Part shown: one piece after another, positions 1 through 47,015 of the stretch
How the letters are laid out: each line of letters begins with the position of its first letter
How positions within the stretch are numbered: the first letter of the stretch is position 1
NCBI RefSeq assembly: GCF_900166625.1
Contig: NZ_LT800499.1
Span: 4,250,253 to 4,297,267, forward strand
Length of the DNA: 47,015 nucleotides
Reading direction: 5' to 3'
Source: Halobacillus massiliensis
GTDB taxonomy: Bacteria; Bacillota; Bacilli; Bacillales; Halobacillaceae
Notes under the pieces: model-generated
What the model saw: the letters and a program-made list of their open reading frames with translations, nothing else
The model's database searches: none
Told to the model about the DNA's origin: nothing
Program-made: the position numbers and the translations under genes

Positions 1-378
1 CTCTCTTTTAGCTCCCCATACATCATTGATTATATCGGCTCCTGCCTTTACAGCCTGCCTGGCCACTTCTGCTTTATACGTATCGATTGATATTGGAAGC
101 CCTGTTTCCTTTTTTACAGCTTCAATCACGGGGAGGACACGGTCAATTTCTTCCTGCTGAGACACAGGCTGATGCCCAGGACGTGTCGATTCACCACCGA
201 TATCAATAATATGCGCACCATCTTCTTTCATCTGCTTTGCATGATTAACGGCATTTTCGAAGGAGTCGAATTTACCGCCATCAGAAAAAGAATCGGGCGT
301 AATATTTAAAATTCCCATAACGAGCGTCTGCTCGGAGAGGTCAAAGGTATGGGAGGATGTTTTTAGAATACCGTTCAT
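1..378 (-). CDS. folP: Dihydropteroate synthase, N-terminal part (cut by window edge)
   Basis: Joins 6-hydroxymethyl-dihydropterin pyrophosphate to p-aminobenzoate to make dihydropteroate in cytosolic folate synthesis. About 126 codons are present and the C-terminal half lies left of the window. Visible family signatures are MGILNITPDSFSDGG near the N-terminus, the DIGGESTRPG pterin-site segment and SIDTYKAEVA further on. The ATG at 378 is preceded by AGAGGG at good spacing; in-frame ATGs at 399 and 402 are possible but lack as good a ribosome site. In B. subtilis the orthologue (sul) follows pabB-pabA-pabC; here the upstream neighbour is a repeat cluster and then cysK. Confidence 0.95.
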   Translation of the reverse strand, partial: MNGILKTSSHTFDLSEQTLVMGILNITPDSFSDGGKFDSFENAVNHAKQMKEDGAHIIDIGGESTRPGHQPVSQQEEIDRVLPVIEAVKKETGLPISIDTYKAEVARQAVKAGADIINDVWGAKRE

Positions 379-492
379 TTGCAACCCTCTTTTCGTCATC
401 ATTCGTCATCCATTTTACAACATATTGAGTATTGTTTCACCTGGTTAGAAGTCTCCCTCAATTTACTTATAAGTTTGAATAGAGAAAGAGCT

Positions 493-625
493 GTTCCGTT
501 TATTGTAAAAAGAGATAAGCTGCTGGGAAATCGCTCGCTTTCCACTGGGAGCCGGTGAGCTAGCTCGTTGTACTCGCGGATCTCCCCCTGGCTCTATCTC
601 CCTTGCAGGAGCCTTGGCATAGCAA
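493..625 (+). repeat. Extra subfamily A repeat, degenerate copy (A1)
   Basis: Begins with GTTCCGTTTAT and carries the A-subfamily core (GGGAAAT, CTCGCTTTCC, GCCGGTGAGCTAGCTCG, GCAGGAG), but lacks the right-hand TAAACGGAAC end. It precedes the intact A copy at 655. Both copies are preceded by the same ATAGAGAAAGAGC stretch, which suggests a tandem duplication that included flanking DNA. A short ORF can be read through it but follows the repeat, not a gene. Confidence 0.8.
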
Positions 626-654
626 GTTTTTTTCAATGTTGATAGAGAAAGAGC

Positions 655-1031
655 GATTCCGTTTATCATGTGTGGAGATAAGCGGCTGGGAAATGACTCG
701 CTTTCCGCGGGGAGCTGGTGAGCTAGCTCGTTGCACTCGCGGATCTCACCTTAGCTCTATTTCCCTGCAGGAGTCTCGCCATTTCCCAGCCTCTTTACTG
801 TTGATGGTATAAACGGAACGCTGTAGTTTCAGTAACCCTCTAAAGGAAATAGTTTTCTCTTACACAATGTTCCATAAAAAACATACAGGGCCGGGGGAAA
901 CGGCGAGACTCCTATGGGAGGATAGAACAAGGTGAGATCCCGGTGGGCTAAAAGCCCGAGTAAGCTCACCGTTCACCCATGGAAAGCAAGTCTTTCCCCA
1001 GGCCCGGTTTCTATATCATAGTAAACAGAAC
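655..1031 (+). repeat. Composite A-spacer-B repeat unit 1
   Basis: Subfamily A lies at 655-819, then a spacer of about 59 bp, then subfamily B in inverted orientation at 879-1031. Ends are close to GTTCCGTTTA and TAAACGGAAC. Within A, the strands GGCTGGGAAATG and CATTTCCCAGCC form a long helix. Within B, GGGCC..GGGGAAA pairs with TTTCCCC.GGCCC. The unit fills the gap between the cysK terminator and folP, and no gene is credible in 379-1062. Confidence 0.85.
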
Positions 1032-1062
1032 ACTTTTCCCGTTTAATTAGGCTCCAGACTCA

Positions 1063-1098
1063 AAATAAAAAACCCGCGCTCCTTTTACAGAGCACAGG
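1063..1098 (-). terminator. Rho-independent terminator after cysK
   Basis: On the minus strand CCTGTGCTC pairs with GAGCGCGGG across a short loop, followed by TTTTTTATTTT. It begins 12 bp beyond the cysK stop. Confidence 0.85.
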
Positions 1099-1109
1099 CT
1101 TTCCTCATT

Positions 1110-2036
1110 TTACTCTTCCTCAAACTGATACAGAGGAGTAGAGAGATATCGTTCACCATTACTTGGAATAATCGCAACAACTTTTTTACCTTTTCCTAAT
1201 TCTTTAGCTACCTGCTTGGCAACGTGAATGGCTGCACCTGAGGAGACTCCACCTAAGATGCCGTCTTTTCTAGCAGCTTCACGAGCAGCTGCATAAGCTT
1301 CATCTGTAGATACCTGGCGGACTTCATCATAAACATCTGTATCGAGAATTTCTGGAACAAATCCAGCCCCGATTCCCTGTATTTTATGCGGACCAGGATC
1401 TCCGCCGGAAAGTACTGGAGAAGCGTCAGGTTCTACGGCATAAATTTTAAGGTTCGGGTATTTTTCTTTTAATACTCCGCCGGCTCCTGTAATCGTCCCG
1501 CCTGTACCAATTCCGGATACAAAGCCGTCAAGCTGATCGCCCATTTGCTCAACGATTTCCGGTCCTGTAGTTTCAGCATGGACTTTAACGTTGGCTTCAT
1601 TATTAAACTGCTGAGGCATAAAATATCCATTTTGCTCTTTCAGCTCTGTTGCCTTTTTAATGGCGCCTTTCATACCTTCCGCTCCAGGCGTTAAAACGAG
1701 TTCAGCTCCATAAGCACGAAGCAGATTACGACGTTCTTGGCTCATTGTGTCCGGCATGACGAGAATCGTTTTGTATCCTTTAGCTGCCGCGATCATGGCA
1801 AGGCCGATACCTGTGTTCCCGCTCGTTGGTTCGACAATCGTATCGCCCGCTTTAAGTTCGCCTGACTCTTCAGCAGCCTCTATCATAGATAGCGCGATAC
1901 GGTCTTTTACGGAGCTTCCCGGGTTCATATACTCTAATTTTAAGTAAATATCCGCAGCTTCTGGATCTGCACTTTTGTTTAGTTTTACCATAGGGGTCTG
2001 CCCTACTAATTCATTTACACTGTTCGCTATTCTCAT
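1110..2036 (-). CDS. cysK: Cysteine synthase A (O-acetylserine thiol-lyase)
   Basis: PLP enzyme making cysteine from O-acetylserine and sulfide in the cytosol. The 308-residue product has the usual family length. PLP-lysine segment SSVKDR (Lys44), phosphate-side loop TSGNTGIG (71-78) and [10 protein letters not shown] (175-184) are all visible. I place the start at the ATG at 2036 because AGGAG lies just upstream and [15 protein letters not shown] matches known N-termini; the frame stays open 27 codons further without a ribosome site. It has its own promoter and terminator, so it is monocistronic. In B. subtilis pabB-pabA-pabC-sul follow; here repeats do. Confidence 0.97.
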
Positions 2037-2079
2037 TATTTCACTCCTAATACCAAGTATTTTAATAGGATTTAATACA

Positions 2080-2108
2080 AGATTACGCAAATAATATCTC
2101 GTTGTCAA
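2080..2108 (-). promoter_or_regulatory. Sigma-A-type promoter of cysK
   Basis: TTGACA (2103-2108), 17 bp, TAATCT (2080-2085) on the minus strand, 44 bp upstream of the cysK start and downstream of the hslO terminator. No T-box-like leader is seen in the short 5' UTR. Confidence 0.75.
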
Positions 2109-2150
2109 ACATTTCAATTAACTTTTATTGAAAAAAACTAAGCATAGATT

Positions 2151-2185
2151 ACAAAAGAACAAAGCAGGACATCTGCTTTGTTCTT
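2151..2185 (-). terminator. Terminator after coaX-hslO
   Basis: AGAACAAAGCAG pairs perfectly with CTGCTTTGTTCT, followed by a T-rich stretch on the minus strand. The stem touches the hslO stop codon. Confidence 0.85.
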
Positions 2186-3062
2186 AGGTGTGGCTGGATT
2201 GCAACTCTTTCAATTCTTTAATATTAAAATGATAATCCTCGTTACAGAAATGACATTTTGCTTCTGCCCCGTGATCTTCTTCAATCATACGCTGTATCTC
2301 TTCATCGCCCAGGCTGGATATGGCCATTTCTACACGCTCTCTTGAACAGTGGCAATTAAATTCTACGGGCATTGTATCAAGAAACTGAACATTGCCGTTT
2401 CCCAGCACAGATTCTAAAATTTGCTCAGGTGTCTTTCCATCTTGAACCATTTTAGAAATCGACTCAATTTCACTTAAACGTTTTTCAATTTCCGCAGTTG
2501 TTTCTTCGCTTGCTCCAGGCATCAACTGTACAATAAAACCGCCCGCTGCCAAGATGGAGTGATCCGTATTTACAAGGACTCCCGCTCCAACCGCTGAAGG
2601 CACCTGTTCTGAATTAGCAAAGTAGTACGTAAAGTCTTCACTGACTTCCCCGGAGACAATTGGAACCTGGCCAGTAAAGTGGTCTCTCATACCTAAATCT
2701 TTTACTACGCTCAGCGTACCGCTTGTACCGACCGCCTTAGCTACGTCTAATTTTCCCTTTTCATTTAAATCAAAATCGACATGTGGGTTTTTTAAATAGC
2801 CGCGGACCTGTCCTTTGGAATTGGCATCTGCAATAATGGCACCAATCGGTCCGTCCCCTTCTACTTTTACCGTAAGCTTGTCTTCACCTTTTAACATAGC
2901 ACCCATCATAACGCTGATTGTCAGGGTACGACCAAGTGCAGCAGAAGCCGTAGCCCAAGTATCCTGACGGCGGCGTGCTTCTTCCACAGTATTTGTAGAA
3001 GATATTGCGTAAGCGCGAACCTGGCCATCAAACCCCATTGCACGTACTAAATAATCTCCCAT
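2184..3062 (-). CDS. hslO: Redox-regulated holdase chaperone Hsp33
   Basis: ATP-independent cytosolic chaperone switched on by oxidative unfolding of its C-terminal zinc centre. The four zinc cysteines are present in the expected pattern: CHC at residues 237-239 and CHFC at 270-273. The 292-residue length matches the family. It starts 3 bp after the coaX stop, so the two are co-transcribed, as in B. subtilis. The yacD (PrsA-like foldase) gene that follows hslO in B. subtilis is absent here; a terminator and cysK come next. Confidence 0.97.
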
Positions 3063-3065
3063 ATA

Positions 3066-3860
3066 TTATCCTTCTCCTTTAAATTCTTTATTATCTTTGT
3101 TCTTTTGAAAAATTTTATTCAGCCCTTTTAGCGTTAAATAAGGGTCCACAATATCGATAGTGCTTGAGTCGTCAGCGATTAGAGGAGCCAGACCTCCAGT
3201 GGCAATCACAGTAGGTTTTAAGTCAGCTTTCTCTTTCATCCTTCTGACCAGCTCATCGACCTGTCCGATATATCCATAAAACACTCCGGCCTGCATCGCT
3301 TCTACTGTAGAGGAACCAAAGACACTTTTCGGGTTTTTTATTTCTATTTTCGGCAGCTTGGCTGCTTTTGCATATAAAGCTTCCATGGAAATATTTATAC
3401 CCGGGGCAATGGCACCGCCTACGTATTCTCCTTGCTCATTAATATAGCAGTAAGTGGTTGCCGTGCCGAAATCAATGATAACCAAAGGGGCATCAAACTG
3501 CTCAAGAGCACCGACGGCATTAACGATGCGGTCTGCTCCGATTTCCCCAGGATTAGGATACTTCATTTTAAGCCCATGATCGACATTATCCTGCCCAATC
3601 ACCATAGGTTCTTTATTGAAATAATAACGAGACATTCCGACAAGAGCATACATAATCGGAGGGACGACAGATGAAATAATCACTCCGTTGATATCTCCGA
3701 ATGTTAGTCCCTCATGCTCGAAAAGCGACTTAATTAACATGCCATATTCATCTTCTGTTTTATAGCGGTCCGTTTTTACACGCCAATGATATTTTAACTC
3801 ATTATTATCAAATACACCTAATACAGTGTTTGTATTACCGACATCAAGCACGAAGTTCAT
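3066..3860 (-). CDS. coaX: Type III pantothenate kinase
   Basis: Phosphorylates pantothenate in the first step of coenzyme A synthesis. The 264-residue protein shows the ASKHA-fold signatures of the type III family: [13 protein letters not shown] (6-18, phosphate loop), GADR (108-111) and DFGTATT (130-136). A strong ribosome site (GGAGG) precedes the ATG at 3860. It lies downstream of the ftsH terminator and is tightly coupled to hslO. Type III kinases need a monovalent cation and are not feedback inhibited by CoA (family knowledge). Confidence 0.96.
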
Positions 3861-3950
3861 ACAAAAATCCTCCCGTTCCGTTTCCTTCGGCTTCCATCAT
3901 ATCACAATTAAGAGGGTAATTTCCCAAATCAACTCCCTCATTTTAAAAAA

Positions 3951-3981
3951 GAAAAAGCCACATTTCCCGGGAAATGTGGCT
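3951..3981 (-). terminator. Terminator after ftsH
   Basis: A 24-bp perfect palindrome, GCCACATTTCCC/GGGAAATGTGGC, is followed on the minus strand by TTTTTC and further T residues. It separates ftsH from coaX. Confidence 0.9.
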
Positions 3982-3992
3982 TCATCATATTA

Positions 3993-6044
3993 TTAACGAT
4001 CTTCAGGCTTGCGATTATTGTCATCTTCAGGCTCTGAAGAAGTATCGTGTTCTTTATCCGCAGAAGTTGAAGAATTTTTATCTTCCTCTTTGGACTTCAA
4101 GTTTACACGAACATTCTCATTATTGGACTGCAGCTCATCGATCTTCTTCTGTTCTTCTCGATTGGCTTCAAGCTGTTTATTATTCTTAATGGCAATTTCC
4201 TCAAGCTCTTCATCTGTTGGAAGACGTCCTTTCTTAAACAAGGACTCGATCTGGGTAGCATCGAGAGTTTCGATTTCCAACAATGTCTGAGCGATCAGCT
4301 CAAGCTTATCTTTGTTTTCAGTTAAGATCTGTTTTGCTCTGGCGTAAGAGTCATTAATGAACTTCTGAACTTCTGTATCAATATCATAAGCGATTTGATC
4401 ACTATAGTTTTGTTCATTTTGAATATCACGACCAAGGAATACTTGTCCACCACTGTTCTGTCCGAACTGAAGCGGTCCAAGCTTCTCGCTCATTCCGTAT
4501 TCAGTAACCATTTTACGGGCAATCGAAGTGGCGCGCTGGAAGTCATTGTGAGCACCTGTGGAAACTTCACCAAACATGATTTCCTCAGCAACCCTGCCGC
4601 CTAATAAACCTGTAATCTTATCGAGCAGTTCCGGCTTCGTCATAAAGTAACGGTCTTCACGCGGAAGCATTACGGCATATCCTCCGGCCTGTCCGCGAGG
4701 TACAATCGTAACTTTATGAACCATATCTGCATCATCCAGTACCATTCCGATAACCGTATGTCCACTTTCGTGGTGTGCGACAATGTCACGTTCTTTTTTA
4801 GAAATCACACGGCTCTTCTTAGCAGGTCCTGCAATTACACGGTCAATGGCTTCATCAACATGAATCATTTCAATGCTCTTGCTGTCGGAACGAGCAGCTA
4901 CAAGTGCTGCTTCATTCAGTAAGTTCTCAAGATCAGCTCCAGAGAATCCAGGAGTTCTTAATGCTATTGTCTTTAAATCAACATTTTCTGCTAAAGGCTT
5001 ATCCCTTGCATGCACACCAAGTACAGCCTGACGTCCTTTAACGTCTGGGCGATCCACCGTAATCTGGCGGTCAAAACGTCCAGGACGCAGCAAGGCCGGG
5101 TCAAGAATATCCGGACGGTTTGTTGCGGCAATCATAATGATACCTTCATTAGCACCAAAGCCATCCATCTCAACAAGTAATTGGTTAAGTGTCTGCTCAC
5201 GCTCGTCATGACCTCCGCCAAGACCAGCACCACGCTGACGACCTACCGCATCAATCTCATCAATAAAGATAATACACGGAGAATTTTTCTTTGCGTTTTC
5301 GAACAAGTCACGTACACGGGACGCACCCACACCGACAAACATTTCCACGAAGTCAGAACCACTGATGGAGAAGAACGGAACTCCCGCTTCACCAGCTACC
5401 GCTCTGGCCAGCAATGTTTTACCAGTACCTGGAGGTCCTACAAGCAGAACCCCTTTAGGAATACGCGCACCGACAGCCGAGAATTTACGAGGATCTTTTA
5501 AGAAATCAACGACTTCAACAAGCTCCTGTTTCTCCTCATCCGCTCCGGCCACGTCTTTGAAACGCACCTTTTTCTTCTCTTCACTGTACATCTTCGCTTT
5601 ACTCTTACCAAAGTTCATCACACGGCTTCCACCGCCCTGAGCCTGGTTAAGCAGGAAGATAAACAGAATAAAAATAATGACAAAAGGAATGATGGATGTC
5701 AGGACTGTCACCCATACACTAGGCTGCTCTTCTTCTTCTACCGTTAAGACACTCTGCTCCTGGGCTGTTTGAGTCACATCGTTAATGATCTGCTCATTCG
5801 CCGGAAGCTTGGCAGTGAACGTGTCACCCTCTTCAGCACCGACAAGCGTACCAGTAACCTGCATCACTCCATTGACAGGCTGCATAGTCATTTCTTCAAC
5901 TTCACCGCTGTTTAATCTATCATAAAACTCATTTACATTTAACGTTTGCTGTGGCTCACCTTGACCTCTGAATAGACCGACTACGCCGATAACTACGAGG
6001 AAGATAAGTAAGTAAAATATTGTATTCCGAAATATCCGATTCAT
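3993..6044 (-). CDS. ftsH: ATP-dependent membrane zinc metalloprotease FtsH
   Basis: Membrane-anchored AAA+ protease that degrades misfolded membrane proteins and regulators; in Bacillus it is needed for normal sporulation. Transmembrane segments lie at about 7-25 and 111-132 with an extracytoplasmic loop between. Then follow Walker A GPPGTGKT (203-210), Walker B IIFIDEID (258-265), the SRH segment [12 protein letters not shown] (315-326) and the zinc motif HESGH (425-429). The last 60 residues are a highly charged acidic tail. The ATG at 6044 has GGAGGAGG upstream. It follows tilS-hpt in the usual order. Confidence 0.98.
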
Positions 6045-6072
6045 TGCCTACCTCCTCCCAAACGAGAAAAAC

Positions 6073-6107
6073 TATAGTAAATATTATCATACGGAAATCT
6101 TACTATA
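6073..6107. repeat. Inverted repeat upstream of ftsH
   Basis: TATAGTAA (6073-6080) and TTACTATA (6100-6107) form a perfect 8-bp dyad with a 19-bp centre, 29 bp upstream of the ftsH start in the hpt-ftsH gap. It could be an operator or just AT-rich promoter DNA. I could not settle on one convincing -35/-10 pair here. Confidence 0.5.
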
Positions 6108-6162
6108 CAACTAATACCACTTGACAACAGCATGTTGGAACAATTATTAGCAGATTTGCTCA

Positions 6163-6699
6163 TTATCCACCATACACTTCTGGTTTCAAAACACCGATAT
6201 AAGGCAGGTTACGGTATTTCTCATTATAATCCAGTCCGTAACCGACAACGAATTCATCCGGCACTTCAAACCCTATCGTATCTGCTTTAATGTATGAAGT
6301 TCTTCCATCCGGCTTATCAAGCAGTGTAACAATCTTAATGGATTTTGCTTTACGATACTTAAACAGATCCACTAAATAGCTGAGCGTTAAGCCGCTGTCA
6401 ATAATATCTTCAATAATTAAAAGATCTCTGCCTTCAACCTGGGTATCAAGGTCTTTAACAATCTTTACTTCACCGCTTGATCTCATACCGCTGTAACTGG
6501 AGACATCCATGAAATCCATTTCCAGATGTGTATCGACTCTCTTTAGAAGGTCACCCATAAACGGCATGGCGCCTTTTAAAACCCCAATTGCAAGCGGGAA
6601 GCGTCCCTCGTATTCGTTTGACAGCTGTTCACCAAGTTCTTTACATTTCGCCTGAATCTCTTCTTCAGAAATCAAGATCTTCTCAATCTCGTTGTGCAT
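6163..6699 (-). CDS. hpt: Hypoxanthine-guanine phosphoribosyltransferase
   Basis: Salvages hypoxanthine and guanine to IMP and GMP using PRPP. The 178-residue protein has the PRPP-binding loop [13 protein letters not shown] (93-105) and the usual [11 protein letters not shown] segment (41-51). AGGAGG lies before the ATG at 6699. It sits 20 bp after tilS; the tilS-hpt-ftsH order is conserved in Firmicutes, and in B. subtilis Hpt and TilS regulate ftsH expression (established there, not visible here). Confidence 0.96.
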
Positions 6700-6719
6700 G
6701 AAAGCTCCTCCTACGTTTC

Positions 6720-8105
6720 TCAGTAATTTTTATAATGTAATCGAAGCCATGTACCGGAAGGGTCCCTAGTACACCCTTCACCTTTTCTTAACCCAACAAG
6801 CCATAGGACCTGACCATCATGATCAGTTACAAGCGGCCAAGTATCCCGTTCCTTAGCGGGGATTTTTTGATCGATAAAAATATCTTTTACCTTCTTCGAC
6901 CCATTCATTCCTCTAAGCTTTAATCGATCCCCCGGACGGCGTGTTCTCACAATAAGAGGAAGGCTTACGTGATTTGAATCACAAGTATAGACATACCTGC
7001 CGGCTTCCTCTCTACTGTCAGCCGCCTCCAGAGAAATCATTGAACCATCCGGAAGTGTCACTTGCTTCCCTATGTAAAGTGGTGCGTGAAACGCCGTTTC
7101 TTCCTCAGGCTGAGCAAAGGTCAACGTTATAACGTCATACGCACGAATTACCCGAAGATTTCCCGGGAAATCTAATGATGCATTAGGTTTTTGTTCTTGT
7201 AAAAGGTGAAAAAACATCTCCTCATGTAAGTAGGAGATTTCTTCAATTTGATTACCATACAGATAGTTTAATATTAGATGAAAGGCAGACCTTTGTAAAG
7301 CAAGGGGGAACTTTTGAAATGTCGTTTTTGATAAAACAGCTTTGCCTCCTTCATCGCTTGACATATCAACATTTTCGAGCAGCTTTTTCGCTTCATTATT
7401 AATAAAAGTTCGATCTTCTGTCACACGCTCGCTCATATGCTGCATATGCTCATAAAGTTTAGGGTTTATTTCCTTTAGAAATGGGAGCACATGCTTTCGA
7501 AAAGCATTCCTCGTATACTCAGTATCTTCATTTGAAGCATCAATTCTTGGCTCTAAGCCGTTCTCCTTACAGTAGCTTTGTATTTCGGCCTTAGAAAGAC
7601 AAAGAAAAGGCCGAATTAAAAAGCCGCCGGCAAACGGACGCTTTACAGGTATGCCTTGGACTGCCTCAGGCAGTGCACGGCGTGCCAGCTGCATAAGCAT
7701 CGTTTCTGCCTGGTCATCTCCATGGTGGCCTAGAGCCAGTCTGTCAGCGCCTGTCTTTTCCATAACTTCTGCGAGAAACTGATAGCGTAAGGTTCTTGCC
7801 GCTTCCTGTGTCCCGATACCTGCCCTTTTCTTATACGCAGGAACATCCACAGAGGTTCCAAAAAATTCGGCACCCCACTGAAGAGCTGCTTTCTCAACAA
7901 AACTCACATCTTCTATAGAAGCTTCACCCCGCAGGCCGTGATCGACAGAAGCAGCGATAATCCGCAGATTATACTCTTCCTTTATCGTGGTTAAAAAATG
8001 TAAAAGTGCGAGTGAATCAGGACCGCCGGAAACAGCAGCAACGATTGTTTGATTCTTTTTAATTAAATCATGCTTTTTTATAAAGGAATGGACAGTTCCA
8101 AGCAT
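6720..8105 (-). CDS. tilS: tRNA(Ile) lysidine synthetase
   Basis: Converts C34 of the CAU anticodon of tRNA-Ile2 to lysidine so that it reads AUA. The N-type ATP-pyrophosphatase loop SGGPDS is at 26-31, followed by the long C-terminal substrate-recognition region, 461 residues in all. I prefer the ATG at 8105, preceded by a GGTGGG tract at workable spacing, over an in-frame GTG at 8114. The elongator tRNA-Met at 12.57 kb also has a CAU anticodon and must be rejected by this enzyme. Confidence 0.95.
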
Positions 8106-8169
8106 TGTCCTCACCCACCTATCTCTCCTAATCCTATCACTCTAAAGCCCTATCCTGCAAAGCATTCAT

Positions 8170-9087
8170 TTAAAACCAGAAACTCCACATGGAAATGCCA
8201 TAGCAGATAACGGCAATAAAACCGACACCAAGCATTTCCCCCCATTCTGAAGCATCGTTTTGTACGCGCTTTTTCGTCGTACGCTTAGGCGTCTGCACTC
8301 GTTTCATTAAAATCTCGCCGAGCGCTTTTTTCATTTCAGCTGCTGAATGATACTTTCCTTGCCAGCAGTCAAGCATAAGCTGCTTATAAGCAGAAGGAAG
8401 AGGTGCCTGATTTAACCGGTCATTCAATGTTTTCCGCGGATCTTTCTGTGCGTCAAATCTTTTCGGGTATACGGTTTCCAACATAATCATCGTTACAGCA
8501 AACAAATCATAAGATGGCTCTGCTCTTCTCGAACCATAACCCCAATGTCCGCGGTCATAGAACTCTGTATACTCTTTAATCGCCCGTCCGACAGCGGTGA
8601 CTCCTCCTACATCTATCCACTGTACCCGCGAGGAGGAGACGAGAAGATTATCTGTTTTTAAGTCTCCAAATACATATCCGGCATCGTGAAGGTGCTCTAA
8701 ATCGCTCAGCAGCTGCATGGCAATAAGCCCAACCCACTCTTTTTTCTTACCGACCAGATAATCATTCAGCGGTACACCATCGATAAATTCCATAACATAA
8801 AAGGGGTAAGTCTGCTGCGAAGGCGCTACCCAGTCATCAACGTCAACAAAAGAAGGCCCAAGTTTAACCCCTTGGACCTTGCTGAATTTCTTTAGCATAT
8901 TTACTTCAAGCATTAACCGTGAGCTGTCTGTGCCTACTTTAAGGGCATACTTCACCCCGTTTTTTTGACAAAGATAAACAACCCCGCATGCTCCATCGCC
9001 AAGTGGTTTAATAATTTGGTAAACATGATGATTCCATTTGCCCCGTATCGCCGTTCCGGCTCGTAAATTAGTAACCTGTTTCTTCAT
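8170..9087 (-). CDS. yabT: Membrane-anchored Hanks-type Ser/Thr kinase YabT
   Basis: Serine/threonine kinase; the B. subtilis orthologue acts early in sporulation and phosphorylates DNA-related proteins such as RecA. Kinase elements are visible: glycine loop LGDGACGVVY (29-38), Lys50 in YALKV, Glu61, catalytic loop FGDLKTDN (140-147, in place of HRDLKxxN but with Asp142 and Asn147 kept) and the metal Asp159 in DVG. One hydrophobic helix at about 286-305 ends the protein, consistent with a tail anchor. The gene overlaps yabS by 20 bp, and the sigma-F-like promoter ahead of yabS should drive both. Confidence 0.9.
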   Translation of the reverse strand: MKKQVTNLRAGTAIRGKWNHHVYQIIKPLGDGACGVVYLCQKNGVKYALKVGTDSSRLMLEVNMLKKFSKVQGVKLGPSFVDVDDWVAPSQQTYPFYVMEFIDGVPLNDYLVGKKKEWVGLIAMQLLSDLEHLHDAGYVFGDLKTDNLLVSSSRVQWIDVGGVTAVGRAIKEYTEFYDRGHWGYGSRRAEPSYDLFAVTMIMLETVYPKRFDAQKDPRKTLNDRLNQAPLPSAYKQLMLDCWQGKYHSAAEMKKALGEILMKRVQTPKRTTKKRVQNDASEWGEMLGVGFIAVICYGISMWSFWF

Positions 9088-9799
9088 AAGGATCTTCCTT
9101 ATCCATGCCGTTTCTCTTCAACGACTTATTGGTAAACGCATAAAGAGCTTCTTTTAAAGCAGGACCTGTCGGAGTATAACCGCCGCTGTCAAGCTTTGAA
9201 AATAACCCATGAATCGCGTTAAGCTCAGTCGTCCAGTCAATTCTCTGTTTGATCGTATGCTTAGGATCAGGGAAAGAATAGACACTAAACTGATTCGCCC
9301 CTGTTCTGGCATTTAAGCTCAAGGACAAATCAGCTAAAGCTTCCTTGACCGTAGGAAGCTTATGATGCATGCTGGCACTGGTATCTACGAGCACAAGGAC
9401 TTCCAAATCACACGTTTCTCCAAGATCATCTACGATTTCCACCACTTCTCCGCGCTGATCAGGCGGAAGTTCTTCAATCGTTTTCCTTTCTCCAAGAATT
9501 TGTTCAAGCTCTTTATTTACAACCCCCTGTATAGTTTGTGTCATGGCCTGCTTCGTGACCATCTGCACTGTTTCTGAAAGGTTCTTCTGATAGACTATCT
9601 GGCTGACACCCCCGCCTGATTCTGCAATTGCCTCTACTTCCTGCAGTCCCTGCGGCTCCTCACGGTCATCGAGAACCCCTATCACGTTTACGGTTACCCC
9701 CTGGTTTCTAGCTAATCCAGCGACCACGACTGGATCCTCTCCATAGTTTGAGCATCCGTCCGTAATTAATAAAATTTGTTTCAGTCGTCCTGTTTTCAT
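9068..9799 (-). CDS. yabS: Von Willebrand factor A-like protein YabS
   Basis: Function unknown. The 243 residues hold vWA elements in unusual order: ILLITDGCSNYGEDP (9-23) and a VNVIGV strand come first, a charged linker of about 50 residues follows, and the MIDAS elements DTSAS (139-143) and TPTGPAL (209-215) come last. A normal vWA domain has DxSxS and the threonine loop before ITDG. The ATG at 9799 is chosen for its GGAGGG site; an in-frame extension of 10 codons has none. Co-transcribed with yabT, which suggests a role in the forespore. Confidence 0.88.
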   Translation of the reverse strand: MKTGRLKQILLITDGCSNYGEDPVVVAGLARNQGVTVNVIGVLDDREEPQGLQEVEAIAESGGGVSQIVYQKNLSETVQMVTKQAMTQTIQGVVNKELEQILGERKTIEELPPDQRGEVVEIVDDLGETCDLEVLVLVDTSASMHHKLPTVKEALADLSLSLNARTGANQFSVYSFPDPKHTIKQRIDWTTELNAIHGLFSKLDSGGYTPTGPALKEALYAFTNKSLKRNGMDKEDPYEETGY

Positions 9800-9826
9800 A
9801 GATATTCCCTCCTTTTTCGTTACCCC

Positions 9827-9856
9827 CATTTTCGCCGAAAAAGGAAGGGAATATAC
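9827..9856 (-). promoter_or_regulatory. Sigma-F-type promoter of yabS-yabT
   Basis: On the minus strand GTATA (9852-9856), 15 bp, then GGCGAAAATG (9827-9836), against the sigma-F pattern GYWTA-N15-GGNRANAMTW; only the last base departs. It lies in the short gap between the spoIIE stop and yabS. Confidence 0.7.
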
Positions 9857-9864
9857 CTGTTAAG

Positions 9865-12306
9865 CTACGCCTGTTTTTTCGCAAAAGGAATGGCCGACCA
9901 TTCCGGTATATAATGATCCAGGCGTGCCACCAGTATTGTCATATCATCATCTATGTCGCCTGATTTTGTTCGAATGACCTCCTCTAATAAAATATCCGCC
10001 ACCTCTTGCGGATCGTCGTTATTAATTTCCCTAATCTTTCTCTTAAACCAGAACTCTACATTTTCGATTTGCTTCTGACCTTCGAGTATTCCATCACTTA
10101 CCATGATTAATAGATCACCCGCTTTGAGCTGCTCGCTCGTCGTATCTACATCAACGTCGCGGATGATTCCCATCGGCAAGTTGCTCGATTCTATGGAAAA
10201 GACCTGTTCTCCCCTTTTTATAAAGCTTGGAGTACTGCCTATTTTAATAAACTTGGATGTGGCTTTATGAAGATCAATAATTGCCAGGTCCAAAGTGGAA
10301 AAAATTTCATCATTGCTGCGTAATGAGAGCACCGAGTTTATCGACTGGATCGCCACAGATTCTTGAATCCCCGATTGCAGAATCTGTTTTAACAGCCTGA
10401 GTGTTTCCACACTCTCCTCGTGTGCACGTTCTCCATTTCCCATACCGTCACTGATCGCCAGTGCATACTTTCCTCTACCTAACTCCATCATTGTATAACT
10501 GTCTCCTGAAATGAATCCACCTCCTTTAGCGGCATGCGCCACACCTGATTCTATTGTGTAATGCTTTGCCGACCCGAAATTCATTAAACACCTTCCATTT
10601 GGATAAGGTGAAATATCCTCCATCGTCACAACGATCGTTTCTTTTAAGATATCTGAAAGCAGCGGGGCAATAATCTTTGCTCCTTCCCCCCGGTACTGAT
10701 CAATCTCGATGGCTATTTCGAGATCGATATTGCCTGTATCCAATGTATAAATATCTAACTTGGCCACTTTAAGCCCCATTCGCTCAAGCGCCTGATGTAT
10801 AAGTGTTTCTTTTTGTTCGTGCTGCTCCCTCTCCTTTACAATTTCTTTCGCGAAATTCCCCATTACTTCCGACACTCCATGCAGCTGCTCAGCCACGAAG
10901 CGCCGGCTTTCCCGGACCTGCTGTTTGAGCTGCTTATTCGCATGATAAAAGGACAGCTCCTGTTTCATCGTATCTACCAGTTTTTGCGACTTTACACAGT
11001 ATTGATCTACTTCTTTACGCATCATCCTTCCTACTTCATCTTTTTCATCGATTTCCATCATCAAATCTGTCATGAGATTATGAGTCTCATTAAATTGATT
11101 AATCCAGCACTTTTCCTTTTTAAAACACGCCTGGCACGTTTTTTCCGTTACGTGACTAAGGAAATAATCGATTTCCTGAGAATTATGATCCTCCTCCTTT
11201 GATTGATCGGTAAGATGAAAGCTTTTGGACAAGGCTTCAAACACATCGGAGAACTTCCCCACTCGAACTGCTGTCACATCCCGTACCTTTTGTAAGTACT
11301 TCTGCTGCTCCTGGCTGTGCTCATCAGTCCCCGGCACGTAGCGAGAGAGTTTTTTCACCCACTTGTCCGGTGTCAGGAAAAACAGAACAATCGCAAAGAG
11401 CGATGCCCATATGGAAGCTGACAAACTTCCTCCTGTATAAAACCCCATTAAGACGGTACTTACAAAAAGTCCTGCACTGACCCCCAGTTTATTGCCCTCT
11501 TTTAATAACCCCCCCAGCAAACCAGAAAAGGCGAGCAGACTCATTTGGTATAAGTGATCGACTTGCGACAAACTGAGAACGAGACCGGTTACGACCCCCA
11601 CCGTAGAACCGATCGCTGCTCCCGCGATATAAGCAATTAAAATAACAAGATATCTCGAAAAAATATCGACAACCGCGACATCCTGCACTTGAAATCCAAT
11701 CATCCCCGTAAGAACGGATGCTAATAATATAATGAAACAAACAATTTCTTCATTCGATAAGGTCGGATGATAACGCTGTGGTGATAAAAGCGGAAGACTC
11801 TGCATAAAGATAAGTACAAGAATAAATGTTAGAACTCCCTCCGCTAAGACTAAAAAGATTTCGTAGAGCTGCCACCTGTCGAGAAAGGCCAGGCTGGCGG
11901 TCCTCGGTATAAGACTGGCGAATGCTGCAATGAGAGGGAGCCATCTCTGGGGATGGTGCATTTGCTTTAACAGGACATTTAAGAACAGGATGGAAGCAGA
12001 AGCTCCTAAAATAAATCCTGCATGACCGTAGCTGTATGTAGAAGCCCCGATCGCCATCATCGCCGTCGCCGGTATCATCAGCGGACGTTTGAACCACCAG
12101 ATCACTGCCAGAAACGCTACACCAAACGGGGCCATTGAATTAAGAATCACAGCACGTCCCAATAATAGGCTCAGTGCCATATGGAACACACCCTTATCTG
12201 CTAAGAACGTCACAGAAGATAAAGCTGCACGCTCAAAGTTCTTATTAAGTGCAGAACCCTTCCACAATGTTTGTCTTCCTTGTCGCTTCGTTAATGTACC
12301 TAACAT
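9865..12306 (-). CDS. spoIIE: Stage II sporulation protein E, PP2C phosphatase
   Basis: Dephosphorylates SpoIIAA to release sigma-F in the forespore, and takes part in polar septum formation. The first 340 or so residues are strongly hydrophobic (about ten membrane helices), then comes a charged, partly coiled-coil regulatory region, and the C-terminal third is the PP2C domain. Metal-binding aspartates are visible in ISDGMGNG (618-625), VSDG (about 736-739) and GDIDDDMT (about 783-790). At 813 residues it is close to the B. subtilis protein. A GGAGTG ribosome site precedes the ATG. Its promoter has the hallmark 21-bp spacing. Confidence 0.97.
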   Translation of the reverse strand: MLGTLTKRQGRQTLWKGSALNKNFERAALSSVTFLADKGVFHMALSLLLGRAVILNSMAPFGVAFLAVIWWFKRPLMIPATAMMAIGASTYSYGHAGFILGASASILFLNVLLKQMHHPQRWLPLIAAFASLIPRTASLAFLDRWQLYEIFLVLAEGVLTFILVLIFMQSLPLLSPQRYHPTLSNEEIVCFIILLASVLTGMIGFQVQDVAVVDIFSRYLVILIAYIAGAAIGSTVGVVTGLVLSLSQVDHLYQMSLLAFSGLLGGLLKEGNKLGVSAGLFVSTVLMGFYTGGSLSASIWASLFAIVLFFLTPDKWVKKLSRYVPGTDEHSQEQQKYLQKVRDVTAVRVGKFSDVFEALSKSFHLTDQSKEEDHNSQEIDYFLSHVTEKTCQACFKKEKCWINQFNETHNLMTDLMMEIDEKDEVGRMMRKEVDQYCVKSQKLVDTMKQELSFYHANKQLKQQVRESRRFVAEQLHGVSEVMGNFAKEIVKEREQHEQKETLIHQALERMGLKVAKLDIYTLDTGNIDLEIAIEIDQYRGEGAKIIAPLLSDILKETIVVTMEDISPYPNGRCLMNFGSAKHYTIESGVAHAAKGGGFISGDSYTMMELGRGKYALAISDGMGNGERAHEESVETLRLLKQILQSGIQESVAIQSINSVLSLRSNDEIFSTLDLAIIDLHKATSKFIKIGSTPSFIKRGEQVFSIESSNLPMGIIRDVDVDTTSEQLKAGDLLIMVSDGILEGQKQIENVEFWFKRKIREINNDDPQEVADILLEEVIRTKSGDIDDDMTILVARLDHYIPEWSAIPFAKKQA

Positions 12307-12332
12307 CTCATCACTCCTTTTTTGTTAGACTC

Positions 12333-12365
12333 ATTAAACCACACGCAAAAAGATCATTTTGTCAA
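12333..12365 (-). promoter_or_regulatory. spoIIE promoter with 21-bp spacer (Spo0A type)
   Basis: TTGACA (12360-12365), 21 bp, TTTAAT (12333-12338) on the minus strand. The B. subtilis spoIIE promoter is known for the same abnormal 21-bp spacing and needs Spo0A~P with sigma-A. TTTGACA at the -35 differs by one base from the 0A-box orientation TTCGACA. Confidence 0.75.
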
Positions 12366-12518
12366 AAGAACGGACGAGCAGTAACAAAACTTTCGATTGA
12401 ATTCCTACATAATTAGGCTGATTCTACAAATTCAAACCACTGAAGTCTCTCACTATTCCAAAATCCCCGAGGATAACCTATCGAAATTGACAGACTAATC
12501 TCACAATTTTATTTTATA

Positions 12519-12547
12519 TTGACATGTTTTTTTTCATAGTGTACTAT
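12519..12547 (+). promoter_or_regulatory. Promoter of the tRNA operon
   Basis: TTGACA (12519-12524), 17 bp, TACTAT (12542-12547), ending 23 bp before tRNA-Met. The spacer is T-rich. A strong sigma-A-type promoter. Confidence 0.85.
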
Positions 12548-12570
12548 ATTCCTTGTGCTTAAGAAGACAT

Positions 12571-12644
12571 GGCGGTGTAGCTCAGCTGGCTAGAGCGTAC
12601 GGTTCATACCCGTGAGGTCGGGGGTTCGATCCCCTCCGCCGCTA
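12571..12644 (+). tRNA. tRNA-Met (CAT), elongator
   Basis: A 74-nt cloverleaf: acceptor GGCGGTG paired with CGCCGCT, D-arm AGCTCAGCTGGCTAGAGC, anticodon loop TTCATAC (CAT) and T-arm GGTTCGATCCC. A 7-bp acceptor with paired first base and the overall match to the Bacillus elongator tRNA-Met rule out the initiator. CCA is not encoded. Same position as the B. subtilis tRNA-Met/tRNA-Glu pair upstream of spoIIE. Confidence 0.96.
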
Positions 12645-12654
12645 CTAACAAGTG

Positions 12655-12714
12655 CTGAATGGCTTTGTTCAGATGCGACTCGCATCAGACAAGCATCTGA
12701 GCCATAAAGCCATA
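12655..12714 (+). other. Structured spacer between the two tRNAs
   Basis: ATGGCTTT...CAGATGC at the left pairs with GCATCTG...AAAGCCAT at the right, with a smaller GATGC/GCATC dyad inside. The spacer should therefore form a stable hairpin between the two tRNA cloverleafs. A role in tRNA processing is inference. Confidence 0.6.
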
Positions 12715-12730
12715 TTAACTACATAAGTAA

Positions 12731-12802
12731 GGCCCGTTGGTCAAGCGGTTAAGACACCGCCCTTTCACGGCGGTAACACGGGTTCGAATCCCGTACGGGT
12801 CA
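12731..12802 (+). tRNA. tRNA-Glu (TTC)
   Basis: A 72-nt cloverleaf beginning GGCCCGTTGGTCAAGCGG, anticodon loop CTTTCAC (TTC), T-arm GGGTTCGAATCCC, acceptor closing ACGGGTC-A. CCA is not encoded. It is followed 10 bp on by a terminator. Confidence 0.96.
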
Positions 12803-12812
12803 TCCTAAAAAG

Positions 12813-12840
12813 GAGGAAGCTAATCAGCTTCCTCTTTTTC
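12813..12840 (+). terminator. Terminator of the tRNA operon
   Basis: GAGGAAGC pairs with GCTTCCTC across TAATCA, followed by TTTTTC on the plus strand, immediately after tRNA-Glu. Confidence 0.9.
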
Positions 12841-12893
12841 TATGAGCTCTTCTTTACTCTGCTCAAAAAATCTTTGGGGCTCATGAGAAGCAA

Positions 12894-13277
12894 GTCCCGT
12901 TTGCCTATTGGAAAACCGGGCCTGTGGAAACAACTCGCTTTCCATGGGCGAACGGTGAGCTTCCTCGGGCTTTTAGCCCTCCGGGATCTCACCCTGTTCT
13001 ATCCTCCCATAGGAGTCTCGCCGTTTCCCCAGGCCCTTAGCGTTTATTAGGAATAACGAAACATTGAGTTAGAGAAGACTATTTTCTTTAGAGCGGTTAA
13101 TAAAACTACGAGCGTTCCGATTATACCAACAACGGTAAAGAGGATGGGAAATGGCGAGACTCCTGCAGGGAGATAGAGCCGTGGTGAGATCCGCGAGTGT
13201 AACGAGCTAGCTCACCGGCTCCCCGCGGAAAGCGAGCTATTTCCCAGCCGCTTTTCTCCACCCAAGATAAACGGAAC
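12894..13277 (-). repeat. Composite A-spacer-B repeat unit 2 (inverted)
   Basis: B lies at 12894-13062 in plus orientation, then a 51-bp spacer, then A at 13114-13277 in minus orientation; read on the minus strand this is again A-spacer-B. The reverse-complemented spacer is clearly similar to that of unit 1 (shared TAACC.CTCTAAAG.AAATAGT). It fills the gap between the tRNA terminator and the yabR terminator, so it lies between two 3' ends. The ORF readable at 13121-13303 is inside the repeat and not credible. Confidence 0.85.
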
Positions 13278-13303
13278 AGTCTTTTCTGTTTACTTTTTTC
13301 CAT

Positions 13304-13337
13304 AGAAAAAGCAGATCAGGATCCCTGATCTGCTTCT
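13304..13337 (-). terminator. Terminator after yabR
   Basis: GCAGATCAGG pairs with CCTGATCTGC across a minimal loop, followed by TTTTTC on the minus strand, 42 bp beyond the yabR stop. Confidence 0.9.
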
Positions 13338-13378
13338 ATATTTATGTGCATCTTTTACTTATTGTCCTAGACAGCAAG

Positions 13379-13768
13379 CTATCCTCTCTTAGCACCTCGA
13401 CCTCCACGTTTGGTCTCGGTTTGCTTCTTCAGTGATGCTAAACGGTCTTCGCTATCCTTAAGAAAGTTGTTCATCTTCTGTTCGAATGACTCTGCTGGTT
13501 TACGAGGCTTCTTCGGTGCACGACGACCATAGTTTTCTTTGGCTTTTTTTATGGATAAGCCAATTTTACCATCGTCTCCAACATTAATTACTTTAACTTC
13601 TACTTCGTCACCTTGGCTAAGATGCTCATTAATGTCTTTGACATAGTTGTCGGCAACTTCACTAATGTGAACGAGTCCCGTTTTCCCATCCGGGAGTTCA
13701 ACGAACGCTCCAAAATTAGTGATTCCAGTTACCTTACCCTGTAGCTTGCTGCCTACTTCAATTGACAT
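13379..13768 (-). CDS. yabR: S1-domain RNA-binding protein YabR
   Basis: General-stress type S1 RNA-binding protein of unknown exact role, probably ribosome associated. The S1 OB-fold fills residues 1-72, with the usual GKVTGITNFGAFVEL segment and a VHISEVAD segment. The rest is a basic, low-complexity tail rich in Lys and Arg. Length (129) matches the B. subtilis protein. AGGAGGAG precedes the ATG with a T-rich spacer. It lies 74 bp after divIC and may be read from the divIC transcript, ending at its own terminator. Confidence 0.93.
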   Translation of the reverse strand: MSIEVGSKLQGKVTGITNFGAFVELPDGKTGLVHISEVADNYVKDINEHLSQGDEVEVKVINVGDDGKIGLSIKKAKENYGRRAPKKPRKPAESFEQKMNNFLKDSEDRLASLKKQTETKRGGRGAKRG

Positions 13769-13842
13769 AAAAAAAATGCTCCTCCTTAGAATTCGATAAA
13801 AATATCCTTCTTATCTATTATATATAGGATTTCAAAAAGGTG

Positions 13843-14220
13843 TCAATACGAAGGATCATCATTTGGCATTTTAAAGATAATTTCATTATCTTTTGAGAAG
13901 AAATAATTCGAGCGAGCGATTTGCAGGACATATTCTTCATTGTTCAGCAATTCAATCTCTTCTTTCAAGTTCTTCTCTTCCAACTTCAATTGATCCATCT
14001 CACCCTGCAGCTGTTGATACTCCTCCACTTTTTCAGCGTGAAGCGACCTCTGCTGGAAATGATAAAAAGTCATAGAGCCAGTGAATATAACGACTATAAG
14101 GCTAAATAACATGATGCGGCGAATCAGACGTTTCTTCTTACGAGCATCCCGTTGCATCTGCGCATCGTAGTGTTTCATGTATGTAGAATCCAAGCGAGCG
14201 ACGGACTCTTTCTCTGCCAT
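13843..14220 (-). CDS. divIC: Cell-division protein DivIC (FtsB-like)
   Basis: Bitopic divisome protein that works with DivIB and FtsL at the septum. The N-terminus is cytosolic and basic (KKKRLIRR), one transmembrane helix lies at about 36-54, and a heptad-rich coiled coil covers about 56-105, ending in the family's EEYVLQIARSNYFFSKDNE segment. The 125-residue size matches. GGAGG lies upstream of the ATG. It follows yabQ by 54 bp, as in B. subtilis. Confidence 0.96.
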   Translation of the reverse strand: MAEKESVARLDSTYMKHYDAQMQRDARKKKRLIRRIMLFSLIVVIFTGSMTFYHFQQRSLHAEKVEEYQQLQGEMDQLKLEEKNLKEEIELLNNEEYVLQIARSNYFFSKDNEIIFKMPNDDPSY

Positions 14221-14274
14221 GTAATTAGACCTCCTCTGTCATGCCTAGCTCATGCGCTAATTCATAACGCCTGG

Positions 14275-14865
14275 CTAATCATTTTTCTTTTTCCATTTAT
14301 TACTTAATCTATTCTTTATTTTAACGTATAATCCTCCTCCTTTGTGTAAGTAATTTTGAATTTTTTCCGGGAATAGCTTCCAAATCAGCCGAAGAAGCAT
14401 CATTATCGGTGTAAAAACGACAAGAAACCCAAGATAAATGCCCTTATATATTAAACGATAAACCAATAATACGACATTTTTCAAGAGGATAAGCACACCG
14501 ATGACAGGAACGAGGATAAGAATGTGAAAAATTCGCTTAATTAGTCTAAAAAGAGCGGTCACAAACTTTATTCCAACTTCAAGAACCTTTTTGAAAATAT
14601 TTTGAAATAATGCCCTATAAGCAGAATATCCGCACAATACCGCTACAAATACATACATACGCATTTCACCATAATTGACAAGATAGAGGATATAAAAAAG
14701 AAAAGCAGCCTGTGAGATCCAGAAGGCAGGCTGCCACAGAAATTCTAGCCAGCTTTTTTGATTTCTTCTTCGAAATAGCCGGTTGAAGGTGTCTAATGCA
14801 GCCCCGATATAGACACCTCCGGCCAGCATCGAGATCATCGTCATAAATTGCGTTGTGAGCGTCAT
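14275..14865 (-). CDS. yabQ: Spore cortex protein YabQ (membrane)
   Basis: Mother-cell membrane protein needed for spore cortex formation in B. subtilis. The 196-residue protein has four or five hydrophobic helices and a basic C-terminus. The GGVYIGAALDTFNRLFRR segment near the N-terminus is typical of the family. Its start overlaps the yabP stop (ATGA), showing translational coupling. Expression is expected from the yabP promoter. Confidence 0.93.
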   Translation of the reverse strand: MTLTTQFMTMISMLAGGVYIGAALDTFNRLFRRRNQKSWLEFLWQPAFWISQAAFLFYILYLVNYGEMRMYVFVAVLCGYSAYRALFQNIFKKVLEVGIKFVTALFRLIKRIFHILILVPVIGVLILLKNVVLLVYRLIYKGIYLGFLVVFTPIMMLLRLIWKLFPEKIQNYLHKGGGLYVKIKNRLSNKWKKKND

Positions 14866-15164
14866 TTGAACAGCTTGCTAAATAGTCCTTTAGCTTTCTC
14901 CCCTTGATTTTCATCCAAATATGTCATTTCATAAATCCGCCCTTTTATCGACACCTCTCCATCATCTAAGTTGAGATTTTTCATCTGCAGGTTCTCCCCT
15001 CGGATCACCAAATATCCCATATTCGTCTGTAAAAGGAATTCTTCGCTGTCGAAACTGTCCACTTCCTTGACCCCGGTTATTTCCACATTCCGGCGGCTCC
15101 ATATTTTCACATTGTGCTCAGGCTGCTGCCTGCTGTTATTCATCGTTTTATCGTAGTATTCCAT
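14862..15164 (-). CDS. yabP: Sporulation protein YabP (spore coat/cortex)
   Basis: The 100-residue YabP/YqfC-family protein is required for sporulation in the mother cell; biochemical function unknown. The family core of short beta strands runs from NVEITGVKEVDSFD through LVIRGENLQMKNLNLDDGEVSIKG. AAGGAGG lies before the ATG. It is the first gene of yabP-yabQ(-divIC). Confidence 0.94.
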   Translation of the reverse strand: MEYYDKTMNNSRQQPEHNVKIWSRRNVEITGVKEVDSFDSEEFLLQTNMGYLVIRGENLQMKNLNLDDGEVSIKGRIYEMTYLDENQGEKAKGLFSKLFK

Positions 15165-15189
15165 TTTTAACAGCCTCCTTCTCTAGTAC

Positions 15190-15218
15190 AAGCTATGAGA
15201 AAAAGAATGGAAATAGAA
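15190..15218 (-). promoter_or_regulatory. Possible sigma-E promoter of yabP-yabQ
   Basis: On the minus strand TTCTATT (15212-15218), 14 bp, CATAGCTT (15190-15197), resembling KMATATT-N14-CATACANT with several mismatches. Its position, 26 bp before yabP and after the rqcP terminator, and the known mother-cell expression of yabP support it only loosely. Confidence 0.4.
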
Positions 15219-15219
15219 C

Positions 15220-15255
15220 GAAAAAAACCGCCTTCCTTTAGAGGATAGACGGTTT
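15220..15255 (-). terminator. Terminator after yabM-yabN-rqcP
   Basis: AACCG..TATCCT pairs with AGGAAGGCGGTT, followed by TTTTTTTCG on the minus strand, just beyond the rqcP stop. Confidence 0.85.
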
Positions 15256-15260
15256 AGCCT

Positions 15261-15521
15261 TTAACTGTTAACAGGCTCTTCTCTTTTTATTTCATAAAGC
15301 GTCGCTGCTTCATCTTTTTTGACATTTTCTTTTAATGATTTCACTTCAATAGTGAGGATTTTCTGACCAAACTGAATGACCAGCTCATCTCCCACGGATA
15401 CATTTGTTGCAGCTTTGCTGGCATTTCCATTGATTTTAATTCTACCCTGGTCGGCTACTTCTTTAGCTAATGTACGACGCTTAATCAATCTGGAATTCTT
15501 CAAAAATTTATCTAAGCGCAT
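15261..15521 (-). CDS. rqcP: RQC factor RqcP (S4-domain, YabO)
   Basis: Small S4-domain RNA-binding protein that works with RqcH on obstructed 50S subunits during alanine tailing in ribosome quality control (known from B. subtilis). The S4 motif spans residues 1-60 (MRLDKFLKNSRLIKRRTLA...GRIKING). The 86 residues match the family. It starts 2 bp after the yabN stop, so it is translationally coupled, and closes the yabM-yabN-rqcP operon. Confidence 0.95.
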   Translation of the reverse strand: MRLDKFLKNSRLIKRRTLAKEVADQGRIKINGNASKAATNVSVGDELVIQFGQKILTIEVKSLKENVKKDEAATLYEIKREEPVNS

Positions 15522-15523
15522 CG

Positions 15524-16981
15524 TTACTCTCCTTTATTATTAAGTTTCGCGTTCACCCATAATTCTTCAAGGCCATCGAGTGTATATTTATCTAATGTTT
15601 TCCCGGCCGCTCCTGCCTGCTTTTCCATTGAGGAAAATCGGCTTCTAAACTTTTCATTAGTCCGTTGCAGGGCATTTTCACCGTTAATCTTATAATGACG
15701 TGCCAGATTTGCAATTGCAAATAACCAGTCTCCAAATTCTTTTTCCATCTCTTCGCGATCATCTGTTTCTTTAGCTTCGAGAAATTCATTCCATTCCTCT
15801 TCTACTTTATCTTTAACAGATTCGACGTCGTCCCAGTCAAATCCTACCTTGCCCGCTTTTTTCTGTAATTCTTCTGCCTGCAGCAAGGCCGGAAAGCTTC
15901 TCGGAACATCATCCAGCTTCGACTCCGGCAGCTGTCCGCCTTTTTCTTCCCTTTTGATCTCTTCCCAATTGACAAGCACCTGTTCAGCAGTCTCGGCCTG
16001 TGCCTCTCCGAATACGTGAGGATGTCTGCGGATCATTTTTTCGGTAACCGTTTTTATAACATCATTAATTGTAAAGAAGCCCTCATCTTCACCAATCTGA
16101 CTATGAAGCATTACCTGCAAAAGAACGTCTCCAAGTTCTTCGACCATATGCTCATCATCCAGGCGGTTAACAGCGTCTATAAATTCATACGCTTCTTCAA
16201 TCAAATACTTTCTTAAAGATTCGTGGGTCTGTTTTTGGTCCCAAGGACATCCCCCAGGTCCCCTAAGATCCCTGATTACTTCTCTTAAACGGAAAAATTG
16301 ATGATTCAGCTGCGCCTTCTCAACCGGTGTTATATAGACACTTGTTAAGTTATCGACTTCAACCACCCGGTCGAGTTCTTCTAAAGAAACACGGATGATT
16401 TTTTCTTCGGTACTTCCTGCCGCTTTTACGACAGTCACCGGATGATCTGCCGTCAGGTCTTCAAGCAGTGTGAGCTTAACTTCTGAAGCAATCATCGCAT
16501 CGTAGACCTGGCAGAAAACGATATGATTTTGATACTGCAGTTCTTCCCTTTCAAAAGAGGTAGCGTCTATAAACTGAAAGCCTTCAATCGGATCGATTTT
16601 TAAAGCAGTAAACATATCATCAAGATAGCTTTGACCGCCTTTTAGGTCAATTTCTACTCCTTCTTTCTCTAGCAGCAGCTGTACCGTTTTCTCTGCCAGC
16701 ATCGGGTGGCCAGGTACCGCATAAATAATCTCCTGGGAAGAAGCCTTATCACAGAGTGTTTGCACAATGTTTTCATATACTTGTTCAAATTGTTCGGCCT
16801 CTTCATAAAATGTATCAAAGCTTTCAAAACGCACATCTTCTTCCACAAGCGCCTTAACAGCAGGATGATCGAGGGTTCTTGTATAGATCGTCCCTGTATA
16901 ATTTTTTAGTTTCCGGTACAGCCCGAGGGTGAGCTGTTCGAGACTGCCGGCACCGAGGCCAATGACAGTAATTTTATTCAT
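15524..16981 (-). CDS. yabN: Tetrapyrrole-methylase/MazG fusion YabN
   Basis: Two-domain protein. Residues 1-225 form a tetrapyrrole (corrin/porphyrin) methylase-like domain (TVIGLGAGSLEQLT, AVPGHPMLAE). Residues 235-485 are a MazG nucleoside-triphosphate pyrophosphohydrolase, with GCPWD (244-248), metal-binding EEAYE (262-266) and an EELGD motif. The MazG part probably clears non-canonical NTPs; the role of the methylase part is unknown. Its ATG overlaps the yabM stop. Confidence 0.94.
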   Translation of the reverse strand: MNKITVIGLGAGSLEQLTLGLYRKLKNYTGTIYTRTLDHPAVKALVEEDVRFESFDTFYEEAEQFEQVYENIVQTLCDKASSQEIIYAVPGHPMLAEKTVQLLLEKEGVEIDLKGGQSYLDDMFTALKIDPIEGFQFIDATSFEREELQYQNHIVFCQVYDAMIASEVKLTLLEDLTADHPVTVVKAAGSTEEKIIRVSLEELDRVVEVDNLTSVYITPVEKAQLNHQFFRLREVIRDLRGPGGCPWDQKQTHESLRKYLIEEAYEFIDAVNRLDDEHMVEELGDVLLQVMLHSQIGEDEGFFTINDVIKTVTEKMIRRHPHVFGEAQAETAEQVLVNWEEIKREEKGGQLPESKLDDVPRSFPALLQAEELQKKAGKVGFDWDDVESVKDKVEEEWNEFLEAKETDDREEMEKEFGDWLFAIANLARHYKINGENALQRTNEKFRSRFSSMEKQAGAAGKTLDKYTLDGLEELWVNAKLNNKGE

Positions 16982-18558
16982 ATATTTCTTCCTTTCGGTA
17001 ATAGTTTTATGAGCCAGTCTCTAAATGGAAGGGACTCAAGTTCCTTCTCTCCAATAACTTTCAGCCGTATCAGTAGAATGAGGTAAATTAAAGCTCCAGC
17101 TGCGATGAAAAACATCAGGAAAACAAATAAAGCCAGCCGGTATTCAATAAAACCAAGCAGTGGAGACACAATAAGGAGAAATATCACCATTCCCGATAGT
17201 GAAGCCATCATGCCATTCCACGGCAGGCGTCTCCAGAGACTAAAAGGAAAATCCCGATTCAGTAATACTACATAGGAAGCCGTTACAAATCCGGCGGCCC
17301 CAACAGAAGCAAGAGCAGCTCCTGATTCTTCAAACAAAGGAATAAGATATATATTAAGACCGGCTTTTAGAAAAACAGCAAGCAGGATAATGAAAGCCGT
17401 ATGGCCCGTAAAGTTCAGGCCCTGCAGAACAGAACTTAAGGTAATGGCAAGCGAACTAAAGACAATAACAATCATTAACAGCCTTAATGAGTCCGTCCCT
17501 GCGCTATCTTGAAACAATAGCGTATTTACGAATGGGAACAATATGACAAGCCCGGCTGTTGCTCCTAAAGAAATTATTAAAGTGTATTTGCCTGCACCGA
17601 AAATGTATTTCCGGACTTGCTGTGGGTCTTTTTCAAGACGTTTTCTCGTAACAGAGGGAACGAGCGCTAGAGCAAGAGATGAGGCCAGCACTGTACCCAG
17701 CTGAATCAGGGGCTGTCCTCTGTCGAATACACCTTTTGCTAACCTGGCTTCTTCTAAAGCGAGTCCGGCTTTTTCTAGATTTGAAACAAGTAAGAGCGAA
17801 TCAGCAAACTGTAAAAACAAAAGAAGCATATAGTTTAGTGAAATAAATAACCCGTAAAATAAAATAGGCCGCACGTAAGAAATCTTTATGTTTTGCAAGC
17901 GGGCAGGTTGAATATTCTCCCGGCGAAACCAGTACACAAATAATACGACAGCAGCGGCGGATGTGCCTAAAATAGAAGACCACACTCCGCCAATTCCTAT
18001 ATTATAAAGTTCTCCTGTCCGTGACACGTAGAGTGCAGTTACAATAATAACCACGACCCTGACCGCCTGCTCGGTTACTTGGGAAACAGCGGTCGGTTCC
18101 ATAACCCCTTTGCCTTGAAAAACCCCTCTCACGATTGAAGAGAAAGGGATCAATAAAAATACAAAAAAGGCTCCTCTTAATGACGGAACAAGACGTTCAT
18201 CCCCCATGATGCGGGCAATTTGTTCGGCTTGAGTGTACCCCGCCAGAAAAATAGTACCGCAAATGGCAAAGACCCAGGCAAATACAGGTATGTAAAACGA
18301 CTTTAACGACAGCTCAATCCCTTCCTCCCTTACATCAGAGACGAGCCGGGAAATTGCGGCAGGAAAACCGTAAAGCGATAAAATTAACGACATCCCTAAA
18401 ATAGGGTAGATTTGCTGATAAATATAAAATCCTATATCTCCAGCTATATTTTGAAGCGGTATGCGGTAACCCGCACTTAATACTTTTCCGATAAGCCCGG
18501 AGAGTGTGAGTAAAAATGCCCCCTTCACTAAACGATGGGACGAGTTAGAATATTCCAT
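16978..18558 (-). CDS. yabM: Polysaccharide flippase-like membrane protein YabM (SpoVB/MurJ family)
   Basis: A 526-residue protein with about 14 membrane helices, member of the MOP superfamily (PST/SpoVB branch), which exports lipid-linked polysaccharide or peptidoglycan precursors. Family features are the early GKVLSAGYRIPLQNIAG segment and internal repeats of hydrophobic helices. I choose the ATG at 18558 with AAGGA upstream over an in-frame GTG at 18573. It heads yabM-yabN-rqcP downstream of spoVT. Exact substrate unknown. Confidence 0.9.
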   Translation of the reverse strand: MEYSNSSHRLVKGAFLLTLSGLIGKVLSAGYRIPLQNIAGDIGFYIYQQIYPILGMSLILSLYGFPAAISRLVSDVREEGIELSLKSFYIPVFAWVFAICGTIFLAGYTQAEQIARIMGDERLVPSLRGAFFVFLLIPFSSIVRGVFQGKGVMEPTAVSQVTEQAVRVVVIIVTALYVSRTGELYNIGIGGVWSSILGTSAAAVVLFVYWFRRENIQPARLQNIKISYVRPILFYGLFISLNYMLLLFLQFADSLLLVSNLEKAGLALEEARLAKGVFDRGQPLIQLGTVLASSLALALVPSVTRKRLEKDPQQVRKYIFGAGKYTLIISLGATAGLVILFPFVNTLLFQDSAGTDSLRLLMIVIVFSSLAITLSSVLQGLNFTGHTAFIILLAVFLKAGLNIYLIPLFEESGAALASVGAAGFVTASYVVLLNRDFPFSLWRRLPWNGMMASLSGMVIFLLIVSPLLGFIEYRLALFVFLMFFIAAGALIYLILLIRLKVIGEKELESLPFRDWLIKLLPKGRNI

Positions 18559-18601
18559 GACCGTTCCTTCCACCTAGTAGATTAAGTTCTCTCATTATAG
18601 C

Positions 18602-18638
18602 ATAAAAGAAGCCAGATCTCTTGATAGACCTGGCTTTG
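18602..18638 (-). terminator. Terminator after spoVT
   Basis: AAAGCCAGGTC pairs with GATCTGGCTT (one wobble), followed by CTTTTAT on the minus strand, directly after the spoVT stop. Confidence 0.8.
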
Positions 18639-18641
18639 TTA

Positions 18642-19178
18642 CTATTCCATCTGCTTGGCAAGAAACTGTGCAGCCGTCTGAATAGCCACACCATAGTTCT
18701 CATCGATTGGTGATCCTTCTTTGTTGAAAATGGCTACACAACCGATCGGATCCCCCTGTGCGATAATAGGATAAATAATATAAGAGATAACGTCCACTTC
18801 TTGATCGCGAACTAACTCAATTGGCTGCGGATGCTTTTCCGATACCTCGGTCCGCTTATCCATTACCTGTTCTACAGTCTGTCCGATTTGGCGGTTTAAG
18901 TAAGACTTCTTCGACTCTCCCGCTACCGCTATAAACTCATCACGGTCACAGATAAGTACAGGTACCTTCAATGAATCATGTAAAGCTTCCGCGTATTCTT
19001 TTGCGAAATCACCTAATTCATTAATAGGCGAATATTTCTTTAAAATCACTTCTCCTTCGCGGTCCACAAAAATTTCGAGGGGATCTCCCTCTCTAATGCG
19101 AAGTGTGCGGCGAATTTCTTTTGGGATTACGACACGTCCTAGATCATCAATACGACGTACAATACCAGTTGCTTTCAT
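18642..19178 (-). CDS. spoVT: Stage V sporulation regulator SpoVT
   Basis: Forespore transcription factor that tunes sigma-G genes. Residues 1-50 are an AbrB-type swapped-hairpin DNA-binding domain (GIVRRIDDLGRVVIPKEIRRTLRI), closely resembling AbrB of this window. Residues 56-178 form a GAF-like sensor domain. Length 178 matches. It is preceded by a textbook sigma-G promoter and followed by its own terminator. Confidence 0.97.
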   Translation of the reverse strand: MKATGIVRRIDDLGRVVIPKEIRRTLRIREGDPLEIFVDREGEVILKKYSPINELGDFAKEYAEALHDSLKVPVLICDRDEFIAVAGESKKSYLNRQIGQTVEQVMDKRTEVSEKHPQPIELVRDQEVDVISYIIYPIIAQGDPIGCVAIFNKEGSPIDENYGVAIQTAAQFLAKQME

Positions 19179-19214
19179 TCCATTGCTGCCTCCCTTTCTT
19201 GGTGAAATCTCCTT

Positions 19215-19249
19215 AATTATCCTGTAAAAAAAGCAGATGCAGGATAATT
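19215..19249 (-). other. Hairpin at the 5' end of the spoVT transcript
   Basis: AATTATCCTG (19240-19249 read on the minus strand) and CAGGATAATT (19215-19224) form a perfect 10-bp stem with a 15-nt loop containing seven Ts. The predicted start site, a few bases after the -10 at 19261, would put this stem at the very 5' end of the mRNA. It could stabilise the transcript or be a dyad operator for a dimeric regulator. Confidence 0.6.
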
Positions 19250-19260
19250 GGTGATAAATA

Positions 19261-19290
19261 TAGTATGATACACCAAAAAAAACCTATTCA
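19261..19290 (-). promoter_or_regulatory. Sigma-G promoter of spoVT
   Basis: TGAATA (19285-19290), 17 bp, CATACTA (19261-19267) on the minus strand: an exact match to the sigma-G pattern TGMATA-N17/18-CATAMTA. Known biology (spoVT is a sigma-G gene) agrees. Confidence 0.88.
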
Positions 19291-19364
19291 TAAAAATAAA
19301 AGAAAAAGAGTGATTGAAGTCGTTTGATGGAAAAAACAGTCTTCTTTTGGGCTTAGAAATGGTT

Positions 19365-19505
19365 GTTCCGTTTATCACGTTTGGAGAAAAACGGCTGGGA
19401 ATCAGCTCCCTTTTAAGCGAGAAGCCGGTGAGTTAGCTCGCTGCACTCACGGTTCTCTCCATAGCTCTATCTCCCTGCAGGAGTCTCGTCATTTCCCTTG
19501 ATCCC
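19365..19505 (+). repeat. Extra subfamily A repeat, degenerate copy (A4)
   Basis: Starts GTTCCGTTTATC and carries the A core with several substitutions (CCGGTGAGTTAGCTCG, CTCCCTGCAGGAGTCTCG), but lacks the TAAACGGAAC end. It precedes the intact A copy of unit 3, as A1 precedes unit 1. Confidence 0.8.
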
Positions 19506-19528
19506 ACTTTAAGGGAAGTAAAAAGACT

Positions 19529-19910
19529 GTTCCGTTTATTGTAAAAAGAAAAAAGAGGCTTGGAAATGACTCCCTTTCCGCGGGGAGCCGGTGAGCTAGC
19601 TCGTTACACTCGCGGATCTCACCTTGGCTCTTCTCCCTGCAGGAGTCTCGCCATTTCCCAGCCTCTTTAACGCTGATGGTGTAAACGGAACCCAAAAAAG
19701 TTCGGAGAAAAAAACCACTTCCTTTGTTCTCTTACGTTAATGTTCCGTTACTTTAAAAATATAAAGGGCCGTGGGAAACGGCGAGACTCCTATGGGAGGA
19801 TAGAACAGGGTGAGATCCCGGAAGGCTTTTGCCTGAGGAAGCTCACCGTTCGCCCATGGAAAGCGAGTCGTTTCCCCCGGCCCGGCTCACTAAATTCGGG
19901 CAAACGGAAC
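19529..19910 (+). repeat. Composite A-spacer-B repeat unit 3
   Basis: A (19529-19691), a 50-bp spacer and inverted B (19742-19910), both bounded by GTTCCGTTTA-like and TAAACGGAAC-like ends. In A, AAAGAGGCTTGGAAATG pairs with CATTTCCCAGCCTCTTT at 16 of 17 positions. The unit occupies the gap between spoVT and mfd, genes that are direct neighbours in B. subtilis. No gene is credible from 19179 to 20073. Confidence 0.85.
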
Positions 19911-19950
19911 AGGACTCTCATATTTCTGAGAATCAAAGAAGCCTTTATCG

Positions 19951-20009
19951 GAGCAGAACAAGGGTGTAATCCCGACCCCAGTCCGGTTTTCTAAATTCAG
20001 GCAAACAGA
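19951..20009 (-). repeat. B-repeat remnant
   Basis: Shortened copy of the end of the preceding B: GAACA.GGTG..ATCCCG is joined directly to CCGG.TTTCTAAATTCAGGCAAAC, so the internal part is deleted. It abuts the mfd terminator. Confidence 0.65.
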
Positions 20010-20012
20010 CAT

Positions 20013-20047
20013 AAAAAAGACTGCCGCTATTTAAGCAGCAGTCTTTT
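20013..20047 (-). terminator. Terminator after fin-mfd
   Basis: AAAAGACTGC pairs with GCAGTCTTTT and continues into TTATG on the minus strand, 27 bp past the mfd stop. Confidence 0.9.
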
Positions 20048-20073
20048 CTCTTATACATTAATAAGCTGGGTCA

Positions 20074-23000
20074 TTAAACACTTGTCGCTTCACGAGTTAA
20101 ATCAGGAAGCGCCTTAATGAATTCTTCGACAATATCATAGCGTTTTATTTCATTCTGACGATCCCATGTAAACGTTACTTTTAATTGAGAATCTTCCGTA
20201 CCAAGCTGTACCATGCGGCCATATTGATTAGCAAATTCAAATAACTTTGCCCCATCGATGGCCTGGCTTTGAGAGGCTTCCATAAGAAGGATCATCTTTC
20301 GTTTTTTCTCAGAGATTGATTCTATTCGAGCTTTCTTCGCGTGATACCTCAGGGAAGAAACAGTGATCAGATTTTCCACCTCTTCTGGATAGTCACCGAA
20401 TCGGTCAATCAGTTCATCACGGATATCATGGATATCTTCGAGCGATTCAATTGCCTGAAACTGTTTATACATATCGATTTTCTGTTTTTCATCAGAAATA
20501 TATTCATCTGGTATATAAGCATCAACTTTCACATCAAGCTCTGTTTGGAAAGGCTGAATAGCTTCTGGCTCTTTGCCCTGTCTTTTCGCTTCAATTGCGT
20601 CTTTAAGCATTTGTGAGTACATATCAAAACCAACAGAATCGATAAACCCATGCTGCTGGGCACCGAGCAGATTTCCGGCTCCCCTTATGGAAAGGTCACG
20701 CATAGCAATTTTAAATCCAGAGCCTAGCTCTGTGAATTCCTTAATCGCCTGCAGACGTTTTTCCGCCACTTCTGTGAGTACTTTATCTTTTTGATAAGTG
20801 AAGTATGCGTAGGCTACACGATTAGATCGCCCCACTCTTCCCCGCAGCTGATAAAGCTGACTGAGACCCATTTTATCAGCATCATAAACAATCAACGTAT
20901 TGACATTAGGAATATCCACACCCGTTTCAATGATGGTTGTACTTACGAGCACATCAAATTCCCCTTCCAAGAAGGAAAACATAACATTCTCAAGCTCTGT
21001 TTCATTCATCTGGCCATGAGCAAATGCAACCCTTGCTTCCGGGACAAGCGCTGAAATCTCCTGTGCCATCCGCTCGATGTTTTCGACACGGTTAAACAGG
21101 AAAAATACTTGGCCGCCGCGCGCCATCTCACGCTCCACCGCTTCCCTCATGAAGACAGGGTTATATTCAAGCACATATGTCTGAATCGGGAATCTGTTTT
21201 CCGGCGGAGTTTCAATAACCGATAGATCACGGACCCCAAGCATAGACATGTGCAGCGTACGTGGAATCGGTGTTGCTGTTAATGTCAGTACATCGACATT
21301 GGATTTGAGCTGCTTAATTTTTTCCTTATGTTTTACTCCGAACCGCTGTTCTTCATCGACAATCAGCAAGCCTAAATCTTTAAACTGAATGTCTTTGGAA
21401 AGGATACGATGGGTACCGATGACGATATCAACCAATCCTTTGCGCAGACGGTCCGTCGTTTCTTTTTGCTGTTTTTTCGTACGGAAGCGGCTTAACAGCC
21501 CAATATTGATGCCGAAGTCCTGGAATCGTTCCTGCATTGTTTCATAGTGCTGCTGAGCAAGGATTGTCGTGGGTACAAGCAGGGCCACTTGTTTTCCGTT
21601 TTCAACGGCTTTAAATGCTGCACGAATCGCCACTTCAGTTTTTCCATAGCCCACATCACCGCAAAGCAGGCGGTCCATCGGGCGAATGCGCTGCATATCC
21701 TGCTTAATTTCTTCTATACAGCGGATTTGGTCTTCTGTTTCCTCATAAGCAAAGGCAGCTTCAAAATCGCGCTGCATCTCGCCATCTTCTGAAAAAGAGA
21801 ATCCTTTAGATGCTTCACGCTCGGCATAAAGCTGAATGAGGTCATCCGCAATATCTTCAACGGAAGACTGGACTTTTCGTTTTACCTTCGCCCATTCGCT
21901 TCCTCCGAGTTTATATATTTTAGGCTCTTTTCCTTCTGAGCCTACGTATTTCTGGATAAGATCAATTTGATCAATCGGTACAAACAGCTTGTCATTTCCG
22001 GAATATTTCACCATGAGAAAGTCTTTATGGGTATCTCCGACTTTCAATGTTTCAATGCCGATGTATTTACCAATACCGTGATTGGCATGTACAACATAGT
22101 CACCGACTTTTAACTCCTGGTAGTTTTTAATTCTTTCGGCGTTTGTCATTTTCTGTTTGCGTTTAGACTTGGCCGTCTGCTTCTTAAACAGCTCTTTTTC
22201 TGTTAAAACGGCAAGCTTGTGAAGCGGCCATTCAAAACCGCTGCTAATGTTGCCTTGAAGGATAACAGGCATTTTTACAGGAAGCGTGACCGAATCTTTA
22301 ACGACAGAGGCTTCCATCCCATAATCAAGCAGTACAGAGTGTATCTTCTCTGCCCTTGCTTCATCAGGAGCTAACAGGAGCACACTGTAATTCTGCTTCG
22401 TCCAGCGTTCCATTTCTGTTTTCAACAAATTCATCTGGCCATGGAACTGCTGCATTTGGCGAGAGGAAATATTGACGATATTCTGAGGCTGGGTATTTGC
22501 GATATGGCGCATGAAAACAGATAAGTACAGCTTAGGGTGCTTCATCTTAACCCAAGTATCATGCCAGTCAAAGGAAATGCGCAGACCGCGCACAAGCTGA
22601 TTTACTTCAAGCAGGCTGTTGTACCATTCGGCTTCTTCGTGATCTAGGCGGCTTGCTGTTTCATTAATGCGGCTCATTTCATCGAGTACAATTAACCCAT
22701 TCTCAGGCAGATAATCAAGCAGGCTTATCGGCTCTTCATAAAAATACCCAATATACTTATACAGCTCTTGAAAACGTTCGGCACTACGCAGGCGTTCAAT
22801 ATCTCTTTCCGTATGGGCATTCAGCGTCTCTTTTGCATCGCTTTTCGTCAGCTTCTTCAAAGAATGACTAAGAGCTTCTTCCAGTTTATCCGCAGCTCTT
22901 GTAAAATCTTCTTTTGTAAGCAGAAGTTCCACCGCCGGACCAATGCTGACTTCCTGAAGTTTTTCATGAGAGCGCTGTGTCTCTGAATCAAATGTACGGA

Positions 23001-23610
23001 TCGAATCAATTTCTGTATCAAAAAGCTCGATCCGATAGGGGAATTCTGCTGTTAAAGGGTATATATCGATAATGCCTCCACGCACAGAGAATTCCCCGGG
23101 ACTGGCTACCATATCTACGCGTTCATATCCCATGTTTATAAAATGTTCCAGATAAGTATTTAAATCAATATCTTCTCCAACACGAAAAGGGAGCACGTTA
23201 TGCTCCCAATAGGATTTAGGCGGCATGATTCTCTTAATAGCAGATACAGGTGCAATCAGGACACCTGTTTTCTTGTTCAGCCACTGACTTAAGGCGTCAA
23301 TACGCTGACTCCTTAACTCAGGACTGGCTACGGCAATTTCCGAGGCAATCAATTCGTTCACGGGATAAAGGTGAACATCTTGATCCTCGGTTAATTCCAT
23401 CATATCCTCATAAAGCTGCTGTGCTTGAATAAGCTGGTGAGTCACGATGATAACCGGGCGGTTCAGCGACTCTTTTAGAATGGAGACAAGCAGGCTCCTC
23501 GAAGCTCCTGAAAGCCCGGCCACCATTTGTTCTTTCATACCTGCCTCAAAGCCATCAATCACAGATCGCACGTCGTCATGGGACTGCAAATAATTTTTTA
23601 TACCTTGCAT
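20074..23610 (-). CDS. mfd: Transcription-repair coupling factor Mfd
   Basis: Removes stalled RNA polymerase from damaged template and recruits UvrA for excision repair. Domains in order are a UvrB-like damage-recognition region, an RNA-polymerase-interaction domain (GDYVVHANHGIGKYIG), RecG-type motor with Walker A GDVGYGKTEVA and motif II VDEEQRFGV, the TATPIPRTL and TTIIETGVDIP helicase motifs, and a C-terminal regulatory domain. At 1178 residues it is full length. GGAGGAG lies before the ATG. It follows fin by 50 bp, as in B. subtilis. Confidence 0.98.
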   Translation of the reverse strand: MQGIKNYLQSHDDVRSVIDGFEAGMKEQMVAGLSGASRSLLVSILKESLNRPVIIVTHQLIQAQQLYEDMMELTEDQDVHLYPVNELIASEIAVASPELRSQRIDALSQWLNKKTGVLIAPVSAIKRIMPPKSYWEHNVLPFRVGEDIDLNTYLEHFINMGYERVDMVASPGEFSVRGGIIDIYPLTAEFPYRIELFDTEIDSIRTFDSETQRSHEKLQEVSIGPAVELLLTKEDFTRAADKLEEALSHSLKKLTKSDAKETLNAHTERDIERLRSAERFQELYKYIGYFYEEPISLLDYLPENGLIVLDEMSRINETASRLDHEEAEWYNSLLEVNQLVRGLRISFDWHDTWVKMKHPKLYLSVFMRHIANTQPQNIVNISSRQMQQFHGQMNLLKTEMERWTKQNYSVLLLAPDEARAEKIHSVLLDYGMEASVVKDSVTLPVKMPVILQGNISSGFEWPLHKLAVLTEKELFKKQTAKSKRKQKMTNAERIKNYQELKVGDYVVHANHGIGKYIGIETLKVGDTHKDFLMVKYSGNDKLFVPIDQIDLIQKYVGSEGKEPKIYKLGGSEWAKVKRKVQSSVEDIADDLIQLYAEREASKGFSFSEDGEMQRDFEAAFAYEETEDQIRCIEEIKQDMQRIRPMDRLLCGDVGYGKTEVAIRAAFKAVENGKQVALLVPTTILAQQHYETMQERFQDFGINIGLLSRFRTKKQQKETTDRLRKGLVDIVIGTHRILSKDIQFKDLGLLIVDEEQRFGVKHKEKIKQLKSNVDVLTLTATPIPRTLHMSMLGVRDLSVIETPPENRFPIQTYVLEYNPVFMREAVEREMARGGQVFFLFNRVENIERMAQEISALVPEARVAFAHGQMNETELENVMFSFLEGEFDVLVSTTIIETGVDIPNVNTLIVYDADKMGLSQLYQLRGRVGRSNRVAYAYFTYQKDKVLTEVAEKRLQAIKEFTELGSGFKIAMRDLSIRGAGNLLGAQQHGFIDSVGFDMYSQMLKDAIEAKRQGKEPEAIQPFQTELDVKVDAYIPDEYISDEKQKIDMYKQFQAIESLEDIHDIRDELIDRFGDYPEEVENLITVSSLRYHAKKARIESISEKKRKMILLMEASQSQAIDGAKLFEFANQYGRMVQLGTEDSQLKVTFTWDRQNEIKRYDIVEEFIKALPDLTREATSV

Positions 23611-23660
23611 CTTTAACTCCTCCGGAACCAGGAAGCCCGCTCTTGGAGGAGCTTCCCAGT

Positions 23661-23891
23661 TTAGTGAATAAAAAAGTCTAGTTCATGATAATGAGGATTC
23701 TGCTGTAACGACCGTTCACAGGAATCACAGATTGTTTTAATCTTCATATTGCCCTGTGCATCATACGTAATCATTTCCTTATGATCCTCTTCATTTAAAC
23801 ACTCTAAGCCAAGCTCAGAAATTGCGACACGTTCTCTGTCCAACTTTCCTACTTGGCGTTTGCAATGCCGGCAAATATAGTGAATTTGCAT
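23661..23891 (-). CDS. fin: Anti-sigma-F factor Fin (YabK)
   Basis: Small forespore protein that inhibits sigma-F and so helps the switch to sigma-G. The 76 residues contain two zinc-type pairs, CRHC (7-10) and CDSC (55-58), as in the family. The gene is preceded by a perfect sigma-F-type promoter, matching the known feedback loop in which sigma-F makes its own antagonist. It is read into mfd. Confidence 0.95.
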   Translation of the reverse strand: MQIHYICRHCKRQVGKLDRERVAISELGLECLNEEDHKEMITYDAQGNMKIKTICDSCERSLQQNPHYHELDFFIH

Positions 23892-23924
23892 AGATACACA
23901 TCTCCTCTAAAGGTGTCATGTATC

Positions 23925-23954
23925 TAGTGTTACCGGCGAAATTACCACTTATAC
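23925..23954 (-). promoter_or_regulatory. Sigma-F promoter of fin
   Basis: GTATA (23950-23954), 15 bp, GGTAACACTA (23925-23934) on the minus strand: fits GYWTA-N15-GGNRANAMTW at every position. It lies in the 67-bp gap between pth and fin. Confidence 0.88.
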
Positions 23955-23958
23955 TATT

Positions 23959-24522
23959 TTACTTCGTATTGTAATCGTTCATAACTTCAAGAAAAGGTCT
24001 GGATAACCACGCTTCACATGCCTTGGCCGACTGTTCAATGGATTCATTGACAGCTCCCTGTTCTTCCTTGGAAAAAGTGCCAAGTACGTAATCGACAACA
24101 GACATTGGGACAGAAGGGCGTCCTACCCCTACACGAAGACGTTTGAACTCTTTCGTTCCCAGCTGATCAATAATGCTGCGGATTCCATTATGTCCACCAT
24201 GACCGCCTTTCTGACGCAGGCGAATCCGTCCTGTCGGTAAGTCTAAATCATCATAGATGACAAGTACGTCTTCTGGCGGGATATCGTAGTAGTCTAAAAA
24301 TAAGCGAAGAGACTCTCCTGATAAATTCATATATGTCTGCGGCTGAAGCAATAGAACCTTTTCGCCGGAAAAATGCTCGATCGTATATTTCCCTTTGAAT
24401 TTTTCCTGCGAAAGACTCCAGTTATGTTTCCCTGCCAGTTCATCAATAACCATAAAACCTATATTATGGCGGGTTTTTTCATATTTCCTCCCTGGATTTC
24501 CAAGGCCTACAATGCACTTCAT
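23959..24522 (-). CDS. pth: Peptidyl-tRNA hydrolase (SpoVC)
   Basis: Releases tRNA from peptidyl-tRNA that drops off ribosomes; essential. The 187-residue protein keeps GLGNPG (6-11), catalytic His19 with Asn20 (TRHNIGF), DD at 91-92 and GGHGGHNG (107-114). AAGGA precedes the ATG. Called spoVC in B. subtilis because a conditional allele blocks sporulation. It lies downstream of the ctc terminator. Confidence 0.97.
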   Translation of the reverse strand: MKCIVGLGNPGRKYEKTRHNIGFMVIDELAGKHNWSLSQEKFKGKYTIEHFSGEKVLLLQPQTYMNLSGESLRLFLDYYDIPPEDVLVIYDDLDLPTGRIRLRQKGGHGGHNGIRSIIDQLGTKEFKRLRVGVGRPSVPMSVVDYVLGTFSKEEQGAVNESIEQSAKACEAWLSRPFLEVMNDYNTK

Positions 24523-24608
24523 TTAAAAATCTTCCTTTGCCTTTTCATATTCGTTCTATTATAACAGATTTACCTGAAAAAAATTGTCTAAACAGGACTG
24601 CTCCCACA

Positions 24609-24640
24609 AAAAAGGACGCAACCTTCGGCTACGCCCCTCT
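24609..24640 (-). terminator. Terminator after ctc
   Basis: GGGCGTAGCC pairs with GGTTGCGTCC across GAA (with wobbles), followed by TTTTTTG on the minus strand. Confidence 0.8.
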
Positions 24641-24655
24641 TCGTATATATTTTTT

Positions 24656-24690
24656 ATTACTCTTTTATTACTCTTTTATTACTCTTTATT
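24656..24690 (-). repeat. 11-bp tandem repeat across the ctc stop codon
   Basis: The unit AAGAGTAATAA (minus strand) occurs three times in tandem at the ctc stop codon, giving TAATAA in the reading frame at once. Added or lost units would change only the untranslated tail, because the first unit already stops translation. Confidence 0.7.
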
Positions 24691-25347
24691 TTCTGCTTGC
24701 TCGTTGTTCTCTTCCTGCTCTTCGTCAGAACCTTCTTTTTCTCCTACGACTTCAGGTTCCTGATCAGCTTCTTCAAGCTCCGGCTCTTCCGGCATTTCTT
24801 CCGGTGGAGTGACGGAAACGATCGTTGTATTTTCATCTTCCGTAATCTCATAATTACGAGCTTCTTTTAAGTCGGCAACCATAATACTGTCACCTATGTT
24901 TAACTCGGAAACGTCCACAACGATTTCTTCTGGAATATCACGAGGTTTTGCTTTTATAGCCAGTTCGTAAAGCGGCTGCTGAACAACTCCGTCTTCTTTG
25001 ACGCCGGCAGCTTCACCTTCAAGACGAACAGGTACTTGTACATCCATCTCTTCAGCCATGTTTACGATGTAAAAGTCTGCATGAAGCAGTTGATCTTTCA
25101 AAGGATCTACCTGATATTCGTGCAGCATTACGTCTACTGTATTGCCGCCATCAATATTTAAAGAAATAATTGCGTTTTTCCCTTCATCACGAACAGTTTT
25201 CAGCAGTTCCATGCTGTTTACTGAAACGTTAACAGGTTCTTTATCTTTTCCATAAACTACTGCAGGAACGTTGCCTTCCTGACGTAATTCTCTCGTTACT
25301 GATTGTTTAAGGTCTTTTCTTTGATCTGCTTTTAATGTAATAGCCAA
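24679..25347 (-). CDS. ctc: Ribosomal protein L25, general stress protein Ctc
   Basis: Two-domain L25/Ctc protein that binds 5S rRNA in the large subunit, induced by stress. Residues 1-95 are the L25 domain and 96-185 the TL5-type beta domain (DIPEEIVVDVSELNIGDSI). The last 35 residues are almost all Glu, Asp, Gln and Asn, a more acidic tail than in B. subtilis Ctc (204 residues), fitting salt adaptation. Translation starts at a TTG (25347) after GGAGGAG. A sigma-B promoter lies upstream. Confidence 0.95.
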   Translation of the reverse strand: MAITLKADQRKDLKQSVTRELRQEGNVPAVVYGKDKEPVNVSVNSMELLKTVRDEGKNAIISLNIDGGNTVDVMLHEYQVDPLKDQLLHADFYIVNMAEEMDVQVPVRLEGEAAGVKEDGVVQQPLYELAIKAKPRDIPEEIVVDVSELNIGDSIMVADLKEARNYEITEDENTTIVSVTPPEEMPEEPELEEADQEPEVVGEKEGSDEEQEENNEQAENKE

Positions 25348-25387
25348 AATAATCTCCTCCAGTTAATTAACCATCTATTTAAATCTG

Positions 25388-25412
25388 ATTCCCAACTTTG
25401 TAGAAATTAAAC
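25388..25412 (-). promoter_or_regulatory. Sigma-B promoter of ctc
   Basis: GTTTAA (25407-25412), 13 bp, GGGAAT (25388-25393) on the minus strand, close to the sigma-B pattern GTTTAA-N12/14-GGGTAT. ctc is the classical sigma-B reporter gene in B. subtilis, and the site is at the expected distance. Confidence 0.88.
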
Positions 25413-25444
25413 CTTTTTTATTACAAAACACACTAAAAAACCGA

Positions 25445-26398
25445 TTAATCAAACAAAATACTTACGGATTGACGTTCATGGACACGGATTATAGCTTCAC
25501 TGATTAACGGAGCAACAGACAGCTGGGTGATCTTATCAATCGCTTTTTCTTCACCTAGCGGGATAGTGTTCGTTACGACAAGTTCTTTTATGTTGGAGCT
25601 GTCGATACGTTCAATAGCCGGACCAGATAAAACAGGGTGTGTACAGCAAGCATACACATCTTTTGCCCCATTTTCCACTAAAGCGTTAGCCGCAAGTGTA
25701 ATAGTACCTGCTGTGTCTATAATATCATCGATCATAATCGCTGTCTTTCCTTCGATGTTACCGACGATATTCATAACTTCTGCCACGTTTGGACGCGGCC
25801 GGCGCTTATCAATAATAGCAATCGGAGCTTTTAAGCGGTCAGCCATCTTGCGGGCTCTTGTTACTCCTCCATGGTCAGGGGAAACGATTACGACATCCTC
25901 GAAATTCTTCGATTCAAAATAATCGGACAGAATGGGCACACCAACCAGGTGATCAATCGGCATATCAAAGAATCCCTGAATCTGTGGTGCGTGAAGATCC
26001 AGCATAATGACACGGGAAGCTCCTGCCGTTTCAAGAAGGTTAGCTACAAGCTTTGCCGTAATTGGTTCACGGGCGCGTGCCTTGCGATCCTGTCTCGCAT
26101 AGCCATAATAAGGCATAACAATGTTTATACTGCGGGCAGAGGCACGTTTTAATGCATCGATCATAATAAGCAGTTCCATAATGTGCTGATTGACCGGGGC
26201 ACATGTCGACTGAACGACGTAGACATCACATCCGCGAATACTTTCGTCAATGTTGATTTGAATTTCTCCATCACTAAAGCTTGTTACCGTACACTTGCCT
26301 AATTCTGTGCCTATATTCTCCGCAATTTCTTTTGCCAGCTCAGGATTAGAATTGAGAGAGAACACTTTCAATTTAGAATCCTTGTATCCAGTTGCCAT
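25445..26398 (-). CDS. prs: Ribose-phosphate pyrophosphokinase
   Basis: Makes PRPP from ribose 5-phosphate and ATP, the shared precursor for nucleotides, His and Trp. Class I signatures are visible: [12 protein letters not shown] (95-106), catalytic His135 in LDLHAPQI, the KRRPRPN flexible loop (198-204) and PRPP loop DDIIDTAGT (224-232). Length 317 matches. It follows glmU by 14 bp in a conserved pair. PRPP made here is the substrate of Hpt and the effector of PurR, both in this window. Confidence 0.98.
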
Positions 26399-26412
26399 GG
26401 ATGAACCCTCCG

Positions 26413-27792
26413 TTAATCTTTTTTATTCGGCTGCATTTTACTAGCGTAGCCTTCTTTATTCGTTTGACGGGAACGAGCGATAGATAATGCTTCTGCTGGT
26501 ACATCTTGATTAATGGTGGATCCAGCGGCTACATAAGCACCTTTTCCAACCGTAACAGGAGCAATTAAATTCGAGTTACAGCCGATAAAGGCATCATCTT
26601 CAATTGTCGTTAAATGCTTGTTAACACCATCATAGTTCACTGTAATTGTACCACAACCGACATTCACTCCGCTTCCCACTTCCGCATCTCCAATATAGCT
26701 TAAATGTGAAGCTTTGCTTCCGTTTCCGAAGGCTGCTTTTTTAATTTCAACAAAATTGCCGACTTTCACATCGTCCCCTAAAGAGGAATCAGGGCGAATA
26801 TGCGCGAAGGGGCCAATCTGCACACGCTCTCCGATGCGGCTGTCCGCTGCAACACTTTGCTTCACCACTGTTCCTGCACCAACACTACAATTCGCAATTG
26901 TTGAATGAGGTCCGACCGTTACATCGTCAGCGATCACTGTCTGCCCTTCTAAAATGGAACCAGGGTAAATGGTTACATCCTGACCAATTTGAACATTAGG
27001 ACCGATATAAGTCTGCTCTGGATCGACAAGAGTAACTCCATTGCGCATATGAGATTCATTAATTCTCTGCTTCATTAACCGTTCGGCTTTCGATAAAGCC
27101 ACACGGTCATTTACTCCTAGAGCCTCTGAGAAGTCCGTAGTCTGGTAGGCACTGACCACTTCTGCCTGATCTTTAAGTATTTGAATAACATCTGGAAGAT
27201 AATACTCTCCCTGTGCGTTATCATTGGAAACATTTTTTAAAGATTCAAAAAGCAGTTCATTATCAAAGCAATACGTACCAGTGTTGATCTCCTGTACAGC
27301 CTGCTCTCCCTCTGTAGCATCCTTTTGCTCTACAATACGCTCGACCTGGCCATTTCCACCACGAATCACACGCCCATAGCCTGTTGGATCTTCAGCATGA
27401 GCTGTTAAAATTGTAGCCTTTGCCCCTTTTTCCAAGTGATGATTTACCATGTTTTGCAAGGTTTCATCCGTTAATAAAGGAGTATCGCCACAAGCAACAA
27501 TTGTAACACCTTGTTTTCCTGCCAGAATGCTTTCCGCTTGCTGGACGGCATGTCCAGTTCCAAGCTGTTCTTCCTGGATTGCATAATGGCTGTTTTTTCC
27601 GAGCTGGTCTTGTACTTTTTCAGCACCATACCCAACAACAGTTATTAATTCATCAAGCTGTAATTTATTCAGTTGGTCAACTACGTGCTGGACCATTGGC
27701 TTTCCGCATACCGGATGCAAAACTTTATAAAGCTTTGACTTCATACGAGTGCCTTGTCCAGCGGCTAATACTACTGCAAATTTTTGGGTCAT
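26413..27792 (-). CDS. glmU: Bifunctional GlmU (uridyltransferase / GlcN-1-P acetyltransferase)
   Basis: Makes UDP-GlcNAc for peptidoglycan and other wall polymers. The N-terminal pyrophosphorylase domain carries [12 protein letters not shown] (9-20). The C-terminal left-handed beta helix (from about 250) shows hexapeptide repeats such as [11 protein letters not shown] and [10 protein letters not shown], and the HLSYIGD and NYDG acetyltransferase segments. The 459 residues match. GGAGG precedes the ATG, and it has its own sigma-A-type promoter. Confidence 0.98.
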
Positions 27793-27824
27793 GAAGCAAC
27801 CTCCATCCTATTTATCCATTATGA

Positions 27825-27853
27825 ATAATATCTTAAATACCGTATGATTTCAA
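27825..27853 (-). promoter_or_regulatory. Sigma-A promoter of glmU-prs
   Basis: TTGAAA (27848-27853), 17 bp, TATTAT (27825-27830) on the minus strand, 32 bp before glmU and downstream of the spoVG terminator. Confidence 0.75.
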
Positions 27854-27892
27854 CAGAGAGCTCGTTCCAAAATAAGGGGATCTCTACTCAAA

Positions 27893-27938
27893 CAAAAAGG
27901 AAGCCCGACCCCCCTTGAAGGTCTGACTTCCTTTTTAA
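27893..27938 (-). terminator. Terminator after spoVG
   Basis: AAAGGAAGTCAGACC pairs with GGTCGGGCTTCCTTT, then TTGTTTG, on the minus strand, just beyond the spoVG stop. Confidence 0.9.
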
Positions 27939-27949
27939 GGAATTCTTAA

Positions 27950-28246
27950 TTAAGAAGCTCCTGCTTCTTCAAATTCTACTTCAGATTCCGCATCACCGGC
28001 ATTGTGATATTCCTCAAGAACTGCTTCCTGAATCTTACCGCGTGTCCCTGAGTTGATAGGGTGGGCGATATCACGGAATTCACCATCAGGAGTACGCTTG
28101 CTTGGCATTGCAACAAACAATCCATTGTTGCCATCAATCACCCTAATGTCATGGACAACAAACTCCTGATCCAAGGTAATAGAAGCAATTGCTCGCATTC
28201 TTCCTTCGGTATTTACGCGTCGCAGTCTTACGTCAGTTACTTCCAT
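27950..28246 (-). CDS. spoVG: RNA-binding regulator SpoVG
   Basis: Small RNA-binding regulator affecting septation and sporulation in Bacillus and virulence in other Firmicutes. The 98 residues match the family from [10 protein letters not shown] through the [20 protein letters not shown] core to [12 protein letters not shown]. The C-terminus is acidic. It has a sigma-H promoter nearly identical to the B. subtilis one. The yabJ (ridA) gene that precedes spoVG in B. subtilis is absent; a repeat cluster takes its place. Confidence 0.98.
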
Positions 28247-28286
28247 TAAAGTTCACCACCTTTTCCCAAAAAAGAACTTATTAAAC

Positions 28287-28316
28287 CAATTCCACAAGAC
28301 AAAAAGAAAATCCTGC
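28287..28316 (-). promoter_or_regulatory. Sigma-H promoter of spoVG with AT-rich upstream region
   Basis: GCAGGATTT (28308-28316), 12 bp, GTGGAATTG (28287-28295) on the minus strand, matching RNAGGAWWW-N11/12-RNNGAATWW almost completely. The DNA upstream (about 28317-28390) is very AT rich, like the AbrB-bound box ahead of B. subtilis spoVG. Confidence 0.9.
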
Positions 28317-28492
28317 TAATTTCACAAAAAAATTTGAAAGATATTAAAAATTCTAATTTTATAAGTCCTTTTCCTTATGAATTATCCTTTATATAGGTGA
28401 TAAGTATTTATAGGATTTTTATTGCAGGAAAAACCGGTTCTGTTTGCCCTAATTTAGAAAATGAAGCCAGGAATCCTATAGGAAATTTCGTT

Positions 28493-28662
28493 GTTCCGTT
28501 TACCGTGATAAAGAGGATCGGGCCTGGGGAAGCAACTCGCTTTCCATGGGCGAACGGTGAGCTTCCTTGGGCTTTAAGCCCACCGGGTCTCACCTTGTTC
28601 TATCCTCCCATAGGAGTCTCGCCGTTTCCCCCACCCTTTATGTTTATTAAAAATAAAGAAAC
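28493..28662 (+). repeat. Extra subfamily B repeat (B4)
   Basis: Complete B element from GTTCCGTTTAC to AATAAAGAAAC. It and the next B (28712) are each preceded by AATCCTATAG and GGAAATT.C.TTGTTCC, so the pair looks like a segmental tandem duplication that included flanking DNA. Confidence 0.85.
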
Positions 28663-28711
28663 CTTGGAATAGTGAGGGTAAATCCTATAGAAAGTTGTAG
28701 GAAATTCCCTT

Positions 28712-29095
28712 GTTCCGTTTACTTTGATCAAGAGGATCGGGCCTGGGGAAACAACTCGCTTTCCATGGGCGAACGGTGAGCTTCCTCGGGCTTTAAGCCC
28801 TCCGGGATCTCACCCTGTTCTATCCTCCCATAGGAGTCTCGCCGTTTCCCCCGGCCCTTTACGTTTTTTGAGTAACGGAACATTTAAGAGGAGAGGATCG
28901 ATCTCATGAGAGAGCTTACTGAGATTACAGCGTTCCGTTTATACCAACAACGGTAAAGAGGATGGGAAATGGCGAGACTCCTGCAGGGAGATAGAGCTAA
29001 GGTGAGATCCGCGAGTGGAACGAGCTAGCTCACCGGCTCCTCGCGGAAAGCGAGCTATTTCCCAGCCGCTTTTTTCCTGCCCCAGTAAACAGAAC
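28712..29095 (-). repeat. Composite A-spacer-B repeat unit 4 (inverted)
   Basis: B (28712-28881, plus orientation), a 50-bp spacer and A (28932-29095, minus orientation). The A copy is nearly identical to the A copy of unit 2 over most of its length, and this B is nearly identical to the B of unit 2. It lies between the spoVG promoter and the purR terminator. Nothing else is credible in 28400-29156. Confidence 0.85.
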
Positions 29096-29102
29096 TGCCA
29101 TC

Positions 29103-29141
29103 ATTCCCCAGCCGCTTCCTCTTACTACAGTAAACGGAACT
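29103..29141 (-). repeat. Repeat-end remnant
   Basis: CCCAGCCGCTTCC...CAGTAAACGGAACTGC repeats the last 40 bp or so of the adjacent A copy, a short tandem duplication of the element end. Confidence 0.65.
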
Positions 29142-29156
29142 GCGATTTTCTTCCAA

Positions 29157-29203
29157 CGCAAAACAAAAGCCTCTATCCGGAAGATAAAGGCTTTTGTTTT
29201 GCG
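29157..29203 (-). terminator. Terminator after purR (long hairpin)
   Basis: CGCAAAACAAAAGCCT pairs with AGGCTTTTGTTTTGCG, an unusually long 16-bp stem plus inner pairs. The A/T-rich arms would give T-runs in either direction, so it may work on both strands and insulate purR from the repeats. Confidence 0.85.
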
Positions 29204-29209
29204 TAATAT

Positions 29210-30022
29210 TTATTTAAAAAGATTTCCCGGATGGACTTCGATTTTCGGCTGACGGTTATCCACGTTCATAATCTGAACGACCGATACGTAATCATCCACA
29301 ACACGATCTTCTTCTTCATCTTCCGCTTCGGCTAACACACCAATACCGGCAACTTCTGCATTGAATTCCTTTAACAGGCTTCGCATTCCGTTTATCGTGC
29401 CGCCAGCTTTCATAAAGTCATCGATTATACATACTCTTGAGCCTTCGGTCAGTGATCGTTTCGTAAGCACCATCGTCTGGATCTTTCTGGTGGAGCCTGA
29501 AACGTAATTAATGCTTACTGTAGACCCTTCCGTGACTTTAGGGTCACGTCTTACAATAACAACCGGCACGTTCAAGTATGAGGCAACGGCATAGGCGAGT
29601 GGAATTCCCTTAGTCGCAACCGTCATGACAGCGTCTATTTCCTTTTCAGCAAAAGCTGAAGCCAGCAGGCGTCCAATGTTCCGAACGGTTTCCGGCTCTC
29701 CTAATAAATCACTCATAAACAAATATCCGCCCGGAAGAATCCGCTGAGGGTCCTCAAGCCGTTTACACAGTTCCCCCACAAAAGACTTATTGAAGTCTTC
29801 GGAAAAAGCAGGGATGTACTTTACTCCTCCCGCAGCCCCCGGAACGGTCTCAAGACGACCGATCCCTTCCTTCTGGAACATCTTATTAATAATTGCTAAA
29901 TCTTCACTAATAGAAGATTTAGCCGCATCGTATTTTTTTGATAAAAAAGGCAGAGATACCATCTGTCTTGGCTGATCCAGCACATAATGGGTCATCGCCA
30001 CCAGTCGTTCGCTTCTTTTCAT
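29210..30022 (-). CDS. purR: Purine operon repressor PurR
   Basis: Represses purine genes, with PRPP as the anti-repressing effector. It has an N-terminal winged-helix domain (1-75) and a phosphoribosyltransferase-like domain with PRPP loop CIIDDFMKAGGT (198-209). I start at the ATG at 30022 after GAGGTG, since an in-frame GTG at 30031 has no site; this gives 270 residues. Paired PurBoxes overlap its promoter, so it probably represses itself. prs and hpt in this window make and use the effector. Confidence 0.97.
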   Translation of the reverse strand: MKRSERLVAMTHYVLDQPRQMVSLPFLSKKYDAAKSSISEDLAIINKMFQKEGIGRLETVPGAAGGVKYIPAFSEDFNKSFVGELCKRLEDPQRILPGGYLFMSDLLGEPETVRNIGRLLASAFAEKEIDAVMTVATKGIPLAYAVASYLNVPVVIVRRDPKVTEGSTVSINYVSGSTRKIQTMVLTKRSLTEGSRVCIIDDFMKAGGTINGMRSLLKEFNAEVAGIGVLAEAEDEEEDRVVDDYVSVVQIMNVDNRQPKIEVHPGNLFK

Positions 30023-30035
30023 GAAAGACACCTCA

Positions 30036-30085
30036 AAACCCGAATATTATCTTATAATATAACAGATTTGTACGGTTTTATTCAA
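30036..30085 (-). promoter_or_regulatory. purR promoter with two inverted PurBoxes
   Basis: Promoter on the minus strand: TTGAAT (30080-30085), 18 bp, TATATT (30056-30061). PurBox-like AAAACCGTACAAA (30067-30079, minus strand) lies in the spacer, and AAACCCGAATATT (30036-30048, plus strand) lies just downstream of the -10, inverted and 18 bp apart. Each matches AWWWCCGAACWWT at about 11 of 13 positions. The arrangement predicts autorepression. The -35 overlaps the ispE stop. Confidence 0.75.
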
Positions 30086-30948
30086 GTGGTTTCTTTCATT
30101 CCAAGCATTCTGACCATGTAAACTTCTGGACAGAAGCCTTTAAGGCTATTATATATTCGATGCAGCTTTCCATCCTGTGAGACTAAAGCAAATACCGTGG
30201 GGCCGCTTCCGCTCATTAATACAGCCTCTGCTCCAGCCTGCTTCATCTTTTCTTTTATCTGGTTGACTTCCGGGTGCAGCTTCGTTGTTACCCCCTCGAG
30301 TATATTCGATACGTTAGCACAGATATCATCAAAGCTTCCGCGGTAAAGAGCATCAATCATGGCCTTTGTATTTGGATGCTCAGCTTTTTTAATATTAAGC
30401 TTTTGATAGATGGTCTGAGTTGAAACTCCAATCGCAGGCTTTGCGAGCACGACCCAGCATGCAGGGGGTGGTGGAAGCTCCTCTATGATTTCACCACGTC
30501 CGCGGGCTACAGCCGTCCCTCCATATACGCAAAAAGAAACATCAGAGCCGATACGGGCTCCAAGCTCAGCCAGTGTGTCTATGCTGGCATTGATTTTCCA
30601 CAGTTTATTCAGTCCGCGCAGTACAGCAGCTGCATCACTGCTTCCGCCTGCAAGACCTGCGGCTACAGGGATATTTTTTTCAAGGAATATGCGGACACCC
30701 TGTTTTATATTAAAATGATTCTGCATCAATTGAGCCGCCCTGTACGCTAAGTTACGCTCATCGTTTGGCACAAAGCGGCTCTCCGATTCAATTTTTATTT
30801 GACTGCCTGGAAGCAGCTTTAATTCAATGCGATCGGCCAAATCTACTGTCGTCATGACCATTTCTACCTCATGGTAGCCGTCCGGACGTTTATGTAGTAC
30901 GTCAAGAGACAAATTAATTTTAGCCGGTGCTTTTTCTAACACAATCAT
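30082..30948 (-). CDS. ispE: 4-diphosphocytidyl-2-C-methyl-D-erythritol kinase
   Basis: GHMP kinase of the non-mevalonate isoprenoid pathway. It keeps the catalytic lysine segment APAKINLSL (Lys10), glycine-rich loop [15 protein letters not shown] (94-108) and the C-terminal [11 protein letters not shown] motif. 288 residues, normal length. GGGAGG precedes the ATG. It sits between sspF and purR, as in B. subtilis. Confidence 0.97.
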
Positions 30949-31068
30949 ACCTACACCTCCCAGGGGACGTAATCTTCTTTCAGCATTGTATCATAAAACA
31001 CAGTTGTGTGGAGAGGCTTTAAGACGGCCCCGTAAGACAAAATCTGTATCCGATGAGAAGATCTGCAG

Positions 31069-31088
31069 ATTAAAGGTTCGCCTTTAAT
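31069..31088. other. Small hairpin between sspF and ispE
   Basis: ATTAAAGG-TTCG-CCTTTAAT is a perfect 8-bp stem with a 4-base loop. No T-run follows, so it is not an obvious terminator. The loop reads CGAA on the transcribed minus strand. It would lie just after the sspF terminator or in a long ispE leader. Confidence 0.45.
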
Positions 31089-31103
31089 AATCCTTCACTT
31101 ATA

Positions 31104-31140
31104 ATAAAAAACCGCCCAGCCAAAAAAGGCTGAGCGGTCA
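31104..31140 (-). terminator. Terminator after sspF
   Basis: ACCGCTCAGCC pairs with GGCTGGGCGGT across TTTTTT, followed by TTTTTATTA on the minus strand. Confidence 0.9.
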
Positions 31141-31143
31141 CCG

Positions 31144-31323
31144 TTACTTTTGGTTATTTATCATTTGTTCTTCGGCCATCTGGATGGCACGTTTCACCAT
31201 GTTACCAGCATCGCGGGTCGTAATCCCGCCCCAGCCTTCTTTTTGAACCGTGTCGTAAAATCCAAGCTCTTTTGCGATTTCCTCTTTCAACGAATCGGAC
31301 ATGATACTTCGTCTGCGTCCCAT
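31144..31323 (-). CDS. sspF: Small acid-soluble spore protein SspF (alpha/beta type)
   Basis: DNA-protecting spore protein made in the forespore. This 59-residue ORF begins [21 protein letters not shown], continues with [20 protein letters not shown] and ends in [12 protein letters not shown]; the LGFYDTV and [10 protein letters not shown] segments are the alpha/beta-SASP signature, and the opening MGRRR is typical of SspF. AAGGAG lies 10 bp before the ATG. Position between veg and ispE matches B. subtilis. I could not pick out a clean sigma-G promoter in the 100 bp upstream. Confidence 0.95.
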
Positions 31324-31422
31324 CGTTTTCAGCTCCTTTCGCCATAGCTAACTACGACACTTTTATTATCTGTCGTCTACAGGAAAAGATGCGAGGAAGT
31401 ATTCGGAAATTCTCTATTCATA

Positions 31423-31451
31423 CAAAAAAACAGCAACCCGGGGGTTACTGT
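31423..31451 (-). terminator. Terminator overlapping the end of veg
   Basis: ACAGTAACC pairs with GGTTGCTGT, followed by TTTTTTTG on the minus strand. The 5' arm contains the last veg codons and the stop codon, so the ribosome must clear it before the hairpin can form. Confidence 0.85.
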
Positions 31452-31705
31452 TCCATAGCCATTGATGATAAATCTTCGAAGCTTAGTTCGACTGTCTCTG
31501 TGAGTACATCTGCATAACTATATGACACACGTTCGAAAGCATTTTCTTCTTGGTCCAACTCAACAATAAATACTGCAGGGTATGTTTCTGCAAGAACGCC
31601 AGTGCGTTCAATTGTCTTACGACGTCCACCGTTCGCTTTTAATGTTAAACGTTTACCAATCTGCCCTTCAAGGGATTGTTTGATTTCTACTAACGTTTTA
31701 GCCAC
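31445..31705 (-). CDS. veg: Veg protein (biofilm-related)
   Basis: Highly expressed small protein of incompletely known function; in B. subtilis it stimulates biofilm formation by interfering with SinR. The 86 residues from [15 protein letters not shown] show the family block [28 protein letters not shown]. The start is a GTG at 31705 with AGGTGG upstream; the longer frame to 31741 runs into the promoter. Two sigma-A-type promoters precede it. Confidence 0.95.
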
Positions 31706-31728
31706 TACACTCCACCTCACTAAAGAAT

Positions 31729-31757
31729 AATATATCATCATTTCTGGACAAAGTCAA
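31729..31757 (-). promoter_or_regulatory. veg promoter P2 (proximal)
   Basis: TTGACT (31752-31757), 17 bp, TATATT (31729-31734) on the minus strand, 23 bp before the GTG start. Confidence 0.75.
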
Positions 31758-31769
31758 ATAAAATATTTA

Positions 31770-31799
31770 ATTATACCAATAGGGTAAATTCAATGTCAA
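31770..31799 (-). promoter_or_regulatory. veg promoter P1 (distal)
   Basis: TTGACA (31794-31799), 18 bp, TATAAT (31770-31775) on the minus strand: both hexamers are perfect. About 41 bp upstream of P2. veg is among the strongest vegetative promoters in B. subtilis. Confidence 0.85.
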
Positions 31800-31901
31800 C
31801 ATAATAATTTGTAGATAAGGGTCTAATTTAAGCTTTTTGCATAAAATATTTTCCCTTTAAGCCATATAATTATGGTATTCCCCAGACAATGATTATATTC
31901 C

Positions 31902-32777
31902 TTAATTTTCGACATCTTCAGAGTAAGGCATTCCAATTCGTAAGAGCCCTCGCGTTTGTAGACCTCCTAACCCTTTTTCACCGCTGATTGTATTGCGGAC
32001 CACATCCCAAATGTTTATATAGTCCATAAATGAAGTATATGCGACGCGTGCGGCCACATAGACTGGGTCAATGGCATGAATATTAACGCGTGCAGGGGAG
32101 CTGGCGAAGTTTGCGCCTGCTTTAATAATCGATTCAAAGTGAGATTGGCAGGCACCAGCGAAAATAACAAGCTGGTCAAAATGAGGATAATGCTGACGTA
32201 AGTTACGGACAGCCTCAACAAAATACTTTGAATGACGGTAGGCATCTAAATTTTTAGTAGAACCTTTAGATTTGGAATAAGCATCGTGACCCGTTAATAC
32301 AACAATTTCCGGCTGAATTTTCTTAACAAGGGCCAGTACTTCTTCCGGCATGTTCCTTTCATGAATATACTGTCCATGCACCTGCAGCCCGAGTTGTTCA
32401 TACAGCTGAACACACTTTTTCAAAAACAAGGCATCGCCGTCGATATGAAGAATGCGTGGAGAAATCTGAAAGTAATTGGCTTTCTCTTCCTCGGACTCTA
32501 AATATCCGCTGCTGGCTTCAATATCTCTTTTTTCCTTTAACAGACGATAATCCTGACGAAACAGGCGGTAAGAACAAGCCTCTTGTTTATTAATATGTGA
32601 TTTTCGCTCTTGATATTCAGATCCAGTCACTTTTTTTAAATCTTCCAGGGGAGCATCTACTTCCAGACGCACATTTTCTCCGAGTAATATGACATAGGAA
32701 TCTTCAATCGACTTTACCCGAAAGATTACATCGTGGTTATAGGACTTCCTTGTTACTAGATCACCCTTTGTTAACAT
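31902..32777 (-). CDS. yabG: Spore coat-processing protease YabG
   Basis: Mother-cell protease that trims coat proteins late in sporulation. The 291-residue protein has the family segments VVLTGHDAYSK (159-169, His164) and VIFAGACQSHFES (204-216, Cys210), which suggest a His-Cys catalytic pair. I choose the ATG at 32777 with AAGGTGG upstream over the ATG two codons earlier. A sigma-K-type promoter sits between it and ksgA. Confidence 0.95.
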   Translation of the reverse strand: MLTKGDLVTRKSYNHDVIFRVKSIEDSYVILLGENVRLEVDAPLEDLKKVTGSEYQERKSHINKQEACSYRLFRQDYRLLKEKRDIEASSGYLESEEEKANYFQISPRILHIDGDALFLKKCVQLYEQLGLQVHGQYIHERNMPEEVLALVKKIQPEIVVLTGHDAYSKSKGSTKNLDAYRHSKYFVEAVRNLRQHYPHFDQLVIFAGACQSHFESIIKAGANFASSPARVNIHAIDPVYVAARVAYTSFMDYINIWDVVRNTISGEKGLGGLQTRGLLRIGMPYSEDVEN

Positions 32778-32806
32778 CAGCATCCCACCTTCGTCATACG
32801 CTACAT

Positions 32807-32832
32807 TAGCCTATGCGAAAGTTACAGGTCTG

Positions 32833-32833
<1 letters not shown>
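32807..32833 (-). promoter_or_regulatory. Sigma-K promoter of yabG
   Basis: AC (32832-32833), 16 bp, CATAGGCTA (32807-32815) on the minus strand, fitting AC-N16/17-CATANNNTA. The -35 touches the ksgA stop codon. yabG is a known sigma-K gene. Confidence 0.75.
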
Positions 32834-34258
<1,425 letters not shown>

Positions 34259-34320
34259 CGTACATCCTCCAATTATTACTTGCTTTTAATCTTCCATAGC
34301 ATACCACGTATTAAACATAG

Positions 34321-34356
34321 AAAAAAAGCAGAGGAAAGCTCTCCTCCGCTCTTTTT
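34321..34356 (-). terminator. Terminator after yabE-like gene
   Basis: AGCGGAGGA pairs with TCCTCTGCT, followed by TTTTTTTC on the minus strand, touching the stop codon. Confidence 0.9.
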
Positions 34357-35614
34357 AGTCCAGTACTTTCACTTCTACCGTCCGGCTTCCAAAACTTAAA
34401 GCCTGACTTTTTGAAGGCACATGCACATCTATTTTATTTCCCTGGATGGCGCCTCCTGTATCTCCGGCAATGGCCGTTCCGTATCCTTCCACCCAAACCT
34501 TGCTTCCGAGCGGAATAACACTTGGATCAACCGCAATTACCTTTTTATTAGGATTTGCCTTTAAATCAATGCCTGTAGCTGTTTTTCCGCTGCAGCCTTT
34601 ACAGTCAGCTGTATAAGCCGTCGCATTCATAGTCAAAGTCTTTGTGCTTTCTTCTTTTGGCTCAGATTTTTCAGAAGTGCTCTTCTTTGCGGAAGTTCTT
34701 ACAATAGCAGGCTTGTCCTTCTCTTTTTTGGCCATAGCAGGCTGCTCAGGAGCCTCTTCTTTTGTACCTAGAGCTACAATTTCATCGACACTTTCTTTTT
34801 CAATTTCTTCGTTTACAAGCTTACGTTCTTTCTCCTCACCGTTGACGATGAGAATTTCGTATTCTTTTGTCACTTTTCCGTTTTCACCGGCAGTAAGAAC
34901 TTTTTCTTCGCCTTTACGGATGCTGTTATCTTTTTCTTTGACAATTTTATGTTCAAGCTCTTCTTCTACCGTATCTTTCACTTTTTTTATACGCTTAATA
35001 GCCACTGTCATATCGTTGGCAAGCTCTTTATCTTTTGATTGGTTAAGTTTATCCAATTTGTTCAGGACGATGTTTTCCTCGTTTAGGAGCTCTTCGACTG
35101 TAGCTGCTGTCGTCCATAGCTCCTGCTCTTCACCGCCGTCATCTAATGTAAGGGATATGGCACGGTCGACTTGTATCTTTAGATCATCTTTAAGCTCTGT
35201 TGTTTGGTCATGAGATAAGACATCGTGTTTGTTTAATTGTATTTTCTGCTCTTCTAAGAAATCGCCGACTGTCTCAGCTGTCGTATAGTAAGTCTCAGAT
35301 TCATCATTTTCCATAAGCTGCACAGGAGTAGAGGCTGTATACTTTACGTCCATGCCGTAAGTAACCGGGGTATCTAATTCGTGGGAGATCCGGTCATGAG
35401 CTTTAGGACTTACACTTAATTCTGCCAGTAAGTCTCCAACCGAATCAGCATGAGTACGAACGATTTGCGAGTCACCATTATGTGTCACAAGAACTGATGC
35501 TTTTGTTGCTTCATATGTAACGGCTGTTAAAAAGGTAATGGCAGCTATAGCTGCCAATCCTCCCCATAATAGTCCTGATTTAATTACAGTTTGAAGAATG
35601 TTCCAAAGCTTCAT
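34355..35614 (-). CDS. yabE: Cell-wall-binding protein YabE-like (DUF348, G5, 3D domains)
   Basis: Predicted extracellular, wall-active protein of the Rpf2/Sps branch. A signal anchor lies at about 13-33, then three DUF348 repeats (about 38-200), a charged G5-type region with Lys/Glu-rich stretches, a low-complexity linker and a C-terminal 3D domain (about 330-419). The 3D domain keeps the aspartates of AYTADCKGC, VDPSVIPLG, DTGGAI and KIDVHV, expected for lytic-transglycosylase activity. The ATG at 35614 is preceded by AAAGGA at short spacing. 419 residues. Confidence 0.9.
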   Translation of the reverse strand: MKLWNILQTVIKSGLLWGGLAAIAAITFLTAVTYEATKASVLVTHNGDSQIVRTHADSVGDLLAELSVSPKAHDRISHELDTPVTYGMDVKYTASTPVQLMENDESETYYTTAETVGDFLEEQKIQLNKHDVLSHDQTTELKDDLKIQVDRAISLTLDDGGEEQELWTTAATVEELLNEENIVLNKLDKLNQSKDKELANDMTVAIKRIKKVKDTVEEELEHKIVKEKDNSIRKGEEKVLTAGENGKVTKEYEILIVNGEEKERKLVNEEIEKESVDEIVALGTKEEAPEQPAMAKKEKDKPAIVRTSAKKSTSEKSEPKEESTKTLTMNATAYTADCKGCSGKTATGIDLKANPNKKVIAVDPSVIPLGSKVWVEGYGTAIAGDTGGAIQGNKIDVHVPSKSQALSFGSRTVEVKVLD

Positions 35615-35677
35615 AGTTCCTTTCTCATCCCTTTCCCCCACGATTTTCTAAATATATGACAAATACTTTTCATTTAA

Positions 35678-35716
35678 AATTAAAGAAAGAGCCAGCACCT
35701 GTCTGCTGACTCTTTA
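35678..35716 (-). terminator. Terminator downstream of yabD
   Basis: AAAGAGTCAGCA pairs with TGCTGGCTCTTT (one wobble), followed by CTTTAATTTT on the minus strand. It lies about 100 bp past the yabD stop and just ahead of the yabE-like gene. Confidence 0.75.
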
Positions 35717-35815
35717 CATTATGCACTTTCGCCTATTCAATTAACATAACAGCTATATTACGATTACTATACAATTCCATCTTTATTTGTAATATTGGTG
35801 CCAAAGTCCTGCAAT

Positions 35816-36586
35816 TTATGAATTAATTCGGAAAAAATTAAGAGCATTTTCGGTCGTAATTTCACACACTTCTTCATAACTCAAGCCTTTTAACTCAGCA
35901 ATCTGTTCTGCCACAAGCGTGACATAGGCAGGTTCATTGCGCTTTCCCCGGTTTGGATGTGGAGCAAGGAATGGGCAGTCTGTTTCGATGAGCAGATGCT
36001 TCATATCGATAGCTTTCGCCACTTCTTTTGGAAGCTTGGCATTTTTGAATGTAACTGGACCTCCTAAAGAAATCATAAAATTCATGTCCACACACTCTTT
36101 CGCCGTTTCCACAGGACCGCTGTAACAATGCATGATGCCTCCGACTTCAGCCGCATTCTCTTCTTTCAAGATTTGGACGATATCTTCCGTTGCTTCACGG
36201 TTATGAATGATTATCGGCATCTTCACTTTTTTAGCCAGTTGAATTTGCTTTCGGAAAACTTCTTTCTGTACATCTGCCGGCGATTTATCCCAGTGATAAT
36301 CCAGTCCCATTTCTCCAATCGCCACCACTTTAGGATGTGACAAAAGCTCTTCGATCCACTTAAGATCTTCCTCTGTCATATCAATCGCATCGACAGGGTG
36401 CCAGCCGACTGCCGCATAGATATGATTGTTTTCCTCAGCAATCTGTATGGCGAGTGGAATGGTTTTACGATCAAAACCTACAACGGTCATATAGCGGACA
36501 CCGGCCTCATGAGCGCGATCGATTGTTTCCTGTAAATCATCTTCAAATTGGTCTGCATTTAAATGAACATGAGTATCAAATAACAT
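35816..36586 (-). CDS. yabD: TatD-family metal-dependent hydrolase YabD
   Basis: Predicted metal-dependent deoxyribonuclease of the TatD family. The 256-residue TIM-barrel keeps DTHVHL (His6, His8), GEMGLDYH (Glu92), IHNRE (His128), MHCYSG (His153) and ETDCPFL (Asp203). AAGGAGG precedes the ATG at 36586; the frame stays open 33 codons upstream but runs into the metS terminator. Confidence 0.94.
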   Translation of the reverse strand: MLFDTHVHLNADQFEDDLQETIDRAHEAGVRYMTVVGFDRKTIPLAIQIAEENNHIYAAVGWHPVDAIDMTEEDLKWIEELLSHPKVVAIGEMGLDYHWDKSPADVQKEVFRKQIQLAKKVKMPIIIHNREATEDIVQILKEENAAEVGGIMHCYSGPVETAKECVDMNFMISLGGPVTFKNAKLPKEVAKAIDMKHLLIETDCPFLAPHPNRGKRNEPAYVTLVAEQIAELKGLSYEEVCEITTENALNFFRINS

Positions 36587-36606
36587 CTTTATATCCTCCT
36601 TCATCG

Positions 36607-36641
36607 AAAAAGGGAAAAGCTCCTTTGCTTTTCCCCTTTTT
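36607..36641 (-). terminator. Terminator after metS
   Basis: GGGGAAAAGC pairs with GCTTTTCCC across AAAGGA, followed by TTTTTC on the minus strand. Confidence 0.85.
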
Positions 36642-36647
36642 ATGTGA

Positions 36648-38618
<1,971 letters not shown>

Positions 38619-38693
38619 CTAGTTTCGAACAATTCTATTTGGTATTGTACCATGATTTGGCTATTATTTCTGTATATCCACATCTAACACTAA

Positions 38694-38723
38694 AATATAC
38701 CGAACCTGTAATCAAATTGTCAA
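38694..38723 (-). promoter_or_regulatory. Sigma-A promoter of metS
   Basis: TTGACA (38718-38723), 18 bp, TATATT (38694-38699) on the minus strand, about 85 bp before metS. It diverges from the abrB control region. Confidence 0.7.
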
Positions 38724-38739
38724 AAAAAATAAAAGAAAA

Positions 38740-38840
38740 CGTCGAATAATAGTGTATCTTATCAAGGTATTTTCTGGTAAGATTAAAGTGTATATACAAT
38801 GGATATTTCAACCATTTATGGATTGCCGAAATTTGTCGAG
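38740..38840 (+). promoter_or_regulatory. Distal Spo0A-box-like sites in the metS-abrB gap
   Basis: CGTCGAA (38740-38746), TGCCGAA (38824-38830) and TGTCGAG (38834-38840) each differ by one base from the 0A box TGTCGAA. The last two start exactly 10 bp apart, the same tandem spacing as the proximal pair. Single 7-mers at this tolerance are weak evidence; the spacing is the interesting part. Confidence 0.4.
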
Positions 38841-38932
38841 CTTAAGAGCCGCAATACTTGAAAAGTTGTCAGCTGTTAATGTATTTTTAATTAATTGTTT
38901 AAAATTACCACCGTTTTTGGAAATATTGTGAA

Positions 38933-38993
38933 TTGACAGCTTTGGGAAACGTTGGTACTATATTACGCGAGACATATGTCGATATTTGACGAA
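38933..38993 (+). promoter_or_regulatory. abrB promoter with tandem 0A boxes
   Basis: TTGACA (38933-38938), 17 bp, TACTAT (38956-38961). Downstream, TGTCGAT (38977-38983) and TGACGAA (38987-38993) start 10 bp apart on the same face of the helix, each one base from TGTCGAA. B. subtilis abrB is repressed by Spo0A~P bound at two 0A boxes in the same place. The rest of the 38610-39021 gap holds the metS promoter and AT-rich DNA. Confidence 0.8.
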
Positions 38994-39021
38994 AACTTTT
39001 GAGTTGAGGGGAGAAAAAAAC

Positions 39022-39300
39022 ATGAAATCTACAGGTATTGTACGTAAGGTTGACGAACTCGGACGCGTAGTAATTCCGATCGAGCTTCGTAGAACTCTTG
39101 GTATTAATGAAAAAGACGCACTGGAAATCTATGTCGACGATGACCGCATCGTACTAAAAAAATATAAGCCAAACATGACTTGTCACGTTACAGGGGAAGT
39201 TTCGGACGCTAACATGAAGCTAGCTAACGGTAACTTAGTATTAAGCCAAGAAGGCGCGCAAATGCTTCTAAAAGAAATTCAAGGCCAACTAAATAAATAA
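39022..39300 (+). CDS. abrB: Transition-state regulator AbrB
   Basis: DNA-binding repressor of stationary-phase genes, including spoVG and spo0H in B. subtilis. 92 residues: the swapped-hairpin domain MKSTGIVRKVDELGRVVIP and onward is almost invariant, and the C-terminal multimerisation part is present. The only plus-strand protein gene in the window. The ATG at 39022 has GAGGGGAG upstream. Promoter and two 0A boxes lie just upstream, and a strong bidirectional terminator follows. Confidence 0.98.
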   Translation: MKSTGIVRKVDELGRVVIPIELRRTLGINEKDALEIYVDDDRIVLKKYKPNMTCHVTGEVSDANMKLANGNLVLSQEGAQMLLKEIQGQLNK

Positions 39301-39369
39301 AACGTCTTGATAAAACTGGTTAACTAAACTGACGAACAACGAAGTTTTTGGCATATGCTCGTACGCAAA

Positions 39370-39408
39370 GAGCCCTTACTGCTTGCAGCAGTAAGGGCTT
39401 ATTTTTAT
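39370..39408 (+). terminator. Bidirectional terminator between abrB and rsmI
   Basis: AGCCCTTACTGC pairs perfectly with GCAGTAAGGGCT, followed by TATTTTT on the plus strand; it sits 9 bp from the rsmI stop and could also serve that gene. Confidence 0.9.
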
Positions 39409-39416
39409 AGTTATTC

Positions 39417-40295
39417 TTATGATTCCACATGAAACGCCTGATAGACATCCCGCTTTTTCATATTACGATCAACGGATGTCTGTTTAATCGCCTCTTTCGG
39501 CGGCATCTGTTGATGACTGATGTAATATTCCACGTGTTCCTTGATGGAAAGGTGGCCCCACCAGATTTGGCCGGCTGTCTCTTCTTCTTCCTGCGCCCCT
39601 TCTACGATTACACAGAACTCTCCGCGTACTTCACCTTCGCTCGTCCACTGTATCACTTCCTCAAGGCTTCCCCTTACATATTCCTCATACCTTTTCGTTA
39701 GTTCACGAGCCAGGGTGATCTGTCGATTTCCAAACTGTGCATAAAGGTGACTCAGCATCTCTTTTAGTCTGTGAGGCGACTCGTAAAAAATAATCGTTGA
39801 CCTCTGATTGTTTAAAGCTTCAAGGACAGCCTGCCGCTCCTTTTTCTTTCTTGGCAGAAATCCATAAAAATAAAACTGATCGGTTGAAAGACCTGAACCT
39901 ACAAGCGCCGGCAGTGCCGCATTACAGCCGGGCAGGACGACGACAGAAAGCTCTTGCTCAATCGCTTCCTTGACTAAGTCTGCTCCAGGATCTGAAATAC
40001 CGGGCATTCCTGCGTCACTGACGACGGCGATCGTCTGTCCTTCATTTATTTGTCCCAGCAGCTGCGGCCCCTTTGTATACTTATTATGTTCATGATAACT
40101 GGTCAAGGGTGTGGAAATCTCAAAGTGATTCAACAGTTTCTTCGTATTACGCGTATCCTCCGCCGCTATCGTATCCGCTTCCTTAAGAATGGAAACCGCT
40201 CGAAATGTCATATCTTCAAGGTTTCCTATTGGAGTCGGTACGATGTAAAGCGTCCCTTGCCCTTCATGCTTCGTAAAGCTTTTTTGGATGTTCAT
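39417..40295 (-). CDS. rsmI: 16S rRNA 2'-O-ribose C1402 methyltransferase RsmI
   Basis: Methylates the 2'-OH of C1402 in the 30S decoding centre. TP-methylase fold signatures are TLYIVPTPIGNLEDMTFRA (15-33), AEDTRNTKKLL (45-55) and VVSDAGMPGISDPG (91-104). 292 residues. Its start overlaps the end of yazA by 32 bp, a usual arrangement for yabB-yazA-rsmI; the upstream ribosome site (GGGGG) is weak, which suggests translational coupling. Confidence 0.96.
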   Translation of the reverse strand: MNIQKSFTKHEGQGTLYIVPTPIGNLEDMTFRAVSILKEADTIAAEDTRNTKKLLNHFEISTPLTSYHEHNKYTKGPQLLGQINEGQTIAVVSDAGMPGISDPGADLVKEAIEQELSVVVLPGCNAALPALVGSGLSTDQFYFYGFLPRKKKERQAVLEALNNQRSTIIFYESPHRLKEMLSHLYAQFGNRQITLARELTKRYEEYVRGSLEEVIQWTSEGEVRGEFCVIVEGAQEEEETAGQIWWGHLSIKEHVEYYISHQQMPPKEAIKQTSVDRNMKKRDVYQAFHVES

Positions 40296-40560
40296 CTAGT
40301 GAGCCCCCATTGCTTGAAATAATCCATTTCTCTTTTTGGCCCCGTGAGAACTGCTTAAGTTTGTACTCCTGCTTCAAAGCTTCTCCTTTGGACTCGTATA
40401 CTTCCAAATATTCTAACATAAACGGCCCCCGGCCTCTCGTATATTTGGCCCCTTTGCCTTCTGCATGCTTTCTCAGCCTGGCATCCAGGTCGTTCGTATA
40501 GCCGGTGTATAGGGTCTGATCCTTACAACGGATCATATACACATAATGCTTACTTCCCAT
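40264..40560 (-). CDS. yazA: GIY-YIG domain protein YazA
   Basis: UPF0213-family protein with a minimal GIY-YIG nuclease fold; cellular role not established. YVY (6-8), YTGYTND (18-24) and the Arg-rich helix LDARLRKH are visible. I start at the ATG at 40560 (GGGAG upstream), giving 98 residues, close to the family; the frame is open eight codons more. It overlaps the end of yabB by 11 bp. Confidence 0.92.
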
Positions 40561-41293
40561 ATAAAATCTCCCGAAATTCGTCACTGTATTCCCCGTTATC
40601 TTTATGTGTATACAGCGGGGGAAGAATTTTTAAGTCAGGCTTTCCATCACGGGTTCCCTCAATCAGCAGAACGTTCGCTTCTTTACCTTGCTTAGGATGG
40701 ACGAACTGAATACGTTTAGGCTCTACCTGATATTTTCTAAAAAGCTCAATTATATCAGCCAGCCTCCCCGGACGATGAACTAATGAGATTTTCCCACCTG
40801 ATTTTGTCAGACGGCTGCAGGCTTTAATGACATCCTCAAGGGAGCAATAGATCTCATGGCGGGCAATCGCCAAGTGTTCGTTTTCATTTCTTTTGTCATG
40901 AGCCGGTGTTGGAAAATAAGGAGGGTTACAGGTAACAAGATCAAAGCGTCCGTTTCCAAGGACTTTCGGCATATCCTTTAAATCCCCGTGAATCATATCG
41001 AGTCGGTCTTCCAGCTCATTCAAATTTACATTTCGGACAGCCATATCATGCAGTCGTTTTTGAATCTCTACTCCTGTAATTGGAACTTGCGATCTTCTTG
41101 AGAGAAATAGTGGAATCACACCGTTTCCTGTACATAAATCCAGAATCCTTCCCCTCGTTCTCGGAACAGAAGTAAACCTGGCCAGCAGGACCGCATCGAC
41201 GGAAAATGCAAATACTTGATCACTTTGAATAATGCGCATATTTTCCTCTGCTAATAAAAAATCAATTCGTTCATCACCTTTTAGCTCTACCAT
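40550..41293 (-). CDS. yabB: TrmN6-like tRNA/rRNA adenine methyltransferase YabB
   Basis: SAM-dependent methyltransferase; relatives make N6-methyladenosine at A37 of tRNA-Val. SAM loop [14 protein letters not shown] (52-65), GVEIQKR (74-80) and catalytic NPPY (123-126) are present. 247 residues. AAGGA precedes the ATG at 41293. First gene of yabB-yazA-rsmI, all RNA-modification related or of unknown role. Confidence 0.93.
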
Positions 41294-41330
41294 ACTCTTG
41301 CACTTCCTTTATATTAATGACTCTTAAATA

Positions 41331-41369
41331 AAAAGAGAGCCCTTCCTCGGGTGGGCAAGGAAAGGCTTG
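41331..41369 (-). terminator. Terminator after the tmk-yabA operon
   Basis: AGCCTTTCCT pairs with AGGAAGGGCT (one mismatch), followed by CTCTTTTTATTT on the minus strand. Confidence 0.75.
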
Positions 41370-41381
41370 GGCCTGAATAAA

Positions 41382-41723
41382 CTATTTGCTTTTATTTAAA
41401 AATGACAGGCAGAACAAGCAATCCTCATCGCGCGGACTGCCGAAGTGAAGGTTACAGATATGGAAGCCTTCTTCATAAAGCCGGGCTAAGTTATCATAGC
41501 CTTCACCCACAACTTTGCTCTTCCCGCCTGAGCCGCTATCCTTTGAAGCCTGCTCGTTCTCCTGATCTAAACGCTGACGCAGATGATGGTTCTCAACCGA
41601 TAAATGCTGATTCTCTTCAAGCAGATGGGCCAGCTGTTTTTTTAAATCACCTAACTGCTCATAGAGCTCGCCAATCTGCGATTCTAAATGAGATACTTGT
41701 TCAAATATAGCCTTTTTGTTCAC
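41382..41723 (-). CDS. yabA: Replication initiation control protein YabA
   Basis: Negative regulator of DnaA that links it to the DnaN clamp. Residues 1-60 form a leucine-rich coiled coil ([19 protein letters not shown]...). The C-terminal zinc module keeps GFHIC (Cys90) and CLFC (102-105). I place the start at a GTG (41723) after GGGGTGG, giving 113 residues; the longer frame back to 41828 overlaps ricT and looks nothing like the family. It starts 16 bp after ricT. Confidence 0.95.
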
Positions 41724-41739
41724 GGTTGATTCCACCCCA

Positions 41740-42567
41740 TCATTCTGTGGCTTCGGTTTGGACGACTCCTTCATCGATAAGCTCCTGTAAGGAATATTCA
41801 AGGGTGCGTTCCTGTTCCTTGAATTCAACCTGAACTAAACGCTCCAGCATGTTCAGACCGATGACTTTTCCTTTTCCATAGGATGTCGCAATGTTCTGTC
41901 CTACATCAGGAAGCTCTCGTTTGGCGGATTCGTATTCATCATTTTCGTATTTTAGGCAGCACATTAATCGGCCGCATAAACCGGAGATCTTTGCCGGATT
42001 TAAAGATAAGTTCTGATCTTTCGCCATCTTAATGGAAACCGGCTCAAAATCCCCTAAAAATGTTGAACAGCATAGCATTCTGCCACAGGGACCTATTCCG
42101 CCAAGCATCTTCGCTTCATCACGGACTCCGATCTGCCGCAGCTCAATCCGAGTCTTAAATACGGAAGCGAGGTCTTTAACGAGCGTACGGAAATCTACAC
42201 GTCCATCCGCTGTAAAGTAAAAAATCACTTTCTTGCGGTCAAATGTATATTCTACATCGACCAGATTCATGTCTAATTTATGTTCACGTATCTTCTTCTC
42301 GCACATACGGTAGGCTTCTTCGGAGTTCTCTTTATTTTCATCGACGGATAGTTTGTCTTTTTCGTCTGCCATGCGGATCACTTTTTTCAAAGGAAGAACC
42401 ACATCTTCTTCGTCTACTGTTCTATTCGCGATTACAACTTTGCCGAACTCTATTCCACGAACTGTTTCCACAATGACATAATCTTTCGTAGTCAGCTGAA
42501 CACCGTCGGGATCAAAGTAATATATTTTCCCCGCTTGCTTGAATCGGACACCTACGACTTCTATCAC
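41740..42567 (-). CDS. ricT: RicT (YaaT), PSP1-family component of the Ric/Y complex
   Basis: With RicA and RicF it forms an Fe-S complex that promotes RNase Y maturation of mRNAs and, by that route, sporulation and competence. Six cysteines lie in two blocks, CGRMLCC (161-167) and CGRLMCC (198-204), as needed for cluster binding. 275 residues. Translation starts at GTG (42567) behind AGGTGATG. It lies 6 bp after holB. Confidence 0.96.
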
Positions 42568-42573
42568 TTGACA

Positions 42574-43557
42574 TCACCTCTGCAGTTGAAGTGTAAGCTG
42601 TTCCATCACGAGAGTGGGATGGACATTTTGATCTATCTTTCGTTTCGCCTCTAAGATTAACGACAGGGAATGTGTAACAGACTGGCGTGTCCATCTTAAT
42701 GCTGCCTGGTTTCGTTTTTCTTTCTCTTGTATATATACAATTGCTTGCTCACGGCCCAAGTTATGATGAATCAGGTCATGAAACCAAAGCATAATCATGT
42801 CCAAGCCGATCTGAATCTGCTGTCTCTCTTTGAAATGAGGCATCCACTGGTGGTTGATAAATAAGAGTCCTTCTTGTGGTTTGTTAAGAAGCACTTCTAC
42901 TAATTGTATCACTAATTTTCGCGCATTAGCAAACCACTCATCTTGCTGCAACTCATCCGCTTCGCTTAAGTTATTTGTCAGCGAAGCTAATATTCTTGCA
43001 TTAGATTCAGAGACTCCCTGTCCTTCTAATTGTTGCACAATTCGATCAGAATTCAAGGGTTGAAACGCCAAAATTTGGCAGCGTGAACGAATTGTATTTA
43101 AAATGGCCTGGCTGTTTTCCGTTAAAAGCATGGCCGTTGTCTGACGGCTGGGCTCTTCCAGAAACTTAAGCAGGCGGTTGGAAGCATTTGTTGTCATTTT
43201 ATCAGCATCTGTAATGATATATACTTTTCGATTTGACTCGAGACCTGTATAGGAAAATTCTTTTTGTAAGTTAAGAATTTGTTCCTTTTTTATCGATTGG
43301 CCGTCAGGGGAAATCCAGTGCAAGTCAGGATGGTTCCCCGAATCAATCCTGCGGCAGTCCCGGCACTGCAGGCAAGGTTCTGCCCCTTCCTTTTCCTTGC
43401 AGAAAATACTCTTCGCAAATAAAGCACCCATTTCCCGCTTGCCTGTTCCTTTATCGCCCTGGAAAAGGTAAGCATGGGAAATACGCTCCTTTTTAAAGCT
43501 GTTAACGAGCATCTGGGCTACAAGCGGCTGGATTTCCCTCATTTCATTCCATGTCAT
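42574..43557 (-). CDS. holB: DNA polymerase III delta' subunit
   Basis: Clamp-loader subunit. The N-terminal AAA+ domain has a degenerate P-loop GDKGTGKR (34-41) and four zinc cysteines (53, 62, 65, 68), then LKFLEEPSRQTTA and the RSRCQ sensor segment. 327 residues. The ribosome site GGACGG is weak, so coupling to yaaR (13 bp upstream) may matter. Conserved tmk-darA-yaaR-holB order. Confidence 0.95.
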   Translation of the reverse strand: MTWNEMREIQPLVAQMLVNSFKKERISHAYLFQGDKGTGKREMGALFAKSIFCKEKEGAEPCLQCRDCRRIDSGNHPDLHWISPDGQSIKKEQILNLQKEFSYTGLESNRKVYIITDADKMTTNASNRLLKFLEEPSRQTTAMLLTENSQAILNTIRSRCQILAFQPLNSDRIVQQLEGQGVSESNARILASLTNNLSEADELQQDEWFANARKLVIQLVEVLLNKPQEGLLFINHQWMPHFKERQQIQIGLDMIMLWFHDLIHHNLGREQAIVYIQEKEKRNQAALRWTRQSVTHSLSLILEAKRKIDQNVHPTLVMEQLTLQLQR

Positions 43558-43570
43558 ATGGTTTCCGTCC

Positions 43571-44008
43571 TTAAGTGTATAAATTAATTAATAATCCTTT
43601 AATTTGTCCGATAATTCCCAGCACATTGATGGATCTCTTCTCCTGCCCCATCAGACCTTCTGTCAGTTCAGCTAAATGGTCATCGATGGACTGAACGAGC
43701 ATCAGCTTTCGGCTGCGGCCGTTCCTATCGAAGCTGCGGCTTTGTTTAACAGCTAAGCCATAGGTCACTGCTTCATCCAAAAAATCTTTAATCAGCCTTT
43801 TATATTTAGCTAAGTCTCTAAACGAACGAGAACGTGCCACCCGCTCGCCCTGAGAGGAAATATGAGCGATTAAACGCTCCATCTGGTTTTCATGGAGCTG
43901 CTTTGCCTCTGTTTGGATCGCTGTATTAAAATTCTGCCTCCCCTTAACGGAAACCGCTGGATAAGGCATGGCTTCAAGCTGTGTCCGGATCTCCTGTGTA
44001 ATCTTCAT
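43571..44008 (-). CDS. yaaR: YaaR (DUF327)
   Basis: Conserved 145-residue protein of unknown function, mostly helical and basic, with the family segments KRLIKDFLDEAVTYGL and VQSIDDHLAELTEGL. AAGGAT precedes the ATG. It lies between darA and holB in a strongly conserved operon, which hints at, but does not prove, a link to replication or signalling. Confidence 0.92.
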   Translation of the reverse strand: MKITQEIRTQLEAMPYPAVSVKGRQNFNTAIQTEAKQLHENQMERLIAHISSQGERVARSRSFRDLAKYKRLIKDFLDEAVTYGLAVKQSRSFDRNGRSRKLMLVQSIDDHLAELTEGLMGQEKRSINVLGIIGQIKGLLINLYT

Positions 44009-44020
44009 AGGAAATCCTTT

Positions 44021-44377
<357 letters not shown>

Positions 44378-44394
44378 TTATTATTATACCAAAA

Positions 44395-45030
44395 TTACTC
44401 TTTTTTTAGTAAAAAGGGATGAAGGACCTCTTTTGCTTCTTCATACACTTTGGAAGCTTCCTGATTAGCGTTGATAGGATGGATACGCTCCGAGTACTTC
44501 CTAATCAGCATTTGATAAGCTTCATACACCCGCTCATGAAAATCTACTTTTTCCAAATCAAGACGGTTCTTTTCACGTTTATCATTGGCTGCAATTCTCT
44601 TCAGCCCTTCTTCAGGCGGAATATCAAAAAACAAGGTGATGTCGGGCATACACCCTTCAATCGCAAACTGATTAATTTGATAAACTTCATCTATCCCCAG
44701 ACCACGGGCATATCCTTGATAAGCCAGGCTTGAATCGACGAACCGGTCACATAAAACCACCTGGCCCTTATTAAGGGCAGGCAATACTTTTTCCACAAGG
44801 TGCTGTCGTCTGGCGGCTGCGTAAAGAAGCGCCTCCGTGCGCGCATCCATGGTTGTATGTTCTTTATTTAAAATAATCTCGCGAATGCTTTCCGCAATAT
44901 GAATACCTCCCGGTTCCCTCGTTTTCAGAACCTCATATCCACTCTCTTCCAGCCAATCGCTGATTTGATTTAATATCGTCGTTTTTCCGGCGCCGTCTCC
45001 GCCTTCAAACGTAATAAAAAGTCCACTCAC
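44395..45030 (-). CDS. tmk: Thymidylate kinase
   Basis: Phosphorylates dTMP to dTDP. P-loop GGDGAGKT (10-17), [12 protein letters not shown] segment and a LID region are visible. The start is a GTG at 45030 (AAGGAG upstream), giving 211 residues with the normal [13 protein letters not shown]-terminus; the nine-codon extension has no support. It follows yaaO by 14 bp. Confidence 0.96.
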
Positions 45031-45044
45031 AAATGATTCTCCTT

Positions 45045-46472
45045 TTAAAATACCCACATCCCAAGCTCTATCTCTTTATTTTGGAACCCCGCTCTTTCTT
45101 CTAATAGGGAAAGGGTCTGCTTATAATGCTCTCTTGTCACCCGCTCTCCTTTTAAAATGAGAGGAATACCGGGCGGATAGGGAATAACAGCCTGGGCACA
45201 AACACGGCCCAATGCCACCTTCCAGGGCAGAAAGACCGGGGTTTTAAAGGACATGTCCTTGTAATTGGCTTCAAGCGTCTGTAATGCAGGAATAGATATA
45301 TTCTTCCGTTTAATTGTATCATGAGAACTCTTAATTTTTAATTGGCAATTCAGCGTCTTAAGTGTTTTTTTCAAAGCGGATCGATCAAGATGCGGTACTA
45401 GTCCGCTCGTAAGAAGAACTTGTTCAGCTGTAGCCATTTCCGGGAAAAGGCCAGCATTCTCTAAATGGCGGGCGATCTCGAACCCGGAAAGCGAAGGATG
45501 GGGGATCAGCGTAATTTTTAAAGGGTCATCCTTCCTGGAGAGAGGAAGCAGCTTAAACACAGATGATTGAGCAAGCAGGGTGCGTATCTCCTGAACGTAG
45601 TCCATCAGCTCACTTTTTTGCTCCTTCGTAAAAGCAGCTAAAAAATATCGGGCCAAATCCAGACTGGCCATTAAAGGATAAGAAGGGCTGCTGGATTGAT
45701 GCATCTGCAGGAAGTATTCCAGTCTTGAAAGCGGCACACGCCCTCCCTGTACATGCAGAAACGAAGCCATCGTCATTGCCGGTGCCATTTTATGGGCAGA
45801 CTGAATCACAACATCAGCTTGAAGGTCTACAGCTGATACAGGAAAAGGTGCCCCAAGCTTAAAATGAACACCGTGTGCTTCATCAACGATCACTGGAATA
45901 TTACGATCATGGAGGTAATCAATAATTTCCTTAAGTTCATAGGTTCTCCCGAAATAGTCCGGATATGTGAGTACGACCGCTTTAATCTCAGGATACCTAT
46001 GCATTGCTGTTTCAATCATAGATCTTGTTATTTTGCTATATCGTCCTGTAGCATCTTCATATTCAGGCATAGCAAATACAGGCTCAGCGCCGGACAGTTC
46101 AATGCCGTGCAAAACTGATTTATGACTATTCCTCTGAATCAGCACTTGATCTCCCGGCCGAACAACTGTCATTATAGCTGCTATATTGCCTGAGGTGCTT
46201 CCATTTACTAAAAAGTAGGAAGATTGGCTGCCATAAAACTCACTGAGCAATTGCTGAGCTTGAAAAATGACATCTTCTGCTCCATGTAAATCGTCAAGGC
46301 CGGTAATTTCCGTAGCATCGAGTCTTAAGATACGCGCGAAATCCTCTTTCCCTTTATCCGGAAAAACATTGCCAAACTTATGGCCAGGGACGTGAAAGGA
46401 TATATTTTTCTGTTGCTCATGCTGCTTCAATTTATCATATAATGGGGTTTTATTTTGATTCTCTCTATTCAT
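45045..46472 (-). CDS. yaaO: Orn/Lys/Arg decarboxylase family protein YaaO
   Basis: PLP-dependent decarboxylase of the SpeA/YaaO type; substrate (Arg, Lys or Orn) not decidable from sequence. It keeps VPGHK (28-32), LVNGSTSGN (88-96), VDEAHGVHF (196-204) and the PLP lysine in SAHKMAP (Lys228). 475 residues, without the N-terminal wing domain of biodegradative enzymes. ATG at 46472 with GGATGG upstream. xpaC and yaaN, which precede it in B. subtilis, are absent. Confidence 0.93.
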
Positions 46473-46527
46473 TTTCAATCCATCCCGTTCTTACTATGTT
46501 TCACCATCTATGCTACATGATAGGGGT

Positions 46528-46562
46528 AAAAAAAAGCCACCCCCTTGATAAAGGAGCAGCCT
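46528..46562 (-). terminator. Probable terminator after csfB
   Basis: CTCCTT pairs with AAGGGG across TATC, with partial outer pairing, followed by an 8-T run on the minus strand. The stem is imperfect, so some read-through into yaaO is possible. Confidence 0.55.
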
Positions 46563-46744
46563 CAGGAATGAATAGCCGTACGATAGGCCTTATTCATTTG
46601 ATCGATAAAATACTGATATTTCGGGTCATCTGCTGGTGTGTTAAGCATTTCTTTTTCACATGAATCACAAATATAGACTTTTAATAATAGAATTCCGTTA
46701 TCTGTTTTCTTAGAACAAATACTGCAGCATTCAGGTGTTTTCAA
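46562..46744 (-). CDS. csfB: Anti-sigma factor CsfB (Gin)
   Basis: Forespore protein that blocks premature sigma-G (and mother-cell sigma-E) activity. The 60 residues carry two zinc-type pairs, CSIC (7-10) and CDSC (26-29), as in Gin. The start is a TTG at 46744 behind AGGAGG. A sigma-F-type promoter precedes it, matching its known control. Position between an rRNA operon and yaaO matches B. subtilis. Confidence 0.93.
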   Translation of the reverse strand: MKTPECCSICSKKTDNGILLLKVYICDSCEKEMLNTPADDPKYQYFIDQMNKAYRTAIHS

Positions 46745-46778
46745 AGAAATCGGCCTCCTAAAGATATGAATTTATCTC

Positions 46779-46807
46779 TAGTATCTCCTAATCTATGAAC
46801 TTTATAC
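46779..46807 (-). promoter_or_regulatory. Sigma-F promoter of csfB
   Basis: GTATA (46803-46807), 14 bp, GGAGATACTA (46779-46788) on the minus strand; the -10 fits GGNRANAMTW at every position. Confidence 0.85.
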
Positions 46808-46845
46808 GAGATTTTTTATATTTTACTATTAAATTATCCAGCATA

Positions 46846-46883
46846 TAAAAAAACCTTGGAAGATGATTTCTTCCAAGGTTTTA
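46846..46883 (-). terminator. Terminator of the rRNA operon
   Basis: AAAACCTTGGAA pairs perfectly with TTCCAAGGTTTT across a 9-nt loop, followed by TTTATAT on the minus strand, 8 bp after 5S rRNA. Confidence 0.95.
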
Positions 46884-46890
46884 ACTGAGA

Positions 46891-47004
46891 CGAGGCAGCG
46901 TCCTACTCTCACGGGGATAAACCCGACTACCATCGGCGCTGAAGAGCTTAACTGCTGTGTTCGGCATGGGAACAGGTGTGACCTCTTCGCTATCGCCACC
47001 TCAT
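46891..47004 (-). rRNA. rrf: 5S ribosomal RNA
   Basis: On the minus strand the sequence runs GAGGTGGCGATAGCGAAGAG, then CACACCTGTTCCCATGCCG and AACACAGCAGTTAAGCTCTT, and ends GAGAGTAGGACGCTGCC, the normal Bacillus 5S. The ends GATGAGG and CCTCGTC can pair beyond the usual helix I, forming the double-stranded precursor substrate that RNase M5 (rnmV here) cuts. Exact mature ends are uncertain by a few bases. 23S rRNA must lie just right of the window. Confidence 0.95.
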
Positions 47005-47015
47005 CGTATGAAGGG

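Follow-up and report, generated by a model that had tools for sequence, protein, structure and literature searches.

Four non-coding units of about 380 bp, each composed of two different mirror-facing hairpin repeats, lie in a 47,015-nucleotide stretch of the Halobacillus massiliensis genome (the window), and the question arises what kind of entity they represent. An initial annotation had described them as A-spacer-B units of 377-384 bp at positions 655-1031, 12894-13277, 19529-19910, and 28712-29095, accompanied by two extra a copies and one extra b copy; all of these modules are present (Table 1). Only two mechanically called ORFs, of 84 and 91 amino acids, overlap the units. The interpretation favoured here, to which a probability of about 60% is assigned, is that the unit would be a structured, non-autonomous mobile element, REPIN/BIME- or MITE-like, in which two non-identical hairpin modules form an inverted pair. 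The basis for this reading is the fixed pairing, the conserved one-strand fold, the lineage-specific copies, the mostly empty orthologous gaps, and the placement downstream of genes; a transposase for the units was not found, which weighs against it.

Table 1. Modules and spacers of the four units, in window coordinates (CM, covariance model).
Feature	Position	Strand	Basis
Extra a module of unit 1	493..650	+	A-type positions 1-157; nhmmer A 119 bits; CM R1 517-627
Unit 1 module A, ends GATTCCGTTTA..ATAAACGGAAC	655..820	+	CM R1 680-794, 101.6 bits
Unit 1 spacer	821..868	+	Alignment to other unit spacers
Unit 1 module B	869..1031	+	CM R1 888-1006, 110.6 bits
Unit 2 module B	12894..13050	-	CM R1 12917-13036, 124.7 bits
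Unit 2 spacer	13051..13110	-	Spacer alignment, copy L011
Unit 2 module A	13111..13277	-	CM R1 13139-13253, 97.8 bits
Extra a module of unit 3	19365..19517	+	Positions 1-148; CM R1 19389-19504, 45.5 bits
Unit 3 module A	19529..19691	+	CM R1 19553-19666, 100.6 bits
Unit 3 spacer, divergent subtype	19692..19745	+	Spacer alignment, copy L157
Unit 3 module B	19746..19910	+	CM R1 19766-19884, 126.2 bits
Extra b module of unit 4, complete	28493..28650	-	Positions 2-161; CM R1 28519-28637, 104 bits
Unit 4 module B	28712..28871	-	CM R1 28738-28857, 127 bits
Unit 4 spacer	28872..28930	-	Spacer alignment, copy L022
Unit 4 module A	28931..29095	-	CM R1 28957-29071, 92.6 bits
Truncated remnant, further a module beside unit 4	29096..29141	-	By eye in flank alignment; without own HMM match

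Pairing and order of the modules

The unit is bounded by GTTCCGTTTA..TAAACGGAAC-type ends, with two modules arranged around a short conserved spacer. In a systematic 800-kb sample of the H. massiliensis genome, in which two cluster pairs (L119 and L139) are copies of duplicated segments, the order a*-A-spacer-B-b* is never violated, and both A and B are present in 24 of 26 clusters; the statement that A and B never occur alone applies to these 24, the other two being lone B modules. Genome-wide, the A-core pattern (at most one mismatch) is found 81 times on the plus and 99 times on the minus strand (reversed control, 0 and 1), and the B-core pattern (at most three mismatches) 63 and 75 times (reversed control, 0 and 0). 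Among the matches listed, which for A comprise 100 places reaching to near 4.03 Mb, at least 44 of 85 B cores are accompanied by an A core at the predicted distance, and within 600 bp none of the 85 has one that is misordered or faces the wrong way.

An alignment of 44 distinct full units, extending beyond the window, gives a consensus of 385 bp in which the spacer can be recognised; identical copies were collapsed before this count and before the target-duplication, flank, and distance-correlation counts reported below. The relatedness noted for the spacers of units 1, 2, and 4 is borne out, and that of unit 3 is by eye also related, to a divergent subtype at L118 and L138. As to the layout, which had been called convergent, the modules do lie in opposite orientation; on the strand that folds they point outward (i.e., are divergent), A being largely the reverse complement of B. 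The outer copies are mostly shortened at their inner end: outer a copies end at or before position 150 of 165 in 16 of 17 cases, and outer b copies start at or beyond position 30 in 10 of 13. These counts take in the window, where the extra b module of unit 4 is one that is complete.

In selected stretches of H. massiliensis and its relatives G003, G007, and G010, the facing rule is obeyed in all 75 multi-module clusters, and the inverted pairs of the relatives face as those of H. massiliensis do. The stretches of G003, G007, G010, and the Ornithinibacillus genome G188 were picked around matches, and the module densities in them are not estimates. The view that the whole unit, not the single repeat, is the entity stands for H. 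massiliensis and its genus on the grounds of the facing rule and spacer conservation; it fails as a universal rule because single modules are common in other genera, making up, for example, 42 of 45 clusters in the G188 stretches. The pair is accordingly one of the arrangements taken by a more widely distributed entity, the single hairpin.

Within units, the distance matrices of A and B are weakly correlated (Mantel r 0.16, p 0.088); the values are r 0.35, p 0.009 for A and spacer and r 0.05, p 0.24 for spacer and B. This signal is weaker than would be predicted had whole units invariably been copied as one. It would fit shuffling by conversion, as in a passive spread in which duplication and gene conversion copy the units as parts of larger segments and the units do not move by themselves, and some near-identical copies do lie within larger near-identical segments of 873 bp to 6.9 kb. 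Against such a spread, the least probable of the readings considered, speak the 33 left and 34 right flanks, which are by eye unrelated except for the linker adjoining the module, the median unit identity of 84.9%, and the doubled hairpins of G010 described below, which are locus-specific.

One fold, two unlike halves

A and B have diverged from each other as two subfamilies of a single hairpin of about 119 nt, the covariance model having 119 positions and the whole module 160-165 bp. In an alignment of 98 of 111 modules (13 were left out), the 34-pair fold has 88.4% of its cells paired, and double changes occur at 30 of the 34 base pairs, with 550 cells showing a double change, compared with 162.6 +/- 14.4 after shuffling, and a covariation score of 0.433 against 0.168. 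On the B strand, G.T pairs outnumber C.A pairs by 261 to 86, a count in which C.A (like the unpaired cells) is inflated by a one-column offset of helix 3 between the A and the B type; when the misaligned helix 3 and one fixed T.G pair (87) are taken out, the ratio is 129 to 34, two pairs supplying 86 of the remaining 129. The consensus unit folds with -197.6 kcal/mol (z -12).

The two halves of an inverted pair are never close in sequence. Inverted neighbours reach an identity of at most 0.84 (n=73; four of them at 0.82 or above), while the median is 0.91 for direct neighbours in H. massiliensis (n=15) and, for the most similar copy in the rest of the genome, 0.96 in H. massiliensis and G003 and 0.92 in G010. 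Pairs of the same type, with types cut at 22% distance, number 1 of 31 in G003/G007 against 5.7 expected. Coevolution inside the unit was considered as the force that keeps A and B paired and is not supported, complementarity being -171.2 within and -170.7 between units (p 0.25).

Under the mobile-element reading, a putative enzyme would recognise each module as a folded single strand, and the opposite facing would provide one correctly folded module per DNA strand in either orientation of the unit. A and B would have had to diverge in sequence and keep their fold, presumably because identical inverted arms would form a long palindrome, which bacteria do not tolerate. If it is general that inverted halves share a fold and are unlike in sequence, compensatory evolution would be a visible record of palindrome intolerance.

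Gene ends, transcription, and doubled hairpins

Of 30 H. massiliensis units, 24 could be placed, namely 10 in convergent, 14 in tandem, and none in divergent gaps, the latter making up 20% of gaps. This avoidance, the compensatory evolution, the stability of the consensus fold, and the preference for G.T on one strand would also be expected if the module had a function as an RNA element, in 3' UTRs or between genes (e.g., an exonuclease block or a processing site), the inverted pair serving transcripts from both sides and host selection keeping the copies. The sense-strand bias of singles in other genera likewise points to RNA: in tandem gaps outside Halobacillus, 41 are sense and 4 antisense (26:3 in Ornithinibacillus and 15:1 in other mfd loci), and in L280, L281, and L285, where both gene directions are present, six of six singles follow the gene and not the replication arm. 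This role is rated as a strong rival and yet, as a whole, as rather unlikely. The Halobacillus singles are without sense bias (4 sense and 5 antisense in G003/G007 and G010), module copy number and site occupancy differ strongly between species, the core is interrupted by other sequence in two of eight Ornithinibacillus singles inspected, and units 1 and 3 of the window lie beyond the terminator-like hairpin of the upstream gene. That the module itself might be an intrinsic terminator is not supported; no T-run directly follows it in eight Ornithinibacillus examples, and a crude terminator scan was positive in 3 of 26 cases upstream and in 3 of 26 downstream.

How a mobile unit might come to lie at gene ends is suggested by the sister species G010. 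There, the unit lies between direct copies of the local hairpin at 7 of 13 sites under a strict cut and at 8 of 13 under a looser one, compared with 0 and 2, respectively, of 122 module-free control gaps. The pattern was first seen at 11 sites, to which L333 (passing the looser cut only) and L334 (passing the strict cut) were added afterwards; two of the 13, L178 and L181, were put in the unit family by module likeness alone. The copies measure about 20-34 bp, their length varying with the hairpin, and the G010 units end in CAG..CTG. This related unit family would insert at a terminator-like hairpin, with duplication of the hairpin, and G010 suggests that such units can settle at hairpins marking gene ends.

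For the A-B family of H. massiliensis, there is no more than a hint of this step. Hairpin copies flank the unit on either side at 2 of its 46 units, at none of 33 in G003/G007, at none of 44 clusters in 47 other loci, and at none of the seven H. massiliensis-type units among 15 G010 pairs. The 46 H. massiliensis units are not bordered by direct repeats of 3-9 bp, and 2-bp repeats are at chance level. An excess of hairpins beside these units was considered and set aside, 22 of 92 flanks being not clearly above the 19.2% of 193 stop-codon windows.

A more far-reaching proposal, held only tentatively, is that of a mobile DNA which would recognise structure twice: each unit would carry two strand-specific hairpins, bound to have a common fold and not a common sequence, and would insert at intrinsic-terminator hairpins by cuts at both feet, the hairpin itself becoming the target duplication (about 20-34 bp, different from site to site) and both neighbouring genes keeping a terminator. 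If general, either rule, that of the unlike halves or that of the doubled hairpin, would be relevant to the spread of repeats that leaves genes intact and to the choice of structured DNA as a target. Group IIC introns are likewise guided to their insertion sites by intrinsic-terminator hairpins; the unit differs in showing neither intron structure nor a reverse transcriptase, and these introns are not known to duplicate their target. In the excerpted account of the IS1202 group, long target duplications of 16-28 bp and, for the ISAjo2 type, outer ends TGT..ACA are described (PMC10132070). The former are comparable to the copies beside the G010 units, whereas the ends of these units are different and their duplicated length is not constant.

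Distribution and relation to known repeats

The covariance model finds the module in 43 of 44 genomes of the family and in 114 of 150 of the order; at most 82 candidates per genome were scored in the family survey, 24 in the order survey, and 12 in another, and counts per genome are lower bounds. Orthologous gaps, whose comparison in close strains was proposed in the initial annotation, mostly lack the pair in relatives. The site of unit 1 is module-free in 9 of 10 other genomes of the genus; at the gap of unit 3, none of 16 Halobacillus mfd loci has the pair, although L038 holds a single module; and that of unit 4 is without it in 14 of 15 loci, L037 holding one. The gap of unit 2, by contrast, holds modules in several relatives. 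A search of Rfam, also proposed there, matched no module of the window or of seven loci of relatives; with unit 1 at E<=5, three matches were returned (best E 0.72), all far below the gathering score. No description of the hairpin family was found among the papers returned by searches of the open-licence literature, in which short sequence terms brought up unrelated papers. The family is widespread in Bacillus-like bacteria and apparently uncatalogued as one family in Rfam and the literature searched.

REPINs and BIMEs lie mostly 3' of genes, and E. coli BIMEs hold Y/Z mixed pairs. The unit resembles them as an inverted hairpin doublet with a spacer, of high copy number, extragenic, and occurring in composite arrays and mixed pairs; it differs in its fixed, not alternating, facing, its unmatched halves, and its modules of 119-165 nt. 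In excerpted accounts, REPINs are inverted doublets in which two palindromic repeats enclose a spacer and can fold into a single hairpin (PMC3116915), which is true of the unit as well; REP repeats are short, 20-40 bp (PMC3733652), which the modules are not; and the RAYT gene is flanked by two inverted cognate repeats, whose abundance correlates with RAYT presence (PMC2817692).

The doublet architecture would be in line with a true REP/REPIN system moved by a host RAYT (Y1 transposase), as would the Y1_Tnp match present in 11 of 11 genomes of the genus (one copy in nine) and the RAYT type that the module-rich G003 and G007 share, by eye, with the degenerate H. massiliensis copy. This explanation is disfavoured and improbable. 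No module, flanking or otherwise, occurs in 139,015 bases around the 11 Y1_Tnp loci (on one side, the G007 contig ends about 0.3 kb past the gene), and for this lack of linkage the Y1 transposase was lowered as a candidate partner. In addition, the sole H. massiliensis copy has two in-frame stops, and 10 of the 11 family genomes (of 44) that are devoid of a Y1_Tnp match still carry modules, G041 at least 82. Three of the four module-poorest family genomes (0, 4, and 5 modules) are also without a Y1_Tnp match.

Terminal inverted repeats, missing coding capacity, and high copy number, as in MITEs, are all found in the unit, considering its ends, its 138-180 core copies, and the ORF evidence, which is mechanical. 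Two sets of repeats from related bacteria were compared by description only, as given in excerpted reports. The intergenic repeats bcr1-bcr18 are specific to the B. cereus group, 100-400 bp long, and marked by a TTTAT motif, bcr1-3 being MITE-like (PMC3446304, PMC6542083); they, too, are intergenic and present in many copies, whereas the hairpin module ranges over many families of Bacilli and not over one group. Bhal-1 is a stem-loop repeat of Bacillus halodurans with 74 bp and 36 copies (PMC2267715), for which the excerpt describes neither a pairing nor a strand rule; it might represent part of a member of the same hairpin family.

Composite units across the genome

Modules A and B, each about 165 bp long, terminate in GTTCCGTTTA..ATAAACGGAAC and, with ends of similar kind, in GTTCCGTTAC..GTAAACGGAAC (consensus of full units), respectively. 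Re-examination of the window recovered the four A-spacer-B units of 377-384 bp and the extra outer copies (a, b) at the positions of the initial annotation. Outer copies run in the same direction as the module they repeat, and shortening at their inner end is usual (16 of 17 outer a copies and 10 of 13 outer b copies).

Positions of units and related features (in G000, this genome, unless another source is given)
Feature	Sequence	Position
Unit 1	window	655-1031
Unit 2	window	12894-13277
Unit 3	window	19529-19910
Unit 4	window	28712-29095
Extra a	window	493
Extra a	window	19365
Extra b	window	28493
PurR-like gene/spoVG gap	window	28247-29209
Stretches with near-identical segments (L113/L114)	G000:C2	440000-456500, 1196000-1204000
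No exact A core (~446 kb)	G000:C2	~653,300-1,099,600
No exact B core	G000:C2	652,922-1,156,002
Closest B core among those listed with one mismatch	G000:C2	1,134,833
Module within larger element	Ornithinibacillus L280	~6,700-7,050

Pattern counts in the 4.31-Mb genome gave 180 A and 138 B cores; reversed control patterns gave 1 and 0, respectively. From a blastn search with unit 1, 40 of 175 first-look candidates were scored; since a choice of units by their composite nature was to be avoided, the genome was sampled systematically at even intervals, in 40 stretches of 20 kb each (800 kb in total). The claim that A and B never occur alone is borne out by 24 of the 26 clusters in this sample, which hold both in the order a*-A-spacer-B-b*, and is contradicted by two with a lone B; no other A/B order was found there. 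The composite unit is real and genome-wide, with a regularity stronger than the first reading could reveal. Its spacer, initially thought to be related in three units, is conserved in the 385-bp consensus of 44 distinct full units; median pairwise identity among units is 84.9%.

Identical units occur within near-identical segments that reach 6.9 kb in length (99.97%), so segmental duplication accounts for four of the units listed. N runs of ~1.8-2.6 kb between near-identical flank copies (L111, L115, L139) are probably due to scaffolding. The region of C2 without exact cores, which contains the degenerate Y1 transposase of this genome and in which four stretches (L121, L122, L140, L141) held none, may be a large acquired region.

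Fold and facing of the modules

An alignment of 98 modules in one orientation, drawn from this and further Halobacillus genomes and from additional genera, supports a 34-pair structure with 88.4% of cells paired and double changes at 30 of the 34 pairs. Cells with both sides changed number 550 versus 162.6 +/- 14.4 in shuffles, which kinship among sequences can exceed without structure; sliding the partner lowers the score from 0.433 to at most 0.098. Whole-stem replacement in the outer stem, with UA, CG, GC and AU at one pair, would not be expected from relatedness alone. On the strand reading GACTCC..GGTGAG, G.T pairs exceed C.A pairs by 261 to 86, or by 129 to 34 after removal of one fixed T.G pair and a misaligned helix (two pairs supplying 86 of the 129), and we therefore take the fold as acting in one strand, RNA or single-stranded DNA.

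With the folding strand as reference, left modules point left and right modules point right. This rule is kept in all 75 multi-module clusters in stretches of this genome, the sister species G010 and two further Halobacillus-genus genomes (G003, G007), by nine Halobacillus and ten other-genera pairs at mfd loci (reverse, 0), and in 22 of 23 multi-module clusters from 47 further loci, the exception (L246) having an extra module ~800 bp distant.

Inverted halves are not close matches: among 73 inverted neighbours the maximum identity is 0.84, and four reach 0.82 or more, although 22-45% of random module pairs do so. Direct neighbours have a median of 0.91 in this genome (n = 15), and G003/G007 contain just one such pair, at 0.74; best matches elsewhere in the genome have medians of 0.96 (this genome and G003) and 0.92 (G010). 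Same-type pairs make up one of 31 in G003/G007 versus 5.7 expected. We infer that arms of matching sequence would make up a long palindrome and be lost, so that each lineage keeps subfamilies sharing fold, not sequence, which would explain the existence of A and B as separate families. Unlike halves would also result from a transposon whose left and right ends differ, but this less easily explains the avoidance across several module types in G003.

Occupied and empty sites

We read the unit as a non-autonomous mobile pair of hairpins, with a probability of roughly 0.6. Mfd of this genome is most similar to that of Halobacillus loci (81-87% identity; Thalassobacillus, 79%). The unit-1 site lacks any module in nine of ten other genus genomes (gap 90-296 bp), and in G010 it holds one single module of a different subtype. 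Among Halobacillus mfd loci, all 16 are without a pair in the unit-3 gap (a lone module is present at L038), and 14 of 15 are without one in the unit-4 gap (L037 has a pair). The unit-2 gap is filled in several relatives (L092, L094, L095; Pontibacillus L048), and this site is thus either old or repeatedly hit. Direct repeats of 3-9 bp abutting unit ends were absent from this genome.

A related G010 unit family, with ends CAGGCTGTCGAGAAAG..CTACAAGCTG, has a terminator-like hairpin on both sides at L176, L179, L180, L185, L188 and the cysK site (L187 = L301), abutting the unit or within a few bases where ends are locatable. Two further units were fetched after this pattern had been seen, chosen from the hit list only: L334 has a 29-bp copy matching at 28 of 29 positions, whose asymmetric loop places the copies in direct orientation, and L333 a shorter, weaker one. 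Under one rule for all 13 G010 sites, seven pass a strict and eight a looser cut (failing: L175, L177, L178, L181, L186), versus 0 and 2 of 122 module-free G010 gaps. Re-paired flanks of different units gave no copies on both sides, and the nine relatives without any module at the cysK site show one hairpin there (by eye). Copy length follows the hairpin (~20-34 bp) and is not fixed. Low counts of two-sided copies in units of this genome (2 of 46; L138, L010), G003/G007 (0 of 33), G010 units of this genome's type (0 of 7) and other loci (0 of 44 clusters) speak against a general hairpin-duplication rule.

In L280 a larger element, with GAGGTTGGGACA..TGTCCCAACCTC at its borders, contains a single module (by eye); modules may therefore ride inside other MITE-like elements.

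Classification as a REPIN was abandoned, since no modules occur in 139 kb around 11 Y1_Tnp loci (~6 kb each side, except in G007, where a contig end intervenes) and 10 of 11 family genomes lacking Y1_Tnp contain modules; the unit may nevertheless work like one. Y1_Tnp genes of other genus genomes are without internal stops. VPGT-like motifs repeat in ORF translations beside RAYT-like genes (L212, G010; L214, G009; L216, G008; L217, G002), which suggests a different short palindrome, the own REP of those genes.

Gene context and distribution

By simple ORF calls, 24 of 30 units of this genome were placed, 10 in convergent, 14 in tandem and none in divergent gaps (background 16%, 64% and 20%), at a median of 67 bp from the stop-codon side; the 60 of 67 clusters placed in G003, G007 and G010 divide into 29, 28 and 3. 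In tandem gaps, 41 of 45 single modules of genera other than Halobacillus are in sense orientation; those of Halobacillus have no sense bias (4 of 9). An RNA role for the module is the less likely but still serious alternative to mobility, and the two could coexist. The gap between a PurR-like gene and spoVG, which unit 4 fills, measures only 163-229 bp in 13 of 15 Halobacillus loci; in B. subtilis it contains yabJ.

The initial annotation did not recognise a named family, and an Rfam search of the window and seven relative loci likewise gave no match to the module. A covariance model of the module matched 43 of 44 family genomes, 114 of 150 order genomes (65 of 83 genera) and 77 of 299 class genomes, 62 of these 77 being outside the order.
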